Positions 1-64,000 of a stretch of DNA of 64,000 nt are shown here, piece after piece. Source of the stretch: Halichondria panicea (lineage: Eukaryota > Porifera > Demospongiae > Suberitida > Halichondriidae); assembly GCF_963675165.1 (NCBI RefSeq), contig NC_087383.1, positions 4,928,979 through 4,992,978 of the forward strand. Direction: 5' to 3'. How positions within the stretch are numbered: the first letter of the stretch is position 1; the number at the start of each line of letters is the position of its first letter. Under the pieces are notes generated by a model. That model saw nothing but the letters and a program-made list of their open reading frames with translations, ran no database searches and had not been told where the DNA came from. A program made the translations under genes and the position numbers.

Positions 1-1060
1 GACTAAAAGCGTCTTCATTGATCATTTATTGAGCAGCTAGTCTACAAAACAAACACATGCACAAACACACCGAGGCTAGGCATAAATGTAGACATGATAA
101 ACTGGCTATAATTATAAAAGGGAATTAGTACTAGGGAAGCATTGTCGAAGAGAAGTTGTAGTGATCGAGTTCATCACTTGTTCGACTTGCTGTTTCTATA
201 TAGGCTTAGTAGGATCCGTCTCCAGCTTATCTTATATAGGCTAGTGTCAGCTTTACTCTGTTCAGACGATTGTCATCCACACTGTTGCAAGGCTGTGAGT
301 ATTTTGTGAGCATATATATAAGCTACGGGTAGCTATCAGAATGCTATCATGATGGGCTAGAAACCTTCAATCGAACGTTCTATCTACATTTACTTCCTTC
401 AATCCACACTTCCGTTCGTTGTGACGTCATTGTTTTACTGAGCATATAGATCTACGTTGTTATCCTGCGTTAGCCGGTATTTGGCTAATGGTTAGCGCAT
501 GCGCAAGCAGTCGATACCAGGCCCACAATGTAGCGTTATAATCATTATTTTTACTACTTGTGTTACTCGTATACAGGTTTACTGTTTATTGTTTGTGCTT
601 TGTGCAAAAAAAAAAAAACTCTTCGAGAAATTGCGGCCTGGGATCGAGGCTAGGGCTATTTGTTTAAGAAAGAGAAAGGAGCCATACTTGACGGTACTAA
701 GACTCAAAGCGACGGCAGAAACACGGAAGCTGCTCTCCAACAAGATGGCTAAGCCTCAACGGGTCCATGGGCGTGGTTTAGATACATTTTATCCAAGAAG
801 AGCTTGCAACTCCATGAGGGACGTGTCGAATGGTCAACGCTTGTACCAAGGAAGCTCTTGAGCCTCTGTAGGAGTCGACGTATTGCTCAACTAGCTCTTT
901 GACGGCTGTAAAATCCGGCATATCCTTTTCTTACGTGTGGTATATCCTATACTTTACTGTTATTCAGCACCCACAATATATACCCACGACAAGTATAAAA
1001 TGGCCTGGATCTGCAGCTGCTCGTGACAGTGCATCACTTTATTTACAAAAGTAATAATGG
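1..1060. repeat. Gene-free left edge with a partial MITE relic
   Basis: I see no supportable gene here. Positions about 240-652 match the right half of a dispersed element found more completely at 4400-5021 and 6056-6591. Shared parts are the 'cagacgattgtcatccacac' block, the 'gggctagaaaccttcaatcg' block and the terminal 'gcggcctgggatcgaggcta'. A 120-codon open frame at 499-861 overlaps this element and includes an A-run, so I do not treat it as a gene. Confidence 0.6.
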
Positions 1061-1557
1061 CAATAAAGTATTAGGCTGCATACGTTTTGGCCAAGCTCTA
1101 AGGCTCCAAAAATAGCGTGCGATATCAAGAGTCCATAATACGAGAGAGAGAGTATCGAACGAAACCTTGTCTTGCATCGGAAAGCGTTTAATGACAATTT
1201 CCATGGCAATGACATATTGCTGTCTCAAGGCAAGTGGCTGCTTCAGGCGCTCAGATTAGTCAGTTAGCAAACAAGAAGTCAAGTTAATTTCTGATGCAGG
1301 GCTAAGCTACGTTCGATACTCTCTTCTCTTCTATTATGGACTCTTGGCGATATTTACAGGGTCCTGTGTATAATCGTTGTAATCATTACACCCCCCCCTC
1401 CAAATGTTCTTGTGTGTAATTATTACTTTAGTTGATTCTTGTATGAATTGTGTGCCTCGTGGTTTATCAGATAAGTCTCTAATTGCATGCACGGTATTGC
1501 ACACGCATGTGTATTATACCAAACATAATTGTCCATTATACTGAATTGTTTGTACAG

Positions 1558-1713
1558 ATTTTATCTTGGATGATTCCCTCGACGAATTATCGATGATATT
1601 GATGACTGTATGTTGTCACATATTATGTGTCGAGGTGCTTCAATGCTTCCTATCCATGGTCAAGTTGCAACTCCTTCAATTGGCTGGAGATGTGGAAACA
1701 AATCCTGGTCCTG
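1558..1713 (+). other. 2A-encoding first exon of gene A
   Basis: The exon encodes a short Cys/Leu-rich leader ending LQLAGDVETNPGP, which fits the 2A consensus D(V/I)ExNPGP. In known 2As the ribosome skips the Gly-Pro bond. The exon ends one base after the terminal Pro codon (donor GTAAAT at 1714) and begins after a tacag acceptor-like tract, so both borders are phase 1. The 54-bp following intron is a multiple of three with no in-frame stop, so retention would be tolerated in copy A. Confidence 0.85.
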
Positions 1714-4700
1714 GTAAATTAAATATGGAACTTTTATTTATCCAGGCATTGAAATCAATTTGTACAGAGACCCCTGAGTACAGGACAATGGTATCGTGCA
1801 TCAAGGAGTTGACTGATACAACTGCTCGTGGTGTCTCTGGAATCAGTGATGTTTTATTCGCGAGATCGCTTATGTCAGATGAGATTCATCGAAAAATGAT
1901 GGACACTTATCTAGAAGACCATAAAAAAGCTTCGATACTGATTAAAGACGTCTCTGGTCAAATCAAGTTGAATCCTGAAAAATTCCTCGTCTTTGTTGAT
2001 GTCTTAAAGGAAGATGGTCCATGGACCAATGACATAGTCTCTCATGTCTTAAAAGAGTACAACAGTATAAAAGCATCAGGTGAGGTCAACCTATATAATA
2101 TTTTTTACAACTTTCACTCCTCTTTCTACCATGCAATGCAGCTCCACCTCCATCACATACAAGCACACTGAGTCATAGCGCTGACGTAAGCAGCCGTGTC
2201 AGTGATGTCGATAAAATCGCCCGACTCCATCGTGTAGATCTTATCGTACTTGATCAGCAATGCACAGATTCTCGTATTCTTCCAATATCCAAGTGCATAG
2301 TTCCTTGGAACGCTTATGGCCGATACCTTGGTTTAAGTCCACAGCAAATACGTGCTATTGACACAGATCGTCTGCTCTCTTTACCGCATTCCAAAGCTGA
2401 AGAAATGCTTCTTCAATGGAAGAAAATGTGTCATGCTCAGACAGCAATGAAATGTACCTATCGCTACTTGCTTCAGGGATGCATTAGTGTAGAAGGCAAT
2501 CTTCGCCTTGTAGGTGAAATATGCGATATCATTGCTGATCCCTCATGTAAGTGCAATCAAAAGTATGCGTAGCATCTGCATGACGGTCTTGTTTCATATT
2601 AAATATTTGTTGCCAACAGATGACAAAGCTGGCAGTGATCATGTTGTCCCCGGAATCTGCCCAAGCCCTTACAAACAAGCTGATAAACCACAACCTGTAA
2701 AGGCTGATGAACCAAGCCTAGAGAGAGCAAGAGAAACAGGTATTATAGGCTAAACTATAATTATAATCGTATGATATATGTACTTCCTTCTAGAACCAAA
2801 GCCATCCAAGGAGGACGAACTGCCTAACGATGTGCCAAAAGCATTCTGTGAACTACCTCCTACTACGGTAAAGACTCAGTATTCAGAGGAAAGTGATGCT
2901 CGTGCTCGTGCTCAAGTGGCTACAGGCAAACTGTGGCCAATCAATCACGGTAAAGATGTACTTCGTTTTTACATCATTAACCCAGATGATCTGGCCAGAG
3001 TTGGTCTCAATGCTGACAACATAAAGTCATGGGCTGAGAAGTGGGACCAGCACACATATAGCAATGAGATTCCAAAATTACGACCTTCTGGACATTCCAA
3101 TTCGGACATCAGGATCAAAATTAGTAAGCAATTGCTCCCAATGGACTGCTATTCATTTTGTTCTGCAGATCCAAATGGTGAATCTTGGTCTGCGGTTGGA
3201 GTTGATGCTGAATTGGTTGATAAATCCAAACCTACCATGGTTCTTGGGTTTGTCAAAGGTCGTAGTGACTACAATCAACACATCGCGATCCATGAATTTG
3301 GGCATGCATTGGGCATGGAGCATGAGCACCAGAGATCAATTTTCTGGTCAGTAGCGAAGAAGTTTATTGATGTTGACAAAATGAAAAAAGATGAGAGATT
3401 AAAGAACACAGATATTCATTACTTGGAAAGTTTGCAGTGTGGTGACGGCTCTGACAAGTACGACCCTGACAGTGTCATGCACTATTGGTGAGTGGAAATT
3501 CTTTTGTTGGTCTATACAATACTTTAACTCATTACTACTTTTATTTTCAGGTTCGACAAAGAATGGCTGAAGTCGGCTGAACATAGGGATAAAAATAAAG
3601 TGAATAGTGACAGAATTTTGAGTGACGAAGAGAGGAAAGTCATTCTAGGTATCCACACGCGTGATAACATCCTTGCAGTTTGCCCGTCTCCAACAGATTT
3701 TTCCTTTTTGGCAGGGTGCTACAGGAAAAGTAAGAGCTAGTGCCTGTACTAATACACTTAGTTTTAGCCAGCAATGGACAATGCCCCATCCAAGACAGCA
3801 CGTTACTATGGAGGGTACAATCTTATACACTCTGTGACTTGTATAATTATACATAATTATCATTGCTTGTTTTTTGTGTATCGATCCATAAGCAATTATG
3901 TGTGATGATTTCAATTTTGTAGAAATCGATCCGATTGGGCGTGATCAGAATGGAACATTACACCGAAGTGGAGGTATAGTTTGCTAGCCATATAGTTCCA
4001 AAATAATGGCAATGCATGACTATGATACTATTGTAGTTCTAAATAATAGTTAGACACTGTTTAGGAAGTTTCTACATGATTTAGAAGCCCAAAGGGCTGG
4101 TTGTAGTATCCCGAACGCAGTGAGGGTTCTACTAGCCCTGAGGACTTCTAAATCATGTGGAAACTTCCTAAACAGTGTCTAAGCATTTTAGATCATAGCA
4201 ACCATGAGTATTTAGCCAATCAGATTTGAATGTTCTTATCGCTACATGATTTTCTAAGTGAAGTACATGATTTTCTAAGTAAGTACATGATTTTCTAAAT
4301 AAGTACATGATTTTATAAGTTATAATATATAGAATACTTCCTTTAGCCAATCAAATTGCAGTATTTATGGCAAACATGATCTAAGTATCATATAAATACC
4401 TAGCCTCCTTCACCGGCCTTTGAAAGAAGGCCTGCTATCGACTGCTTGCGCATGCGCCAAATTATTGGATTTTTTCCCCGTAAATATTTCTATAATACTA
4501 TAATATTGGATTTTTTCCCCGTAAATATTCCTATAATACTGGTACATCAGAGAAAATATCCTAAAAGTCATACACAGAGCTATATAGCTAGCTAGCTAGA
4601 AACAGAGCTGTGTAGATTTGTTGTACTGCTATTTTCTTCTGATAGAATCAGTAGCAGTAGTATAGTAGACTTTCACCAAAGTTAGTGTTAAATGGGCGTG

Positions 4701-7700
4701 GCCTGTCCATATAGGCTCTTATCAGCCGTCACTCCTTTCAGACGATCGTCATCCACACTGTTGCAGGCTGTGAGTCTTTTGTTAACATAGCAGGCTAAGG
4801 GTAGCTATCAGAGAATGCTATTCGATGGGCTAGAAACCTTCAATCGAACTTTCTATCTACTTCCTTCAATCCACTTCCTTTCGTTGTGATGTCATAGTTT
4901 TACTGAGCATAAACGATGTTATCCAAAGCCCCCAGATACCGGGGGGATATTAGCGCATGCGCAAGCAGTCGATACCAGGCCCACTTCCCTAGCGGGAAGT
5001 GCGGCCTGGGATCGAGGCTAATAAATACCACGCATATACAGGTGTAGAAAATTCACATGCTGTACCCATAAATACTCCTGCGCACACCAAACCAATGGAA
5101 AAAGGTTCGTCTAAGGCGTGTACCCTATATTACACGCAATTGATTAACTGAAACCCTGACGATAATCGACTAAGTATACAACCAGTATAGGTTGCACACA
5201 TCTCTGCAGGAAAAGGCCACATCTGGTGGACAGGTAGTTTATTTCCTATAATCCCACAGGAACGATAATCAGCACTTATAACAGAAGAGCGCCTAATAAG
5301 GAAGCTTTTTGCGTACGTGCTACATAGATACTACTGCTAGAGCTGATCAGCAGTGGCGGATCTAGGGGGATCCCAGGGTGCCATGGAACCTCCCTTTCAG
5401 TCTTGCTAAGATCAGACTCTACCATATAGGCGCTAGGCATAGGCCTTCACGCTCTTGCAACACTGCACTTCATACATCTAGAGTACGTACGTGGCTGTTA
5501 TTTTATCACTGACTCACGAATTCAATGTAAGTGTGTACATATCAGCAATAATAATTATGCGTTAATTTATTCCAGCCCCGTCTTCTTTTCTTATAAACTC
5601 TACTGCTTCTTGACGTTCCACTTACGCATCAAAACCTATGTAATATACTCCGGCCTGTACTGAAAAAGAAAGGGAATCCGACCAGAAAACATTGGCAATG
5701 TATAGCTAGGATTGGCCGGAGGAAACCCAAAAGTGTGGAAATAAGAAAAACCGGTAAAGTTTATGCCACCATAGATAGAAGAGGAAGAGGAATTGGTAAC
5801 GGAAGTACCCTCGGGTAAAATCCGCTTTAGCGTGGTTTAATCGAGGCTGTGTCAACAAGCCAAAGATGAAGTTGGGCGTTGTCTGGCTAATGGCCTATTT
5901 TCTACACACTAGTGCATAATACGGGTATATACTGTACATGTACAAACTCAAACATTCAACATTCAGACAATACTTATAGCTTGCACAAAATGCACAGTCA
6001 ATGATCATTATGTCCCATGGCCACAAATTGTCCCCTAAAATACATGACTTGTATTAGCCTCCTTCACCGGCCTTCAAGAGAAAAGAAGGCCTGCTATCGC
6101 CGTACTGCTTGCGCATGCGCAAAATTATTAGATATTTTTCCCATACAATTTCCTATAATACTGAATTTATCTGAGAAAATATCCAAAAAATCATACACAG
6201 AGTTATATAGCTTGCTAGCTATAAAGACAAAGCTGTTAGAGTTGTTGGAATAGTAGACTTTCACCAAAGTTAGTGTTAGATGGGCGTGGCCTATCCATAA
6301 TTGTCAGCTTTCACTTTGTTCAGACGATTGTTATCCACACTGTTACAGGCTGTGAGTCTTTTGTTAACATAGCAGGACAAGGGTAGCTACCAGAGAATGC
6401 TATCCGATGGGCTAGAAACCTTTAAGCGAACTTTATATCTACTTCCTTCAATCCACTTCCAATCGTTGTGATGTCATTGTTTTACTGAGCATAATACGAT
6501 GTCCCCCAGATACCGGGGGGATATTAGCGCATGCGCAAGCAATCGATACCAGACCCACGCTTCGAGGAAGTGCGGCCTGGGATCGAGGCTAGACTTCAGT
6601 CTTGTACCATATAGCGGGTATTTCGAGGGTATAAATTTTCGCAGATGGACCTCTACAAAGGATTTTGCGGATTTTAATTTCGTGGTCTGGGTTCCAGCCT
6701 TTTGGCGCATGCGCACATCAACATGCAGCTGTACCTCCACACCGTTAGCCTCGAATTCTGGCCTAGCCTGTATGAATCGGTGAGGCACTATGTCCTCCAC
6801 CTCTAGCAGAAAGTTTGCTGTGCAGGCCATGGTCAGGGGATACCATCAGTACCAAACAATCTGGGCTATACCGGTGTCCTTGTCTTTTGATTGTTGTCGA
6901 TAGGTGTGGTTAATAATACTGAACATGCCTACTATTAATAAATTTTTGTGGGTATAAATTTTCGCGGTACAGGCTCAATCCGCGAAAACCGCAAACATTT
7001 ATACCCTCGAAATATACCCGCTATACGGTATATACTATTATAATTATATTCTTATGATGGTGTACTTTCTGCCAGAGAAGGTGCTTGCTATTCTTATAAG
7101 GGTGTACATTCTGCCAGGGAGGGCTTGCTATTCTTATGAGAGTGTACTTTCTAGATCTGCCATCAAGGGTGCTTGCTATTCTTATAAGGGTGTACTTACT
7201 GACAATAAGGGTGCTTAATTGCTATTCTTATAAGGGTGTACATTTTGCCAGGGAGGGCTTGCTAATCTTATGAGGGTGTACTTTCTGCCATAAAGGGTGC
7301 ATAGCAATTTTTCACATTGCCGGTAGGGTGGCGATGCATGTCTGGTGTGATATTACAGTGGAACCTCTTATAACAGACTCTCTAAATAGCGGACCCCTCT
7401 GTAATAGCAACAACATGTACCAATTGCTTTTATTATCAAACTAGTGTACTTGCAACCCCAAATAGCTATTACCGGCAATGTGAAAAATTGCTATGATTGG
7501 CCAGGAACACAAACTACCAGTAAACATGACATTTTACACTTGAATGACGTTGTAACAGTATTCAATGCTCTCGTCATATTTCTTGTTTCCACGCTTTTTG
7601 GTGTTGTTCCCGGCTAATCCTAGCACATATTGTACTTACTGCCAATGAGGGTATGCGGTGCTTGCTATTCTTATAAGGGTGTACATTCTGCCAGCGAGGG

Positions 7701-9712
7701 CTTGCTATTCTGATTAGCAAGTGTTTTTCTGGCCGGATACGAATGCGGTGGGTACAAGGTGTTTACGTGTGTGTGAAAACCGCTAAGCCAATACCTTGAT
7801 GTTGAATCATGCAGTCTAATGGCTGCACAGTTCCCAAAATGCAACAAGCGTACTGATATTCAATTTACGGTTGATTTTATGCACATCGATATCCTCTGTA
7901 CAATGCACAATAATTACTGCATGGGATGGAACGTTCAGTTATACTTATCAGTACTTGTTTATATAATTATACAGATCAACAAGAAAACATACAACCACAA
8001 TTAATAGTACCACCTCCTTCAACAAATCAAGCTACTGGCTTTCCCAGTCTTCAACGAGGTACTTAAAATAATTATACTTATATAAGTGTGTTGATATTAT
8101 GTGTGCATTTAATCTGCTAGCTATTATATACCGTATAGTACGAAATTTTCGCTGATTTCGTGGTTAGCAATCCTACACGAAAATTAAGTCCACGAAAATT
8201 GTTAGAATTATCTGCTACAACGTACAGAGATTAAAGGCGTGGCTTCCGGTAAGCAGTCATTCGTGCAACAAAATGTTAGAGGCCATTCATAAGTTAGTGC
8301 CTCGAAAATTTTGTGCTATACGGTAGTCGTATGTTTGTATAGACAACAATTGTGATCATCAATAACTCATGTGCTTTTGCATCATTATAATTATAGATAT
8401 GATAAGCAAAGGCCGTGCTAGGAGTCCCTCACTCGATCTCAACATGTCAAGCTGCCACGCTAAAATTGGCAAATCTACCGTTGCCACCGAGATTGGCAGC
8501 GTTATCAATAGAGTTTCTGATTTGGCAACTAAAATCGGAAAAACTGATGCAAGAGATCAACTGCAAGAAGTATCTCTTAATCTCGGTTCTTCTGTTACAA
8601 AAGTTGGGGTTATAGGAGCAAGTAACTCCGGGAAGAGCACAACACTAAATGCACTTATTGGGGATAAATTTCTACCTGCATCATCAGGGGGTACAACAGC
8701 ACACATTCTTTGTATCAAGCATAATCCTGAATTTCTAAACGGTAAACTTTTGGATCCTGAAGAGAGGGAACTTGCAAAGGAGAGGAGAAGCATTTTTGAG
8801 GAACTTAAACGAGTTAATAAAACACAGCGTAAAAGTTCCCAGGAACTTAAACGAGTTAATAAAATACAGCGTAAAAGTTCCCAATTAAGCACCGCCAGCG
8901 ATTCTGGTGCTATATTTGAATTGCAGGTTTTAATCCCTTTCTTGAGTAAACATCCTGACATCAATCTTGAGCTTTATGATACACCAGGCACTTCCGAAGG
9001 TAAACAATCCCAAATTTACCTCGATACTATACAAACTATTGAGCAAATGGAAGGTCTTCTTCTAATACTAAGCCAGGATACAGTACTGCTTGACCCAACA
9101 ACTCAACTGGTCCAGAACCTACGAGAAAAATATCCACTGCTGATGGATCCAAAACAGCCAAGAATTCTAGTTCTCGTGAACAAATATGACCTATTCTTCG
9201 ATGACATTGATGAAGATGAGGACAATGAGACCATAGAAGAGAAACGTCTAGATATTAGTGGAAGAACTGGGTTTCCTCTACAAAATATCGTTTTCTATAG
9301 TGCTAAACTTGCCCTCACAGCAAGAAAGTGGAGAGCTGACATTGCATCAGTTGATGAAACACAATTTGATGAAACAAAAGTTGCTGTTCGAAAATTGAAG
9401 AAAGAAGAAGTAACTGAGCTACTGAAAAAAACAGATTTAACATTTGAGCAGAAAATCAAGAAAATGAGTGATATTGCCACGAGTGGAAGTCTTATCGAAG
9501 AAGTGGAGAAATCAATCGTAAAGTCCTGTTCAATGTTTAAGCCATTAAAAGCTATAGATGACACGTTGAACATTATATGCAAGCTACTTGAGGATGTGCA
9601 GCAAGAAAGAGAAAGAAAAAGGTCCGATTCTGAAAAGCAAGAGGCGGCAGGGTGGTCAGAGGATTTGGAACAACTAAAATTAAAACTCAAGTCATTTTCA
9701 AATGACTTTTAA
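1558..9712 (+). CDS. Gene A: 2A signal - CARD-like - Death domain - astacin protease - dynamin-like GTPase
   Basis: Exons: 1602(or 1593)-1713, 1768-2079, 2142-2546, 2620-2739, 2794-3487, 3551-3729, 3923-3973, 7975-8058 and 8397-9712. The frame closes over 1,090-1,093 residues. Optional in-phase microexons at 5048-5104 and 5210-5233 would add 27. Domains in order: hydrophobic leader ending DVETNPGP; CARD-like helices; a Death domain with the WNAYGRYLGLS core; an astacin-type protease with HEFGHALGMEHEHQR and SVMHY; a GTPase with P-loop GASNSGKST, DTPG and NKYD. Nearly all introns are phase 1. The conserved ATG is 1602 and ATG 1593 is also in frame; an in-frame stop at 1542 precedes both. The family is unknown to me as a whole. 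The domain calls come from motifs, and an immune or cell-death role is inferred from the death folds plus GTPase. The GTPase exon has a 39-42 bp internal tandem duplication at about 8799-8882. Confidence 0.8.
4047..4182. repeat. Hairpin element in gene A intron
   Basis: Inverted arms of about 45 bp read 'agacactgtttaggaagttt' on the left and its complement on the right, around a loop. It lies between exons at 3973 and 7975. No coding content is seen. Confidence 0.75.
4242..4322. repeat. Short tandem repeat, 'tacatgattttctaag' units
   Basis: Four imperfect head-to-tail copies of a unit of about 22-25 bp containing 'tacatgattttctaag'. Intronic, with no coding signal. Confidence 0.7.
4400..5021. 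mobile_element. MITE-like element, family with GGCCTGGGATCGAGGCTA end
   Basis: Begins 'tagcctccttcaccggcc' and ends 'gcggcctgggatcgaggcta', which are imperfect terminal inverted repeats. It contains 'gcgcatgcgc' near both ends. A second copy is at 6056-6591, a right-half copy at about 240-652 and a reversed relative at 35425-35760. No transposase is seen, so it is non-autonomous. Confidence 0.7.
6056..6591. mobile_element. Second copy of the GGCCTGGGATCGAGGCTA MITE family
   Basis: Colinear with 4400-5021: the same 'cctccttcaccggcctt' start, the same 'cagacgattgttatccacac' core and the same 'gcggcctgggatcgaggcta' end. It is about 85 bp shorter. It lies in the long gene A intron. Confidence 0.7.
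6606..7030. mobile_element. MITE with 'accatatagcgggtatttcg' termini
   Basis: The left end 'accatatagcgggtatttcg' is answered by 'cgaaatatacccgctatacg' near 7030. The inner 'agggtataaattttcgc' is also inverted. The interior shows no gene; open frames on both strands across it are chance frames. Confidence 0.65.
7060..7720. repeat. Minisatellite (40-45 bp units) split by an inverted-repeat insert
   Basis: Five to six units with the core 'cttgctattcttataagg' plus 'gtgtacattctgccag' run from 7060 to 7310 and resume at 7625-7720. Between them, 7305-7328 and 7467-7493 are inverted copies ('atagcaatttttcacattgc'), consistent with an element that landed in the array. A pogo-like end 'cagtggaacctcttataac' lies at about 7359. 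Confidence 0.65.
8129..8325. mobile_element. Small MITE with 'taccgtatagtacgaaattt' ends
   Basis: About 195 bp. The left end 'accgtatagtacgaaa' is matched by the right end 'ttttgtgctatacggta'. It sits in the last intron of gene A, just before the GTPase exon. Confidence 0.65.
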
Positions 9713-10221
9713 AAGTGACAGTTAGTTATTATTTTGTAGCTATAGTGTATAAATTATTTTTGTAGAAAGATTTCTAGCTGGATCAGTCAGAGGATTTGGA
9801 AAAACTAACGAGTGCTCTTCAAATACGTAACAATGTACATAATTATAATTATAGTGTGCATAAATAATTTTTGTATAGATTTCTAGCTGGATCAACTAAA
9901 ATTTGAGTGCTATTTTTGTATAAGATTTCTAGCTACCGGTAGTAAGACAGTCATACGTTGCATAGTGCATACTGTATTACTAGAGTTTTTGAACATAAAT
10001 AAAATTGCAAAACCTAAAAGTTAGTACTGGTAGTAATGACACCTGATCCCTGCCAAAACACAATAGTTAGATCGCGAAGACTCAAATTTTCTGCTGATTT
10101 GGCTCATTTGCAAAGGTGTTTTATCCGCAATGTCAAGTATTATCCCTCGTGCGGCTACGCCTCAAGGCATAATAACTTTTTACTATAAGGACCTTATTAT
10201 GACATATCACTATGGGGAATG
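9713..10221. repeat. Gene A 3' flank with echoes of the last exon
   Basis: Two degenerate partial repeats of the exon end appear: 'gatttctagctggatcagtc' followed by 'agaggatttggaaaaacta' at about 9766-9808, and a shorter one at about 9883. At about 9970-10200 there is a dispersed AT-rich repeat beginning 'actgtattactagag', related to 33870-34080 and 56789-56957. No gene is seen. Confidence 0.5.
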
Positions 10222-10353
10222 AATCTTTGTATCAAGCCATAATCCTGAATTTCCAAACGGTAAACTTTTGGATCCAGAAGAGAGGGAACTTGCAAAGGAG
10301 AAGAGAAGCATTTTTGAGGAACTTAAACGAGTTAATAAAACACAGCGTAAAAT
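10222..10353 (+). pseudogene. Detached fragment of the gene A GTPase exon
   Basis: About 130 bp match 8715-8850 of gene A closely (shared 'aacggtaaacttttggatcc' and 'aacgagttaataaaacacag'). The P-loop and every other GTPase motif are missing, and the match stops after 'cagcgtaaaa'. It is a broken partial duplication and not functional as a GTPase. Confidence 0.85.
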
Positions 10354-11099
10354 TGTCAGTATCAACAACCCAAGTCACTATCTACATGTATACCACGGGG
10401 CAAGAACAGTCAAAGTGTCTAAGTCACCTTCATAGAAAATACAGCACCCCGACGCTGATGCTATGAGACTGAGAGTGGACAAATCGACAGCAATTGGTAG
10501 TTAGTAGTGGCCTAAGTAGCCACTTGAAATGTACAATAGCGACAATTAAGTCACTGTATAAAGCTGCCAATGGTTGAATATTGGGTGTTCTGCCTATCAC
10601 CTTATCCAATGACCTAGACAAGATATGTATATTACTCATGCAAGTGGGATGTACAGGTAATACAACTCGAGCCCGAGGGCAAGAGTTGTATTCGCAGTAC
10701 AGCACGAGGGCATGACGTAATAACCTAACTTATTGCTGATTAATGGATCTGCAGGATTCTACCCGACTGCATTTAGATTCGCCACGCACCAATGCACTCC
10801 AGTTTATGCAAGCTAATAGAGTGCTGGGTGGTGCTTTACACATCCAAACACCCACGGGGTGTGTCATGTCCGTTCACATCCTGACACGGGTTCGTTCACA
10901 AGCCTGAAACGAACCCGTGGCTGTGTAGGTTAAATCGGTTATGCATCCTGCATGGGTAATATCAATATCATCCAAGACAAGAGTAGCTTATCTACTCTTG
11001 TCCAGGTATATTGACCACATGATATCACCCAGGCATGTGCTGTATATGTACATTGTATTTACAGCACAGTAGTACAATCCTTGCCACAATGAGCAATAA
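10354..11099. other. Gene-free stretch with small inverted repeats
   Basis: No gene recognised. Short inverted pieces include 'caagagtagcttatctactcttg' near 10978 and a 'gaacccgtg' pair near 10885-10920. They look like decayed MITEs. Confidence 0.5.
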
Positions 11100-12331
11100 C
11101 ACTGCACTATGGCGTGTAATTTGAGTCAGTATTGTGCCGGTAATATTGCCAAGGCAAAAAAGTTTTACCGGTACATTTGCCGCGGCAATATTTTTACCGG
11201 GACAATTGCCGCGGCAAAACTGTTTGGCTCGGTAAATACCGGGACGATTGCCCCGGCAAAAAGCAAAATTTTGTGGATGGGTAAATACCGCGGCAAAAAG
11301 TTTACTGAGCCATTTGCCGCGGCAAAAACATTTACCGGGCCGTTTGCCGCGGCAAAAATATTTACCAGGCCAAATCTAATCATCACGTGATGTGCACCTG
11401 ATCTGCCTCGTGGTATATTAAAGTTTTATGGATGTAGCTAGCTGTACGTACGTGTAGTGATCTTGTATTTACCATCTTTAGAGAGTGTTGGCAAGCTATT
11501 AATAAGTCAAGAAAGAGAGCCCCTCTGTGTAAGATAAGTTTAAGTAATTAGATAGCTCTTCTTTCAACTTGTGCATGCTATTATTTGTATATCTTTGTTT
11601 TTTAGCACTCCCACAAGAGCTGGTGATGCTATGAAGACCAGGCTGGAAATTGAAGACTTTCTGTCTGCTAAAGAGTTGTACTTCCCCATTGTTTTCCTGC
11701 CCCCCCCCATTAATCCTGATTTGGTGCACAGTTTTTGTTGTTCACTTTTATAAAACAAAGAAACAATTATGAGTATAAATCAATACACTTGTTAAACACA
11801 GCTTCCTTCGTGTCACAAAGATGAATGTTCTATTTCAGAGATACCAAGTAAACGGAGACCATGGTGGTTTGAGCTGTGCCAGTAAATGGTGGTTTGAGCT
11901 TTACAAGACTACCTTATCTAATTTAATACTCTCTGAAAGGCAGCAAATAACGAGATCACAACATCCATAACACTTGATAACAATAAAATGATGTAGATCA
12001 CTGAAATTTTAATATACCACGAGGCAGATCAGGTGCACATCATGTGATGATTAGATTTGGCCTGGTAAATATTTTTGCCGCGGCAAACGGACCGGTAAAT
12101 GTTTTTGCCGCGGCAAATGGCTCAGTAAACTTCTTGGAGCGGTATTTACCCATCCACAAAATTTTGCTTTTTGTCGGGGCAATTGTCCCGGTATTTACCG
12201 ATCCAAACAGTTTTGCCGCGGCAATTATCCCAGTAAAAATATTGCCGCGGCAAATGTCCCGGTACAACTTTTTTGCCTCGGCAATATTACCGGCACAATA
12301 CTGACTCAAATTACATGCCATACTGCACTGT
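11100..12331. mobile_element. Foldback element with 330-bp inverted arms made of GCCGCGGC repeats
   Basis: The arms at about 11100-11425 and 12003-12331 are near-identical inverted copies. Each contains six to eight subrepeats of the palindrome 'tttgccgcggcaaa' spaced by 'tttaccgg', and ends with 'cctcgtggtatattaaa'. The arms are open in one frame on each strand (about 93 codons, Ala-Ala-Ala-Lys repeats), but this follows from the repeat and I do not call a gene. The 580-bp centre has no transposase. Confidence 0.8.
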
Positions 12332-13065
12332 CATGGGAAAACCTTACTGCTCTATGCCTTGTGACAGGAGAGTGCTAGCCTAGAAACTATGCCATAGTGG
12401 GATAATTATTATGGTACAGTGTAAGCGCATGTATTTAATATCAGCCGGTACATGTACATTAATTATAACGTAATTATAATTATATAAAATTATACATTGT
12501 ACGTAGTCAATAGTTATTCATGTCAATTCATGTACAAGCAATAGTAGTGAATGTTCGTATAGAGTATGCGTGCTTTGATGTTAGTGTATAAAGTTAGTAT
12601 ATAGCAACCAATCTGCGTGCACGAATTACTACAAGTTCAGTGCATTTGGCCCGGACGTTATGACGTGACCGCAATGACATCAATGCACTGAACTTGTAGT
12701 GATCAATATCGGACCTCCTCCGTGGCTCAATAATTAGAATTTCGTCCTAGCCCACGAAATTTATTATGAAGTGTACTCAGATCACGTGATCCAGAGGAGG
12801 TACGACACGCATACCTCGATTTAGCAATTAGCCTCTGCAATAACATTGAGCGTGGGCGGCATTATGCCTCGATTATCTGCCCACACTCAACGTTATTGCA
12901 GAGGCTTATCGCTAAATCGAGGCACGTGTGTTGTACCTCCTCTATCACGTCCATGTTTGACCGGATCATACCACAGATATTCCATTTCCTTCTGATCACC
13001 CATCTTTTACTTTCACTATTATCTTGACAGTAAGTTTCAACTTCCTTTTTAAAAGTTTTATTTTC
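12332..13065. repeat. Two intergenic hairpins
   Basis: At about 12630-12703, 'actacaagttcagtgcat' is answered by 'atgcactgaacttgtagt'. At about 12788-12952, a larger hairpin has arms 'gcctctgcaataacattgag' / 'ctcaacgttattgcagaggc', extended by 'cgatttagc' and 'gaggaggtac'. No gene in this stretch. Confidence 0.7.
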
Positions 13066-13330
13066 ATTATGCCTCGAGGCGTAGCCGCACGAGGGATACT
13101 GTAAAGCTGACTGTGTGCGCGTGTCCGTGTGTCTGTTCCAGCTGTAACTGCTCAACGGTTGCAATGCGACGAAAGCTAACAGCTTCTATAGGCTTCTAGC
13201 CACGTTCTCTTGGATTTTGATTCGTGGATTAGCAAACTAAAGCTTCTTTCTCAAGTTATGGCTAGTTTGACTCACATTGAAGGCTGTTGCAGTCTCTTCA
13301 GAATCTTTCATAGCATCATCTGTTCGCACA
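13066..13330. repeat. Dispersed repeat, 'gcctcgaggcgtagccgcac' family
   Basis: Starts 'atgcctcgaggcgtagccgc' and runs through 'gcttctataggcttctagcc' and 'aaggctgttgcagtctcttc'. Related copies are seen near 42050-42280 (reversed), 47330-47560, 50286-50400, 58230-58450 and 59525-59770, and a short piece at about 10140. Several lie inside introns. The class is unknown and there is no coding content. Confidence 0.65.
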
Positions 13331-13486
13331 AACTTTCTATTCAACATATGAGTTAGCCTTGCACTAAAAGGCTAGCTTTTTATTAGCTACAATACTCAGA
13401 AAATATCTGTTAAAACAGCTAGCTAGCAGTAGCCATTTGTGAAATTGATCTCTTTGGACACACCCTTTCTAGACTCTAAATCTCAG

Positions 13487-14670
13487 GTAGACTTTGTATA
13501 TCTGGATTTTAAAAAAGCTTTTGACAAGGTTTCCCATAGTGGCTTACTTGTGAAACTAGATTCACTGGGTGTAAATGGGAATGTTTGGTTCTGACTTAGG
13601 GAATATCTCAATAACAGACGGCAACTGGTCTCTGTGAATGGCCACCATTCCTCTATCCTGCCTGTTACCTCTGGAGTGCCACAGCGCAGTATACTAGGCC
13701 CCTTGCCATTTCTCGTCTTCATAAATGACTTACCAGACTCTGTCAAGTTCTCCAAAGTGCACCTTTTTGCTGATGATACCAAATGCTCCAAGGTTATCGA
13801 TAGTGTGGAGGATGTCAACAAGCTTCAGTCAGACATCAATGACATCACTAGTTGGAGCAAAAGCTGGTCGCTCCCTTTCAACGAAATGAAAAGCATAGTA
13901 ATTCAATTCTGCTCCTCCCCTCCACCCCAAACCTCATACACTCTAGCCAGACTAAACGTAACTCACTCAATGTCCAACAAAGATCTAGGTCTCATTTTCC
14001 AATCGGATCTCAAATGGGTGTCCCACTATAACCAAATCTCTGCTAAAGCTTACAAGAAACTAGGACTGCTCAAAAGAACATTTTCATCATCAAACTCAGT
14101 TGATACTAAAAAGAAACTTTATATCTCTCTATTGAAGTCTCAACTGTTGTATGGCTCAGTACTATGGAGGCCGATGCTCATCAAAGATATCCTATCTCTA
14201 GAAAAAATTCAGAGGAGAGCGACGAAGTTCATTCTTGGCCAAGGTCTATCACCGCTAACCTACAAGGAAAGACTCGTCAAGCTAAATCTCTTCCTTCTTA
14301 TGTATCATCTAGAACTGGCAGATATTATGTTCTACATAAACTCTTACAAAAACAGAACTCCAAGATACAACATTTTGGATTATATCACACCATAGATAGA
14401 GTAGATCACACCAACTGCACGGCTACACCAGATCCTCAGACTATCATAGACTAAGCCACAAGTACTCACGTACGAAGCACGTCCAGACATTTCTACTACA
14501 ATCGTCTCCCAAGATTATGGAATAACCTGCCACCACTAGACATTAACCTCACTAGCAGCTCTATCAAAGCAAAATTGAAGAATCTCCTCTGGCAACACTT
14601 CCTTATCAATTTTGATTCTGACGCTCCCTGCACCTTCCACTTTAAGTGCCCATGCAGCAAATGTTGTTAG
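13487..14670 (+). pseudogene. LINE-type reverse transcriptase remnant
   Basis: The reading frame shows reverse-transcriptase blocks in order: YLDFKKAFDKVSH, SGVPQRSILGP (usually GVPQGSILGP), then FADDT with the catalytic Asp pair. A tail encoding RLPRLWNNLPP and ending in a Cys-rich CPCSKC follows in another frame. A TGA at 13592 interrupts the frame, the Q-G of the QGS motif is Q-R, and the 3' part (after about 14395) is frame-shifted. There is no endonuclease or 5' part. It is a dead, 5'-truncated non-LTR element, CR1/Jockey-like by motif style. Confidence 0.88.
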
Positions 14671-14847
14671 TTATATAATTGGTAACCTGTCTCTACAGGC
14701 TTGCCATCAGCATTATACTAGGTCAGTGCTATATCTATTTAGAACTTATTTTGTCTTTAACCGATTAGCCGCGGTTATGATTTCATACGTAGTACCGCCC
14801 ACCGCGGAACCAAAATCTAATTAATTTTAAATTACTTTCATTATTAG

Positions 14848-15692
14848 CCCCTAGCAAAGAAAGATGCGTAGCTAAGAAGCAGTAGCAGTTTTCTGCAGGC
14901 AACTTTGTTGCAAACTAGTCTAGAATAGCTACTCTGCCAGGATCTCTAAGTTTTGAACGGAGGAGTATACCAGCCAAGGCCCCAGCGAAGGATCATTTCA
15001 CAAGTAAGCTCTGTGTGTGTATAGCGATCATCATTTTCCTAGTTCAGCCTTTAGAAGCCTTTTGAGCTGATCTAATATGCTTGTCCACCTACCTAGATAG
15101 CCTCTGAGTGTGTGAAATATACTGGAAGAGTAGCTTCCTGAGTTTAGAGCCTGTTTTTAGACTGTAGTCTACAACGTTTGATATTCAAATTATTTTATCT
15201 TTTTCAGCATTTGCCTCTAGCAAAGAAAGATGCATAACTTGGAAACAGTGACAGTTTTCTTTATTCAACTTCTTAGCAAAGTAGTCTACAGTAGTTACTG
15301 TGTCAGGATCTCCTGGTTTCCAACGAAACAGTCAACCAGCCAAGGGCCAGAGCAAGGGATCACTTCAGAGGTAAGCTTTGTGTGCGTATATAGCAAGCAT
15401 TATGTAGCTAGTATAAGCCTTCAGAAGCCTCTGAGCTGATTTAATATGCTTATGCACTTGCCTAGATAGCTTATGAGTGTGTAAAGTATACTTGTGTAGA
15501 AGCTGAGTTAGTTTAGAGCCTGTTTTTAGAGTGTAGTGTACAGTGTTTGATATTTAATTTATTTGTTTCAGTGTGGCAAAGAAAGATGAACCCCTTAGTA
15601 GCAGTAACAGTTCTCTTCAAGCTACCTTGTAGTTCTATCTGAACAGTCGAAGAGTCAACCAGCCAAGGACAGAGCGAGAGATTACTTTAGAG
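14848..15692 (+). repeat. Three-unit tandem array of exon-like, non-coding segments
   Basis: Units of about 360 bp repeat at 14848, 15208 and 15572. Each has a pyrimidine tract plus cag/tag acceptor, a segment of 156, 163 or 121 bp starting around 'gcaaagaaagatg' and holding 'caaccagccaag', then a donor gtaagct. All three frames of the segments contain stops, so they are not protein exons. A spliced non-coding RNA with duplicated exons is a reasonable inference. A pure satellite is the alternative. Confidence 0.6.
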
Positions 15693-15934
15693 GTAAGCTT
15701 TGTGTGCGTATGATTATACTATACGCTTACCTACGTAGCTTGTAAAGTATACTTGCTCCAGCAGTGTGTTGAAGCCCGAGTTTAAAATACAGAAGCCTAT
15801 ATATGTACGCTCAGCAGTTCAGCAGTGTTGCAATGTAAAGGTGTTATGCTTAGCTATCTGTTGGTCTCATCCACAATGTATTCTGTTAATAGCTGCATGT
15901 GTATTCACTATTGATGCCCACGTGTGTGCGTGCA

Positions 15935-15966
<32 letters not shown>

Positions 15967-17230
15967 CCCGCCTGTGCCGTGTGTGCCCCCTGTGTGTGCC
16001 TGTGGCATGATACTTTATATGTGCTAACAATTTACATATTACCAGTGCTGCCAAAAGTTAATTCTTATGCCTAGGCTTGTGTGAAGTTTCTGCTTGCTTC
16101 CAAGGTTACAATTCAATTAGGCTCACTACTCATTACGCTCACTGTGTACATGTATGGTGGTTGATTGCATAATAATGTTCTGACCTTTTCAGGGGAAAGC
16201 AAAGGCTTGTTGGGCTTATGAGTGTACTGTTTACTTGTGTAAGGACATTTTATTCCCAACATAATAGGCTTGTTGGTTGTGTTATGCTCCCCAGCTAGGA
16301 TTAGGTCACAATTTGTCATTAGTTGGCTTGTTGGCTTGTGTGTTTGCCTGTGATATGCATTGTAATTCTTCTGTGCCCAAAGTTGAATCTTTTTATGAAC
16401 TCCCAGTTTGTTGTAGGATCACAATTGCTTTATATGTGCCTATGAGTGCCATTGCATGTAAGTTTGCTTGTGGGAGCCTATACATAATTATGTCTAAGGT
16501 TGCATGATTCATAATTATTTTTTGTCACCCTTGTATGAGATGTACTGTACTTTATGTATGGCTGTTCTCAGTATACTTCTTTAGGTTTGTTGGCTTGTGA
16601 GTTAGTACTGTGTTACATGTATCTACCCAATTTTTAGTGTGCTGTCTGTTATAGCAATTCAATTATAATTATGTGGCTGAATGTTATTATTCAATTTAGT
16701 GTGTGTATTGATTGCAAGATAATCTTTTGATCTTATAGGCACCACCCTAAACAAAGGTTACATTTAAAATTCAATTCTTTATGGCTGGCTTGTTGGCTGG
16801 TGTTTGTCAGGTTCTGTGCTACTTGTGTGTAAGAACCATTGATTTTAGAGGTGATCTGCTTGGTTGGTAATACTCTTTCTTCCTCATGCAGGTCTGTAAA
16901 ACTGCTATCTGCCATGGAACCACCACCATCTTATGGGTCTGAGAAGTTCTACTCACTGTGACTACTATCCAGGATACCTAGGAGTACCTCATCCCCTATG
17001 TACAGAGGCCTCTTTGTCATTGTTGTACCATAGAATTAATTGTAATTGTATGTATTATAATGTATGTTCACTTTTGAGATTGATATTGAAATACAAATTT
17101 CACATGAAAATTTCAGTAAATTTTTGATTGCTAAACTATGGCGATCGGACTCAGTACGGCTTCTGTTGACCTTTGAGAGAAGCCTTGCAAAGCTGTGGAG
17201 CTCTGGAAGGTTGTAGCTCACCACAAATTA
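15693..17230. other. TG-rich region with microsatellite and a possible terminal exon
   Basis: A (TG)n/(TGTG)n microsatellite lies at about 15930-15962. From 16130 to 16870 there are loose repeats of 'ggcttgttggcttgtg' type. At 16892 an acceptor-like 'catgcag' precedes a short sequence with ATG at about 16913 (MEPPPSYGSEK, then a stop) and an AT-rich tail. This could be the last exon of the transcript suggested for 14848-15692, but the evidence is weak. Confidence 0.35.
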
Positions 17231-17249
17231 ATTAAGAGTAGAGTAATGT

Positions 17250-17330
17250 GCGGTTGACGCTTCAAAGCGTCAACCGCGGCTACCAGCTATTCACGTATTG
17301 ACGCTTCAAAGCGTCAACCGCGGCTATTCG
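17250..17330. repeat. Twin copies of a 22-bp palindrome
   Basis: The palindrome 'ttgacgcttcaaagcgtcaa' occurs at about 17254-17273 and 17299-17318, each followed by 'ccgcggcta'. The dyad symmetry is perfect. The repeat copies are about 45 bp apart. Confidence 0.85.
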
Positions 17331-17339
17331 GTTAATGTT

Positions 17340-19383
17340 GTAAAATCATGTTGAATTGAGTGAAAAATTATTCCTGTGGATGTAATGCGCATGCGCGCTC
17401 ATTCCCCATGTGTGAGAAAATAATATCCAAGATCCAGATCCAGATCCTCCTGGTAGAATCATCTTTGTCTTGAGGGCTGGTAAGCCACAAAACACTACCA
17501 TATAACAACATATAGATAACAATATGCATGTACACAGGTCTTTTCTTCTTAGATATTATGTACACTGAACTACAGATCCTGGAAGAATCAATTTTCTTCT
17601 TTCTTGAGGTCCTGGTAAGCCACATAATACAATAAATAACAACAATAGATGCACGTAAATAAATCTTTTCTTCTCAGTGACTTTATATAGATAAGCTAAC
17701 TTTAATATAAGAAACTAATAATTATAACACTCTAATACTTTTGAGCGAAAGCAAAAACATGGCGAGAGGCATTAGCACAGCGCCAGCTTGAACACTAGTT
17801 CCAATAATTCCTTTATGGGGTTACAAAAAGACATGCAATTTAATATTGTGATTAAGATAAACATTTTATGCTGTAATTTCAACTATACAGCCGTTTGTAA
17901 TAATGATTAATACTTCCGCAAGGGTTAGGTTACAAATGGGTGATAACAAACACTGATAGTTTAACGCCACAATTGATAGCGTTTTAAAGAATCACCGAAG
18001 GAGTATAATCATGGGTACAAGCAGTGTTAATTTTTGTGACTATACGGGACCAAAGCTAATAACGTAAAAATTCCTTATCTCCATGGTTATCACAATTGTT
18101 GGTCTCACATACAGAGGTGTTCAGGTGGGTTGAGGGAATGCTGCAAGGTATAAAGGTACTCATGCAACTAGTGGATGTAGGAAATAGCACAGCACATAAA
18201 AATTGGATTTGATCTTTGGGGGAAGATATAGAGAATTGCCTTCATGGTACATACAATGTAGAAGAGGTTACTAGAGCCATAGATAGGGATTGGAACGGAA
18301 GTAATGTTTTACAATGAAGTCTACGTATAGTGCATCAAATCTAGAGAGTAGATTACCACAAATGTGTGAGTAGTTGTACTTATTTAAATATCTTAGAGAA
18401 AATCTGCTGATACATGTACCATTGTGAAGGTGAGTGAAGCTAAACTAGTTTGGCTATCTTATGAAAGGTTCGATGTTCCTTAAATATCTACACATCCTCC
18501 GCAGTGCTCAAAATTGCTAGTTTTTAGTGCCGTTTCAGTTAGGGAGAGATTTTAAGAAAATCTTAGAATCTAAAAATTACACAGAGTAAGTTTGAATAAA
18601 TTGTCTAATTCTGATAAGAAAATTTTGTCCAGAAATACTTTAGCCGGAGTTATAAATTGATGTGACATACATTCTTTTACAATCACCCCATTTTCACCTA
18701 AATTTATTTCCCACTACAACAACTTTTGGGGAAATATTAATTTTTTTTGAATAATGTGTAGCTTATTCATTCACCTATACAATGGTATCAGCATAATTTC
18801 TTAGATTTGAGTACTCACCTATTTTGGTATTCTACTCTCGAGACTGGATGTACTGTAGTGGCTCTGGGACCATCCTTGTATCTCTTCACAACTTCCACAA
18901 AAGCCCGGGAACTTATTGCATACATCTCAGAGCTATACTCCTATTACTGAATCACATGCCTCTGATGGTAGGTAACAAAGAAATTTTAATCTTGATTGTT
19001 GTGAAGTAGCTAGAGGTACACAGAACGCCTCTTCATACTTGTGTTCCTATATAGTACCTATGATATAGCTAAGACTGTGTAACTAAGTAGTACGCTGTGT
19101 CCCAAATGGCCTCAAGTATGAGATAAAAGAAAAACTGCTCTTGGACTTTTTACAGACAGCAAAACAATTATTCATGCCCTCGTGTTGTAAAAGTAAGCCT
19201 TGATTAAAACCACGGAGATACACAGATGGTACTTCGAGGGTAATTCCATTTCCAATCCCTCTTCTACTTCTATCTATGCTAGAGCCCTGTATGACTATGT
19301 TAGTCTGTTGAAAGATTTGTACCAGTTGAGAGATTTGTACATCTCTCTACTGCTACTTTCTGTTTATGAACATGTACACGATT
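17340..19383. other. Gene-free stretch with two exon-like repeats
   Basis: At about 17420-17485 and 17550-17630 two related segments each end in a donor-like 'ctggtaagccaca' and follow ctt/tag or ctcag tracts. Short open frames exist but carry no recognisable domain. The rest (17690-19383) shows no gene, RNA or clear element. Confidence 0.4.
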
Positions 19384-20781
19384 ACACCTGCATGAGTAAC
19401 TTTATACACTCTGGCATTAATTCCCTCAACCTATAATTATATGACGTAACATACTATATGTATTGTATCATATCCTCCTGAATGTGGTACATGTATTGTT
19501 GTGATCAATACAATAGGATCTACCACTAATTTCACTTTGGATGTATGTAGCCCACAATAGTTGTCCCCTTAGCCCAAGGGGGCAACACTATAGGCCTTGC
19601 CCAATATACTCAACATTTTGCCTATTAGTCTAGTCTCCAAGTCTCATGCATTGTACCTATTAGTCTTTAATTCTTACCAATTAATCTTTAAGTATTACCC
19701 ATTAGTCTCAAAATCATCAACGAGAATTATACTGCAACATCACAGACGCTTCTATATAATCTTCTAAAGAAGTATTATTAGTGAAAGAAATCTTAGAAAA
19801 AAGTCAACTGATCTAGTAGTACTATACTAGCACCTTCCATACGTATATACTCCGCCTAGCCACGACGTGGACCATGTGCTCAGAAGTACGTGTAAAGGTA
19901 ACTATTAGCATTATTCATGCTATTGAGCTTCTATAAATACTTTCTACCAAAATTTGGTAAAAATTGCCTAATAGGCTAATATTTTTTGCCCATTAGGCTG
20001 GCATAATGCTCAATGCTCCACTGCACCTATTAGTCTCAAAATTATGCTAGCATAATTGGGCAAGGCCTAGGCAACACCTGCATGAGTAACTTTATACACT
20101 CTGGCATTAATTCCCTCAACCTACGTATAATTATATGACAATATGACATAACGTACTATTATGTATTGTATCATATCTAGGCCTTGCCCAATTATGCTAG
20201 CATAATTTTGAGATTAATAGGTGCAGTGGAGCATTGAGCATTATGCCAGCAGCCTAATAGGCAAAAAATATTTGCCTATTAGGCAATTTTTACCAAATTT
20301 TGGTATAAATTATTTATAGAAGCTCAATAGCATGAATAATGCTAATAGTTAACCTTTACACGTACTTCTGAGCACATGGTCCACGTCGTGGCTAGACGGA
20401 GTATATACGTATGGAAGGTGCTAGTTGCACTACTAGATCAGTTGACTCTTTTCTAAGATTTCTTTCACCAATAATACTTCTTTAGAAGATTATATAGAAG
20501 CGTCTGCGATGTTGCAGTATAATTCTCGTTGATGATTTTGAGACTAATGGGTAATAATTAAAAACTAATTGGTAAGAATTAAAGACTAATAGGTATACAA
20601 TGCATGAGACTTGGAGACTAGACTAATAGGCAACATTTTGAGCATAACTGGGCAAGGCCTAATCATATCCTCCTGAATGTGGTACATGTATTGTTGTGAA
20701 CAATACAATAGGATCTACCACTAATTTCACTTTGGATGTATGTAGCCCACAATAGTCGTCCCCTTAGCCCAAGGGGGCAAC
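19384..20781. mobile_element. Inverted pair of 480-bp MITEs inside a duplicated 200-bp host segment
   Basis: MITE1 (19592-20068) and MITE2 (20179-20660) are inverted copies that both start and end with 'aggccttgccca' / 'tgggcaaggcct'. Host segment 19384-19583 is repeated at 20069-20178 plus 20661-20781, with MITE2 splitting the second copy at 'tcatat', which is repeated on both sides as a likely target duplication. No transposase is present. Confidence 0.85.
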
Positions 20782-20857
20782 TAACAGCATGCCACAAAAA
20801 TCATTTGAACCATACCTTATTAGGAATTGTGTTTCATGAGCCAGAGAGACCTGAACT

Positions 20858-20922
20858 AGTCTCGAATACCCGCCTCTACAATAATATACCGGTAGATCGA
20901 GGCGGATATTCGAGACTAGACC
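20858..20922. repeat. Short hairpin
   Basis: 'ctagtctcgaatacccgcct' is answered by 'aggcggatattcgagactag' across a 20-25 bp loop. It belongs to a family of TAGnCTCGA-ended small inverted repeats. No gene is seen in the neighbouring 20782-21418. Confidence 0.75.
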
Positions 20923-21418
20923 TGAACTACATGCATGTCCATAACTTTCGTCAGAAGATTGTGGGAATGGGCTAAGAGATTTGGGATTTCTGGCTGAACG
21001 AAGTGATCAAGTCAAGCCGAAATGAAACCCTGATATGATGGAGGTGCTATGTGGTCAAGACTGATCAAGGTTCAGGGATGCAGAACTCGTGAACCGGCCA
21101 ACCAATTTATCACACATGACTGGAAGAAAAAGGAAGTGAATGGTTTCCTGTCTAATTAGGTATATAGTCTACCACAGAGACATTAATGTGGCAGTTTCCT
21201 TGTTTTTGCTGTGCAAGTTTGCAGTTGTTGTCCAAGTCCACCAAGTCTTAGCAAATTCTGACACTGAACTAGATCTGGTGAGATCAGAGCTATATAAAAT
21301 ATTTGCTATAAAGTGGACTATTTTGCAACATAGCCAGATCAATTTATTATTTATAGAACTTTAATACTGCTCATTTTACATTTAATAACAGATCTACTGC
21401 TGAGTGATTCAACACAGC

Positions 21419-21700
21419 ATGCCGATCAGTGCTGATCAGTGGAGAGTGGTGATTGGCTGCAACAATGTCAGGAGGCATCGTCAAATTGATTTGAAACGAT
21501 TCTGCTTGGAAAAGATGATTTTTGGGGGAAGCAGCATACAGTTAGATCTATCCGATCTATCTCAGCTGGACGCAGTGGTGCAAGAAGTACGGAAGGATGC
21601 TGAAACAAGCCATTCTGCGACACTTAATGGTAAATTATATACTGGTATCAGAGGAATGATTGTTATATTCCTGCCTAAGGTAACAGGAGTAAGAACTTGA
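21419..21700 (+). CDS. Small open frame of unknown function, possibly one exon
   Basis: About 93 codons from ATG 21419. The product begins MPISADQWRVVIGC, has a central LDLSDLSQLDAVVQEVRK stretch predicted helical by eye, and ends soon after a potential donor (cctaag|gtaaca at about 21678). I recognise no domain, signal peptide or membrane segment. It could be one exon of a larger gene or a piece of a mobile-element ORF. No neighbouring exon could be tied to it. Confidence 0.3.
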   Translation: MPISADQWRVVIGCNNVRRHRQIDLKRFCLEKMIFGGSSIQLDLSDLSQLDAVVQEVRKDAETSHSATLNGKLYTGIRGMIVIFLPKVTGVRT

Positions 21701-23180
21701 TGAATCCCCCTAGCTAGATCTATAATTATTGCGGGTTTAGCCATTTGAGTTGCCACAAACATTGTGGCAAACGTTGCACGAGTCTCTACACGGAGTTTGA
21801 CCAGTCTTTTTTTCACATGCAAAAAGTGCTGGCTTGCAAGTCTAGCGTTACATGCATGCTTCGACGATTGACTGTTTTCATTATGAAGTACGATAAATGT
21901 TATAGTAGCAAGCTAGGTTAACAGTTAATAGTTCATTTTGTAGTGCTGTAGTAGACAGCAATGAGTGAAGAGCAAAGTTGCGGTATTTCAATTTGCTGCT
22001 AGGAGTAAGTGGAAAAGGCAGATTCAATAGGAAGCGGAAACTAACACGGACAATGAACATAATATAAGTCATTATCATAATTGAGGCGAGCCCTGAGGCT
22101 CGTCCCATAGTAGCGAGTACTGCAGAGCTCAGCGACCGGATATCCGTCTGTGTTTGTGTGTCTGTCTCATGGTCAGTTCAAGCTTTTTAGCGTGACGATC
22201 GCTGCATTTTCTAATAATCATTTGTATTGCATGAGCAAGACATTAAAATTCTACACTGGATGAACTGATACAGCTCAACAACTAAGGCAATTGTGTTCCC
22301 TACGCCATATCTAAGACACCATCTGCTGGCAAGGCTAAGGGAAGTTTGACAACAAGTGAGACAGAAGCTTGTCTGTCATCAAAGGTTCGAATTGAAAAGG
22401 AAGAGAGAATTGCAGTTAGAGATACCTTTAGGAAACAGCAAGTCAAACAAGTAATTACTACTCACTACAATTTCTTTTTGCCAAGGCTCGCCCCACACAA
22501 TGCTTCCAGCATTCCCCTAGTACTAATTATCATGATGATAACCATGTCTACATTTATGCCTAGCCTTGGTGTGTTCGTGTGTCTGTTTTGTAGACTAGCT
22601 GCTCACTGATCAATGAAGACGCTTCTAGTTATGTTTTCTCAATTTGTGGATAGTGCCCTGTTGGGAATTGTGGCTAAGCCTAGCTATCACTTCAATTTTG
22701 GTACGGTAAAAAATTAATTTCTGTCAGGGAACGAAATATTTGTTTCTCTGGACTAGGTCCCACCTGAAAAAAGTGGTCCTAGACAATGCTAGAGATCTAT
22801 ACATGTAGTTTCATGCGCATGCAACAGCTCTTACTCTTGCATGGCCATTCACCTGTTACAGTCAAATGAGGCATCACTTTTACAAGAACCAAGGAATCTC
22901 ACATATTTCTTATAAAATTGTATGTGCTCCATTGTACATTCACTGACTTCGGATCTATAGTTGTTCTGATCAGGGTCGTAGATAGCTTAGATTTACGGGG
23001 GTAGCAAGATAACAGAAGGTGTGCGTCAATGTGCCAAACATTTTAGGACATGCCCCCTTTTTTTAATGCCAAGAGGAATTGTATTATCATAATACTTACG
23101 AAGTGTATACTTGATCTACTGTGCCTAGCAGTAGCGTCACATACCAATTTAGTGCCAATGATAACGTACCACCTCAAATG
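21701..23180. other. Gene-free stretch
   Basis: Contains part of a dispersed repeat near 22085-22200 ('gaggctcgtcccatag'). A short open frame at 22346-22609 has a Glu/Arg-rich start but no family resemblance. No RNA gene seen. Confidence 0.4.
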
Positions 23181-23189
23181 GTGAACGTT

Positions 23190-23366
23190 CAGCCTCAAAA
23201 AGGGGCCATCAGACCAGCAATAAATGTATTCACGATCACATTGATATTCAGGAAAGGGGCGACCAGACCAGCAATAAATGCATTCACGATCATGCACGTT
23301 GATATTCAGGAAAGGGGCGATCAGACCAGCAATAAATGTATTCATGATCACGTTGATATTCAGGCA
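23190..23366. repeat. Minisatellite, three units of about 57 bp
   Basis: Three head-to-tail copies contain 'cagaccagcaataaatg' followed by 'ttgatattcagg'. The array stays open in one + frame, which follows from the unit length, so I do not call a protein. Confidence 0.8.
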
Positions 23367-23686
23367 GTGGCACAAACAACAGGTGTGCTTGTAACCGAAG
23401 CTACATGCATTCTACAAGTAACTCCTCCGCAGTTACCGTACTCAAATTAGATTACGCCCACACTAATTGCATGCTGCAAAGCAGCTACCAGTGTAATGTA
23501 ACATTATGTACAAAGCAAACTATAATGTTAAGAGTGCAATAATTATGGGATTAATAGCACGAGTAACAAGCAATCCTCGTGCTATTAAGCTTTTGTCAGT
23601 TTGTTATGAGTGCTATTAATCTCTTATTGCACGAGTAACCGTACTATTGATTTCTAATCGTGTATGATGAAGTTCTCTAGCCTCTA

Positions 23687-24441
23687 CACAGGCTCTCCTT
23701 TTTCTGTTCTTTATCACAATCGTTCAATAAGATAAAATACTGTCTTAATCGTTCAATGAGATAAAATACGGTATTAATTGGAGGAATAAAGAAAGAAATA
23801 GACGTAGAGTTAGGAAAAAGGAGAGCCTGTATCGGGAAGTCGCGTGAGGGTAGAAGGGTGGTAGAAGGGTGAAAATGAGCGTGGGCATGCTGAGCTAGAG
23901 ATGTTGGACTGCCCACGCAGATATCTATGACTAATAAAACTTTACCTGCAGCAAGCTGGACATGGACTTGGAACTGGAAGTTTGCAAGCACTATAGCTAG
24001 CTATACCTTAGGCTTAGCTAGATGATCTACTAGTCTAGATTGTGTGTTCAGATTCTATCAGACTATTACCTTTTCTTGTGTCTTTCTACATGCTAGTATA
24101 GATCAAGAATAGCTTAAGTTAGTCATCATTATCATATATAGCAGGTAGCTACTGCCACCAGAGCTGGCCACGCTGGTTCTCTGATCTGACTTGCAGCACA
24201 GCTTGGTGGTTGTCTCAGTACAGTCTTATTAACTCTGAATGCGTGGGAGAATACCTTACGTCACGATTGTGGGCTACATATCGCCCACGTTCATAAAAAT
24301 CCTTGTGGATCACGCGATTTCCCAAACCAGGCCTTACTTTTTCTTAACTGTACGCCCATTTCTTTCTTTGTTGCCTCACTAGCACTATGTCTTTTATGGA
24401 TGAACAGTGACAACAGCAAGAAAAAGTAAGGCCTGGGATCG
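23687..24441. mobile_element. Composite element with a hairpin at each end (copy 1)
   Basis: The left hairpin (23687-23832) pairs 'aggctctcctttttc' with 'gaaaaaggagagcct'. The right hairpin (24329-24441) pairs 'aggccttactttttc' with 'gaaaaagtaaggcct', then 'gggatcgaggcta'. The body includes 'gagcgtgggcatgc' and 'tacgtcacgattgtggg'. The same parts occur in reverse order and orientation at 31388-31942, so this is one mobile unit. No protein is encoded. Confidence 0.7.
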
Positions 24442-24449
24442 AGGCTAGA

Positions 24450-24960
24450 AGTTCTCTGCAGTTGTATTAACATTTTCGGGTAGTTAAAACCTGCTGCAGT
24501 ATATAACCATTTAAAAGTAGAGTTGAGGCCTTCAATGAGTGCGAAGTTTTCTTAGAAACAGACATAAACTTACACTTGCCAAGATTGAATTCTGGTGCTC
24601 AAAAAATTTGAGACGTCATTTTGGAGATCTACGTAGCCATTAGAAGATGTGATAACTCTGTACAAGGCCATGTCATCAGCAAACATATTTATTAAGCTTA
24701 CTGGCTTGAGAAATAACATCTGTGACTTACGTAATGAACAATAGTGGACCCAAAACCGAGCCTTGGGGCACACCTGAAAGAACATGAGTTACTGCCATCA
24801 ATTCCCACAAACTGTTTCCTCTCCAGTAAGTAACTATGCACCCAGTTTAAAATTAAGTGACTGAAGATGTTTCAGAAGAGTAACATGGGGGACAGAATCA
24901 AATGCCTTTTTGATATAAACTACACATACTTCTTGACCTTGATCCAGGGGCCAGACCAGG
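24450..24960 (-). pseudogene. LINE reverse transcriptase remnant on the minus strand
   Basis: Read on the minus strand, the pieces are YIKKAFDSVPH, SGVPQGSVLGPLLF and FADDMALYRVI, in the order of a non-LTR reverse transcriptase. They lie in different frames with stops between (for example after the QGS block). The element is truncated at both ends. Its 5' side abuts the start of the duplicated block of gene B at about 24970. Confidence 0.85.
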
Positions 24961-24967
24961 GCTCTAC

Positions 24968-25340
24968 TCCAGTATTAGGCTGCATACGTTTTGGTCAAGT
25001 TCTAAGGCTCCAAAACATTTATGCGACATTAAGAATCTAATAAGAGAGAGAGTATCGAACGAAGCCTTGCCTTGCATCAGAAAGCGTGATCCAATTAATG
25101 ACAATTTCCATGGCAATAACATATTACTATATGGCAAGCGGCTTGTATAATTATACTCGTGGTAATAACGATTAAATCCCCCCTCTCCCAATTCTATTGT
25201 GCAATCATTATTTTAGTTGATTCGTGTGCATGAATTGTGTGCCTCGTGGCTTATCAGATAAGCATGCACGGTATTGAAATTTATGCACACGCATGTGTAT
25301 TATACCAAACATTGTCCATTATACTGAATTTTTTGTACAG
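24968..25340 (+). promoter_or_regulatory. Upstream block shared by genes A and B
   Basis: The sequence from 'tattaggctgcatacgtttt' to the tacag before the first coding exon is repeated upstream of gene A (about 1068-1557). The last 180 bp, including 'gtgcctcgtgg', 'gcatgcacggtattg' and 'ttgtccattatactgaatt', are best conserved. It marks the 5' limit of the duplication and probably holds the promoter or a first intron. No TATA box is evident. Confidence 0.55.
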
Positions 25341-25490
25341 ATTTTATCTTGGATGATTCCCTCGACGAATTATCGGTGATATTGATGACTGTATGTTGTC
25401 AATGTATCGAGGTGCTTCAATGCTTCCTATCCATGGTTAAGTTACAACTTCTTCAATTGGCTGGAGACGTAGAAACAAATCCTGGTCCAG
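25341..25490 (+). other. 2A-encoding first exon of gene B
   Basis: Conserved with gene A. A 35-residue leader from ATG 25385 ends QLLQLAGDVETNPGP. The donor is one base past the Pro codon (25491). The 52-bp intron contains an in-frame TAA, so it must be removed for the downstream domains to be made. The 2A motif is complete, with none of its consensus residues changed. Confidence 0.85.
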
Positions 25491-28400
25491 GTAAATTAAA
25501 TATTGAACTTTTTTAACCAGACATTGAAATCAATTTCTACAGGTACCGAGACACCCGAGTACAAGACAATAGTGTTATGCACCAAGGTGTTGACTGATTC
25601 AATTGCTCATGGCGTCTCTGGAATCAGTGGTAGTTTATTCTCGTTATCGATTATCTCAAACGAGACTTATCAGGAAATGATGAACACTTCTCGAACTGGT
25701 CATAACAAAGCTTCGATACTGATTGATGACCTCTCTAATGGAATTAAGTTGAATCCTGAAACATTCCACAAATTTGTCGCTGCCTTAAAGGAAGATGGTC
25801 CATGGACCGAGAACATAGTCTCTCATGTCTTAGAAGCGTACAGCAATATTAAAGCATCAGGTACCGTAGGTCAACCTACAATATTTTGTGTATTTCTACA
25901 CATTTCCCGTCAACTTTCACTCTTTCTACACCATCCAATGCAGCTCCACCTCAATCACAAAGGACCCCACCGAATTGTAGCGCTGATGAGAGCAGGCGTA
26001 TCGTCAACGATATCGCCCGACGCCATGGTGTAGATTCTCTCCTTGATCAGAAATGCACAGATTATCATATTCTTCCAATATCCAAGTGCATAGTTCATTG
26101 GAACGCTTATGGCCAATACCTCGGTCTAAGTCCACAGCATATACATGCTATTGATACAAATCGTCTGAACACTTTACCGAATTCCAAAACTAAAGAAATG
26201 CTACATAAATGGCAGGAAATGTGTCCAGCAATAAAATGCACTTATCGCTACTTGGTTCAGGGGATCATTGAGGTAGAAAACAATCGTCGCCTTGTAGGGG
26301 ACATATGCACTATCATTGCTGAACCCTCACCCTCATGTACAAGTAAGTGCAATCAAAAGTATGCGTTACATGTATCTGCATGGCAGTTTGCTCCACATTA
26401 TATAATTTTTTGTCAATCAGATGACAAAGCTGGCAGTGATGATGTCATCCCCAAAATCTCCCCAAACCCTCACAAACGAGCAGATAAACCACAATCTGTA
26501 AAGGCTGATGAACCAAGCCCTAAGAGAGCAAGAGAAATTGGTATTATAAAATGAACCGTAATAATTATTATAAAGTTTATTGTAGTTAAATGTAGTTAAT
26601 GGGGAAGTACCCTAACTGCGGCGTTACCTCGGGTACACGCTATGATAACAAAGGCTTGGCCCTCTGGCCTCACTGCGCGTGCGCAGTATCTGTCACACAC
26701 GTGTGAGTAGCCAGAGTTTTGCAAAAGACTCGTCTAACTCTTTGCCTCCCACCCTCCCATTCACATCGGTTAGAGCCCTAACCACCTTTTCTATCCGACG
26801 ATGTTGATTTATCGGTTTGGGGGGCTGAATGAGGGCCCCCAACACTTAAGTGCTTAAGGCTAATCGCGGGGCCCCTCTCTCAGTACTCCCCCAAAAACCT
26901 AACTGCAGTCACGTGACCTCCAACTTCTAGCGCAACAGAGACGTGGGGGCACGTGACCTACGCTTAGACCCGGTACTGCCAAAATATCCTCACGCCGGAT
27001 ATGACACCTTCGGTATACACCACAATCTGTACAACCATAGTTAAATCGTATGATATAATTGATATGTACTTTCTTCTAGAGCCATTCAAGGAAGACGATG
27101 TGCCACAAGCATTCTGTGAACTACCTCCTCCTAGTACGGTAGAGACTCAGTCTTCAGAGGAAGGTGTTGATGAAGAATGCAGCATTGATGGTGCTCTTGC
27201 TCAAGTGGCTACAGGCAAACTGTGGCCTATCAATCACGGTAAAGATGCACTTTATTTTTACATCATTAACCGAGGTGATCTGGCCAGAGTTGATCTCAAT
27301 CCTGACAACATAACATCATGGGCTAATGAATGGTGCCACCACCATGTATATAGCAAAGTGATTCCAAAATTATATATCACTGGAGATTCTACTAAGTCAG
27401 ACATCAGGATCAGAATTGGTAAGAGAAATAATATTGCTCTCAATGGCTGCTATTCACTTTGTTCTGCAGATCCAGATGGTAAATCTTGGTCCAAGATTGG
27501 AGTTGATGCAGTATCGGTTGATAAATCCAAACCCACCATGGTTCTTGGGCTTCGCAAAGGTTATAGTAACTACAATCAACACATTGTAATCCACGAATTT
27601 GGGCATGCACTGGGCTTGGAGCATGAGCATCAGAGATCAATTTTTTGGTCAGTGGCGAAAAAGTTTATTGATGTTGGCGAAATGAGAAGAGATGAGAGAT
27701 TAAAGAACACAGATATTAATGGTGACTACTTGGAAAGTTTGCAGTATGGTGACGGCTCTGACAAGTACGACCCTGACAGTGTCATGCACTATTGGTGAGT
27801 TGAAAAATCTTTTTTGGGATCATGCATGCAATCTTACTATAAAATTATAGGTTCGACAAGAAATGGCTGAATCCGAAGAAATACAGGGATGAAGATAAAG
27901 TGAAGAATGACAGACGTTTGAGTGATACGGACAGGAAAGTCATTCTAGGCATCCACAAGCGTCATTTGAAATTTGCAGTTTGCCCGTCTCCAACAGATTT
28001 TGCCTTTTTGGCACAGTGCTATGGGAAAAGTAAGAGTATGCTGTGTTAGTACGTTTTAACTACTTATTATAACAAGACCGTTAGACGTGGAACCTTTTGC
28101 ATTTCGAACAATTTTGTAGTCCATGGAATGTTGTACTGGTACACTAGTACAAGCTGTAAAGATCATCCCACTTCAGTAATCCTGTACATTTGTTTCATAC
28201 ATGCCTCCAAACAGTGCTGGTGCCTTGCACATGTGGCTTTTTCATCTCATTGCCTAGTAGCCTCAATCCCAGCCCCTCTCACTAGGCCTGGAATTGAGGC
28301 TAATTGCCTAGCAATGGATATAGATGCAATTATTTATCACCAACTGATCAGAATATAGGCGCGATCAGGACATAGTATATATAATTATTTGCTATACATT

Positions 28401-30330
28401 AAGACAGGAGTCAAAGAAACATAGGGAAGTAGCAACATCTGGAAGTTTGTGACGAGTGCCTGGCTCATTGCTTTGATTCGAGAATGACTATAATTATACT
28501 ACTCACTTTGTCACTGGGTAGTGTTAGCATCATTTTCTACTAGTATATAGAGTGCTACAATCGTTTGCAGCCTTTTGGCTAGCTATAGGATAGCTACTTT
28601 TCCCCGTATATATATATATTCTCTTTGTCTCTGCACGCAGTCCTTCGTAAACATTATGATATGAAACCAACCTCCTCTGATATACGCACTTTATAATAAC
28701 TGTACTGGATTTACCACAATCTTTTGATGTGGGCATGACCACAACGATAGTGTAAGTACAGTATTAATAATTTATATTTCCACTCATGTCTTAAGTAGCA
28801 GGTATACATAAGTTTTAAACTACTACGATTCTAACAGGAGATGTAATACAAAGTAGATAATTGACTGCTGACTCAGCGGGTTGTTGAAGGTGCATGCATT
28901 CTTATGATGTTTTGGCATTGTAACCCAGTGCAATACAGGTCATCGAGAAAACCAGCCACATATAATTATACATGTAAATATAATTTTATTTTAATACAGA
29001 TCATCGAGAAAACCAACCACAATTAATAGTGTCATCATCAGATGATTTCGAAAATCTCCAACGAGGTACATAAGTGGGTGTGATGTATGGCTTGCCAATT
29101 AACAGATTGTAACGTTTTGGTTGTTCCCCCATTACAGACAATGCAGGTAGTCCTGTAATCACCATCGATCAGCTTATTGAAGAAGTGATTTGCTTAGCAC
29201 GTGTCATAAGTAAAACCGATATAGTCGAACAACTAGAGAAAACACTAATTCTCCTCAAATCCAATTGTACAAAAGTGGGAATTATTGGTGTAACCGGGTC
29301 TGGAAAAAGTACTACAATAAATGCAATGCTTGGTGAAGAATACTTACCTACTCGTAGTTCAGGTGAAACAGCATATGTACTTTGCATTAAACATGATTCA
29401 AATCCCACTGCTACATTGTATGACAAAACGGTGGATAAGAAAGAAATTGCTACTGAGCCGAAAAACATTTCAAAGGCACTGAGAGAGTTCAATTCGGAGC
29501 GGCGCAATAAAAAATCCCCCGAATTTGAAATTGATCGACAACTGGAACTACATGTTCCTGTTAAATTTTTTCAGAATTGCAGCACAGAATTGGAGATATA
29601 CGACACTCCAGGTACTTCCGAGAAAATAAAATCACGAATCTACGAGGATGCTCAGAAAGCAAGAGAAGAAATGGAGGGAATGATTCTTGTATTGTCTGTT
29701 GAGACCCTTCAGTTTGATGCAACAGCAGAACTTTTGAAATGTATCAATGACAAGTTTGTGAAACAAAAAGAGAAGCGACGAGAGAAGAGGAGAATCCTTG
29801 TGCTAATGAACAAGAAGGATTTATTGTACTCAGATGGACTTAATGACACCGAAGAAACACTGAAGAATGGTGCTGAAGAAAATGTTCCTGTTCCATGGGA
29901 GGAAGTTGTAGTCTACGGTGCACAACTTGGTCTCCAAGCAAGAAAATTAAAAGTAAATCCGCATGTGCAAAAGAGGGAATTTGACAAATTTTGTTTTGCA
30001 GCAGAAGACATTCCTGAGATAAAGGACAATGTACATGTACTTCAGATGAACACATTCAGCCCACAAAATGTGCAGGAGTTAGCCCGACTTGCTGAGGAGG
30101 GAAGTGATATCAAAAAGGTAGAAGAGAGTCTCAAGAAATCATGCCCTCGGTTCAAAGTTCTAAAAGCCATTGATGACACAAGAGATCGCGTTGCAGAGCT
30201 ACTGGAATATGTCAAGCAGCAAATCACCCGAGATATGGAAACCGACAAGACATTAGGAGATCGTATGAAAGAGTGGTCAGATAATGTGAAGAGGCTTGAG
30301 GTTGTTGGAAAAAAATTGGAAGACCTATGA
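25385..30330 (+). CDS. Gene B: 2A signal - CARD-like - Death domain - astacin protease - dynamin-like GTPase
   Basis: Exons 25385-25490, 25543-25860, 25944-26342, 26421-26540, 27080-27794, 27851-28029, 29000-29065 and 29138-30330 total 3,096 nt, exactly 1,032 codons (1,031 aa plus stop). Residues 1-35 form the leader ending DVETNPGP. About 40-135 is CARD-like. About 165-270 is a Death domain (WNAYGQYLGLS core). A charged linker with SPKRARE follows. About 360-610 is an astacin-type protease with HEFGHALGLEHEHQR from about 486 and SVMHYW. About 635-1031 is a dynamin-like GTPase: P-loop GVTGSGKST at about 685, DTPGTSE, NKKD and a helical tail. All zinc ligands, the catalytic Glu and the Met-turn are present. 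There is no transmembrane segment after the leader. Function is unknown; an immune or death-signalling effector is inferred. Confidence 0.85.
26580..27060. repeat. GC-richer insertion in gene B intron 4
   Basis: The intron between 26540 and 27080 is about 540 bp, against 54 bp in gene A. The extra 400-plus bp are unlike the AT-rich surroundings ('gagggcccccaacactt', 'cacgtgacctccaacttc'). It is presumably an inserted element, but I could not identify terminal repeats with certainty. Confidence 0.5.
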
Positions 30331-30997
30331 AATTAATATATAGTATAGTGACGAACAGAATTGTTTCTTTATAGCAATTATCCTATGTTGTAGTAGTGAC
30401 ACACAGAATTATATATTTTTTTGAACGGAGTCAATCCTTTTCAGTGTTTTCATTTTGTTTATAGTTGAACTTAATTATGTATGCACGTATAAAAACATGT
30501 TAATCGTGTTGTAGTAGTGATCGGCACACAGAATTATAATATATTTTCTTTGAACACAAGAGTCAATCCTTTTTAGACCCTGATAAATTATGCTTGGAAT
30601 TAGCATAATAGGTGTCTAAAGAATAATGGGCATCAATGTCCATTTTTGGTAAAGAAGTTTTGCATAACAACATTTTTATGGCAAAAAAATGCTGAGGGCC
30701 GGTGCATGAAAATAAATTATTATGTCTAGTGCAAGTCAGTAAGATACACTGATTATGTCATGTGTGTGCTGTGTTAATGTCTACGTCATATATAATTTAG
30801 TCTGTATTATATTTATTATGTCACATTAATTTTTGGAGCAAAATCTAGCAAATAATACATGTAGGCACATTTTTCAAGAATAGAAAAAAAAAGCATATTT
30901 ATCAGGGCCTATCCCTTTTCAGTGTTTTCATAAAATTTGGTGGTTATAGCAAGTACATTGAACAGTTAAGTTACATGTATGCATGTACAAAATGCTA
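30331..30997. other. Gene B 3' flank
   Basis: AT-rich. A direct repeat of about 150 bp ('tgttgtagtagtgacacaca' type, 30390 and 30508) ends in 'gagtcaatcc'. A small inverted piece 'tgcttggaattagcat' lies near 30590. This is the interval between gene B and the USE1 stop codon; no gene seen. Confidence 0.5.
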
Positions 30998-33900
30998 TCA
31001 TGTTCTTGGCTTTGGTACAATTCTAATTAAAAGTATCATGGCAAAGAATACTACGAACACGACCAGTAGCAATATCCATATTCCCCAGGCACAGCCACTA
31101 GTATGCTCCTGTAGTCTCCCTGTCTCTCTGTCCAGCCCCTCGATGTTGTTGTCTGCTGCCTTCAGTGTCTTCTCTAGGGCCTGCATGGATTATATAGAGT
31201 GTGCTAGACTCGTCACCAGGTAGTCTCGCGAGCAGACATTGAGGGAGAGGCTGGTCACTATGCATGCAAGATACTTATTAATTAACTAATGGTCATGTGT
31301 AGACAAAACATTTTTATTCGCAGCTAGCTAGCTCTTGCTTGGGTTTGAGCTCTTCCGAGTTCCTTCATATGGTTGCTAGCCTCGTCCCCAGGCTTTACCT
31401 TTTCTTGTTCTTGTCAATATGGGAGGCAGTAAAGAAGGAAACAATGGACGTGAAAGAAAAAGTAAAGCCTGGTATGCAAGTTTGCGAGATCCACATACAT
31501 TTTTTATGAAGCTCACAATCGTGACGTAGGGTATTCTCTATATTAAGGCATTAAGACACTAGAAGAAATCTATCAAAGCAGAGACCAAGCTTTATATAGT
31601 AGCTATATACCTGTTAGATGATAATAATGACTAAGAGATCTAGCATTCAGTATGACACAATAAAACTGAATAGTAGATCTAGGTAAAACACGTAATCTAG
31701 CCAGCTTGTATATGCTTGCCAATTCTAAGTCTATATATCCACCAGTGACTCCTGTTATTAGTCATAGATCGAGCAGTCCGCTATCAGTGTCTACCTGCCC
31801 ACGCTCAATTTCACCCTTTTACCACCCTTCTAGCGTCACGCTATATTCCAGGCTCTCCTTTTTCTTAACTTTATCTCTATTTCTTTACCTCTTTATTCAT
31901 ACCATAGTGACAAAGAACAGAAAAAGGAGAGCCTGGGACCGAGGCTAATTAGCCTTCTTATACTTTATAGAGCCAATGTTATCCTTTATTACAGAGTGTC
32001 ACTGCCCACAAAACACGTTGTCAAATCTGATTTTGGAGCCGGGGACTGCATTTCGGCAAGGGCCACGGAATCCAGAGGAGGTCGGACTTCACTTGAACTT
32101 TCACTAAATATTAATGACATTCCAGGCCAAATTGCTTTTCGTTTTTGCTGACTCAGCAGTAGTGTTTATTGTGCTTTTGCTAGTCTCACCTTTTAGCCGC
32201 CCTCTAAAAGTTGGGCGGCCTAATCCTGAGTGTATGTAATAGAGGGCGGCCGATTTATGAGACAATATTTCTGCACGGTTTCTGTTGCTAAATCTGTTGA
32301 AAACTAGTTGTGTTTGGTGTCTGTGATGGTTACTAACCCTATCAGCACATAGTAGCCATACAAGCTAGATCCAGTCGTTGTTCTACTGCTGAGTCAGAAA
32401 AGTAATTTGGCCTGGAATGTCATTAAAAGGTCATAATTAGTGAAAGTTCAAGTGATGTCCGACCTCCTCTGCACGGAATCAGTGCAATAGTGACTGGACG
32501 TTCCCTCCTAAAAAAACGTCACGCTCGTGAGACTAGTTACCGGGCCGATTTTTCACTGATCGAACACTACAAATGTAGGTCGAAACGATAAAGCATTTTA
32601 CCTGAATTACCATAAATGAAATCGAAACGTTTGTCAGGGATAGCAGCAACTTGATATACTACTGTTAATACCTTGGCTACAAGTGGCAAGTTGACATTTT
32701 TCTTGCTTTTTGTGATAATAGAGAAAGTTTTGGGGTATACATGTAATTATTAGCATCAAAAATGGTGTGTGCATGCGCAGTTATCTAACCAGTTATCACC
32801 CTATATATTACAACCCCTCAACAAATTCCGCTAACTTTATGGCAATTCCTAGCCTCGTTCCCAGGCCGATCCGTCTCCAATTGAACGCTAGGTCGACTCC
32901 TAGGCCTGGTATTGATTGTATCTGGGCGTGATTGGAATTCGCTCAAACGAGCGAATTCTGAGCGAATTCCTAAGCATTTTAGCAAGCTAGCTAGCTACCT
33001 GTGACTCGACTATGGAGACTTCCGTTCTGGAAGGCCTTACTCTCTTGAAGGAACAGGTCCAGGCCCTCAAGCTCCTGTCTGAGGGAAGGGAAGTGTTTGT
33101 GTGGTTCCCAACAGGGTATATGGTAAGTCTCTCTGCTACCAGTTGCTACCATTTTTGATGGACTACAAGCTTGGTAGGACCAGCGCTCCCCTTGTCCATG
33201 AAATCCAGAACTGAAGTCTCCATAGTCGAGTCACAGGTAGCTAGCTAGCTTGCTAATTATTATAAAACGCTTAGGAATTCGCTCGTTTGAGCGAATTCCA
33301 ACCACGCCCAGATACAATCAATACCAGGCCTAGAAGTCAACCTAGCGTTCAATTGGAGACGGATCGGCCTGGGAATTAGGCTACGCAATTCCATGATATG
33401 CGCATGCACACATCGATCCATTTTGAAACTCGCCGCAATTTCATCTGATTATTGATTGCAATAATTATTATGATGCATAATTGTATTTGTAAGAAGAAAA
33501 CTGTTCAACGTTAGGATTATGCACCATCAATTTCAGTCCCCACTACCCCCCATGCGGGCTATGTCGGGGTTTAGTGGGGATTTGATTTAGTACATCAATA
33601 TCAACTGCCCCACCCCAGGGGGCCTGGTTGAAATCAAATCCCCACTTCCCTCCCATACCCCCACTTAACAACCCCGGGATTTGACTACACGCGTGCATGT
33701 GCTATACTTTTCCGGATATTATTGTTGTGAGTTTGTATATTGAGAAAGTCAAATTCCCCACCCTATCCCGCACCTCGGGGTTACTTGCTGAATCAAAACC
33801 CCATCAAAACCCCACTATGTCCCCACTGTGCCCCGCAGGGGGGGTAGTGGGGACTGACATTGATAGGTGCATTACCGTATTACTAGAATGTTTTGCAAGC

Positions 33901-36900
33901 ATCAAACATATGTGAGCTTTGCGAGAGTCGCAACAATAAAATGGCAAACCTAAATTAGTACATGTAAATGCACACGATCTTTGCCAGAACGCAATAGTTA
34001 GATCGCAAAGAGTCAATTTTTCTGCTGATTTGGCTCATTCGCAAAGGTTTTTCATCTGCAAATATTCTAATTAATACGGAATAGTAATATGGAATCTTAA
34101 AACAATCACTGCATGCAATGAGTCAATTGTTCATGAAAATTACGGTATTGTATATTGTTAACCCTCTGACCTACAATAATAATGCTGCACCTTGTTGTCA
34201 CTGAGCATGATCTCTTTGGCAACCAGTGAGTTGTTCTTGAGACTGTGAGCCATTCTGATCATGTCTTCAGCTATTTCGTCCTGCATCTTCTGGTGTCTGT
34301 TCACCACACTGTCTATGTCCTCTTTCAGGGCTGCTGTCCTGCATTGAGCATAATTATTAACAGGAAGGCTGCTTCAATGCTGCACATACATCATTTACAT
34401 ACTGTTACATATACCAGGGTGTCATACAGGATTTTGAAGTAGAGGGGGGCAATAAGACCAGTGATTAGAAAATGTTGCTAAAAAAAGGCCACTGTTACTT
34501 CAATACTCTGCAAAATTACCAGCTATGGACGCCAACTAGTACCTAATGCAAATTTTAGGGGGGGATATCCCCCCTTTATGACACCCTGTATACATGCAGG
34601 GTGCCATACAGGGGGAAGGGGGATATCCCCCCCCCCTTTCAAGTATGACTGAGTGTCCATAGCTGGGTATTGAAATAACAGTTGACCTTTTTTTAGCAAC
34701 ACTTTCTGGTTACTTTTCTCATTTCCCCCCTCTACTTCAAAATCCTGTATGACACCCTGGCATGCATGCACAGCAGTCGTGAATCAGTGTAAGTGTGAAA
34801 TTGCTAGGATTGGCCAAAAAGAGATATGATAATAAATAAATGTATCAAAGAGGGGTAGGATTAGTTTCCGAGCTAGGTAACGTGTAAGGGACTCTTCTTA
34901 CTTGCAGTGATATCCAGGCAAATTGCGAAAATTGTGGTAATGGTCATCAATACTGTTTTTAAAAAAGTCGTACTCGCCCCTTGCCATTACTCGTGGAAGC
35001 CTTAACTGCACCTTATAAATGTATTAGCTTTTATAATTCCAGTGTATTGTCTTACCCTCTGTGTCGTAATGATGTCTCATCGTCAATTGTCTGCAGGGTC
35101 AACAAATAAATTCTATCATTAATTTTGTGTGCAAGTAAGCGAGTGCTTTTGTCTGTAATTATGTATACATTCAAACCTTGGCAAATAGTTGATCCCTCAT
35201 TGAGGAGGTGCGTTTGCTGTCAGCTCTTAACAAAAGCTCGTTTCCTCTAGCATGCACTGGTGAGGGGAGTGGGCTGTGACAGTGTGATGAGCGTGAGTGT
35301 TGAGTGTGTGTGAGTGGGAGGGTCAGACCAGACTTCCCTGTGTGGTTACACGCACCGTTGAATATGTTGTCAGTCTGAGCAGGAACAAATTATTATGACA
35401 AGAATTATGCATGTGCATTACAGCCTCGTCCCCAGGCCCACTTCATCCGAGAGAAGAGGGCCTGGTATCGACTGCTTACACATGTATGCACTAACCATAA
35501 ACCAGATACCGCACGATAGGGCCTATGCTCAGTAAAACAATGACATCGAAATGAAAAGAAATGGATTGAAGAAGTGTAGACAGAACAAATAATCTAGAGG
35601 TAGCAACTGTGTTGTACATGCGTACAGTTCGATTGAAGGTTTCTAGCCCTATCTGACAGCATACTGACAGATACCCACTATACAGTCAATATACAGTCAA
35701 TAATTATTATAATTATAGCCTTGTGAAAGTCTATGAAAAAGAAAAGAGCTGCAGAGTGCAGAGTGAATTGCTGCAACAAGGCTGCAACAAACATTAAATT
35801 AGCTACATGTATATAGCTATTAATACCTTGTACACTAACTTTAATATGATTGTATTCCTATAACGTTCCATGCGCAAACAGTAACAGTCAATAATTATAG
35901 TAGGCCTTTTTTCTCAAGAGACTTGTGGAGGAGGTTTGTACATTAACATTAATATATAGGGGTAGTCAGGGTTTCATCTAGGATTAAAAGTTTGGGGGGG
36001 AAGGTTTACGCACGCCGCAAAATGTTTGGCCACTCCCACATGTGTTGACCACACACCCTATTACATGCTAGTGCATCACAGTAGATCTAGTTACATAATT
36101 TATTGCACGTCATAGACAGTACTAATGTGATGATGTCATTATTCTACAAACATTTTGGGGGGGGAGGTTCACCTCAGCCCCCCCCCCCCCCCACTAGATT
36201 GAAGCTCTACTGGGCACAGTAGTCTGTATATGAAAAAAAATCAGTGGCCCCCTTTTAAGATCTGGTCACCTCTTTCTCAGTTTGTAGCACCTCACGAAGT
36301 ACACCAGTTCTCTGCCTGAATGATGTCAGCTGGTCATTGTTGACACTGTTGATGGCAATTGAGTATTGGTTTTGAATGACAATATATAACATTAGGCATC
36401 GCAATCAAGCATATTAACTATGTACACAATTACCGTATAACTGGAACATTTAGTGGGTGTTCTAATCTGGCAATTTGGCAGTTTTACTGAAGATTGCCAA
36501 ATTAAAAACAGTTGAAAAATTGTAATTTTCCGGTAGACACAACGTCATTGCTGTAGCAGCCACACCTCAGACGCCAAATATAAAAACCTCAACTCGGTTC
36601 AAATGGCTGATTTGTTATTTAAAATATAATCCCTGCCAAACTTTCCAGTTATACGATAGATCTACAAAAGTATCCAGAGATAAAGGAATAGGAAGTGATC
36701 ATTTCACATTGGTTTACATACCCTATAATTATGCTTGATCAGAGGTCGCTCATGTATAAAGGCCTTTCTCAAACAGTAGCCTCCATATTTAGTAGCCGCT
36801 CTCATATAGTAGCCTCAGTGAACTTTGACTCTACATTTCTGTACGTGGCAGCCATATTAATATTAGCAGCTAGCTTAGGTAGACGCTTGTTAGTGCTTCA

Positions 36901-37624
36901 CAAAGACTTTCTCATGGCAGAATTCGAGTTTATGCAGGTGAATGAAGGTGAAAAGAACTTTTGATGACAAACTAAATTAGCTGGGGCTAATAAACGCCGC
37001 TCTTGAACAATGGCCTCTCTCGAATTGTAGCCTCCTCTGCCAGCAAAATGAAACATTTAGTGCGCGGCCTCTGATCAAGCACATGTATGTACACACCCAT
37101 TCTTGATACGCATTATTTACCAGCACAACGCCCGTAAAATGAAGTAATATCACTTTTAGTTAGCTAATAGTCTCTTTAGACCTTAGAATTGCGTAAAAGG
37201 CTTACACCTACACGTGTCCTGCGCTTTATTTAAAGTGAGGTCTAAGCGTGAAAGAATTGACTGTACTGCTCTAGAGCTTGAAAACTAGTTATTATTGGTC
37301 TGCGCCCCCTTTTAAGAAACACTGCCGTAGTATGCCAATCCCTTTCCTTTTTTTATCTCTAATCTATCGTACATACATACATACCTAGGGTACTTTTCCA
37401 AGTCATTGATGTGTTCCTCTAAAGACGTCACGTACTATGAAGAAACACAATTAAAACACTATGTGTATGAGATACACCAACAAGAATTTAAAATGGAAAG
37501 GGTAGCTCACTTTTCCTAGCTTCCATTCCTTTCCTTGGAATTGAGTTTTTCCTGATAAGATACTTTCACATCTAGACAGTAGTCGTTCCACGTTCCTTAT
37601 TTTTATATTTACAGCTTCAATCAT
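30998..37624 (-). CDS. USE1: Vesicle transport protein USE1 (Golgi-to-ER SNARE)
   Basis: Minus-strand exons: 37624-37511, 37434-37394, 36345-36270, 35374-35356, 35337-35177, 35090-35056, 34338-34191 and 31180-30998. They total 777 nt, or 258 aa; human USE1 is 259 aa. The N-terminus matches the family (NVERLLSRCESILSG). The SNARE region reads VVNRHQKMQDEIAEDMIRMA then HSLKNNSLVAKEI. The protein ends in a single tail-anchor membrane helix followed by IRIVPKPRT. USE1 is a Qc-type SNARE that works with syntaxin 18 and SEC20 in retrograde traffic to the ER. All phases close, including a 19-nt microexon. ATG 37624 lies 402 bp from the divergent SCAP ATG. The last intron (31181-34190) is 3 kb and packed with mobile elements. 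Confidence 0.93.
31388..31942. mobile_element. Composite element with hairpin ends (copy 2, reversed)
   Basis: Hairpins at 31388-31472 ('aggctttaccttttc' / 'gaaaaagtaaagcct') and 31850-31942 ('aggctctcctttttc' / 'gaaaaaggagagcct') flank a body with 'cacaatcgtgacgtaggg' and 'tgcccacgctcaatttc'. It is the reverse-orientation relative of 23687-24441, in the last USE1 intron. Confidence 0.7.
32060..32482. mobile_element. MITE with 90-bp terminal inverted repeats
   Basis: The left arm (from 'cagaggaggtcggacttcac' through 'gacattccaggccaaattgc') is repeated inverted at 32385-32480 ('tttggcctggaatgtcatta' ... 'gtccgacctcctctg'). The centre has a 'gccgccctctaaaag' / 'agagggcggc' hairpin. No coding content. 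In the last USE1 intron. Confidence 0.75.
32850..33382. mobile_element. 530-bp palindromic element carrying a helicase fragment
   Basis: The arms (32850 to about 33030 and about 33205-33382) are inverted copies beginning 'tagcctcgttcccagg'. They include the palindrome 'gaattcgctcaaacgagcg' and 'gcaagctagctagctacctg'. The unpaired centre encodes part of a RecQ-like helicase (see 33012-33204). It looks like a non-autonomous element that captured host coding sequence, or the end of a larger helicase-bearing element. Confidence 0.75.
33012..33204 (+). pseudogene. RecQ-like DNA helicase fragment, frameshifted
   Basis: From ATG 33012 the frame reads METSVLEGLTLLKEQVQALK and continues to VWFPTGY, the start of a helicase Walker A motif (usual form PTGYGKS). 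Two extra bases at about 33119-33122 shift the frame. The other frame then continues with GKSLCYQLLPF before the right arm truncates it. Only the first 65 or so residues of a helicase domain remain, without the DExH box. The first codons lie in the left inverted arm. Confidence 0.75.
33528..33872. mobile_element. MITE with C/G-rich inverted ends
   Basis: 'tttcagtccccactaccccc' at the left is answered by 'gggggtagtggggactgaca' at the right. The interior repeats 'ccccac' and 'gtttagtggggatttg' strings. Intronic (USE1), non-coding. Confidence 0.65.
34415..34759. mobile_element. Two inverted copies of the CAGGGTGTCATACAGG MITE
   Basis: 34415-34588 and 34597-34759 each begin and end with forms of 'cagggtgtcatacaggattt' and share 'tttgaagtagaggggg' and 'ggggatatccccc'. 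They face each other across 8 bp. A third copy is at 41260-41456 in SCAP intron 8. They lie in the USE1 intron between exons at 34338 and 35056. Confidence 0.8.
35425..35760. mobile_element. Reversed relative of the GGCCTGGGATCGAGGCTA MITE
   Basis: Begins 'agcctcgtccccaggcccac' and continues in inverse order with 'tcgactgctta', 'actgagcat' type and 'gattgaaggtttctagccc' blocks of the 4400-5021 element. Truncated or diverged at the far end. Intronic in USE1. Confidence 0.6.
36432..36656. mobile_element. Small MITE with 'taccgtataactggaa' ends
   Basis: The left 'accgtataactggaaca' is matched inverted by 'ttccagttatacgat' at the right. A central inverted 'ggcaatttggcagtttt' / 'aaattaaaaac' region lies between. 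Related in its end sequence to 8129-8325. In a USE1 intron. Confidence 0.65.
36732..37081. mobile_element. MITE with 'gcttgatcagaggtcgctc' ends
   Basis: The left end 'gcttgatcagaggtcgc' is answered by 'gcggcctctgatcaagc' at the right. 'cagtagcctccatatt' and 'aattgtagcctcctct' repeat inside. An 89-codon open frame at 36695-36964 falls across it and is not supported as a gene. In a USE1 intron. Confidence 0.7.
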
Positions 37625-38026
37625 CCTGTGTGCAAAAGCTGGATTTTTAACCAGACGTACACCGCATGGTCAAGAGAATGCTGATGAGGCAAACAGCTAG
37701 CATTCTGGATAAAGCACAGGGAAACAAGGAACTCCTCTGGACTCGACTCGCTAGTTGTACTAGCTGTAGGCGGTCGACATAAGAGATGAGGCCCAGGTTC
37801 TAGCAATTCTACATAAAAAAATCGACAAGCTACATAAAAGAATTATGGTAGGTGGTTTTATATTGCAGTGTAACAGGTAAAATGTCATAGGCTATTATAA
37901 TATAATTACAGTCTGCTCGAAAAATCACCTTTTCCATGCAGCGAGACTTATACAGAGTGTGCATTTATAGTGAACATACAACAAATGTGAAGGAGTACTG
38001 CGTTGCAAAGTGAGCTTGTACAAACG
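37625..38026. promoter_or_regulatory. Shared upstream region of USE1 and SCAP
   Basis: 402 bp separate the divergent start codons of USE1 and SCAP. The sequence has no TATA box I would trust and no repeat element, unlike the surrounding introns. A shared bidirectional promoter is the simplest reading. Exact start sites are not visible, and a non-coding first exon for either gene is possible. Confidence 0.5.
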
Positions 38027-41000
38027 ATGCGTAGAGAAACCCAGCAGTTGAATAAGGCTCTGAGCGTGGAGAGCATAGCATACAGCCATGGGCTGTTCTG
38101 TGCCAGTCACCCAGGACCTGTCATCCTAGTGGTAGTCATGGTGATCATATTGTGCAGGTTAGAGGATAATATTGTTTTTATGTGAGTGTGGTCGACAATA
38201 TTCAAATGTCTTACAACGTGCCATTCCTAGTATACTGAACAACCCAGTACAGTGCTTCTGTATACGTGAATAGTTGTATTGGGTCCTTGTCTGAAGTTAT
38301 ACGAGCTGCCTGTGTGTTAACACATGGTGCCGGCACGGTGCTGCATCAAACATGTTGTGAGTCACTTGGGCACAGTCATATTTCACCCATCCACCCACAC
38401 ATTACAGTCTCCCGTTTTTTGTGACAACTTCCGGTGATTTGAATTCACCCAAAACATGGAAGACACAGTGGTTGAATTACCGTTCACCTGTAACCATGGC
38501 GACCGGGGCACCACAGTGGATAATAAACGATCCTACAAAGTTTTCGGCAAGAACACCTTCATGGGTGAGTGAATGGAAGTGGGTCGGTGTGTTGTAGTGG
38601 GTCTGGGTTGAGCGTTTGCGTGAATAGTTTTAATGATGATTTTACGGGGTATTGTGACAGCTACAGTAACAGTAGCACATCGTGTATATTAGTGTCAAAT
38701 TAGGGTGACTGTAGAATTTCAATGAGAGTGTGTACAAAATTGAATGAGATTGTTGCCAGGGTGAGCATATATTCTTTGAGCCTGTGAGGGTATGCTTTCT
38801 TCATTGCAGAGGAGGTTGGGCAGGGTCAAAAGGTCACTAATGAATTCATTACGCGAGCTTATGTTTGTGGGATAATTTGCAAGTATGACTGCTTGTCACG
38901 CCCTGATTCTTGTGATAAAAAATAGCCCCTTCATGTTACTGCTGCTGCAAATGAGTTCACTTATAGCTACTGCGCCCCTCCAGAGAAATCGTGCAGTCTC
39001 TACATTTTGTAAAAGGGGTGACCTCACACAAAGGTTGTTATTCTGTCATGTCAAACTGACCTCTGACCTTTAGAAGATCATCAATAATGCTCATACATAA
39101 TGCTCATTGTGGTCATGCAGTCCTCAATTGTTGACTGGTTAGATATTGATCGTGTTCCAACCAATCAGACGCCTTACGCTAGAGTTCTTTCTTACAGTGT
39201 AGGACTTGATCCCCCCCCCACCCTTTTGTTTAGTGGTTTACACAGTTGATTTTTACGGGTTGTGATTTAAAAATTTGGTGCCTTCGTTGTTTTGCTTGTG
39301 ACATGTAATATAGGCCGCTTTGTCATTATTCCAACGCCTCTACACGCGCACATCCACACAATGTACCGCAACGTCTCTTACACTAGCTGATCTCCTAAGA
39401 AGAGGGACCTAAGTAACACATACATGTACATGCAGGGTGTAGTTTTCATGAAAAGTTTATTGATATTTATGACCTACATGTACCAAACCTTGCACACAGT
39501 TTGTGGGTGTCCCTTTGGCTGTGATCCAACAAATTTATGTGAGGCTAAAACTGGACTGCAGTGTGGAGACTGAGCTGTGTCACAGGTCCCAGTACAGCCA
39601 AACCAGGATAACAGCCTCACACCTCACATCCAAGATGGAGGACACAATCGAGTGAACACCCAAACTGTTTATAATTATTGCTAGGGACCATAGTAAAGGA
39701 GGCTAGGGGATACACGTTTCATCCTAGTGCAGATGTTGTACCTTTGGTGATACAGTAACAACTAGAGCTCTGATAATTCACAGAATATGTCGTCCAGTGC
39801 TCCACCCTGCTGCCCTGGACCTCTCCCATACCCTCACAACCCCACCCACTCAGCCCCCCCACATCTCACAAAGTGGCATCCTCTCTCCCAGTCTGGACTT
39901 ACTCAGCAACAAGTGGGACAAGAATCACAACAGCACACTCGGATACCACTCCCTTAAAGGTACTAAGCATGAAGAAGTGTATATGAAAGCTTAATAGTTT
40001 GTGTTAATTTTGGTCATCTGGTTGGGTTGTCGGGACATTTGGTAGTATAATCCTTGTGTTTCTTTCCTTTTGTGTAGACTAATTGCAAAACTTATTTGTC
40101 ATACAAACTCAAAGCTATACTACATGTACTCTTGTATTTTGTAGAGCTATTGTATGGTGGATATTGGGAACAGGAGCACCAGCTGTCCAGAAAAGGTGGT
40201 GCGGTCGGTGGGAATGACCAACAACAATTGTTTGCACTGACCTTTGTGCTCAAACCCAGTTGGGATGGGTTTAACAACCTCACCAAGTGCTTGGATGCTC
40301 TACAATCGAAGTGGCCAAGAGTGACAGAGCCACAAGAGGATGTAATACAACACTTCTACTTTGAAGTAAACATTTTGTTGTTTTCCACTAGTCTACTGTA
40401 TATTAGGGAAACATGTGAACGTACATGTACATGTATCAGTTGGTGTAATGGTATAATGTATCCACTGTGCAGCCTGAGTGGCGACTGAGGGACTTTGCCC
40501 CGCTGATTGCAGTTTACACCATTGTCTTTCTTTACATTTCATTTTCTGTTGGTGAGTGAGTGTCTTATTTATGTTTCATACATTCAACAAAAGTGGCTAC
40601 TAGTAACACTGTTATTATGCATGTAAAATATTACTTGGGTGACATACTGTGTTAATCTGCTTGATTTATTTTATGCTATGAATTGAAGTTTCCACCTTCA
40701 CGTAGTTACAATTACTGATCAGTTTATATATTCTACACCATACACACTTACACACTGTACAGGCAAGATTGACCTTGTAAAGTCCAAGATTGGTCTGGGT
40801 ATCACTGCTTGCCTGACGGTGGTGGCATCTCTTACCATGTCTCTAGGCATCTGTACGTTCTTTGGAGTCAGCATCACCCTCAGTGGCAGGTTAGGGATCC
40901 TATAATTATGTACATTGTGGATGCATGTTCTTTTGCGTGCTGTCAGTGTGTCATTTGTCCTCGTTTAGCTTGTAGTTTTGTCTATGAGTTGCTAGACTTG

Positions 41001-44000
41001 CATGTACGGTACGTTTATGTACGATTCACTGTTTGCAGTGAGATCTACCCATACGTTGTCATCATCATTGGTCTAGAGAACATCCTTATCATTGTCAAGG
41101 CTGTCATTTCCACTCCAGAGGAACTAGAGGTGTGTACATTAACTTTCTCTTTGGTGTCCAAAAATGTCCTGATCTGAAAGTTGATGAAGCCTCTGTTACT
41201 TACTCATGTTGTCTGGTCCACTTCAAACTATGTTTTTCAAGCAGCTACAGTACACATGTCAGGGTGTCATACAGGATTTTGAAGTAGAGGGGGGAAATAA
41301 GAAAAGTAACCAGAAAATTTTGCTAAAAAAAGGTCAACTGTTATTTCATAGTATGTAAAATTGCCAGCTATGGACCCTCAGTCAGCAAAAAAGGGGGGGG
41401 AAATTGGAGATAGGGGGGGGATATCCCCCCTTTCCCCCCCCCTGTATGACACCCTGCATGTACAGTATGTACTTGTAAACCATGTTACATATGTGATACA
41501 TGTATATTGTAGCAAAAATAATGTTGACAATCATGCTTTTTGCAACCTTAGTAGTATTGCTTGTCCAGGTGAAGTATCGTATCGCCGTCGGTCTGAGCAA
41601 GGAGGGCTGGGCCATCTTGCAGAACCTGCTCACCCTGTTGTGTATCATGACCCTCTCTATGCTGGTCTTCAACTATACCATGAGGGAGTTCTGTGTAATT
41701 GCACTGGTAGGAGTGCTTTGTGACTCCTTTCTACAACTGATTTTCTTTACTACCGTGCTCTCTATTGATCTCAGAAGACTTGAGGTGTGTTATTAGTGAT
41801 TGGTTTGTCGTGCTTGGATATTTGTTCTGTGAGTGCGTGCTGGCAAGATATTGCAAAACTCTAGCTTAGTTACCCTCCAATTTTTCTTCTAACATAATAC
41901 ACATGTACTTGGCCGGTCTGCATGGTATTGATTTATCTGGGCGTGGTATAAACAGGATGTAATTTAAGGCACAGATTCTGTGTAGTCAAACAGAGCATTA
42001 AATTACCCCCAATTTTACAATCAATAGGTGCAGTGTGAAAAATTGGCCTGGAGTCTGTGAGCATGCCAAAAAACTAACTCGAGAAAGAAGCTTTAGTAGC
42101 TTTAGTTTTCTATTGACACAGAAATTAAAGTACGTATAATCCACTGCGAATCAAAATCCAAGAGAACGTGGCAGAAGCCTATAGAAGCTGTTATTTGCCG
42201 TTGCATTGTAACCGTTAGGCAATTACAGCTGGAATAGACAGACAGACACACATACACAGCCAGCTTTACATTTTATATTTTGAAGGAAACCTGTATACTT
42301 GGTGAAATGTGGTTAACATTTTTAATCATTCTCTCTTCAGTTGAGTGATCTCAACTCTCAGCCCCTTCCTGACCCCCGGTCCGCTCAGGAGAGCCCTGGG
42401 GGCAGGGGACCGTGTCCATGTCCGTCATCCTTTACTATGGCCTCATCCAAGAAACTGCGCTCCAAGAGAATCAAGTTCTTCTACTTTTTGGCACGTGTGA
42501 GACCTGTCTCTAGATTGCTAATGGTGAGTAGCATTGTTACAGTAGCTGAAATAAATGAGGGTCCAGATTAATGTTGCACAAGTATGAATTCACGAACACT
42601 AGCTGTACTACGTGTGTGCGTGTATATTAAAGAGGAGGAGTTATTGGACACTCCTTGTACCTGACATGCAATCCTGTTTGCTACTCTTCCAGGTTGCTCT
42701 GTCAGTGGTATTGGTGGCATGGTTCACCAATACAGAAACCTTTCACAACATGCTGACTGGGCTCAAGGAGACTGCAGCCCCCACCTCTCAGCCTGAAATG
42801 TCTGCAATGGACCACCTCAACCTCCCTCATCTACAGCAAGTGCTGTCAGTACACGTAGGTGAGTACACTGTAGGTACCTTTGCAGTGGACTATACAAATA
42901 CCTTTCTGTGAGGTGCATGTGCCTGTAGCAAATTATTGTACGTTTTACATGTAGCAAGCCTTACTTCCACATAGAAAACATCTCTATATCTACATGTACA
43001 TGTATGTACATGTATTAGGGCCACAGGGCAGGCTAGCCATTTCCACATCCGCAAAGAAGAGTATGTATTGGTGTGGCCATTCTGTTAATGCTTTGTACTA
43101 TATACATGTATGTATGTGAGAAAGTCAGTGCTGGTATCTGCTAACAGTAAACTGTACATAATTATGTTAATTCTCCCTATAATTATATCATACATGTACA
43201 TGTACGTTTAGCACCATTTATTACTGGCAGGAGATGAATTGAATGAGCTGCCTTCTAGAGAACCAATTAACCAAGACCAAACATTGGAAACTGAGGGGAA
43301 GTCGAAGTCTGACTTTCAATCTGGCTCACATTTTGTCGACAGCATTATGCAGCTCAATGATAGTGACGTTTTTGTGAGGCGTGTGAGGAGTGAAGGTGTT
43401 AGTGGTGTAATGGGAATGTGGAGGAAGATGATCACCATACACTGGCCACGCCTACTCCAGTATGCTGGTTTCTGCACTGAAGGAAGGTGGGTAGGTAATA
43501 CCATGACTGATGTGATAATAGTCTTCTTACCCAATACATTTTTGTGTTTGTGTGCTTAAACTCACGTGATTGCAGATATTTACATGTATGCACACTGTAC
43601 AGTATTATTGTGCTAAAGCAGTAAAATTACTTAGGTTCTTAACCTTGCTCCCGCCCATCTCCCTCTCGTTGCGCCTTGGGTCCTCCCCACCACCCTCGTC
43701 TTCACAAACTCCCACTCCCACATTACCACACATCCTCGTGCACCCCTACATGCTACGTGGGATCTTCATTATCATCCTGAGCACCAGTGCCACAGCATAT
43801 ATTGCCTTTCTAATCCGGAGCTCCAGGCAACGTCATCACATGTCTATCAAGAGTGTGAGAATGAGGAAACACTCGTCCAGGGTAGCCTGCCTCAAAGGAC
43901 ACACACAAGTGAGTCGTATGTATGTACAATTAGTGTGCTGGTATAGGTGGAAAATACCGTATGGGGGTGTGGATTAGCAGTTGTGTTTAAGATGTGCGTA

Positions 44001-47000
44001 TGGTATTATTGCACATGAGAGCACCGCTAAGGTGTACTAAAGTACAAATTCAGAAAGGTAAAAACACCACCATCCAATCAGGCAACAGATTACATAAAGT
44101 TATGTAATCTGTTGCCTGATTGGATGGTGGTGTTTTTACCTTTCTGAATTTGATAGAGCGCATCTGCACGATGATCTTGTTATTTGTACTATACATGGCT
44201 GGGCTCCGTATGTTAACTTTTTTTGTTTCAGGACATAGACTGTATGTGTGTTGATGGCGATATGGTGGTGAGTGTGAGTCTTGATGGTGACATCCGAGTA
44301 TGGGACAGCCAACCAAGAGGAAGGCGCTGTCTTAGAACGATTGTCCGAAGGTGTGTACCTCCATGGCAATTTATTTAGTCTGTACATCACTGTCAGGCGT
44401 ACAACACCATTTTACTGGAGCCTATAATAATGTATGTGCTGTTTTTGCTTTAGCTAGTGCACCTTTCACAAATGAATTAGCTAGACATTATAGTACATAT
44501 ACATGATCATTTTTATAGTGAGTCTATTCACACTCCGCTTCAATGCCTTGTAGCCCAGCGGTCAGAGCAGTGAGCTGGGAACACGAATAACTTAGAGAGC
44601 AATGTGTTAGACTGGTGTCAAATCAATTGAGTGTTTCATCTGACTATAATTATTTTTCCTTCTCAGTGAGCTTTGTGGTGAGCCACCCCTTCACTTAGTT
44701 GCCACAGATACAAGTAATCGGCCAGCTGCTGACGGTTGTGAAGACAACTCTGACTACACACCATCCACTACCCCGCTGTTTAAAAGCAATACCACTATAG
44801 GATCTAGCTGTAATCTACCCTCTACTATTCACACTTCTTCCCTTCTTCACAATATTTCTGCCCCCACTTCCATTCTTCCCAATGCTGCAAATTTCCCATA
44901 TTTATCACACACCTTGTCCCGATCACATACTTCTTCAGTCATACACCACTCAGATTCTCCTCTTCCTGTAGGATCCACTCCACCAGTTAGTATGAATAAT
45001 TTTCCTCACCTTGTAAATTATACTCCCCAAGTTCAGTACAATTCTTCTGTGAGTGGTAGTTCAAATTCTGTTCAAGTCGTTTCAGCGACCAGGGTGACAC
45101 CTACACCGCATCAAACTTATACAACATGTCCGGTTCTTCAGCCAACTAATAATTATGCTGGAACACAGCCCTACACCACAGCTCAAGGCCAGTCTGTTGG
45201 AATTCCACGTCATACGTCGGCATATGCAGCTGTTCAACCTCAATATGTCAACGAACAAATACCGGCTAGCGGAGTTCAAGCTTACACTCAAACGTATCCT
45301 ACTCCCTACACTACTCCACAAAACACTTCGTATCCTCGACATACTACTTCTTCTTCTGCTAGCACAAGGGATACTAGAACACATTCGCGTGCCCTATCAC
45401 ATGGTCAACTGAGCTTTAATAGGCAGGCAAGTACTTCCGGTCGAACAAGTTTGCCTCACATCTCTTTAGAAGTGTCTCCTCCTGACAACATTGGAACCAG
45501 TCCGCATAGTATTCCAACAATATCCCGATCAGATAGTCCAATTGTTGGCAGTCAGGGCTATGGATTTCGGCGAAATTCTTTTCAAGGTGGTGTGAATGTT
45601 CAGAGGTCTTTGTCAGTCAATTCTGGACTTAGCTCAAGCTCTACTAAACAAATAGATCAATTGGTCCGTAGTTCTCATTCAAATCGCTACCTCTCATCCG
45701 ATCTCTCATCCACATGTGCTTCATTGTCTATCTCAGGTACTGTTGTGCACTCTACATGTAGCCCTACAAACCATGCTGCAACTTATCAGCGAAACTTCTC
45801 CTCAAGTCCTTCTCCTATCCTCACAAATCAACGTCCAGGAATACAGGTCCCCCTCGAGCCACCAATGATCTCAACATCAAGAATTCTCCCATCAACCCCA
45901 ACAGCCAGGAATCCTAGTTTATTACCTGCAGTGAGTACTAATGTACATGTAACAGCACCTAACGGTAAATCTGAATCTACATTAGCATGTGAAGTACCTC
46001 AGCAATCACAGAGGGTGCAAAACATTCAGCTGACTTCATGCTCTCCCTCTGTAAGCAGAAGTGCCAGTGAGAAAAAACTTCCGTATCAACGTGGTCATGC
46101 ACGTAATCATTCTCTTGGCAATGACCTTCCTCATAGAGGCCCCCTGTTCTTCAAAGGTCATACGAGGAATCGATCACTGGGGAGCGTTTCTGGGCCTTTT
46201 CAACCACAACATGAGAGCTCTCGCCAACCATCACTGGGAAACCTGTCAATAGCTTCTGCTAGCTCTTTCGTTACGAATGTGAGTTAAAACCTTGTCATAA
46301 TTATACATGTACACTGTTGTGTGTTGGCTGTATGAGAATAAAAATAGAGTACCTTATATCTTCTAATTTATCGGACTTCTAATTATTCCGGACGCTTTTC
46401 TGGGCAATTTTCGTTGATCTAATACAGTGGACACTCTGTTGCTTTAATTTTATATTTGTTCTAAGTATTCGAACAATACCAGCTTTATAGCCAGCAATAG
46501 AGACTATTCAGTCGCACACTGTTCTATTAAACTTAGCTAGCTCGCATGCAGCTGCTTCTTCTAATTATTCCAGACATTTCACGTGCTTTATCTTCCAATA
46601 TACTCGGACACTTTTAAAAATAGTTATTGGGCTGTCCGATAAATTAGATCTGTGTACTATAATCTGTGTACTATACATAATTATTAGTTTTTGTACCATC
46701 AATATCGTTGGTTTAATATTACACTGCAGCTGTTATATATTTTTCTATATAGCACCAGTCTTTTTACTTTATGCAGTTGCAGTCCCCTGTTTCACCTCAA
46801 GCACCCATCCCCGAGACTGGCTATGATTTTGCTTCACATTTCAACATCTTCTCTCAGTACACAGCCAATATGGCGCTGCAATATTGTTCTGTTGATGACA
46901 GTGAAACGGAACCAGAGCATAGTGTGCCCACGGTCTGGTGTATGGGGACTTGGAACGCTACTGTTGCTGTCGGATGTGGAAACGGACAAGTTGAGGTATG

Positions 47001-50000
47001 ATCATGTTTGAATATTAGCTGAAATTTGCTGACGCTCAAAATTTAATGATTCAAGTCCCACCACTTTAAACTCCATTGCTTCTGCTGTAATTATAGCTCT
47101 TTCCTCTTGCTTTAATAATTGCTGTAATCGCATGATGTGGTACTAGTGACTGGAGTTTGTACAGCAATTAAACCCGTATCACATCTGGTCTAGTAATTGA
47201 CGACGTGCTTTGGTTGTTTTCGAATAACGGCCGTGGCTAATAAAACTGCAGAGAACTTCACCATAAACGATTTGAAGTCAATAGTATGAATACTCGTGCA
47301 ATAAGGGGTCTTAACCATAATTATGCCCAAGCGAGGTATACGGTAGTGTGTCTGTGTAGACTGCTACAGCAATGAATCAAGTACAAGTAAGAGTTTCTAT
47401 AGGCTTCTAGTCTTGTTTAATTGAATTTTAATTCGTGGATTTACAAATAAAATAATGCTTCGTTCTCGAGTTATACCTAGTTTTGCTTACTTGGAATGCC
47501 ATTGCAGCCTTTTCAGAAAAGTGTGTAGCAAAACTTGTCCATGGAGTGTTGCTACTCAACTTAGTAGTTAGCTTTGCACTAGAACGCTAGCTATTGGTAA
47601 CTGCAACAGTGAGAAGAGAGCGGCAAGGCTCTACTGATGCAGCCATTAATCTTAGGCTTGAACTGTGGCATCGATCGTTTTTAACAACAATCATAGCCAA
47701 TCATTAGGCCACTCCAAATGAGACTGTAGTTTCTCGTCAGAGACTCCAGTTAATTATAAGCGGATGTGAGCAGTATTATCATTATTCATTACTATGAATA
47801 TAATTATAAATTGTTCCGTCATCAATGAATTTAATTAATTAGCCACAAAAATTCAGCCAACCAATGTGCTTAGAGGCAACAAAGAACAAGAAAAAAGTAA
47901 TTTCAATATTTCATTGATAATTAGAGAAATAATGGCCATAATGACTATCAATGAGGTAGCTAAAGCAGGAAGCGCAAGTTGGACGGGAAACTACAGTCTC
48001 ATTTGGAGTGACCTTACCCACTCTTTGAGTTCTGCATGCAGCAAAATTAATCAAATATTCTAAGCTGATATATAATGTGTGTATAAACGCTGTTAGTAGC
48101 TTTATGTTATGTAGCTTTGGCACCTCCACCGAGGCATCAGCACCCGCAGTGCTTTCATTATAATTACATGTACAGAATGATATAATTATTATACGTGTGT
48201 GTGTACAATGTACATGTATAAATTATGATTGTTATTTAGTAACCACTTCAATACCATTAATAAGAAGTGGAAGTGGTGTGGGCATTCCTAATTGTCTAAA
48301 CTTTTCTGGTACATCAGAGATACAAAAGAAAGGGGATTGGAAACGAAATTTTTACGAAATTCTTGCGTGAAGCATTCCGCGTTATAGGGCGTGGCTAAAA
48401 CTACAAAGGATTATATTTATAGTCAGCATGCTCATTACCTGTCTTGACTGCTCTACAATGTGCTGTACATAGAAACAGTGAAATTGATCATTTTTAATGT
48501 TGATTTTTCTAAAAAGTAAAGAGAATTTAGCTCTAAAAAGTCAACTAAGCAACGCAGCCACTATTACTAGACAAATAAATGCTATGCAAGAAGAAATAGC
48601 CTTTACTATGAAGTCGTAGGAGGGACAGGCCCATGGTGTGTCTAAAAGTATACTAAAGCAGTTTAAAGGACTATACTGCAAACGTTTATGAACAGTACAG
48701 CTTATTTATAGCATGAAGCCATTCTATGTAGCACTTAGATACATAATAACCAAGTCAAGCAATGTCCTTTGCTGTTTTGACTTCACAGGAGGGACAGAGA
48801 AAAGTTGACAGAGAGTAATTCAAGCTAAACTCAAAAAAATTGGAAACAGAGTAAAGACAACGGACTTAGAGCTTGTCAGTGGTATAAGCTTACTTCTCTC
48901 AAGTATCTCCCAGGCCCTGAGTGATCTCTAGTGGATAGGAGAGCTAGAAACCAGGGATACAAAACCGTAGCGCAGTCCTCCATGTAATTATTTGTGAGCG
49001 CAATAATTACACGGAGTGCTTCACCGGATGTCAGTCCTTTTACATAGGGCGTGGGCGGTCGTTTCCAATCCCCTTTCTTTTGTATCTCTGGGTACATGTA
49101 GCTGGTGGCTACTATATTGTTTTGCCTCTAAGTGTGAGGTCAAACCATAAAAACACCCAAACTAACGAGAGACCAGTCCAGTCGTGCCAAGCGTTGGTGG
49201 TGTAACGGTCAGCATTGTTGCCTTCCAAGCAATAGATCCGGGTTCGACTCCCGGCCAACGCATTTGTTTTTTGCTATTTGTATCAGTTGCTGTACTTCTG
49301 CTTTATCTTGTACAGGCATGGAATGCTGACACTGGTTCATTGATATTCTGCCTGAACCTTGGTACAGTCGGTGTGACAACCATCACCATCAACTCTCAAG
49401 GGTAAGTTGTTAGTTTATTGCAGTGAATTAATAGTTATGGTTATACAAATTAACCTAGGATATTTACTGGTCACATGGATGGAGCAGTTAATCTGATTGG
49501 CCACAATGGTATTTTGCAAAAGACTGACCGTATGCACACTAAAGCAATTAGCGTCCTTCGGTGTTATGATGACCGAGTAATTGTTGGTAGCCAGGATTCT
49601 ATTGTGAGTGTGTTGAGAAGAATGGACCTCATGCCAGTCAGCACTTTACATGCCCACTGTGGCAACATCAGAGACATCTTGTGCATAGACGTAAGTGACG
49701 TATAGATCTCACTGATGTATTTTATTCACTTAAGTTTGTTTTTCATAGCAGACTGTCATTAGTTACTGTATAATAGTCTAGCACTGTATTTTGACACCGC
49801 ATTTTAAACATTTTTATGCTGTTATACCAGTGATGTACATGTACAATGTATGTTGTTGTCTAGGGCCCCACCCATGGCTGTGTGTCGGGCTGCAGTAAGG
49901 GCCTCATTATCCACTGGGACATGGATACTGCAGAGCTTATCCATGACTATGGCGAGTTTGAAGGAGGTGTAATCAAGTTGGGATCTGCCGGCTTATTGGT

Positions 50001-50814
50001 TGTTGCTCTTTTGACCGATTGTATACGAGTGTGGGACTGCATTGAGGGGGAGGCACTACACAAGATATCACTGGTCAGGTTTTACATGTACATGATTGTA
50101 ATAATTGTTACCCCTGCCAGGAGAAGTATGCCTTAGTTATTGTGTAACCTTTCTTCCTTATAGGATGGACTGTGTAATGACTTTGCTGTAATGGGATCAA
50201 AATACGTCGCAGCAAGTCTTGAGGTGACTGTGTGTTTGCGTATTCCTGTCAGATACAGTTTGTAGGTAGGGTGAAGTCGTCCTTTATTATGCCTTGGGAC
50301 GTAGCCGCTCCTGGCCACATTATATTAGTTTTCTCTTACATATTGAGGGCTGTTACAGTCTGTTCGGAATCGTGCTATACATGCGATTCTCTAACATCTG
50401 CTTAACTGGACAATAATATGCATAGCGCAGTTTTAACTGTGGATTAACTAATACAACTGTGGATTAACTAATTAGTTAATTAGGCCGGCTGTAACATTTT
50501 TACTGGCATGCATGCTTCAGTAAAAATGTTACTACTAGAAGCATGCATGCCAGTAAAAATGTTACAGCCGGCCTGAAGTGAAGGTTGCCGGAGGGCTAAT
50601 AATTTTATCCCTACTTTTTGTCATGCAGTCTCACATCGTCGTCTATGATATTGATTCTGGCAGGAAGCACTCTGAGCAGTACTTGCTACCGGACCGAGCT
50701 ACATGTATGACTCTCATCAGCCATGTGGCTACACTGGATGAAGCTAGTGTTGTGTGCAGCAGTGGCAAGGACTTGCACATTGTGCCTTGTCAGGTTAAGC
50801 TGAAATTGGACTAG
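38027..50814 (+). CDS. SCAP: SREBP cleavage-activating protein (SCAP)
   Basis: 21 exons: 38027-38157, 38408-38564, 39500-39651, 39784-39959, 40145-40365, 40473-40551, 40763-40889, 41039-41129, 41569-41784, 42341-42523, 42693-42858, 43231-43486, 43635-43908, 44232-44350, 44667-46278, 46777-46995, 49316-49401, 49459-49690, 49864-50073, 50164-50223 and 50629-50814. The sum is 4,953 nt, or 1,650 aa; human SCAP is 1,279. SCAP is the ER cholesterol sensor that escorts SREBP to the Golgi. The N-terminus has SHGLFCASHPGPVILVVVMV (TM1). Residues about 285-450 form the sterol-sensing domain (VGKIDLVKSKIGLG, GLENILIIVKAVISTP, TTVLSIDLRRLE), followed by LELSDL at the COPII-signal position. WD40 repeats start at about 744. 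A Ser/Thr-rich insert (about 783-1320, one 1.6-kb exon) interrupts the WD region and explains the extra length. All splice phases agree. Confidence 0.95.
41260..41456. mobile_element. Third CAGGGTGTCATACAGG MITE copy
   Basis: Starts 'cagggtgtcatacaggattt' and ends 'cctgtatgacaccctg', with 'gaagtagaggggggaaa' and 'ggggggatatcccccc' inside, as at 34415-34759. In the SCAP intron between 41129 and 41569. Confidence 0.8.
42050..42285. repeat. Dispersed repeat copy (reverse orientation) in a SCAP intron
   Basis: Contains the complements of 'gcttctataggcttct', 'acagctggaacagac' and 'aagcttctttctc', seen at 13066-13330. In the intron between 41784 and 42341. Confidence 0.6.
44046..44151. repeat. Near-perfect 106-bp palindrome in a SCAP intron
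   Basis: Left arm 'aaattcagaaaggtaaaaac' through 'cagattacataa', right arm its exact complement. I see only the central A/G pair unpaired. It is about 80 bp upstream of the first WD40 exon (44232) and would form a stem of about 52 bp in the pre-mRNA. Confidence 0.9.
44545..44632 (+). repeat. tRNA-like segment, possible SINE head
   Basis: 'tagcccagcggtcagagcag' resembles a pol III box A (tRNA D-arm) and 'ggtgtcaaatc' 60 bp on resembles box B. The 3' half does not fold as a tRNA acceptor stem, so it is not a tRNA gene. In the intron between 44350 and 44667. Confidence 0.4.
46996..48307. other. Left part of a 2.3-kb SCAP intron
   Basis: Holds a dispersed repeat copy at about 47330-47560 ('tctataggcttctagtc', 'gttctcgagttatacc'). 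A segment at about 47160-47330 ('gcagagaacttcaccataaa') recurs at about 60300-60480. No exon or RNA gene is needed here; SCAP phases close without it. Confidence 0.55.
48308..49093. mobile_element. 786-bp MITE in a SCAP intron
   Basis: The ends are inverted copies of about 37 bp: 'gagatacaaaagaaagggga' at the left and 'tcccctttcttttgtatctc' at the right. No transposase frame in the interior. It lies just upstream of the tRNA gene. Confidence 0.8.
49191..49262 (+). tRNA. tRNA-Gly (anticodon TCC)
   Basis: Acceptor stem GCGTTGG pairs with CCAACGC, plus discriminator A. Box A reads TGGTGTAACGG and box B GGTTCGACTCC. The anticodon loop CTTCCAA gives TCC. The 72-nt sequence is standard for an animal tRNA-Gly and is followed at 49266 by a T6 run that serves as a pol III terminator. 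It lies in sense orientation inside a SCAP intron, 54 bp before the next exon, without intron or encoded CCA. Confidence 0.96.
50286..50400. repeat. Dispersed repeat piece in the last SCAP intron
   Basis: 'ttatgccttgggacgtagcc' and 'ttgagggctgttacagtctg' match the 13066-13330 family. Non-coding. Confidence 0.5.
50482..50574. repeat. Hairpin with 37-bp perfect arms
   Basis: Arms 50482-50518 and 50538-50574 ('aggccggctgtaacattttt' and its complement) flank a 19-bp loop that itself contains 'agtaaaaatgttact'. It is only 55 bp before the last SCAP exon. Confidence 0.9.
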
Positions 50815-50950
50815 CTCTTGTCTTATTTATAATCACATGACCGTACTCTTATCCCCTTTATATTTTTGTATATAATTATTTGTATTATTGAAAAGTATAA
50901 AGTACAAACAAAAGAGTCAACACACAACACATATGCACAATAGAAAACAA
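50815..50950. terminator. Shared 3' end region of SCAP and the HSP70-like gene
   Basis: Only 136 bp separate the two convergent stop codons, so the 3' UTRs probably overlap or abut. The stretch is AT-rich. I do not see a clean AATAAA on either strand and cannot place the cleavage sites. Confidence 0.45.
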
Positions 50951-53900
50951 TCAGTTTAATTTGTTATCCCTACACCGTTTTTCCCACTTATTCAGTAGTT
51001 TGGCTTTGTTCTTAATCTCGTCACCAGTGAGTAGACCTTTGTCTTTCTGAATCACCACAGTCTTTGATGATCCCTCCTCCCCCTTCACACTGGCTGTCAC
51101 CTCTAGCACACCGTTAGCATCGATGGTGAAAGTCACTGGGATCTGGACCTGATTGAGAATGGGTAGTGTACAAATCATTTACGATTCAGTGCTGATGATC
51201 CACTGTGAATGAGTAACACGATTGTTGGGTTGTCGTGATATAAAACACACAATTATACATGCAGTGGAATCTCCATAAAACGGACACCATTGGGGAATTA
51301 ATATAACAGCCTTTTGGCTGTTATAGAGAGGTGGTCTTCCTTGGGAGGTTCCGATTGCCAGCTATGTATATGCTCTATGAGTCATTTCTTGCTGCAAATA
51401 AATCTTGGAGCTTTGCTAACTGCTTCTTTAGCTCATACAAGCTTTGAAAAGGCTGTAGAGATAAGCTACATGCAGCTAGGTTTTCACGACTGTGTAAAAT
51501 GCTATCTCAATAATAAATTTCTGCTAATTTTGGGTGTGGCTGTCCGTTCTGGGAGGTTATTATCCCTTGCTAAAGCTGGTTGGGAACTAGAAAGCCTATG
51601 GCGCAATATTAGTGCCAAAATTAGAGTATATACGTATTTGTATCTAGGGGGTACTCTTTTTGTAAACTGGTATAGAAAATAAACATTCAGGGATACACTT
51701 TTTATCACTTGGGGGTACTCTTATGAGTTTAGGTACACAAATATTTCTTTTGAGGGTACCTACTCTTCCATATTATAATGACTTGAAGAGTACCCTCAAA
51801 TATATTTTCCATACTGAACTAAAAAGAGTACCCTCAAATAAAAAGAGTACCCCCAAATAATTTCTAAGGTTAAAGTTCACGTACTTTAACCTCTACGTGT
51901 ATTTCTATTTAGAGCGCATCCTTAGACTTTGAGTACGTTTTGTCCATGTAATAAAAGCACCATAATTATTATCTAGTCTCATAAAAATTAATAATAAACA
52001 TCAATTTTTGGTAGTCCCTTAGAACACTAATCATAAGGGATCTGATGAAGGCCTTCCCACCTCTTCAGAAACTAAGGTAGGTGTACAAAATCTTCTCGCA
52101 ACTGCATGGTCTCGCCACCAGCATGTCCTCTAAAGACAGCGTGTGCTACATAGCCCAGGGCTTCTGCCTCTGTTTGACTCAACGAGCCATCAACAATATC
52201 AGTCAACAGTTCTCTATAAATCAGCTATCAGCAGCTTCCAGCGTAGTTACACCAGACTTCCAAGGGACTGTTCAATGATTAATATTGCTCACAATTCTAA
52301 GGGGCGCTCTAAATAGAAATACAAGCCACACCTCTAAGTAGAGGTTAAAGTGCTTGTACTTTAATCTTAGAAATTATTTGGGGGTACTCTTTTTATTTGG
52401 GGGTACTCTTTTTATTTGATGGTACTCTTTTTATTTGAGGGTACTCTTTTTATTTGAGGGTATACTTTTTATTTGAGGGTACTCTTTTTTAGTTCAGTAC
52501 TCTCTTCAGGTCATTATAATAATTATGGAAGAGTATGTACCCTCAAACAAATTATTTGTGTACCTAAACTGATAAGAGTACCCCCAAGTGATAGTCTACA
52601 CTAAAAAGTGTACCCCTGAATGTTTATTTTCTATACCAGTTTACAAAAAGAGTACCCCCTAGATACAAATACGTATATACTCTAATTTTGGCACTAATAT
52701 TGCGCCATAGAAAGCTGCTCGTTATACGGAGTAGAGAGGTGGTCGCTCCTGAGAGGTTGCTTTACATTAAAGTTTCAATCCGAACCTGAGCTCTTGGCCG
52801 TTATATAGCGTGTGGTTGCTCTTTGGAGGTGGTCGTTAATGGAGGTTCTACTGTACACCATGAGAATCAATGTGTATAATATTCCACACAACACAAGCAA
52901 ACACTTGGTCTCATGCTATACCTATTACATACACATACGCAGCAGGCAAATCATGTATTTATAATAATTACACAAGTTGACACGAACATACACCGGCCAT
53001 CAGCCCATACCATAGAGCACTGACCTGTCCCCTTGGTCTAGGAGGCAGCCCTGGTAGTGTAAACTTGCCGAGTAACCTATTGTTCTTGGTCGCTTTGTCT
53101 TCTCCCTCAAATACCTCCACAATTACTCGAGTCTGGTAGTTTTCATTGTTACGATACACCTGTGTGTAAGCAAAGGACATGGTCACCCTAATATAGCCAT
53201 AGAGGTGCAGAGTATACAGCTGTAGTACGTGCTACTTCATCAAACTATAATGAAAGCACTGCGGGTGCTGACGCCTCGGTGGATATGCCAAATGTATACA
53301 CAACATTAAGCGCTAATACACCACATACAATTATCATCATGAACATATTATATTTTGCTGCATGCAGGCAGTATTCTCACAGGGAAACTCTAAAAGTGGG
53401 AAATGATCGACCATGCTATTATAGAAGGAGCTATAATTTCCATGAAGAAAAGAGGCCCCAACTGAATACAAGCGAACCACAGCTAATATGGAAAAGGAAT
53501 ACTAGATTGAAGCTAACAGTCATAATAATTATATCGATACTAAAATTATAATAATGCACGTACCCTAGTGTGGGAGTAAGGAATGGTCGTGTTTCGAGGG
53601 ACAACGACACTCATTCTTCCCCCTACCAGCTCAATTCCAAGGCTCATTGGTATCACATCCATCAGTGTAATGCCTGATAGTTTTGGGTGCTTCTTGTCAA
53701 ACGATAGTGAGAGATTGGCCCCTTGGATTGCAGCTCCTAACGCTACGGCCTCGTCGGGATTAATTCTCTTACTCAGGGGCTTATTGGGAAAGTGTTCCTC
53801 TAGCAGTTGTTGGATTCGTATGATGCGTGTGGATCCACCAATCAGCACAATCTCGTCAATGTCTTCCCTGGATATGCTAGCGTCAGTAATCGCTCTATAC

Positions 53901-55209
53901 AGTGGCTCGAGACATTTCTTAAATAGATCCTGATTGATTTCAACAAATTTATCTCTTGTTAAAGAAGATTCAAAGTCTTCTCCGCTAACTAGAGCGTCAA
54001 CTTCGATACCAGCCACGTCTGAGTGTGAAAGATTGTGCTTGAGTGACTGACAAGCATCTCGGAGCTTCTTTAGAGCCTTTGGATTCCTAGAGATGTCTTC
54101 ACCGCACTGTGACTCAACTTCAGGCAGAAAGAACTGAACAAGATTATTGTCAAAATCTTGCCCACCTAAATACGAATCTCCACTGGTGCTTTTGACTTCA
54201 AACACACCACCTTCTATAACCATGATAGTAACATCTAGGGTGCCACCACCTAAATCATACATGAGTAATGTCTTAGATCGGTCATCTCTTTGTGATCTCT
54301 CTAGTCCGTAAGCAAGAGCGGCTGCAGTAGGCTCATTGATGATCCTCTCCACTTTCAAACCAGCTATTTCGGATGCATCAATAGTCGCCTGCCTCTGAGC
54401 GTCGTTGAAGTAAGCAGGGACAGTAATGACAGCACGCGTGACCTTATGTCCAAGGTAATCTTCTGCAGTGTGCTTCATCTTGGCAAGCACATAAGCAGAA
54501 ACTTCTTCGGGCATAAGAAGCTGGGGTGTATCTCCAGAAACCTCAATGGCACAGTTGCCACGAAATTCAGTCATGTTAAATGGCCAGAGCTTCAGTGACT
54601 GCTGAATGGTGGCATCTGACATTTTGCGACCAATCATTCTCTTGGCATCATAAATTGTGGCTCGGGGGAATCGAGAGCCTTTGCTTCTTGCTGCCTCACC
54701 AACGAACACATTCTCATTTTGGAAGGAGACCCAGGAAGGAGTTGTCCGATTCCCCATATTGTTTGCTATGACAGTCGGATGGCTACCGTCCCACACAGCC
54801 ACACAAGAGAATGTGGTACCAAGATCAATGCCGATCACCTCCGCCCTTTCGGCAGTGGTGGGTGTCGCTGTGGATCGAGGAGAGGGCTGATCTTCTCCAA
54901 AGATATCTTCAACGGAGGGAAGGAGTGGGTCACCTAGAACTGATGAAAAGAATGTATGCAATACAAGTGGAGTGTAAGGAAATGAACAATAATAGGAAAA
55001 AAGCATACATGTAGCTGTACTGCACTGGTAGATGGGGGTGGGGTGTTTGTGTGTGGGTGTTGCTCACCCCCTGTTGTAGAGAAGAGATTTCGTGTTGCTC
55101 CACCTGCAGTGGGTGGAATAGGGTCGTTGGAATCATCAGAGTCAAAGTCGTGCTCATTATCACTGCCCTCAGGATCAGGGAACGGCACATCACATGAATC
55201 ATCCGCCAT
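50951..55209 (-). CDS. HSP70-family chaperone with acidic N-terminus and no lid
   Basis: Minus-strand exons 55209-55068, 54933-53564, 53159-53025 and 51148-50951 total 1,845 nt, or 614 aa. The N-terminal 60-70 residues are acidic and Pro-rich ([17 protein letters not shown]...). They precede a full ATPase domain: [53 protein letters not shown] and IGGSTRI. A substrate-binding beta domain follows ([16 protein letters not shown]-like [27 protein letters not shown]). The protein stops about 25 residues after the beta domain ([12 protein letters not shown]), so most of the helical lid and the EEVD tail of canonical HSP70 are missing. There is no signal peptide, so a cytosolic or nuclear location is likely. 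Intron 3 carries nested mobile elements (51262-52853). It is divergent from NCLN across 180 bp. Confidence 0.93.
51262..52853. mobile_element. pogo-like MITE with another inverted-repeat element nested inside
   Basis: Outer ends read 'cagtggaatctcc' and 'ggaggttctactgta', the CAGTGGAACCTC type of pogo/Tigger-like elements. An uninterrupted relative is at 62116-62507. At 51597-52709 a second element interrupts it, with termini 'tatggcgcaatattag' / 'ctaatattgcgccata' and flanks gaaagcc / gaaagct as a probable target duplication. The inner arms contain arrays of 'gagtaccc' + 'tcaaataaaaa' repeats. No transposase. In the HSP70-like gene intron. Confidence 0.8.
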
Positions 55210-55389
55210 TATTAACTCTACTTGTATTTTGTATTTTGATTCGAGGCAGAGAGCTGTGTCAGATGACTTGTGATGGGCGTGGCTGATATTGGCTCTTACA
55301 CCCCCGCAGCCTAACCACGTGTGTTCTGGACACTAAGATTACTACAAAATCATCATCTTGCTGCTCTTTTTAACAAATTATTTTGTATC
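55210..55389. promoter_or_regulatory. Bidirectional promoter between HSP70-like gene and NCLN
   Basis: 180 bp between divergent ATGs. Visible elements: 'gggcgtggc' (GC-box-like) at about 55275, 'attgg' (inverted CCAAT) at about 55288 and a CACGTG E-box at 55316-55321. The elements are known promoter boxes; their use here is inferred. No TATA box. Confidence 0.55.
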
Positions 55390-58300
55390 ATGGTGGTAGA
55401 TGTAGAAGGAGCTTGGGACCTGCTCAAAGGGGTACCTGTCACTCTGTGGATGCTGTCATCTGTGATGTTGCTCAGTGCTCTGAGCCCAGCATGTGCTGTG
55501 CACGAATTCACAGCACACAGGATGCAGCAGTTTGACTTGTATGGCAACCAGTATGGTGAGTTGTATCTAAATTGGGTCTGAAATTGCTGCTGGCAGTGTA
55601 CCTGCATGTGAATGGGTGTAACGTTCAATTCTTAACCGTGACAGGTTCTCGCAGTTCTTTGGTGAACATGGAGGCCAGAGGGGAGGTAGCAAGCATGCTG
55701 AACAGGAAATGTGTTGTTGTGAGATGGGCGGAGCTTTCATATGAGTCTTTTATGGAACTTGTTGAGCGGGGTGCGGGTTCCATAATCATTTTATTACCTC
55801 TAGACATTGTTTCTGTGGACAAAAAGAAAATTAACGTGAGTGGTAGTTAAATGGCTTCTAGGAGTCTGTTCCATGGGAGGTGAAAAGAACCTCTCAATGT
55901 GCTGTGTTCTTTCCACATGCAGTGCATGACGTGTACAAGCCTTCCCACATTGTTAGCACAATTGAGTACAGTACGTGTGTTTGCAAGTTGTCAACGCAGT
56001 CATTCACCTTTTGTATCCGGTGTTCTTTTTTGTTCAAAGAAAATGTATGTACATGCACAATTCATATGTAAGATCAAAGATAAATCTCAGTCATGTGATT
56101 GTCGTGTGTCTCACGTGCAGGAGTGGCGACAACTGGAAGCAGAGCTACTGTTAACAAAGGTCCCTATTCCGGTGTACTTTGTCCCTGAGGACACGGGGCT
56201 CACTCTGATTCATAACAAGCTGGCAAACAATGCAGAGAAAGAGTCTAAGTCTTCAGTACTTTATCGTAAGAGCTCGGTATTGTGGTGCTACATGTACATA
56301 CAAGTAGCTAGTTACTGCAGAGCCATGTGTTTTGTGGGCTAATGATCACACCTAGCTTTCATTAAAATGTCTTTCCTGAAATGTGGCTTTTTATAATTAT
56401 GTCACTGTGGACTTGCAGGAATACTTTCAACTTTTTACGAGGATGGATACCAGATGACAAGTAGTGATCAACAAGAATCAAAACCTGACAAAGATGTTGA
56501 AATTCATACCATTACTGTAAGTATCGAAGTATCGCCAATGCGAAATATCTGGAAATAAATTTCTTATTTCAGATCATGACTTTAATCTGTAAAAGTGTGT
56601 AAGCTCCATGCTAATTATTCTTCATGATCAATGGTCTACTACATGTATTCAAGGGGATCTCTCGCGTGTAATCAATCCTCGTAGTTATAGGTAGATGTAT
56701 CGAATGAAAACGAAGTACTAGCTGCTCTTCAATTTGCTCATCACAGTGAAACCTATTGTGGTCAGCTTATATACATGTTACATGCACGTACTGTATTACT
56801 AGAATGTTTTGCGAGCATCAAACATACGCAAACTTTGCGAGGGTTGATCAAATCGCAAAATCTAAAGTAGTACTAGTAAACACGATACTTGCCAGAATGC
56901 AATAGTTAAGATCGCAAAGGTCAATTTTTCTGTTGATTTATATTCTAGTAATACGGTATATATAAGCAGATCATGCTCTCCAATATAGCTATGTTGATAT
57001 GCCCCAAAGTAGTGTGTTTCAAGCTAACCATGCACTTATACATTACAGCCTTGCTTTTGGTCCTGAAAGGGTCTATCTACATGTATCTACGTATTTGTGC
57101 ACGTGTATTTGTGTGTATACACTGTACATGTATGCGATTCTTAAAGTACATGTAAGTTTAGTTTCACTGTTTTCCATTCACTTTCTTATAGGGCAAGCTG
57201 GTGGGCGCAGGTGTGGAACACAAGCTTCCTACTCTGGCAATCTTAGCTCACTATGATACCACTGGGCTAGCCACTGTGAGTCATGTTGTAGTACCCAGTT
57301 TTTACTTGTAGTACGTATCATTTCAAAGTAAATTATTAATATTCCTTGCGATGTATATTGAACTACAACAACGTTGATAGCATGAACCACTCACCATTGA
57401 CTGCTATACATGTACATGTAGCTCTAATGCAAGTGTTTCTGTGTGTACTGTACATGTAACCCATACGACTTGGTATAGTACAGTTTCCTTGTGTGCTACC
57501 ATTCTATAGAGTCTCCCTTCCCACGCTGGAGCTAGTGGAGTGGCAGCAGTGCTGGAGTTAGCACGACTGTTCTCCAGGTTAGCCCTCTAGTCTGTAACAG
57601 TCATTGGCTGTTGCAATACCTGATTTGCATTTTATCTACATCACTGATAGATGTGAGGTTAGATAGCAAACAATAGTACTTTGTCTGCACACTTATGTTA
57701 CCATCGGGATGTGCCCTTAGTAGTGTTGCCCTAGCTGTCAGGAAAACCATTTATAGCCCATAAAATAATTGTACGTCATTTGATCTGTAAACAAGAAGTC
57801 CAGAGGTTGTTTGCATTGATACTCTAATCTACAGGTTTTATGCCGACCCCAAGCAACGGCCTAAGTACAACCTCCTCTTTGTACTGAGCGGGGGTGGGAA
57901 GTTCAACTACTTTGGTACCAAGCACCTAATCTTTGAACAGATGGATAATCAGGACGATGATGGTCTCCTGCCACAGGCAGAGTACACAATGTGTCTGGAC
58001 GAGATTGCATCAGGGGATAGTCTCTTTGTGCATGTCTCCAAGCCACCCAAAGAGGGTACCAAGCCTCATAAACTACTCAAAACTCTTAATGAGGTGTGTT
58101 ATTACTCTGCGTGTGTGATGCATTTGTACATGTTGTTTCTTGAACCACCTGGCCTCAAGTATATCTGTATTCAGTATAGTTGTGGGAATTGTGTGTTAAA
58201 GACTTGTAGTAGTGATAACAAGCCTCGTGAAGGTACAGTTGTAACTGCTCAATTGTTGCAATGCGAGAACAGCTAAGAGCTTCTATACACGTATAGCTTT

Positions 58301-61292
58301 TTTATTGAAGAATTTTTCGTTCTCAAGTTATATCTAGTTTTATTTAGTGTACATGGAATACAGTTGTAGTCTCTTCGACTCGTGTAGAAATTTTCCACTC
58401 CATAATACTTAATAAGGCGCTAGATCAACCTTTTTGCAGCTCTACCCCATTTTCTCATAAAGCCATTCCTTTTTCAACAGATCTGTACTGATGCTTTATC
58501 ACTGCAGGTGGCTTGGCCAATTGATTGCCTACATGTACATGTTTTACGTGTCTTAAGTTTTGTGTCATTATAATTATGTTAAATTTGCATCTTTCCAGAC
58601 ATGGGCATACATGTACCCAGACTCTCCTTTCCCCTTGGCCCACAAGAAGGTTAAACTAGGTGACGAGTTGTTAGCATGGGAACATGAGCAGTTCTCGCTG
58701 AAGAGACTACCAGCTGCCACTCTCTCTTCTCTGGAGAGCCACAGTGACCTCAGCAGACGTTCCATGTTTGTGACCAGGTGAGATGTGATTCGTAGTGGGT
58801 CTGTCCCTTCTTGTGGATATCAATTCCTTTGTCTCGATCTTCACAAACTTTTTCTCTGTGGAGCAACCAACATATTTGCAGGTACAGCTAGTACATGTAT
58901 TGTTGTTCAATATTTTTAGGTCTGAGAACAATGTGGACATTCTTTCTCGTAACGTCAAGGTCATTGCTGAGGGAGTGGCTCGACACTTATTTGAAGTCTC
59001 CTGTGAGGTAGTTTGCTAATTTATTAGTAAGACTGCTACTGTGTAACAAGTAATGTCTGGAGACTCTTTGTTACTCTCCTGTTTGGTTTGTACGTGTTTA
59101 CTCCATAAAATGTTCTCCCAGAACTCGTCAGATTGCGGTGAGGTGTTTGAAGGTAGCGAGAATGGTGTCCATACAGATTTTCTCAAGGCATGGATGGAGT
59201 TTCTGGCCTCCAATGCTCGCTCCCCTCAACTAATGACTCAGGAACACCCTGTAGTAACAGGCCTTGAGCAGGTAGGTAACTGTGGTACGCCGCATGTAAC
59301 ATTTAATTATGTGTTTCTGTCAGTCATAATTACATGATTATTTAGACTGCATATGTGCTATCGTGTTACTCGTTGTGCAGGCTCTTGGCAGATATGCTCA
59401 CGATGTTACTACCTACAGTCATAAACCAGATGGATCGTAAGTATTTAGGAAATTCTTTAGGGGCTATTGTAATCTGTTTGTAGTAGAAATGTATGTACAT
59501 GTACGGACATTTTATGGATAATTATTATTATGCCTCGAGGTGTAACCGCAAAAGCCATGCAGTAAAGCTTACATGTGTGTGTCTGTCTCTCTGTGCATGT
59601 AGCAATTGCTAACAATTGTCGTAATTCATGGATTTGTGACTAGAGCTTCTTTCTTGAGTACTTTTACTTATAGTGAAGGCTGTTGCAGCTTTTCAGACTC
59701 AGCATAGTCTGTTCGCACATAGTTTTATTCAACGTAGCTACCCACTAAGTAGCTACAGGAGTAGAGCTGCATAACTGTACTGCCAGAAACAGCAGCAATT
59801 TTGAACTTGACATCTCTGCAGATCCACCCCTTTTTTGCTTATTCATTGACAGGAAAGGCAAGTGGCAACAATTTAGTCATAATTACCCGAAGCCGTGCCC
59901 AGCGGGTATAGTTACTAGTAGTCCGTTGGTTTGTTTGTTTGTCACATCTGAGCCTGCTCACCTAGATGCCATAGCGCTGCGTTTACAGCAATAAGTTATT
60001 AGTTGGAAGATTTTGATGTTTAAAGCCTCATTGTCGAATAAAAGCAAGCAGAAGCTTGAACTTGCACGTTGGCTAGCTAGCTAACGCATGACTTTTATTC
60101 GAGGTAGATCCCCGGGAAAAAAATTTTGAACTTTTAATGCAAAACCGGGTATGCGTAAGGGTAGGTCAGGTAGCTCAGATGGCAACATTCCTCTGGTTTC
60201 TATATATAGATCTTATTATTCATGTCAAAAGCCGAGAGTTAGCGCTCCAGTGCTCTAGTTATAATTATTATGCTAATCGTATGATGTGCTATAATTATAG
60301 TGACTGGAGTTTGTATAGCAATTAATCCCGTATCACATCCGGTCACGTCGCCATAGACATCATGCAATTACCTGTCAAGAATGACAATGTGTGGTTTTAA
60401 AATGAACGGCTGCAGCTGAAAATGTTAATTAATAAAACTGCCGAGAACTTCATCATAAACGATTAGAAATTAATAGTATGGTTACTCGTGCAAAAAGGGA
60501 TTAATAGCACTCATAACAAGCATTGGAAAGGTTCATAGCACTCGGCTGCACCTCGTGCAAATACAAGGCCAGCTATTGCCTGTTACTCATGCTATTAATC
60601 CATATTAATTATACAATTATATTACAATCATTGCAATCATCATTAATCTATTTAACCAAACACGGTAATTCGCTTGCACTGTCAGATAGATTCCATCAGT
60701 TAAGTCGAATACTCATATTAACTTTGTTCATGTCATGAGAGCAAACTCGTTACAGTACGTATCAGCTGTGTTTATAGTGTCCCCTCAAAGGTTGCATTAA
60801 CTTGTATTGTCATGTATGTCATAAATCCAACTAAGATGACTGTAGTATACAATCTCTAGGGAGATAATCTGTCTGTTCAAGAGCTGAGCATTTTCTGCAC
60901 TATTCAGGGAGCCTGAGTTTGTGGTGTATGATATCTCCGAGACAAGGCTACAAGCTCACCGGATAAAGCCTGCTTTATTTGATCTCTTTCTAGGACTGGC
61001 TATTACAGCTTATGGTTTCCTCTGGTACTTATCTGTGCTGGTGAGTTGCTTCATGTATCATGATTTGTGTATAATATATACAGTCATGCACATGCATGCC
61101 ATTCCATTGAAGTGTGATGCGTGACGTTAAATTGAGAGAGCAATAAAAACATTTTGGCTTTGATACTTAAGAAAAACAGTTCATAATGATAACCATTTTG
61201 CTCTGCAGTTTTTCCCCACGGTTTGGCCCCTCATCCAGTCAATCCCCTTGCCGATCCAAGTACGAACAATCCGACCAACTAAAATAGACTGA
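55390..61292 (+). CDS. NCLN: Nicalin (BOS / multipass-translocon subunit)
   Basis: 13 exons: 55390-55555, 55645-55835, 56121-56265, 56419-56516, 57192-57275, 57510-57577, 57835-58093, 58599-58777, 58920-59007, 59122-59271, 59381-59436, 60908-61040 and 61209-61292. They total 1,701 nt, or 566 aa; human nicalin is 563. Signatures: a hydrophobic N-terminus then AVHEFTAHRMQQFDLYGNQY; RSSLVNMEAR; LAHYDTTGLA; HAGASGVAAVLELARLFSR; FVLSGGGKFNYFGTKH; HVSKPPKEGT; LAWEHEQFSLKRLPA; EPEFVVYD; and a C-terminal membrane segment. Nicalin has an M28 aminopeptidase-like lumenal fold and works with NOMO and TMEM147 at the ER translocon. Every splice phase agrees. Introns carry dispersed repeats (56789-56957, 58230-58450, 59525-60600). 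Confidence 0.96.
56789..56957. mobile_element. Small MITE with 'actgtattactagaat' ends
   Basis: The left end 'tgtattactagaatgttttg' is answered by 'attctagtaatacggta'. Left-part relatives lie at 33870-34080 and 9970-10100. In NCLN intron 4. Confidence 0.65.
59525..60610. repeat. Repeat-filled NCLN intron
   Basis: 59525-59770 belongs to the 'gcctcgaggcgtagcc' family ('tgcctcgaggtgtaaccgca'). 60300-60480 matches 47160-47330. 60495-60600 has inverted ends 'gggattaatagcactcataa' / 'gttactcatgctattaatcc', related to about 23550-23640. 'gtagctcagatggcaac' at about 60170 is box-A-like but has no tRNA fold. No exon is needed. Confidence 0.55.
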
Positions 61293-61810
61293 CATAATTA
61301 TATAATATTATTTTGTATGAATTGCAGTAACTGCATGCATGTTGAGTATGTACGTGTACCACCAGTACGTATAAACGTGGCTCTGCTGTTACATGTACGT
61401 GATGCATGCGTACTATGGAGTATATTAGTGCATGCATGTGGGTCAGTACAATTGAGACAAGCATAAGCGAGCATCATCATGCACACTAATGTGGATTGCA
61501 GAGAGGGAAGTCTAAATATAATGTCAATCTTTAATATTGACTTCAGTGAATCATACTGTCATTTTATCGCATGCATGGATCTAGTGAGTATAGTCTGCTA
61601 GACATACTTATACTGCCAAGTTGTCACGGCCGCCCGACTCACGTACTGCACTGATTTCATTAATATTGTTTACATGAAGACTATAAGAAAGGGGTGAATA
61701 ATTTTTTAATTACAAAAGCATGCAGGGTAAAGTATACGTATAACAAATTATAAGACTGACAAACGCTGTGATTACTGTATGCACCCAAACACAACCACAA
61801 ATAAGTATGA
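61293..61810. other. Interval between NCLN and the MFSD12-like gene
   Basis: 518 bp between two convergent stop codons. Rich in 'catgcatg' and 'acatgtac' strings. No gene, RNA or clear element. Confidence 0.5.
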
Positions 61811-64000
61811 TCAAGACACAATATTGTTTTTGCCTATTAATTGCTCAGTCTCATTTCTATCAGAGGAAATAGAGTGGTCCAATTCGTCTTTGGCAGTTAC
61901 AACCAGGGAGGTTCTACGTGTGCACATTGCTGAATCGTGAAAAAAATAAATTATCTTAACAGCTAGAGTGGGCAATACGACAGGGAATCGGGCAGTTACA
62001 AATTATGATAACCGACAAAGTTACAGTCGAGTACCACCTCTATACCAGACACTTACTATTATTGAACACTAGCTGTCATGCGCATATTGACTATGATACA
62101 ATTATACTATACATGCAGTGGAACCTCCATTACACGCTATATAACGGCCAAGAGCTCAGGTCCGGATTGAAACTACAATGACTTCAATGTAAAGCAACCT
62201 CTCAGGAGCGACCACCTCTCTACTCCGTATAACGAGCAGCTTTCTATTATTGCTGAGATAGCATTATTGTGAAAAAAACCTAGCTGTAGCTTGTCTCTAC
62301 AGCCTTTTCAAAGCTTGTATGAGCTAAAGAAGCAGTTAGCAAAGCTCCAAGATTCATTCGCAGCCAGAAATGACTCATAGAGCATACAATGTATGTATTG
62401 TCTTCCTTGGGAGGTTTTGATATACATAGATGGCAATTGAAACTTCCCAAGGAAGACCACCTTCTCTATAACGGCCAAAAGGTGCCCGTTTTATAGAGGT
62501 CCCACTATATAATTATACACTGACAGTGCTAGTAGCACTAAGGTATGTCAATCACTCACCATCAGGAACATGTACGACAATTCATCTAGCTACCTCGGGA
62601 ATAATTCATGAAGTGGGCATTCACCATAATTTATTGCAATTTTTAACTGTCACAAACTACCAACTGTCAGCTAGTTAGTGCAAAGCATCATGTTTGAACT
62701 ACAACTGCGAACGTCCACTCCTATAATTTTATAGCAAACACACCGTAGGTGTCAAACTTGAGCAAGTATTATAGACTGAGCGTATATGGCTGTTGTGTAG
62801 GCAATTTTGATAGTCATGAAATACGTCACATAATTATATAGACAATAATTATAATGTCCACTAACAGAGACAAATGTACGTACCTTTAGACTTGTTGCTC
62901 ACTCTCAAGAACATAATGAGTGACAACACGGCAAGAGCAACACAGGCGAGCAGTGACGCTCCTCCAGGTACGAATACCAGTACGTGGCGATAGAACGACT
63001 GGCATTTTGGGCAGCACACACTGAATGAATGTATACGTACATAATTATACCTTGTAAAAATTATGATTGCATGTACATGTATATACATGTAATATATAAT
63101 ATACAATGTAAACGTAATCATTTGTTTTAAACTCACTGTTCTGTGTGATTACAAGGGTGAAGGGCTTGAATGACTGCCACAGCGATGCCATTGGATATCT
63201 TATCAGTGAAGCTCATTAGTCCATAGACAAAAGCACCACTACCCTATTGTGTGTATGTCATAATTATGATTGTGTATTATTGTTCAAACAATGTACCAGC
63301 TTTGAAACAGCTAGTAAGGTCACTTCCTTTAATGGCCCTAGATTTAAGGTTTCAAGAAACCATATGGGTAAGCCGTACAAACCTACAGTGCATGTGTACA
63401 TAATCACCACAGCGGGTCCAATGAGGTCAGCCACCATAGACAAGGAGGTGACTAAAATGGTGGCCCCACCCCCTCCTATCAGTACTGTCGACCCGTACAG
63501 GAACACCTCCTCCACTATATTCTGAGGAACACTCTGGACCCAGAACCACACACTGAGAAAAGAAATACATAACTAGTACACCACATAACACATAATGGTT
63601 ACACTTACAGTCCTCCCCAGATGAGAGCCAGGCCGATAAAATACACCATCTGAAAGTAAGGGGTAACTTATTGAATTACACGTATGTACATTTCAGTAGT
63701 TGAACACACTTCATAGATTTGCATGCAGTAATAAGAGATTCAATACCACATGGTTGAACGTACATATCTGCCAATAATCTTGTTGAAGAACTTGAGAAGG
63801 AGAGTCATAAGGAATCCTGATACATAAATCACCAGGGGACCAATAGCCACACTATTCTGTGTGGTACGGAGAATATAGAGTATGAAGAGCTACCCGGTCA
63901 GTATAAAAGGCATGAGGAATATCCACTAGTATAAAGAATGTACATGCAGTCATATTTTTAAACATGTGCTCAGGTAGGCTTTTTATGCCAAGCACTTGTA
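61811..64000 (-). CDS. MFSD12: MFSD12-like major facilitator transporter, partial (C-terminal part)
   Basis: Minus-strand exons 63856-63764, 63649-63609, 63552-63408, 63243-63137, 63020-62884 and 61929-61811, all in phase. The gene continues beyond the window end, so the N-terminal half is missing. The parts match the MFSD12 family: [77 protein letters not shown] then a CCPKC turn, and a last membrane helix. MFSD12 is a lysosome/melanosome membrane protein needed for cysteine import. The last exon is less certain. It encodes a 39-residue polar tail with ETEQLI, an acidic dileucine-type sorting motif, and closes the frame exactly. Confidence 0.85.
62116..62507. mobile_element. pogo-like MITE, uninterrupted copy
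   Basis: Starts 'cagtggaacctccattacac', ends 'tttatagaggtcccactata'. The interior ('gaccacctctctactccgta', 'aagcttgtatgagctaaaga') matches the outer element at 51262-52853 in reverse orientation. In the last intron of the MFSD12-like gene. Confidence 0.8.

Follow-up and report, generated by a model that had tools for sequence, protein, structure and literature searches.

Animal death-fold platforms are known mainly to act via caspases, kinases or NADases, and the initiator caspases caspase-9 and caspase-1 have a CARD as prodomain. Among sponges, the Death-like/TRADD-N proteins of Amphimedon carry variable effector C-termini (Kaur et al. 2021, PMC8195603). N-terminal 2A sequences are found in sea urchin NLRs (PMC4981915), and a cysteine switch has been described for the bacterial astacin myroilysin (PDB 5gwd, 5zjk, 5czw; PMC9848320). 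For Halichondria panicea itself, a study on the response to LPS reported individual-specific receptors and GTPase regulation, which we use as context only (PMC8242945). Here and below, statements on these papers refer to the parts of their text that we covered. In such text, the words "astacin" and "dynamin" are missing from the main text of both the LPS study and a paper on the NLRs of Dysidea avara (PMC12909245), and titles and abstract openings in the open library covered contained no report of one animal protein combining death folds with an astacin or with a dynamin-like GTPase.

We have analyzed two genes, A and B, encoded on the forward strand of a 64,000-nucleotide stretch of the H. 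panicea genome (the window). In both, a 2A leader, a CARD, a Death domain, a metzincin with intact zinc site and a dynamin-family G domain share one splice-compatible frame. With a probability of slightly under one half, we assign both A and B to a sponge family in which astacin-type metalloproteases are coupled to death folds; as part of the same explanation, their products are most likely intracellular and most likely single five-part proteins.

Exons and modules of the two genes

Gene A begins with a 2A-type leader (exon 1, 1602–1713; ATG at 1602, a second in-frame ATG at 1593), followed by a CARD with 61% identity to the B exon of predicted fold (exon 2, 1768–2079), a Death domain (exon 3, 2142–2546), a linker (exon 4, 2620–2739), a pro-segment with a recurrent cysteine (AFCELPP) and the astacin-type catalytic domain through SVMHYW (exon 5, 2794–3487), the end of the astacin module (exon 6, 3551–3729), a mini-exon (exon 7, 7975–8058) and a dynamin-family GTPase through the stop codon (exon 8, 8397–9712). 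The eight exons of gene B encode a 2A-type leader (25385–25490), a CARD (25543–25860), a Death domain (25944–26342), a linker (26421–26540), the recurrent cysteine segment with the astacin-type catalytic domain (27080–27794), the end of the astacin module (27851–28029), a mini-exon (29000–29065) and the dynamin-family GTPase through the stop codon (29138–30330). Joining both genes by GT-AG splicing into one frame, as a sequence-only reading had done before, was reproduced from the sequence, with all introns of B being GT-AG and its frame comprising exactly 1,032 codons including the stop. The frame of A is open and comprises 1,074 codons with the stop when 7975–8058 serves as exon 7. This segment is the homologue of B exon 7, and the exon 7 of our first model (3923–3973) was dropped, though the Pfam scan of gene A ran on that older model. 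A nearer acceptor for exon 1 (1750 in A, 25521 in B) was rejected as well, given that the frame of B is lost and the site in A is not AG. Each motif named earlier was found again in both genes, i.e., DVETNPGP, WNAYGxYLGLS, HEFGHALGxEHEHQR, SVMHY, GxxxSGKST, DTPG and NKxD, and the five modules in the proposed order, the CARD and Death folds and a sponge as host are supported.

The two death folds fared differently in the HMM searches suggested as a check. The Death domain of A and B is supported both by a sequence profile and by a predicted death fold (pLDDT 86.1 for the B exon), with the B exon alone reaching 17.5 bits in Pfam, below the cut-off of 22.6. Pfam CARD gave no match at E<=1 in whole A or B, but structure prediction shows B exon 2 as a CARD-type helical bundle (pLDDT 95.4) whose best fold matches are the CARDs of Apaf-1 and caspase-9; for neither death-fold model of B did Foldseek return a match at E<=0.001. 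We aligned 24 CARD and 19 Death members, each set with two from the window, after removing loci that duplicate genes of the window, incomplete domain matches and translations of identical sequence. Four of the 24 CARD members, the B exon not among them, match Pfam CARD at E<=0.1, and dN exceeded dS across CARD and Death domain in only 447 of 500 bootstraps.

The protease carries the HEXXHXXGXXH motif with the family glutamate after the third histidine (HEFGHALGLEHE in B, HEFGHALGMEHE in A), as do 24 of 29 modules examined, and SVMHY as Met-turn with the zinc-binding tyrosine (SIMHY or SVMHY in 27 of the 29). Pfam Astacin scores of 28.8 and 28.6 bits for A and B lie above the gathering score of 22.5, and the best PDB sequence match of the B protease is myroilysin (2.4e-7). 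The XXRXDRD pattern after the family glutamate is not matched: A and B read HQRSIFW, and eight aligned relatives read HQRSDFW (seven) or HQTVFFW (one), such that the arginine is kept in 9/10 modules and DRD in none of the ten. In this ten-module alignment, the residue at the exon 5/6 junction was corrected for A (W, not R) and B only, and the other rows keep the wrong residue. A role of the protease as effector, as suggested before, seems plausible with its zinc site intact. About 30 residues ahead of the catalytic domain, the pro-segment has its recurrent cysteine; the range of 25–36 residues used to score it was chosen after data inspection, and about two independent losses stand behind the association. 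An AxA box was set aside as a family-wide activation site because only 11 of 27 other modules have AxA.

The GTPase has G1, G3 (DxxG) and G4 (NKxD) together with a Dynamin_N profile, which recurs in six of seven aligned GTPases (MMR_HSR1 in all seven). Neither NACHT nor LRR gave a Pfam match at E<=1 in A or B, and a known sensor domain is likewise missing, so that the earlier idea of an NLR-like sensor with a GTPase in place of NACHT holds as an analogy only.

Elsewhere in the genome, the matches listed include a wider family of protease modules, some of which adjoin death folds (loci were read for 30/63, 7/7, 20/93 and 20/29 listed matches in the four locus searches). Scoring of 7,992 candidates gave no full-length relative of B at E<=0.01. 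We have withdrawn the view that the Death-like matches of one cluster (C3) are C-terminal to astacin since they sit between tandem astacins and may belong to either neighbor. One protein (P0007) is 99% like the GTPase of B, and an astacin (P0023) is 85% like that of A; as both are listed with contigs of size 89,109, head swapping between haplotypes was considered.

One transcript or two, and inside or outside the cell

Judged from sequence features, A and B each probably form one transcript spanning protease and GTPase, though this join appears as the weakest of all. Block homology of about 80% between the genes (1369–3736 versus 25152–28036) ends 7 bases beyond the exon 6 donor. The GTPases have reached saturation at synonymous sites and by this divergence stem from another duplication than the rest of the genes. 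The earlier view of A and B as paralogues is modified accordingly, and heads and tails have either recombined or simply lie side by side. The same pattern would be expected if they were separate genes, i.e., a 2A-CARD-Death-astacin gene alternating with a dynamin-family GTPase gene whose first exon went unrecognized, an arrangement that we regard as less likely, yet as a serious contender. Unspliced, exon 6 runs into a stop after three codons in A (3738–3740) and six in B (28047–28049), so that a protease of about 610 aa on its own is a valid model. The interval between protease and GTPase of B contains seven ATGs from which some phase-1 GT can be reached, making a separate first exon for the GTPase possible, and intron 6 of A (4.2 kb in this model, repeat-filled) has three poly(A) hexamers (5020, 6937, 8230). 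No AATAAA or ATTAAA was found in the B interval, which is weak evidence for one transcript because only 1.5 are expected from base composition. Two genes are harder to reconcile with the mini-exon and GTPase exon of B, which lack any ATG ahead of the P-loop and share their phase-1 borders with A. A bare GTPase gene would also be exceptional, since its C14 relatives sit directly behind a CARD at four of five non-window loci among the matches listed. A tblastx comparison of the two intervals found no further common exon, a null result that is uninformative as it also missed the known mini-exon, and the stops that follow the final astacin exon at other loci do not settle the junction. Very improbable is an accidental series of degenerate exons remaining from tandem duplication: downstream of A there is a GTPase fragment (10235–10390) and intron 6 of A is full of repeats, but none of the 16 exons has an internal stop, the motifs are intact, dN/dS is 0.08 for the leader and 0.49 for the catalytic half, and both halves have close relatives on other contigs.

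CARD and Death domains are cytosolic folds as a rule, and this speaks against an ordinary secreted or surface astacin in which the 2A leader serves chiefly as signal sequence while the death folds form a passive pro-region. The leaders of A and B show mild hydrophobicity only (Kyte-Doolittle maximum over 12 residues of 2.1 and 1.9 versus 3.1 for a C14 leader). Two conserved disulphides were sought, but the ten aligned modules have no invariant cysteine and a single column with cysteine in 5/10. The FXGDI aspartate-switch pro-segment of animal astacins is absent from A and B and from the open frame ahead of 27 family modules (which may contain intron codons where the acceptor is not fixed), compared to FEGD[IL] in 7/8 ordinary astacin loci as control. 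Neither this absence nor the recurrent cysteine nor the wider protease family figured in the earlier reading. Secretion draws support from the possible signal-sequence role of N-terminal 2A sequences (PMC4981915) and the extracellular location described for astacins (PMC9848320), yet we consider it unlikely overall. In this genome, 2A motifs greatly exceed chance (116 versus 0 for the reversed pattern), and they also precede NACHT genes.

A possible metzincin counterpart of caspases

Going beyond the family assignment, we tentatively propose a metzincin counterpart of caspases in sponges: intracellular, CARD/Death-docked astacin-type zymogens with a cysteine switch that animal astacins are not known to possess, in two genes on one chain with a dynamin-like GTPase, and with 2A recoding that would split the product between cytosol and secretion. 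In our main reading, the leader would partly separate by putative 2A recoding, giving a protein in the cytosol and perhaps a fraction on the exocytic route. CARD and Death domain would join a signaling platform, and the upstream cysteine would cap the zinc and keep the protease latent; either clustering or a change in the tail powered by GTP could displace the cysteine, and a cut ahead of the catalytic domain would release the active protease. Such a protein would work like a caspase that carries a death-fold prodomain, the metzincin doing the cutting and the GTPase serving as a switch or as an anchor to membranes, in defense or cell death. The wider set of death-domain-linked proteases may do a caspase-like job inside sponge cells. 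If true, death-fold platforms would gain a further protease class, with a zinc metalloprotease placed after CARD and Death domains, a cysteine switch would exist in an animal member of the astacin family, and immune-type genes would have been rebuilt by head/tail swaps at a phase-1 intron.

Comparison with known systems

Fusion-type dynamins resemble the GTPase of A and B in profile matches (mitofusin-2 as best at 1.2e-5, mitofusin-1 at 5.8e-5, bacterial dynamin-like protein at 2.3e-4), with an EngA-type GTPase ranking in between (4.7e-5). Unlike them, A and B have about 170 residues after NKxD (the C-terminal tail is longer in relatives L042 and L045) and no strongly hydrophobic 19-residue stretch past residue 40 (maximum 1.4 in B, 1.1 in A). 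Myroilysin shares a cysteine in the pro-segment, though it is bacterial and lacks death folds, and zinc binding by the cysteine of A and B is our inference. Sea urchin NLRs have the same D(V/I)ExNPGP motif at the N-terminus of death-fold immune genes, where it leads into NACHT-LRR rather than into protease and GTPase (PMC4981915). The Amphimedon proteins are alike in having death folds at the N-terminus, C-termini that are exchangeable and of enzymatic or adaptor type, and a lineage-specific sponge expansion; their C-termini named in the text covered are ankyrins, SH3-LRR, kinase, caspase, PNPase, HD and others, with no metalloprotease or dynamin (PMC8195603), and TRADD-N gave no Pfam match at E<=1 in A or B. 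With initiator caspases, finally, A and B share a death-fold part before a protease that is presumably latent in A and B as well, differing in that this protease is a metzincin instead of a cysteine protease and is accompanied by an extra Death domain, a 2A leader and a GTPase.

Gene models and divergence of A and B

Computation identifies the domains of genes A and B, each running over eight exons from a 2A leader through CARD, Death domain, linker and astacin-type protease (exons 1–6, the head) to a mini-exon and a dynamin-family GTPase (exons 7 and 8). The window corresponds to C7:4928979-4992978 in a genome of 131 Mb and 39 contigs. As claimed in the sequence-only reading, GT-AG splicing can join each gene into one frame, and gene B comprises exactly 1,032 codons if the stop is included. 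Six of the seven introns of A and B are in phase 1 and one is in phase 2. With exon 7 at 7975-8058, gene A encodes 1,073 residues plus the stop; this exon and B exon 7 (29000-29065) are clear homologues with identical phases (QENIQPQLIVPPP...LQR vs HRENQPQLIVSSS...LQR). Another candidate for A exon 7, 3923-3973, was rejected because it has no counterpart in B, whereas 7975-8058 has one. The first part of B exon 7 recurs as a near-copy (35 bases, 89%) about 60 bases upstream of this exon, at 28932-28966.

The earlier description of A and B as two paralogues needs modifying, since head and tail differ in their history. Likeness of about 80% extends over 1369-3736 and 25152-28036, introns included, and stops 7 bases beyond the exon 6 donor. 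Because synonymous divergence is low in the head modules (0.15–0.31) and saturated in the GTPase (38% identity), the heads must stem from recent duplication or conversion, and the GTPases are old paralogues. Between A and B, dN/dS indicates strong constraint on the 2A leader (0.08) and moderate constraint on the catalytic half of the protease (0.49), with 0.86 for the whole astacin module. For CARD plus Death domain, a ratio of 1.31 with dN>dS in 447 of 500 bootstraps is suggestive only of an excess of nonsynonymous change. Downstream of gene A, a fragment of its GTPase (10235-10390, + strand) is a recent partial copy: a stretch of 129 bases, 10224-10352, shares 97% identity with a portion of exon 8. 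Between A and B, the window also contains an open frame resembling a reverse transcriptase (13598-14392, + strand; RVT_1 E 2.1e-6, 28 bits vs a cut-off of 29.6) and an HSP70 open frame (53549-55060, - strand; PF00012 E 3.3e-156, matching from frame residue 75).

One transcript or two

We consider it probable (roughly 0.65) that protease and GTPase share one transcript. Two separate transcripts would fit the break of A/B homology at the exon 6 donor, the stop codons beyond this donor (three codons on in A, six in B) and the seven ATGs within the B protease–GTPase interval from which a frame could extend to some phase-1 GT. However, the conserved mini-exon lacks an ATG and needs a phase-1 donor upstream, no ATG precedes the P-loop within the GTPase exon of B, and the database protein P0008, which shares 81% identity with the B GTPase, has TDN at the corresponding place, which suggests the same acceptor. 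A weak point on the same side is that AATAAA/ATTAAA does not occur in the B interval, where base composition predicts 1.5; A intron 6 contains three.

Related loci in the sponge genome

Genome searches returned 63 exon matches for the protease module, 29 for the Death exon, at least 93 for the CARD query (150 of 193 candidates scored) and 7 for the GTPase among 9 candidates, with neighbourhoods set by distance and strand, not transcripts. Among the matches listed, an astacin of this type adjoins the GTPase in A and B alone. Of the five GTPases outside the window, four (L041-L044, contig C14) have a CARD immediately upstream; none was found upstream of the fifth (L045, contig C13). This pairing, which in L042 shares one open frame and has an extended C-terminal tail, looks like a second, apparently new combination. 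On contig C1, a CARD lies 1.3 kb ahead of an astacin, while at C8:4823405-4834509 (L049+L086+L023+L037) one CARD precedes the first of three tandem astacin modules by 2.4 kb on the same strand, perhaps as a multi-protease gene. Death-like matches, two strong (3.5e-14, 4.3e-11) and four weak (6e-5 to 2e-3), adjoin astacins on the same strand at six loci (L016, L025, L026, L030, L033 and L035); in at least L025, L026 and L035 they sit between tandem astacins and are assignable to either neighbour. Stray copies of the linker exon (68%) and the protease module start (81%) occur around L073 (C5:1703442-1703809).

The genome contains 116 2A motifs, compared to none for a reversed-pattern control. 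Across 100 of these and the 102 NACHT matches listed, at least seven NACHT matches follow a same-strand 2A motif at a distance of no more than 2.5 kb, and at L091 a 2A leader precedes an exon that by eye resembles a Death domain; on these grounds, 2A leaders mark immune-type genes here. L091 belongs, with L088 and L090, to an array at C14:0.50-1.44 Mb. It comprises dozens of 2A leaders of strong hydrophobicity, in most cases with DVEANPGP; NACHT comes after some of them and this Death-like exon after one.

Proposed protease latency and comparison with known systems

Neither A nor B contains the aspartate-switch motif FxGD[ILV], and across 27 family modules the open frame upstream lacks [FY]xGD[ILVM]; as a control, FEGD[IL] occurs in seven of eight ordinary astacin loci in this genome, whereas the only match in the eighth (L005) is in an unrelated position. 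A and B carry AFCELPP, its cysteine 29 and 36 residues ahead of the first tryptophan, respectively, and 23 of 29 modules have a cysteine 25–36 residues ahead. HQFGH replaces HEFGH in four of the six modules without this cysteine but in only one of the 23 that have it (Fisher p 0.003), though about two independent losses underlie this association because L012/L013 and L023/L037 are close copies. These patterns point to a putative cysteine switch that would hold the protease latent. The five HQFGH copies (L012, L013, L023, L031 and L037), four of them also without the linker cysteine, are likely inactive. The astacin signature lacks its DRD part and the disulphides are absent, so we class the protease as astacin-like and not as a typical member of M12A; the lack of disulphides would fit a reducing cytosol.

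In the most likely mechanism, death folds would dock a zymogen and clustering would release its protease; the GTPase would serve as a switch or an anchor, and the ratio of cytosolic to exocytic share would depend on 2A recoding. We infer this latency, clustering and GTPase role, as well as cutting and a part in defence.

Sea urchin NLRs, as described in PMC4981915, share with this genome the use of 2A leaders on immune-type genes. The Amphimedon genes described in PMC8195603 likewise have death folds followed by exchangeable effectors, but the effector list in its section 10 names neither a metalloprotease nor a dynamin. Should the cysteine switch and a caspase-like use of the protease hold, there is a real chance that A and B would be more than a variation on this known theme.
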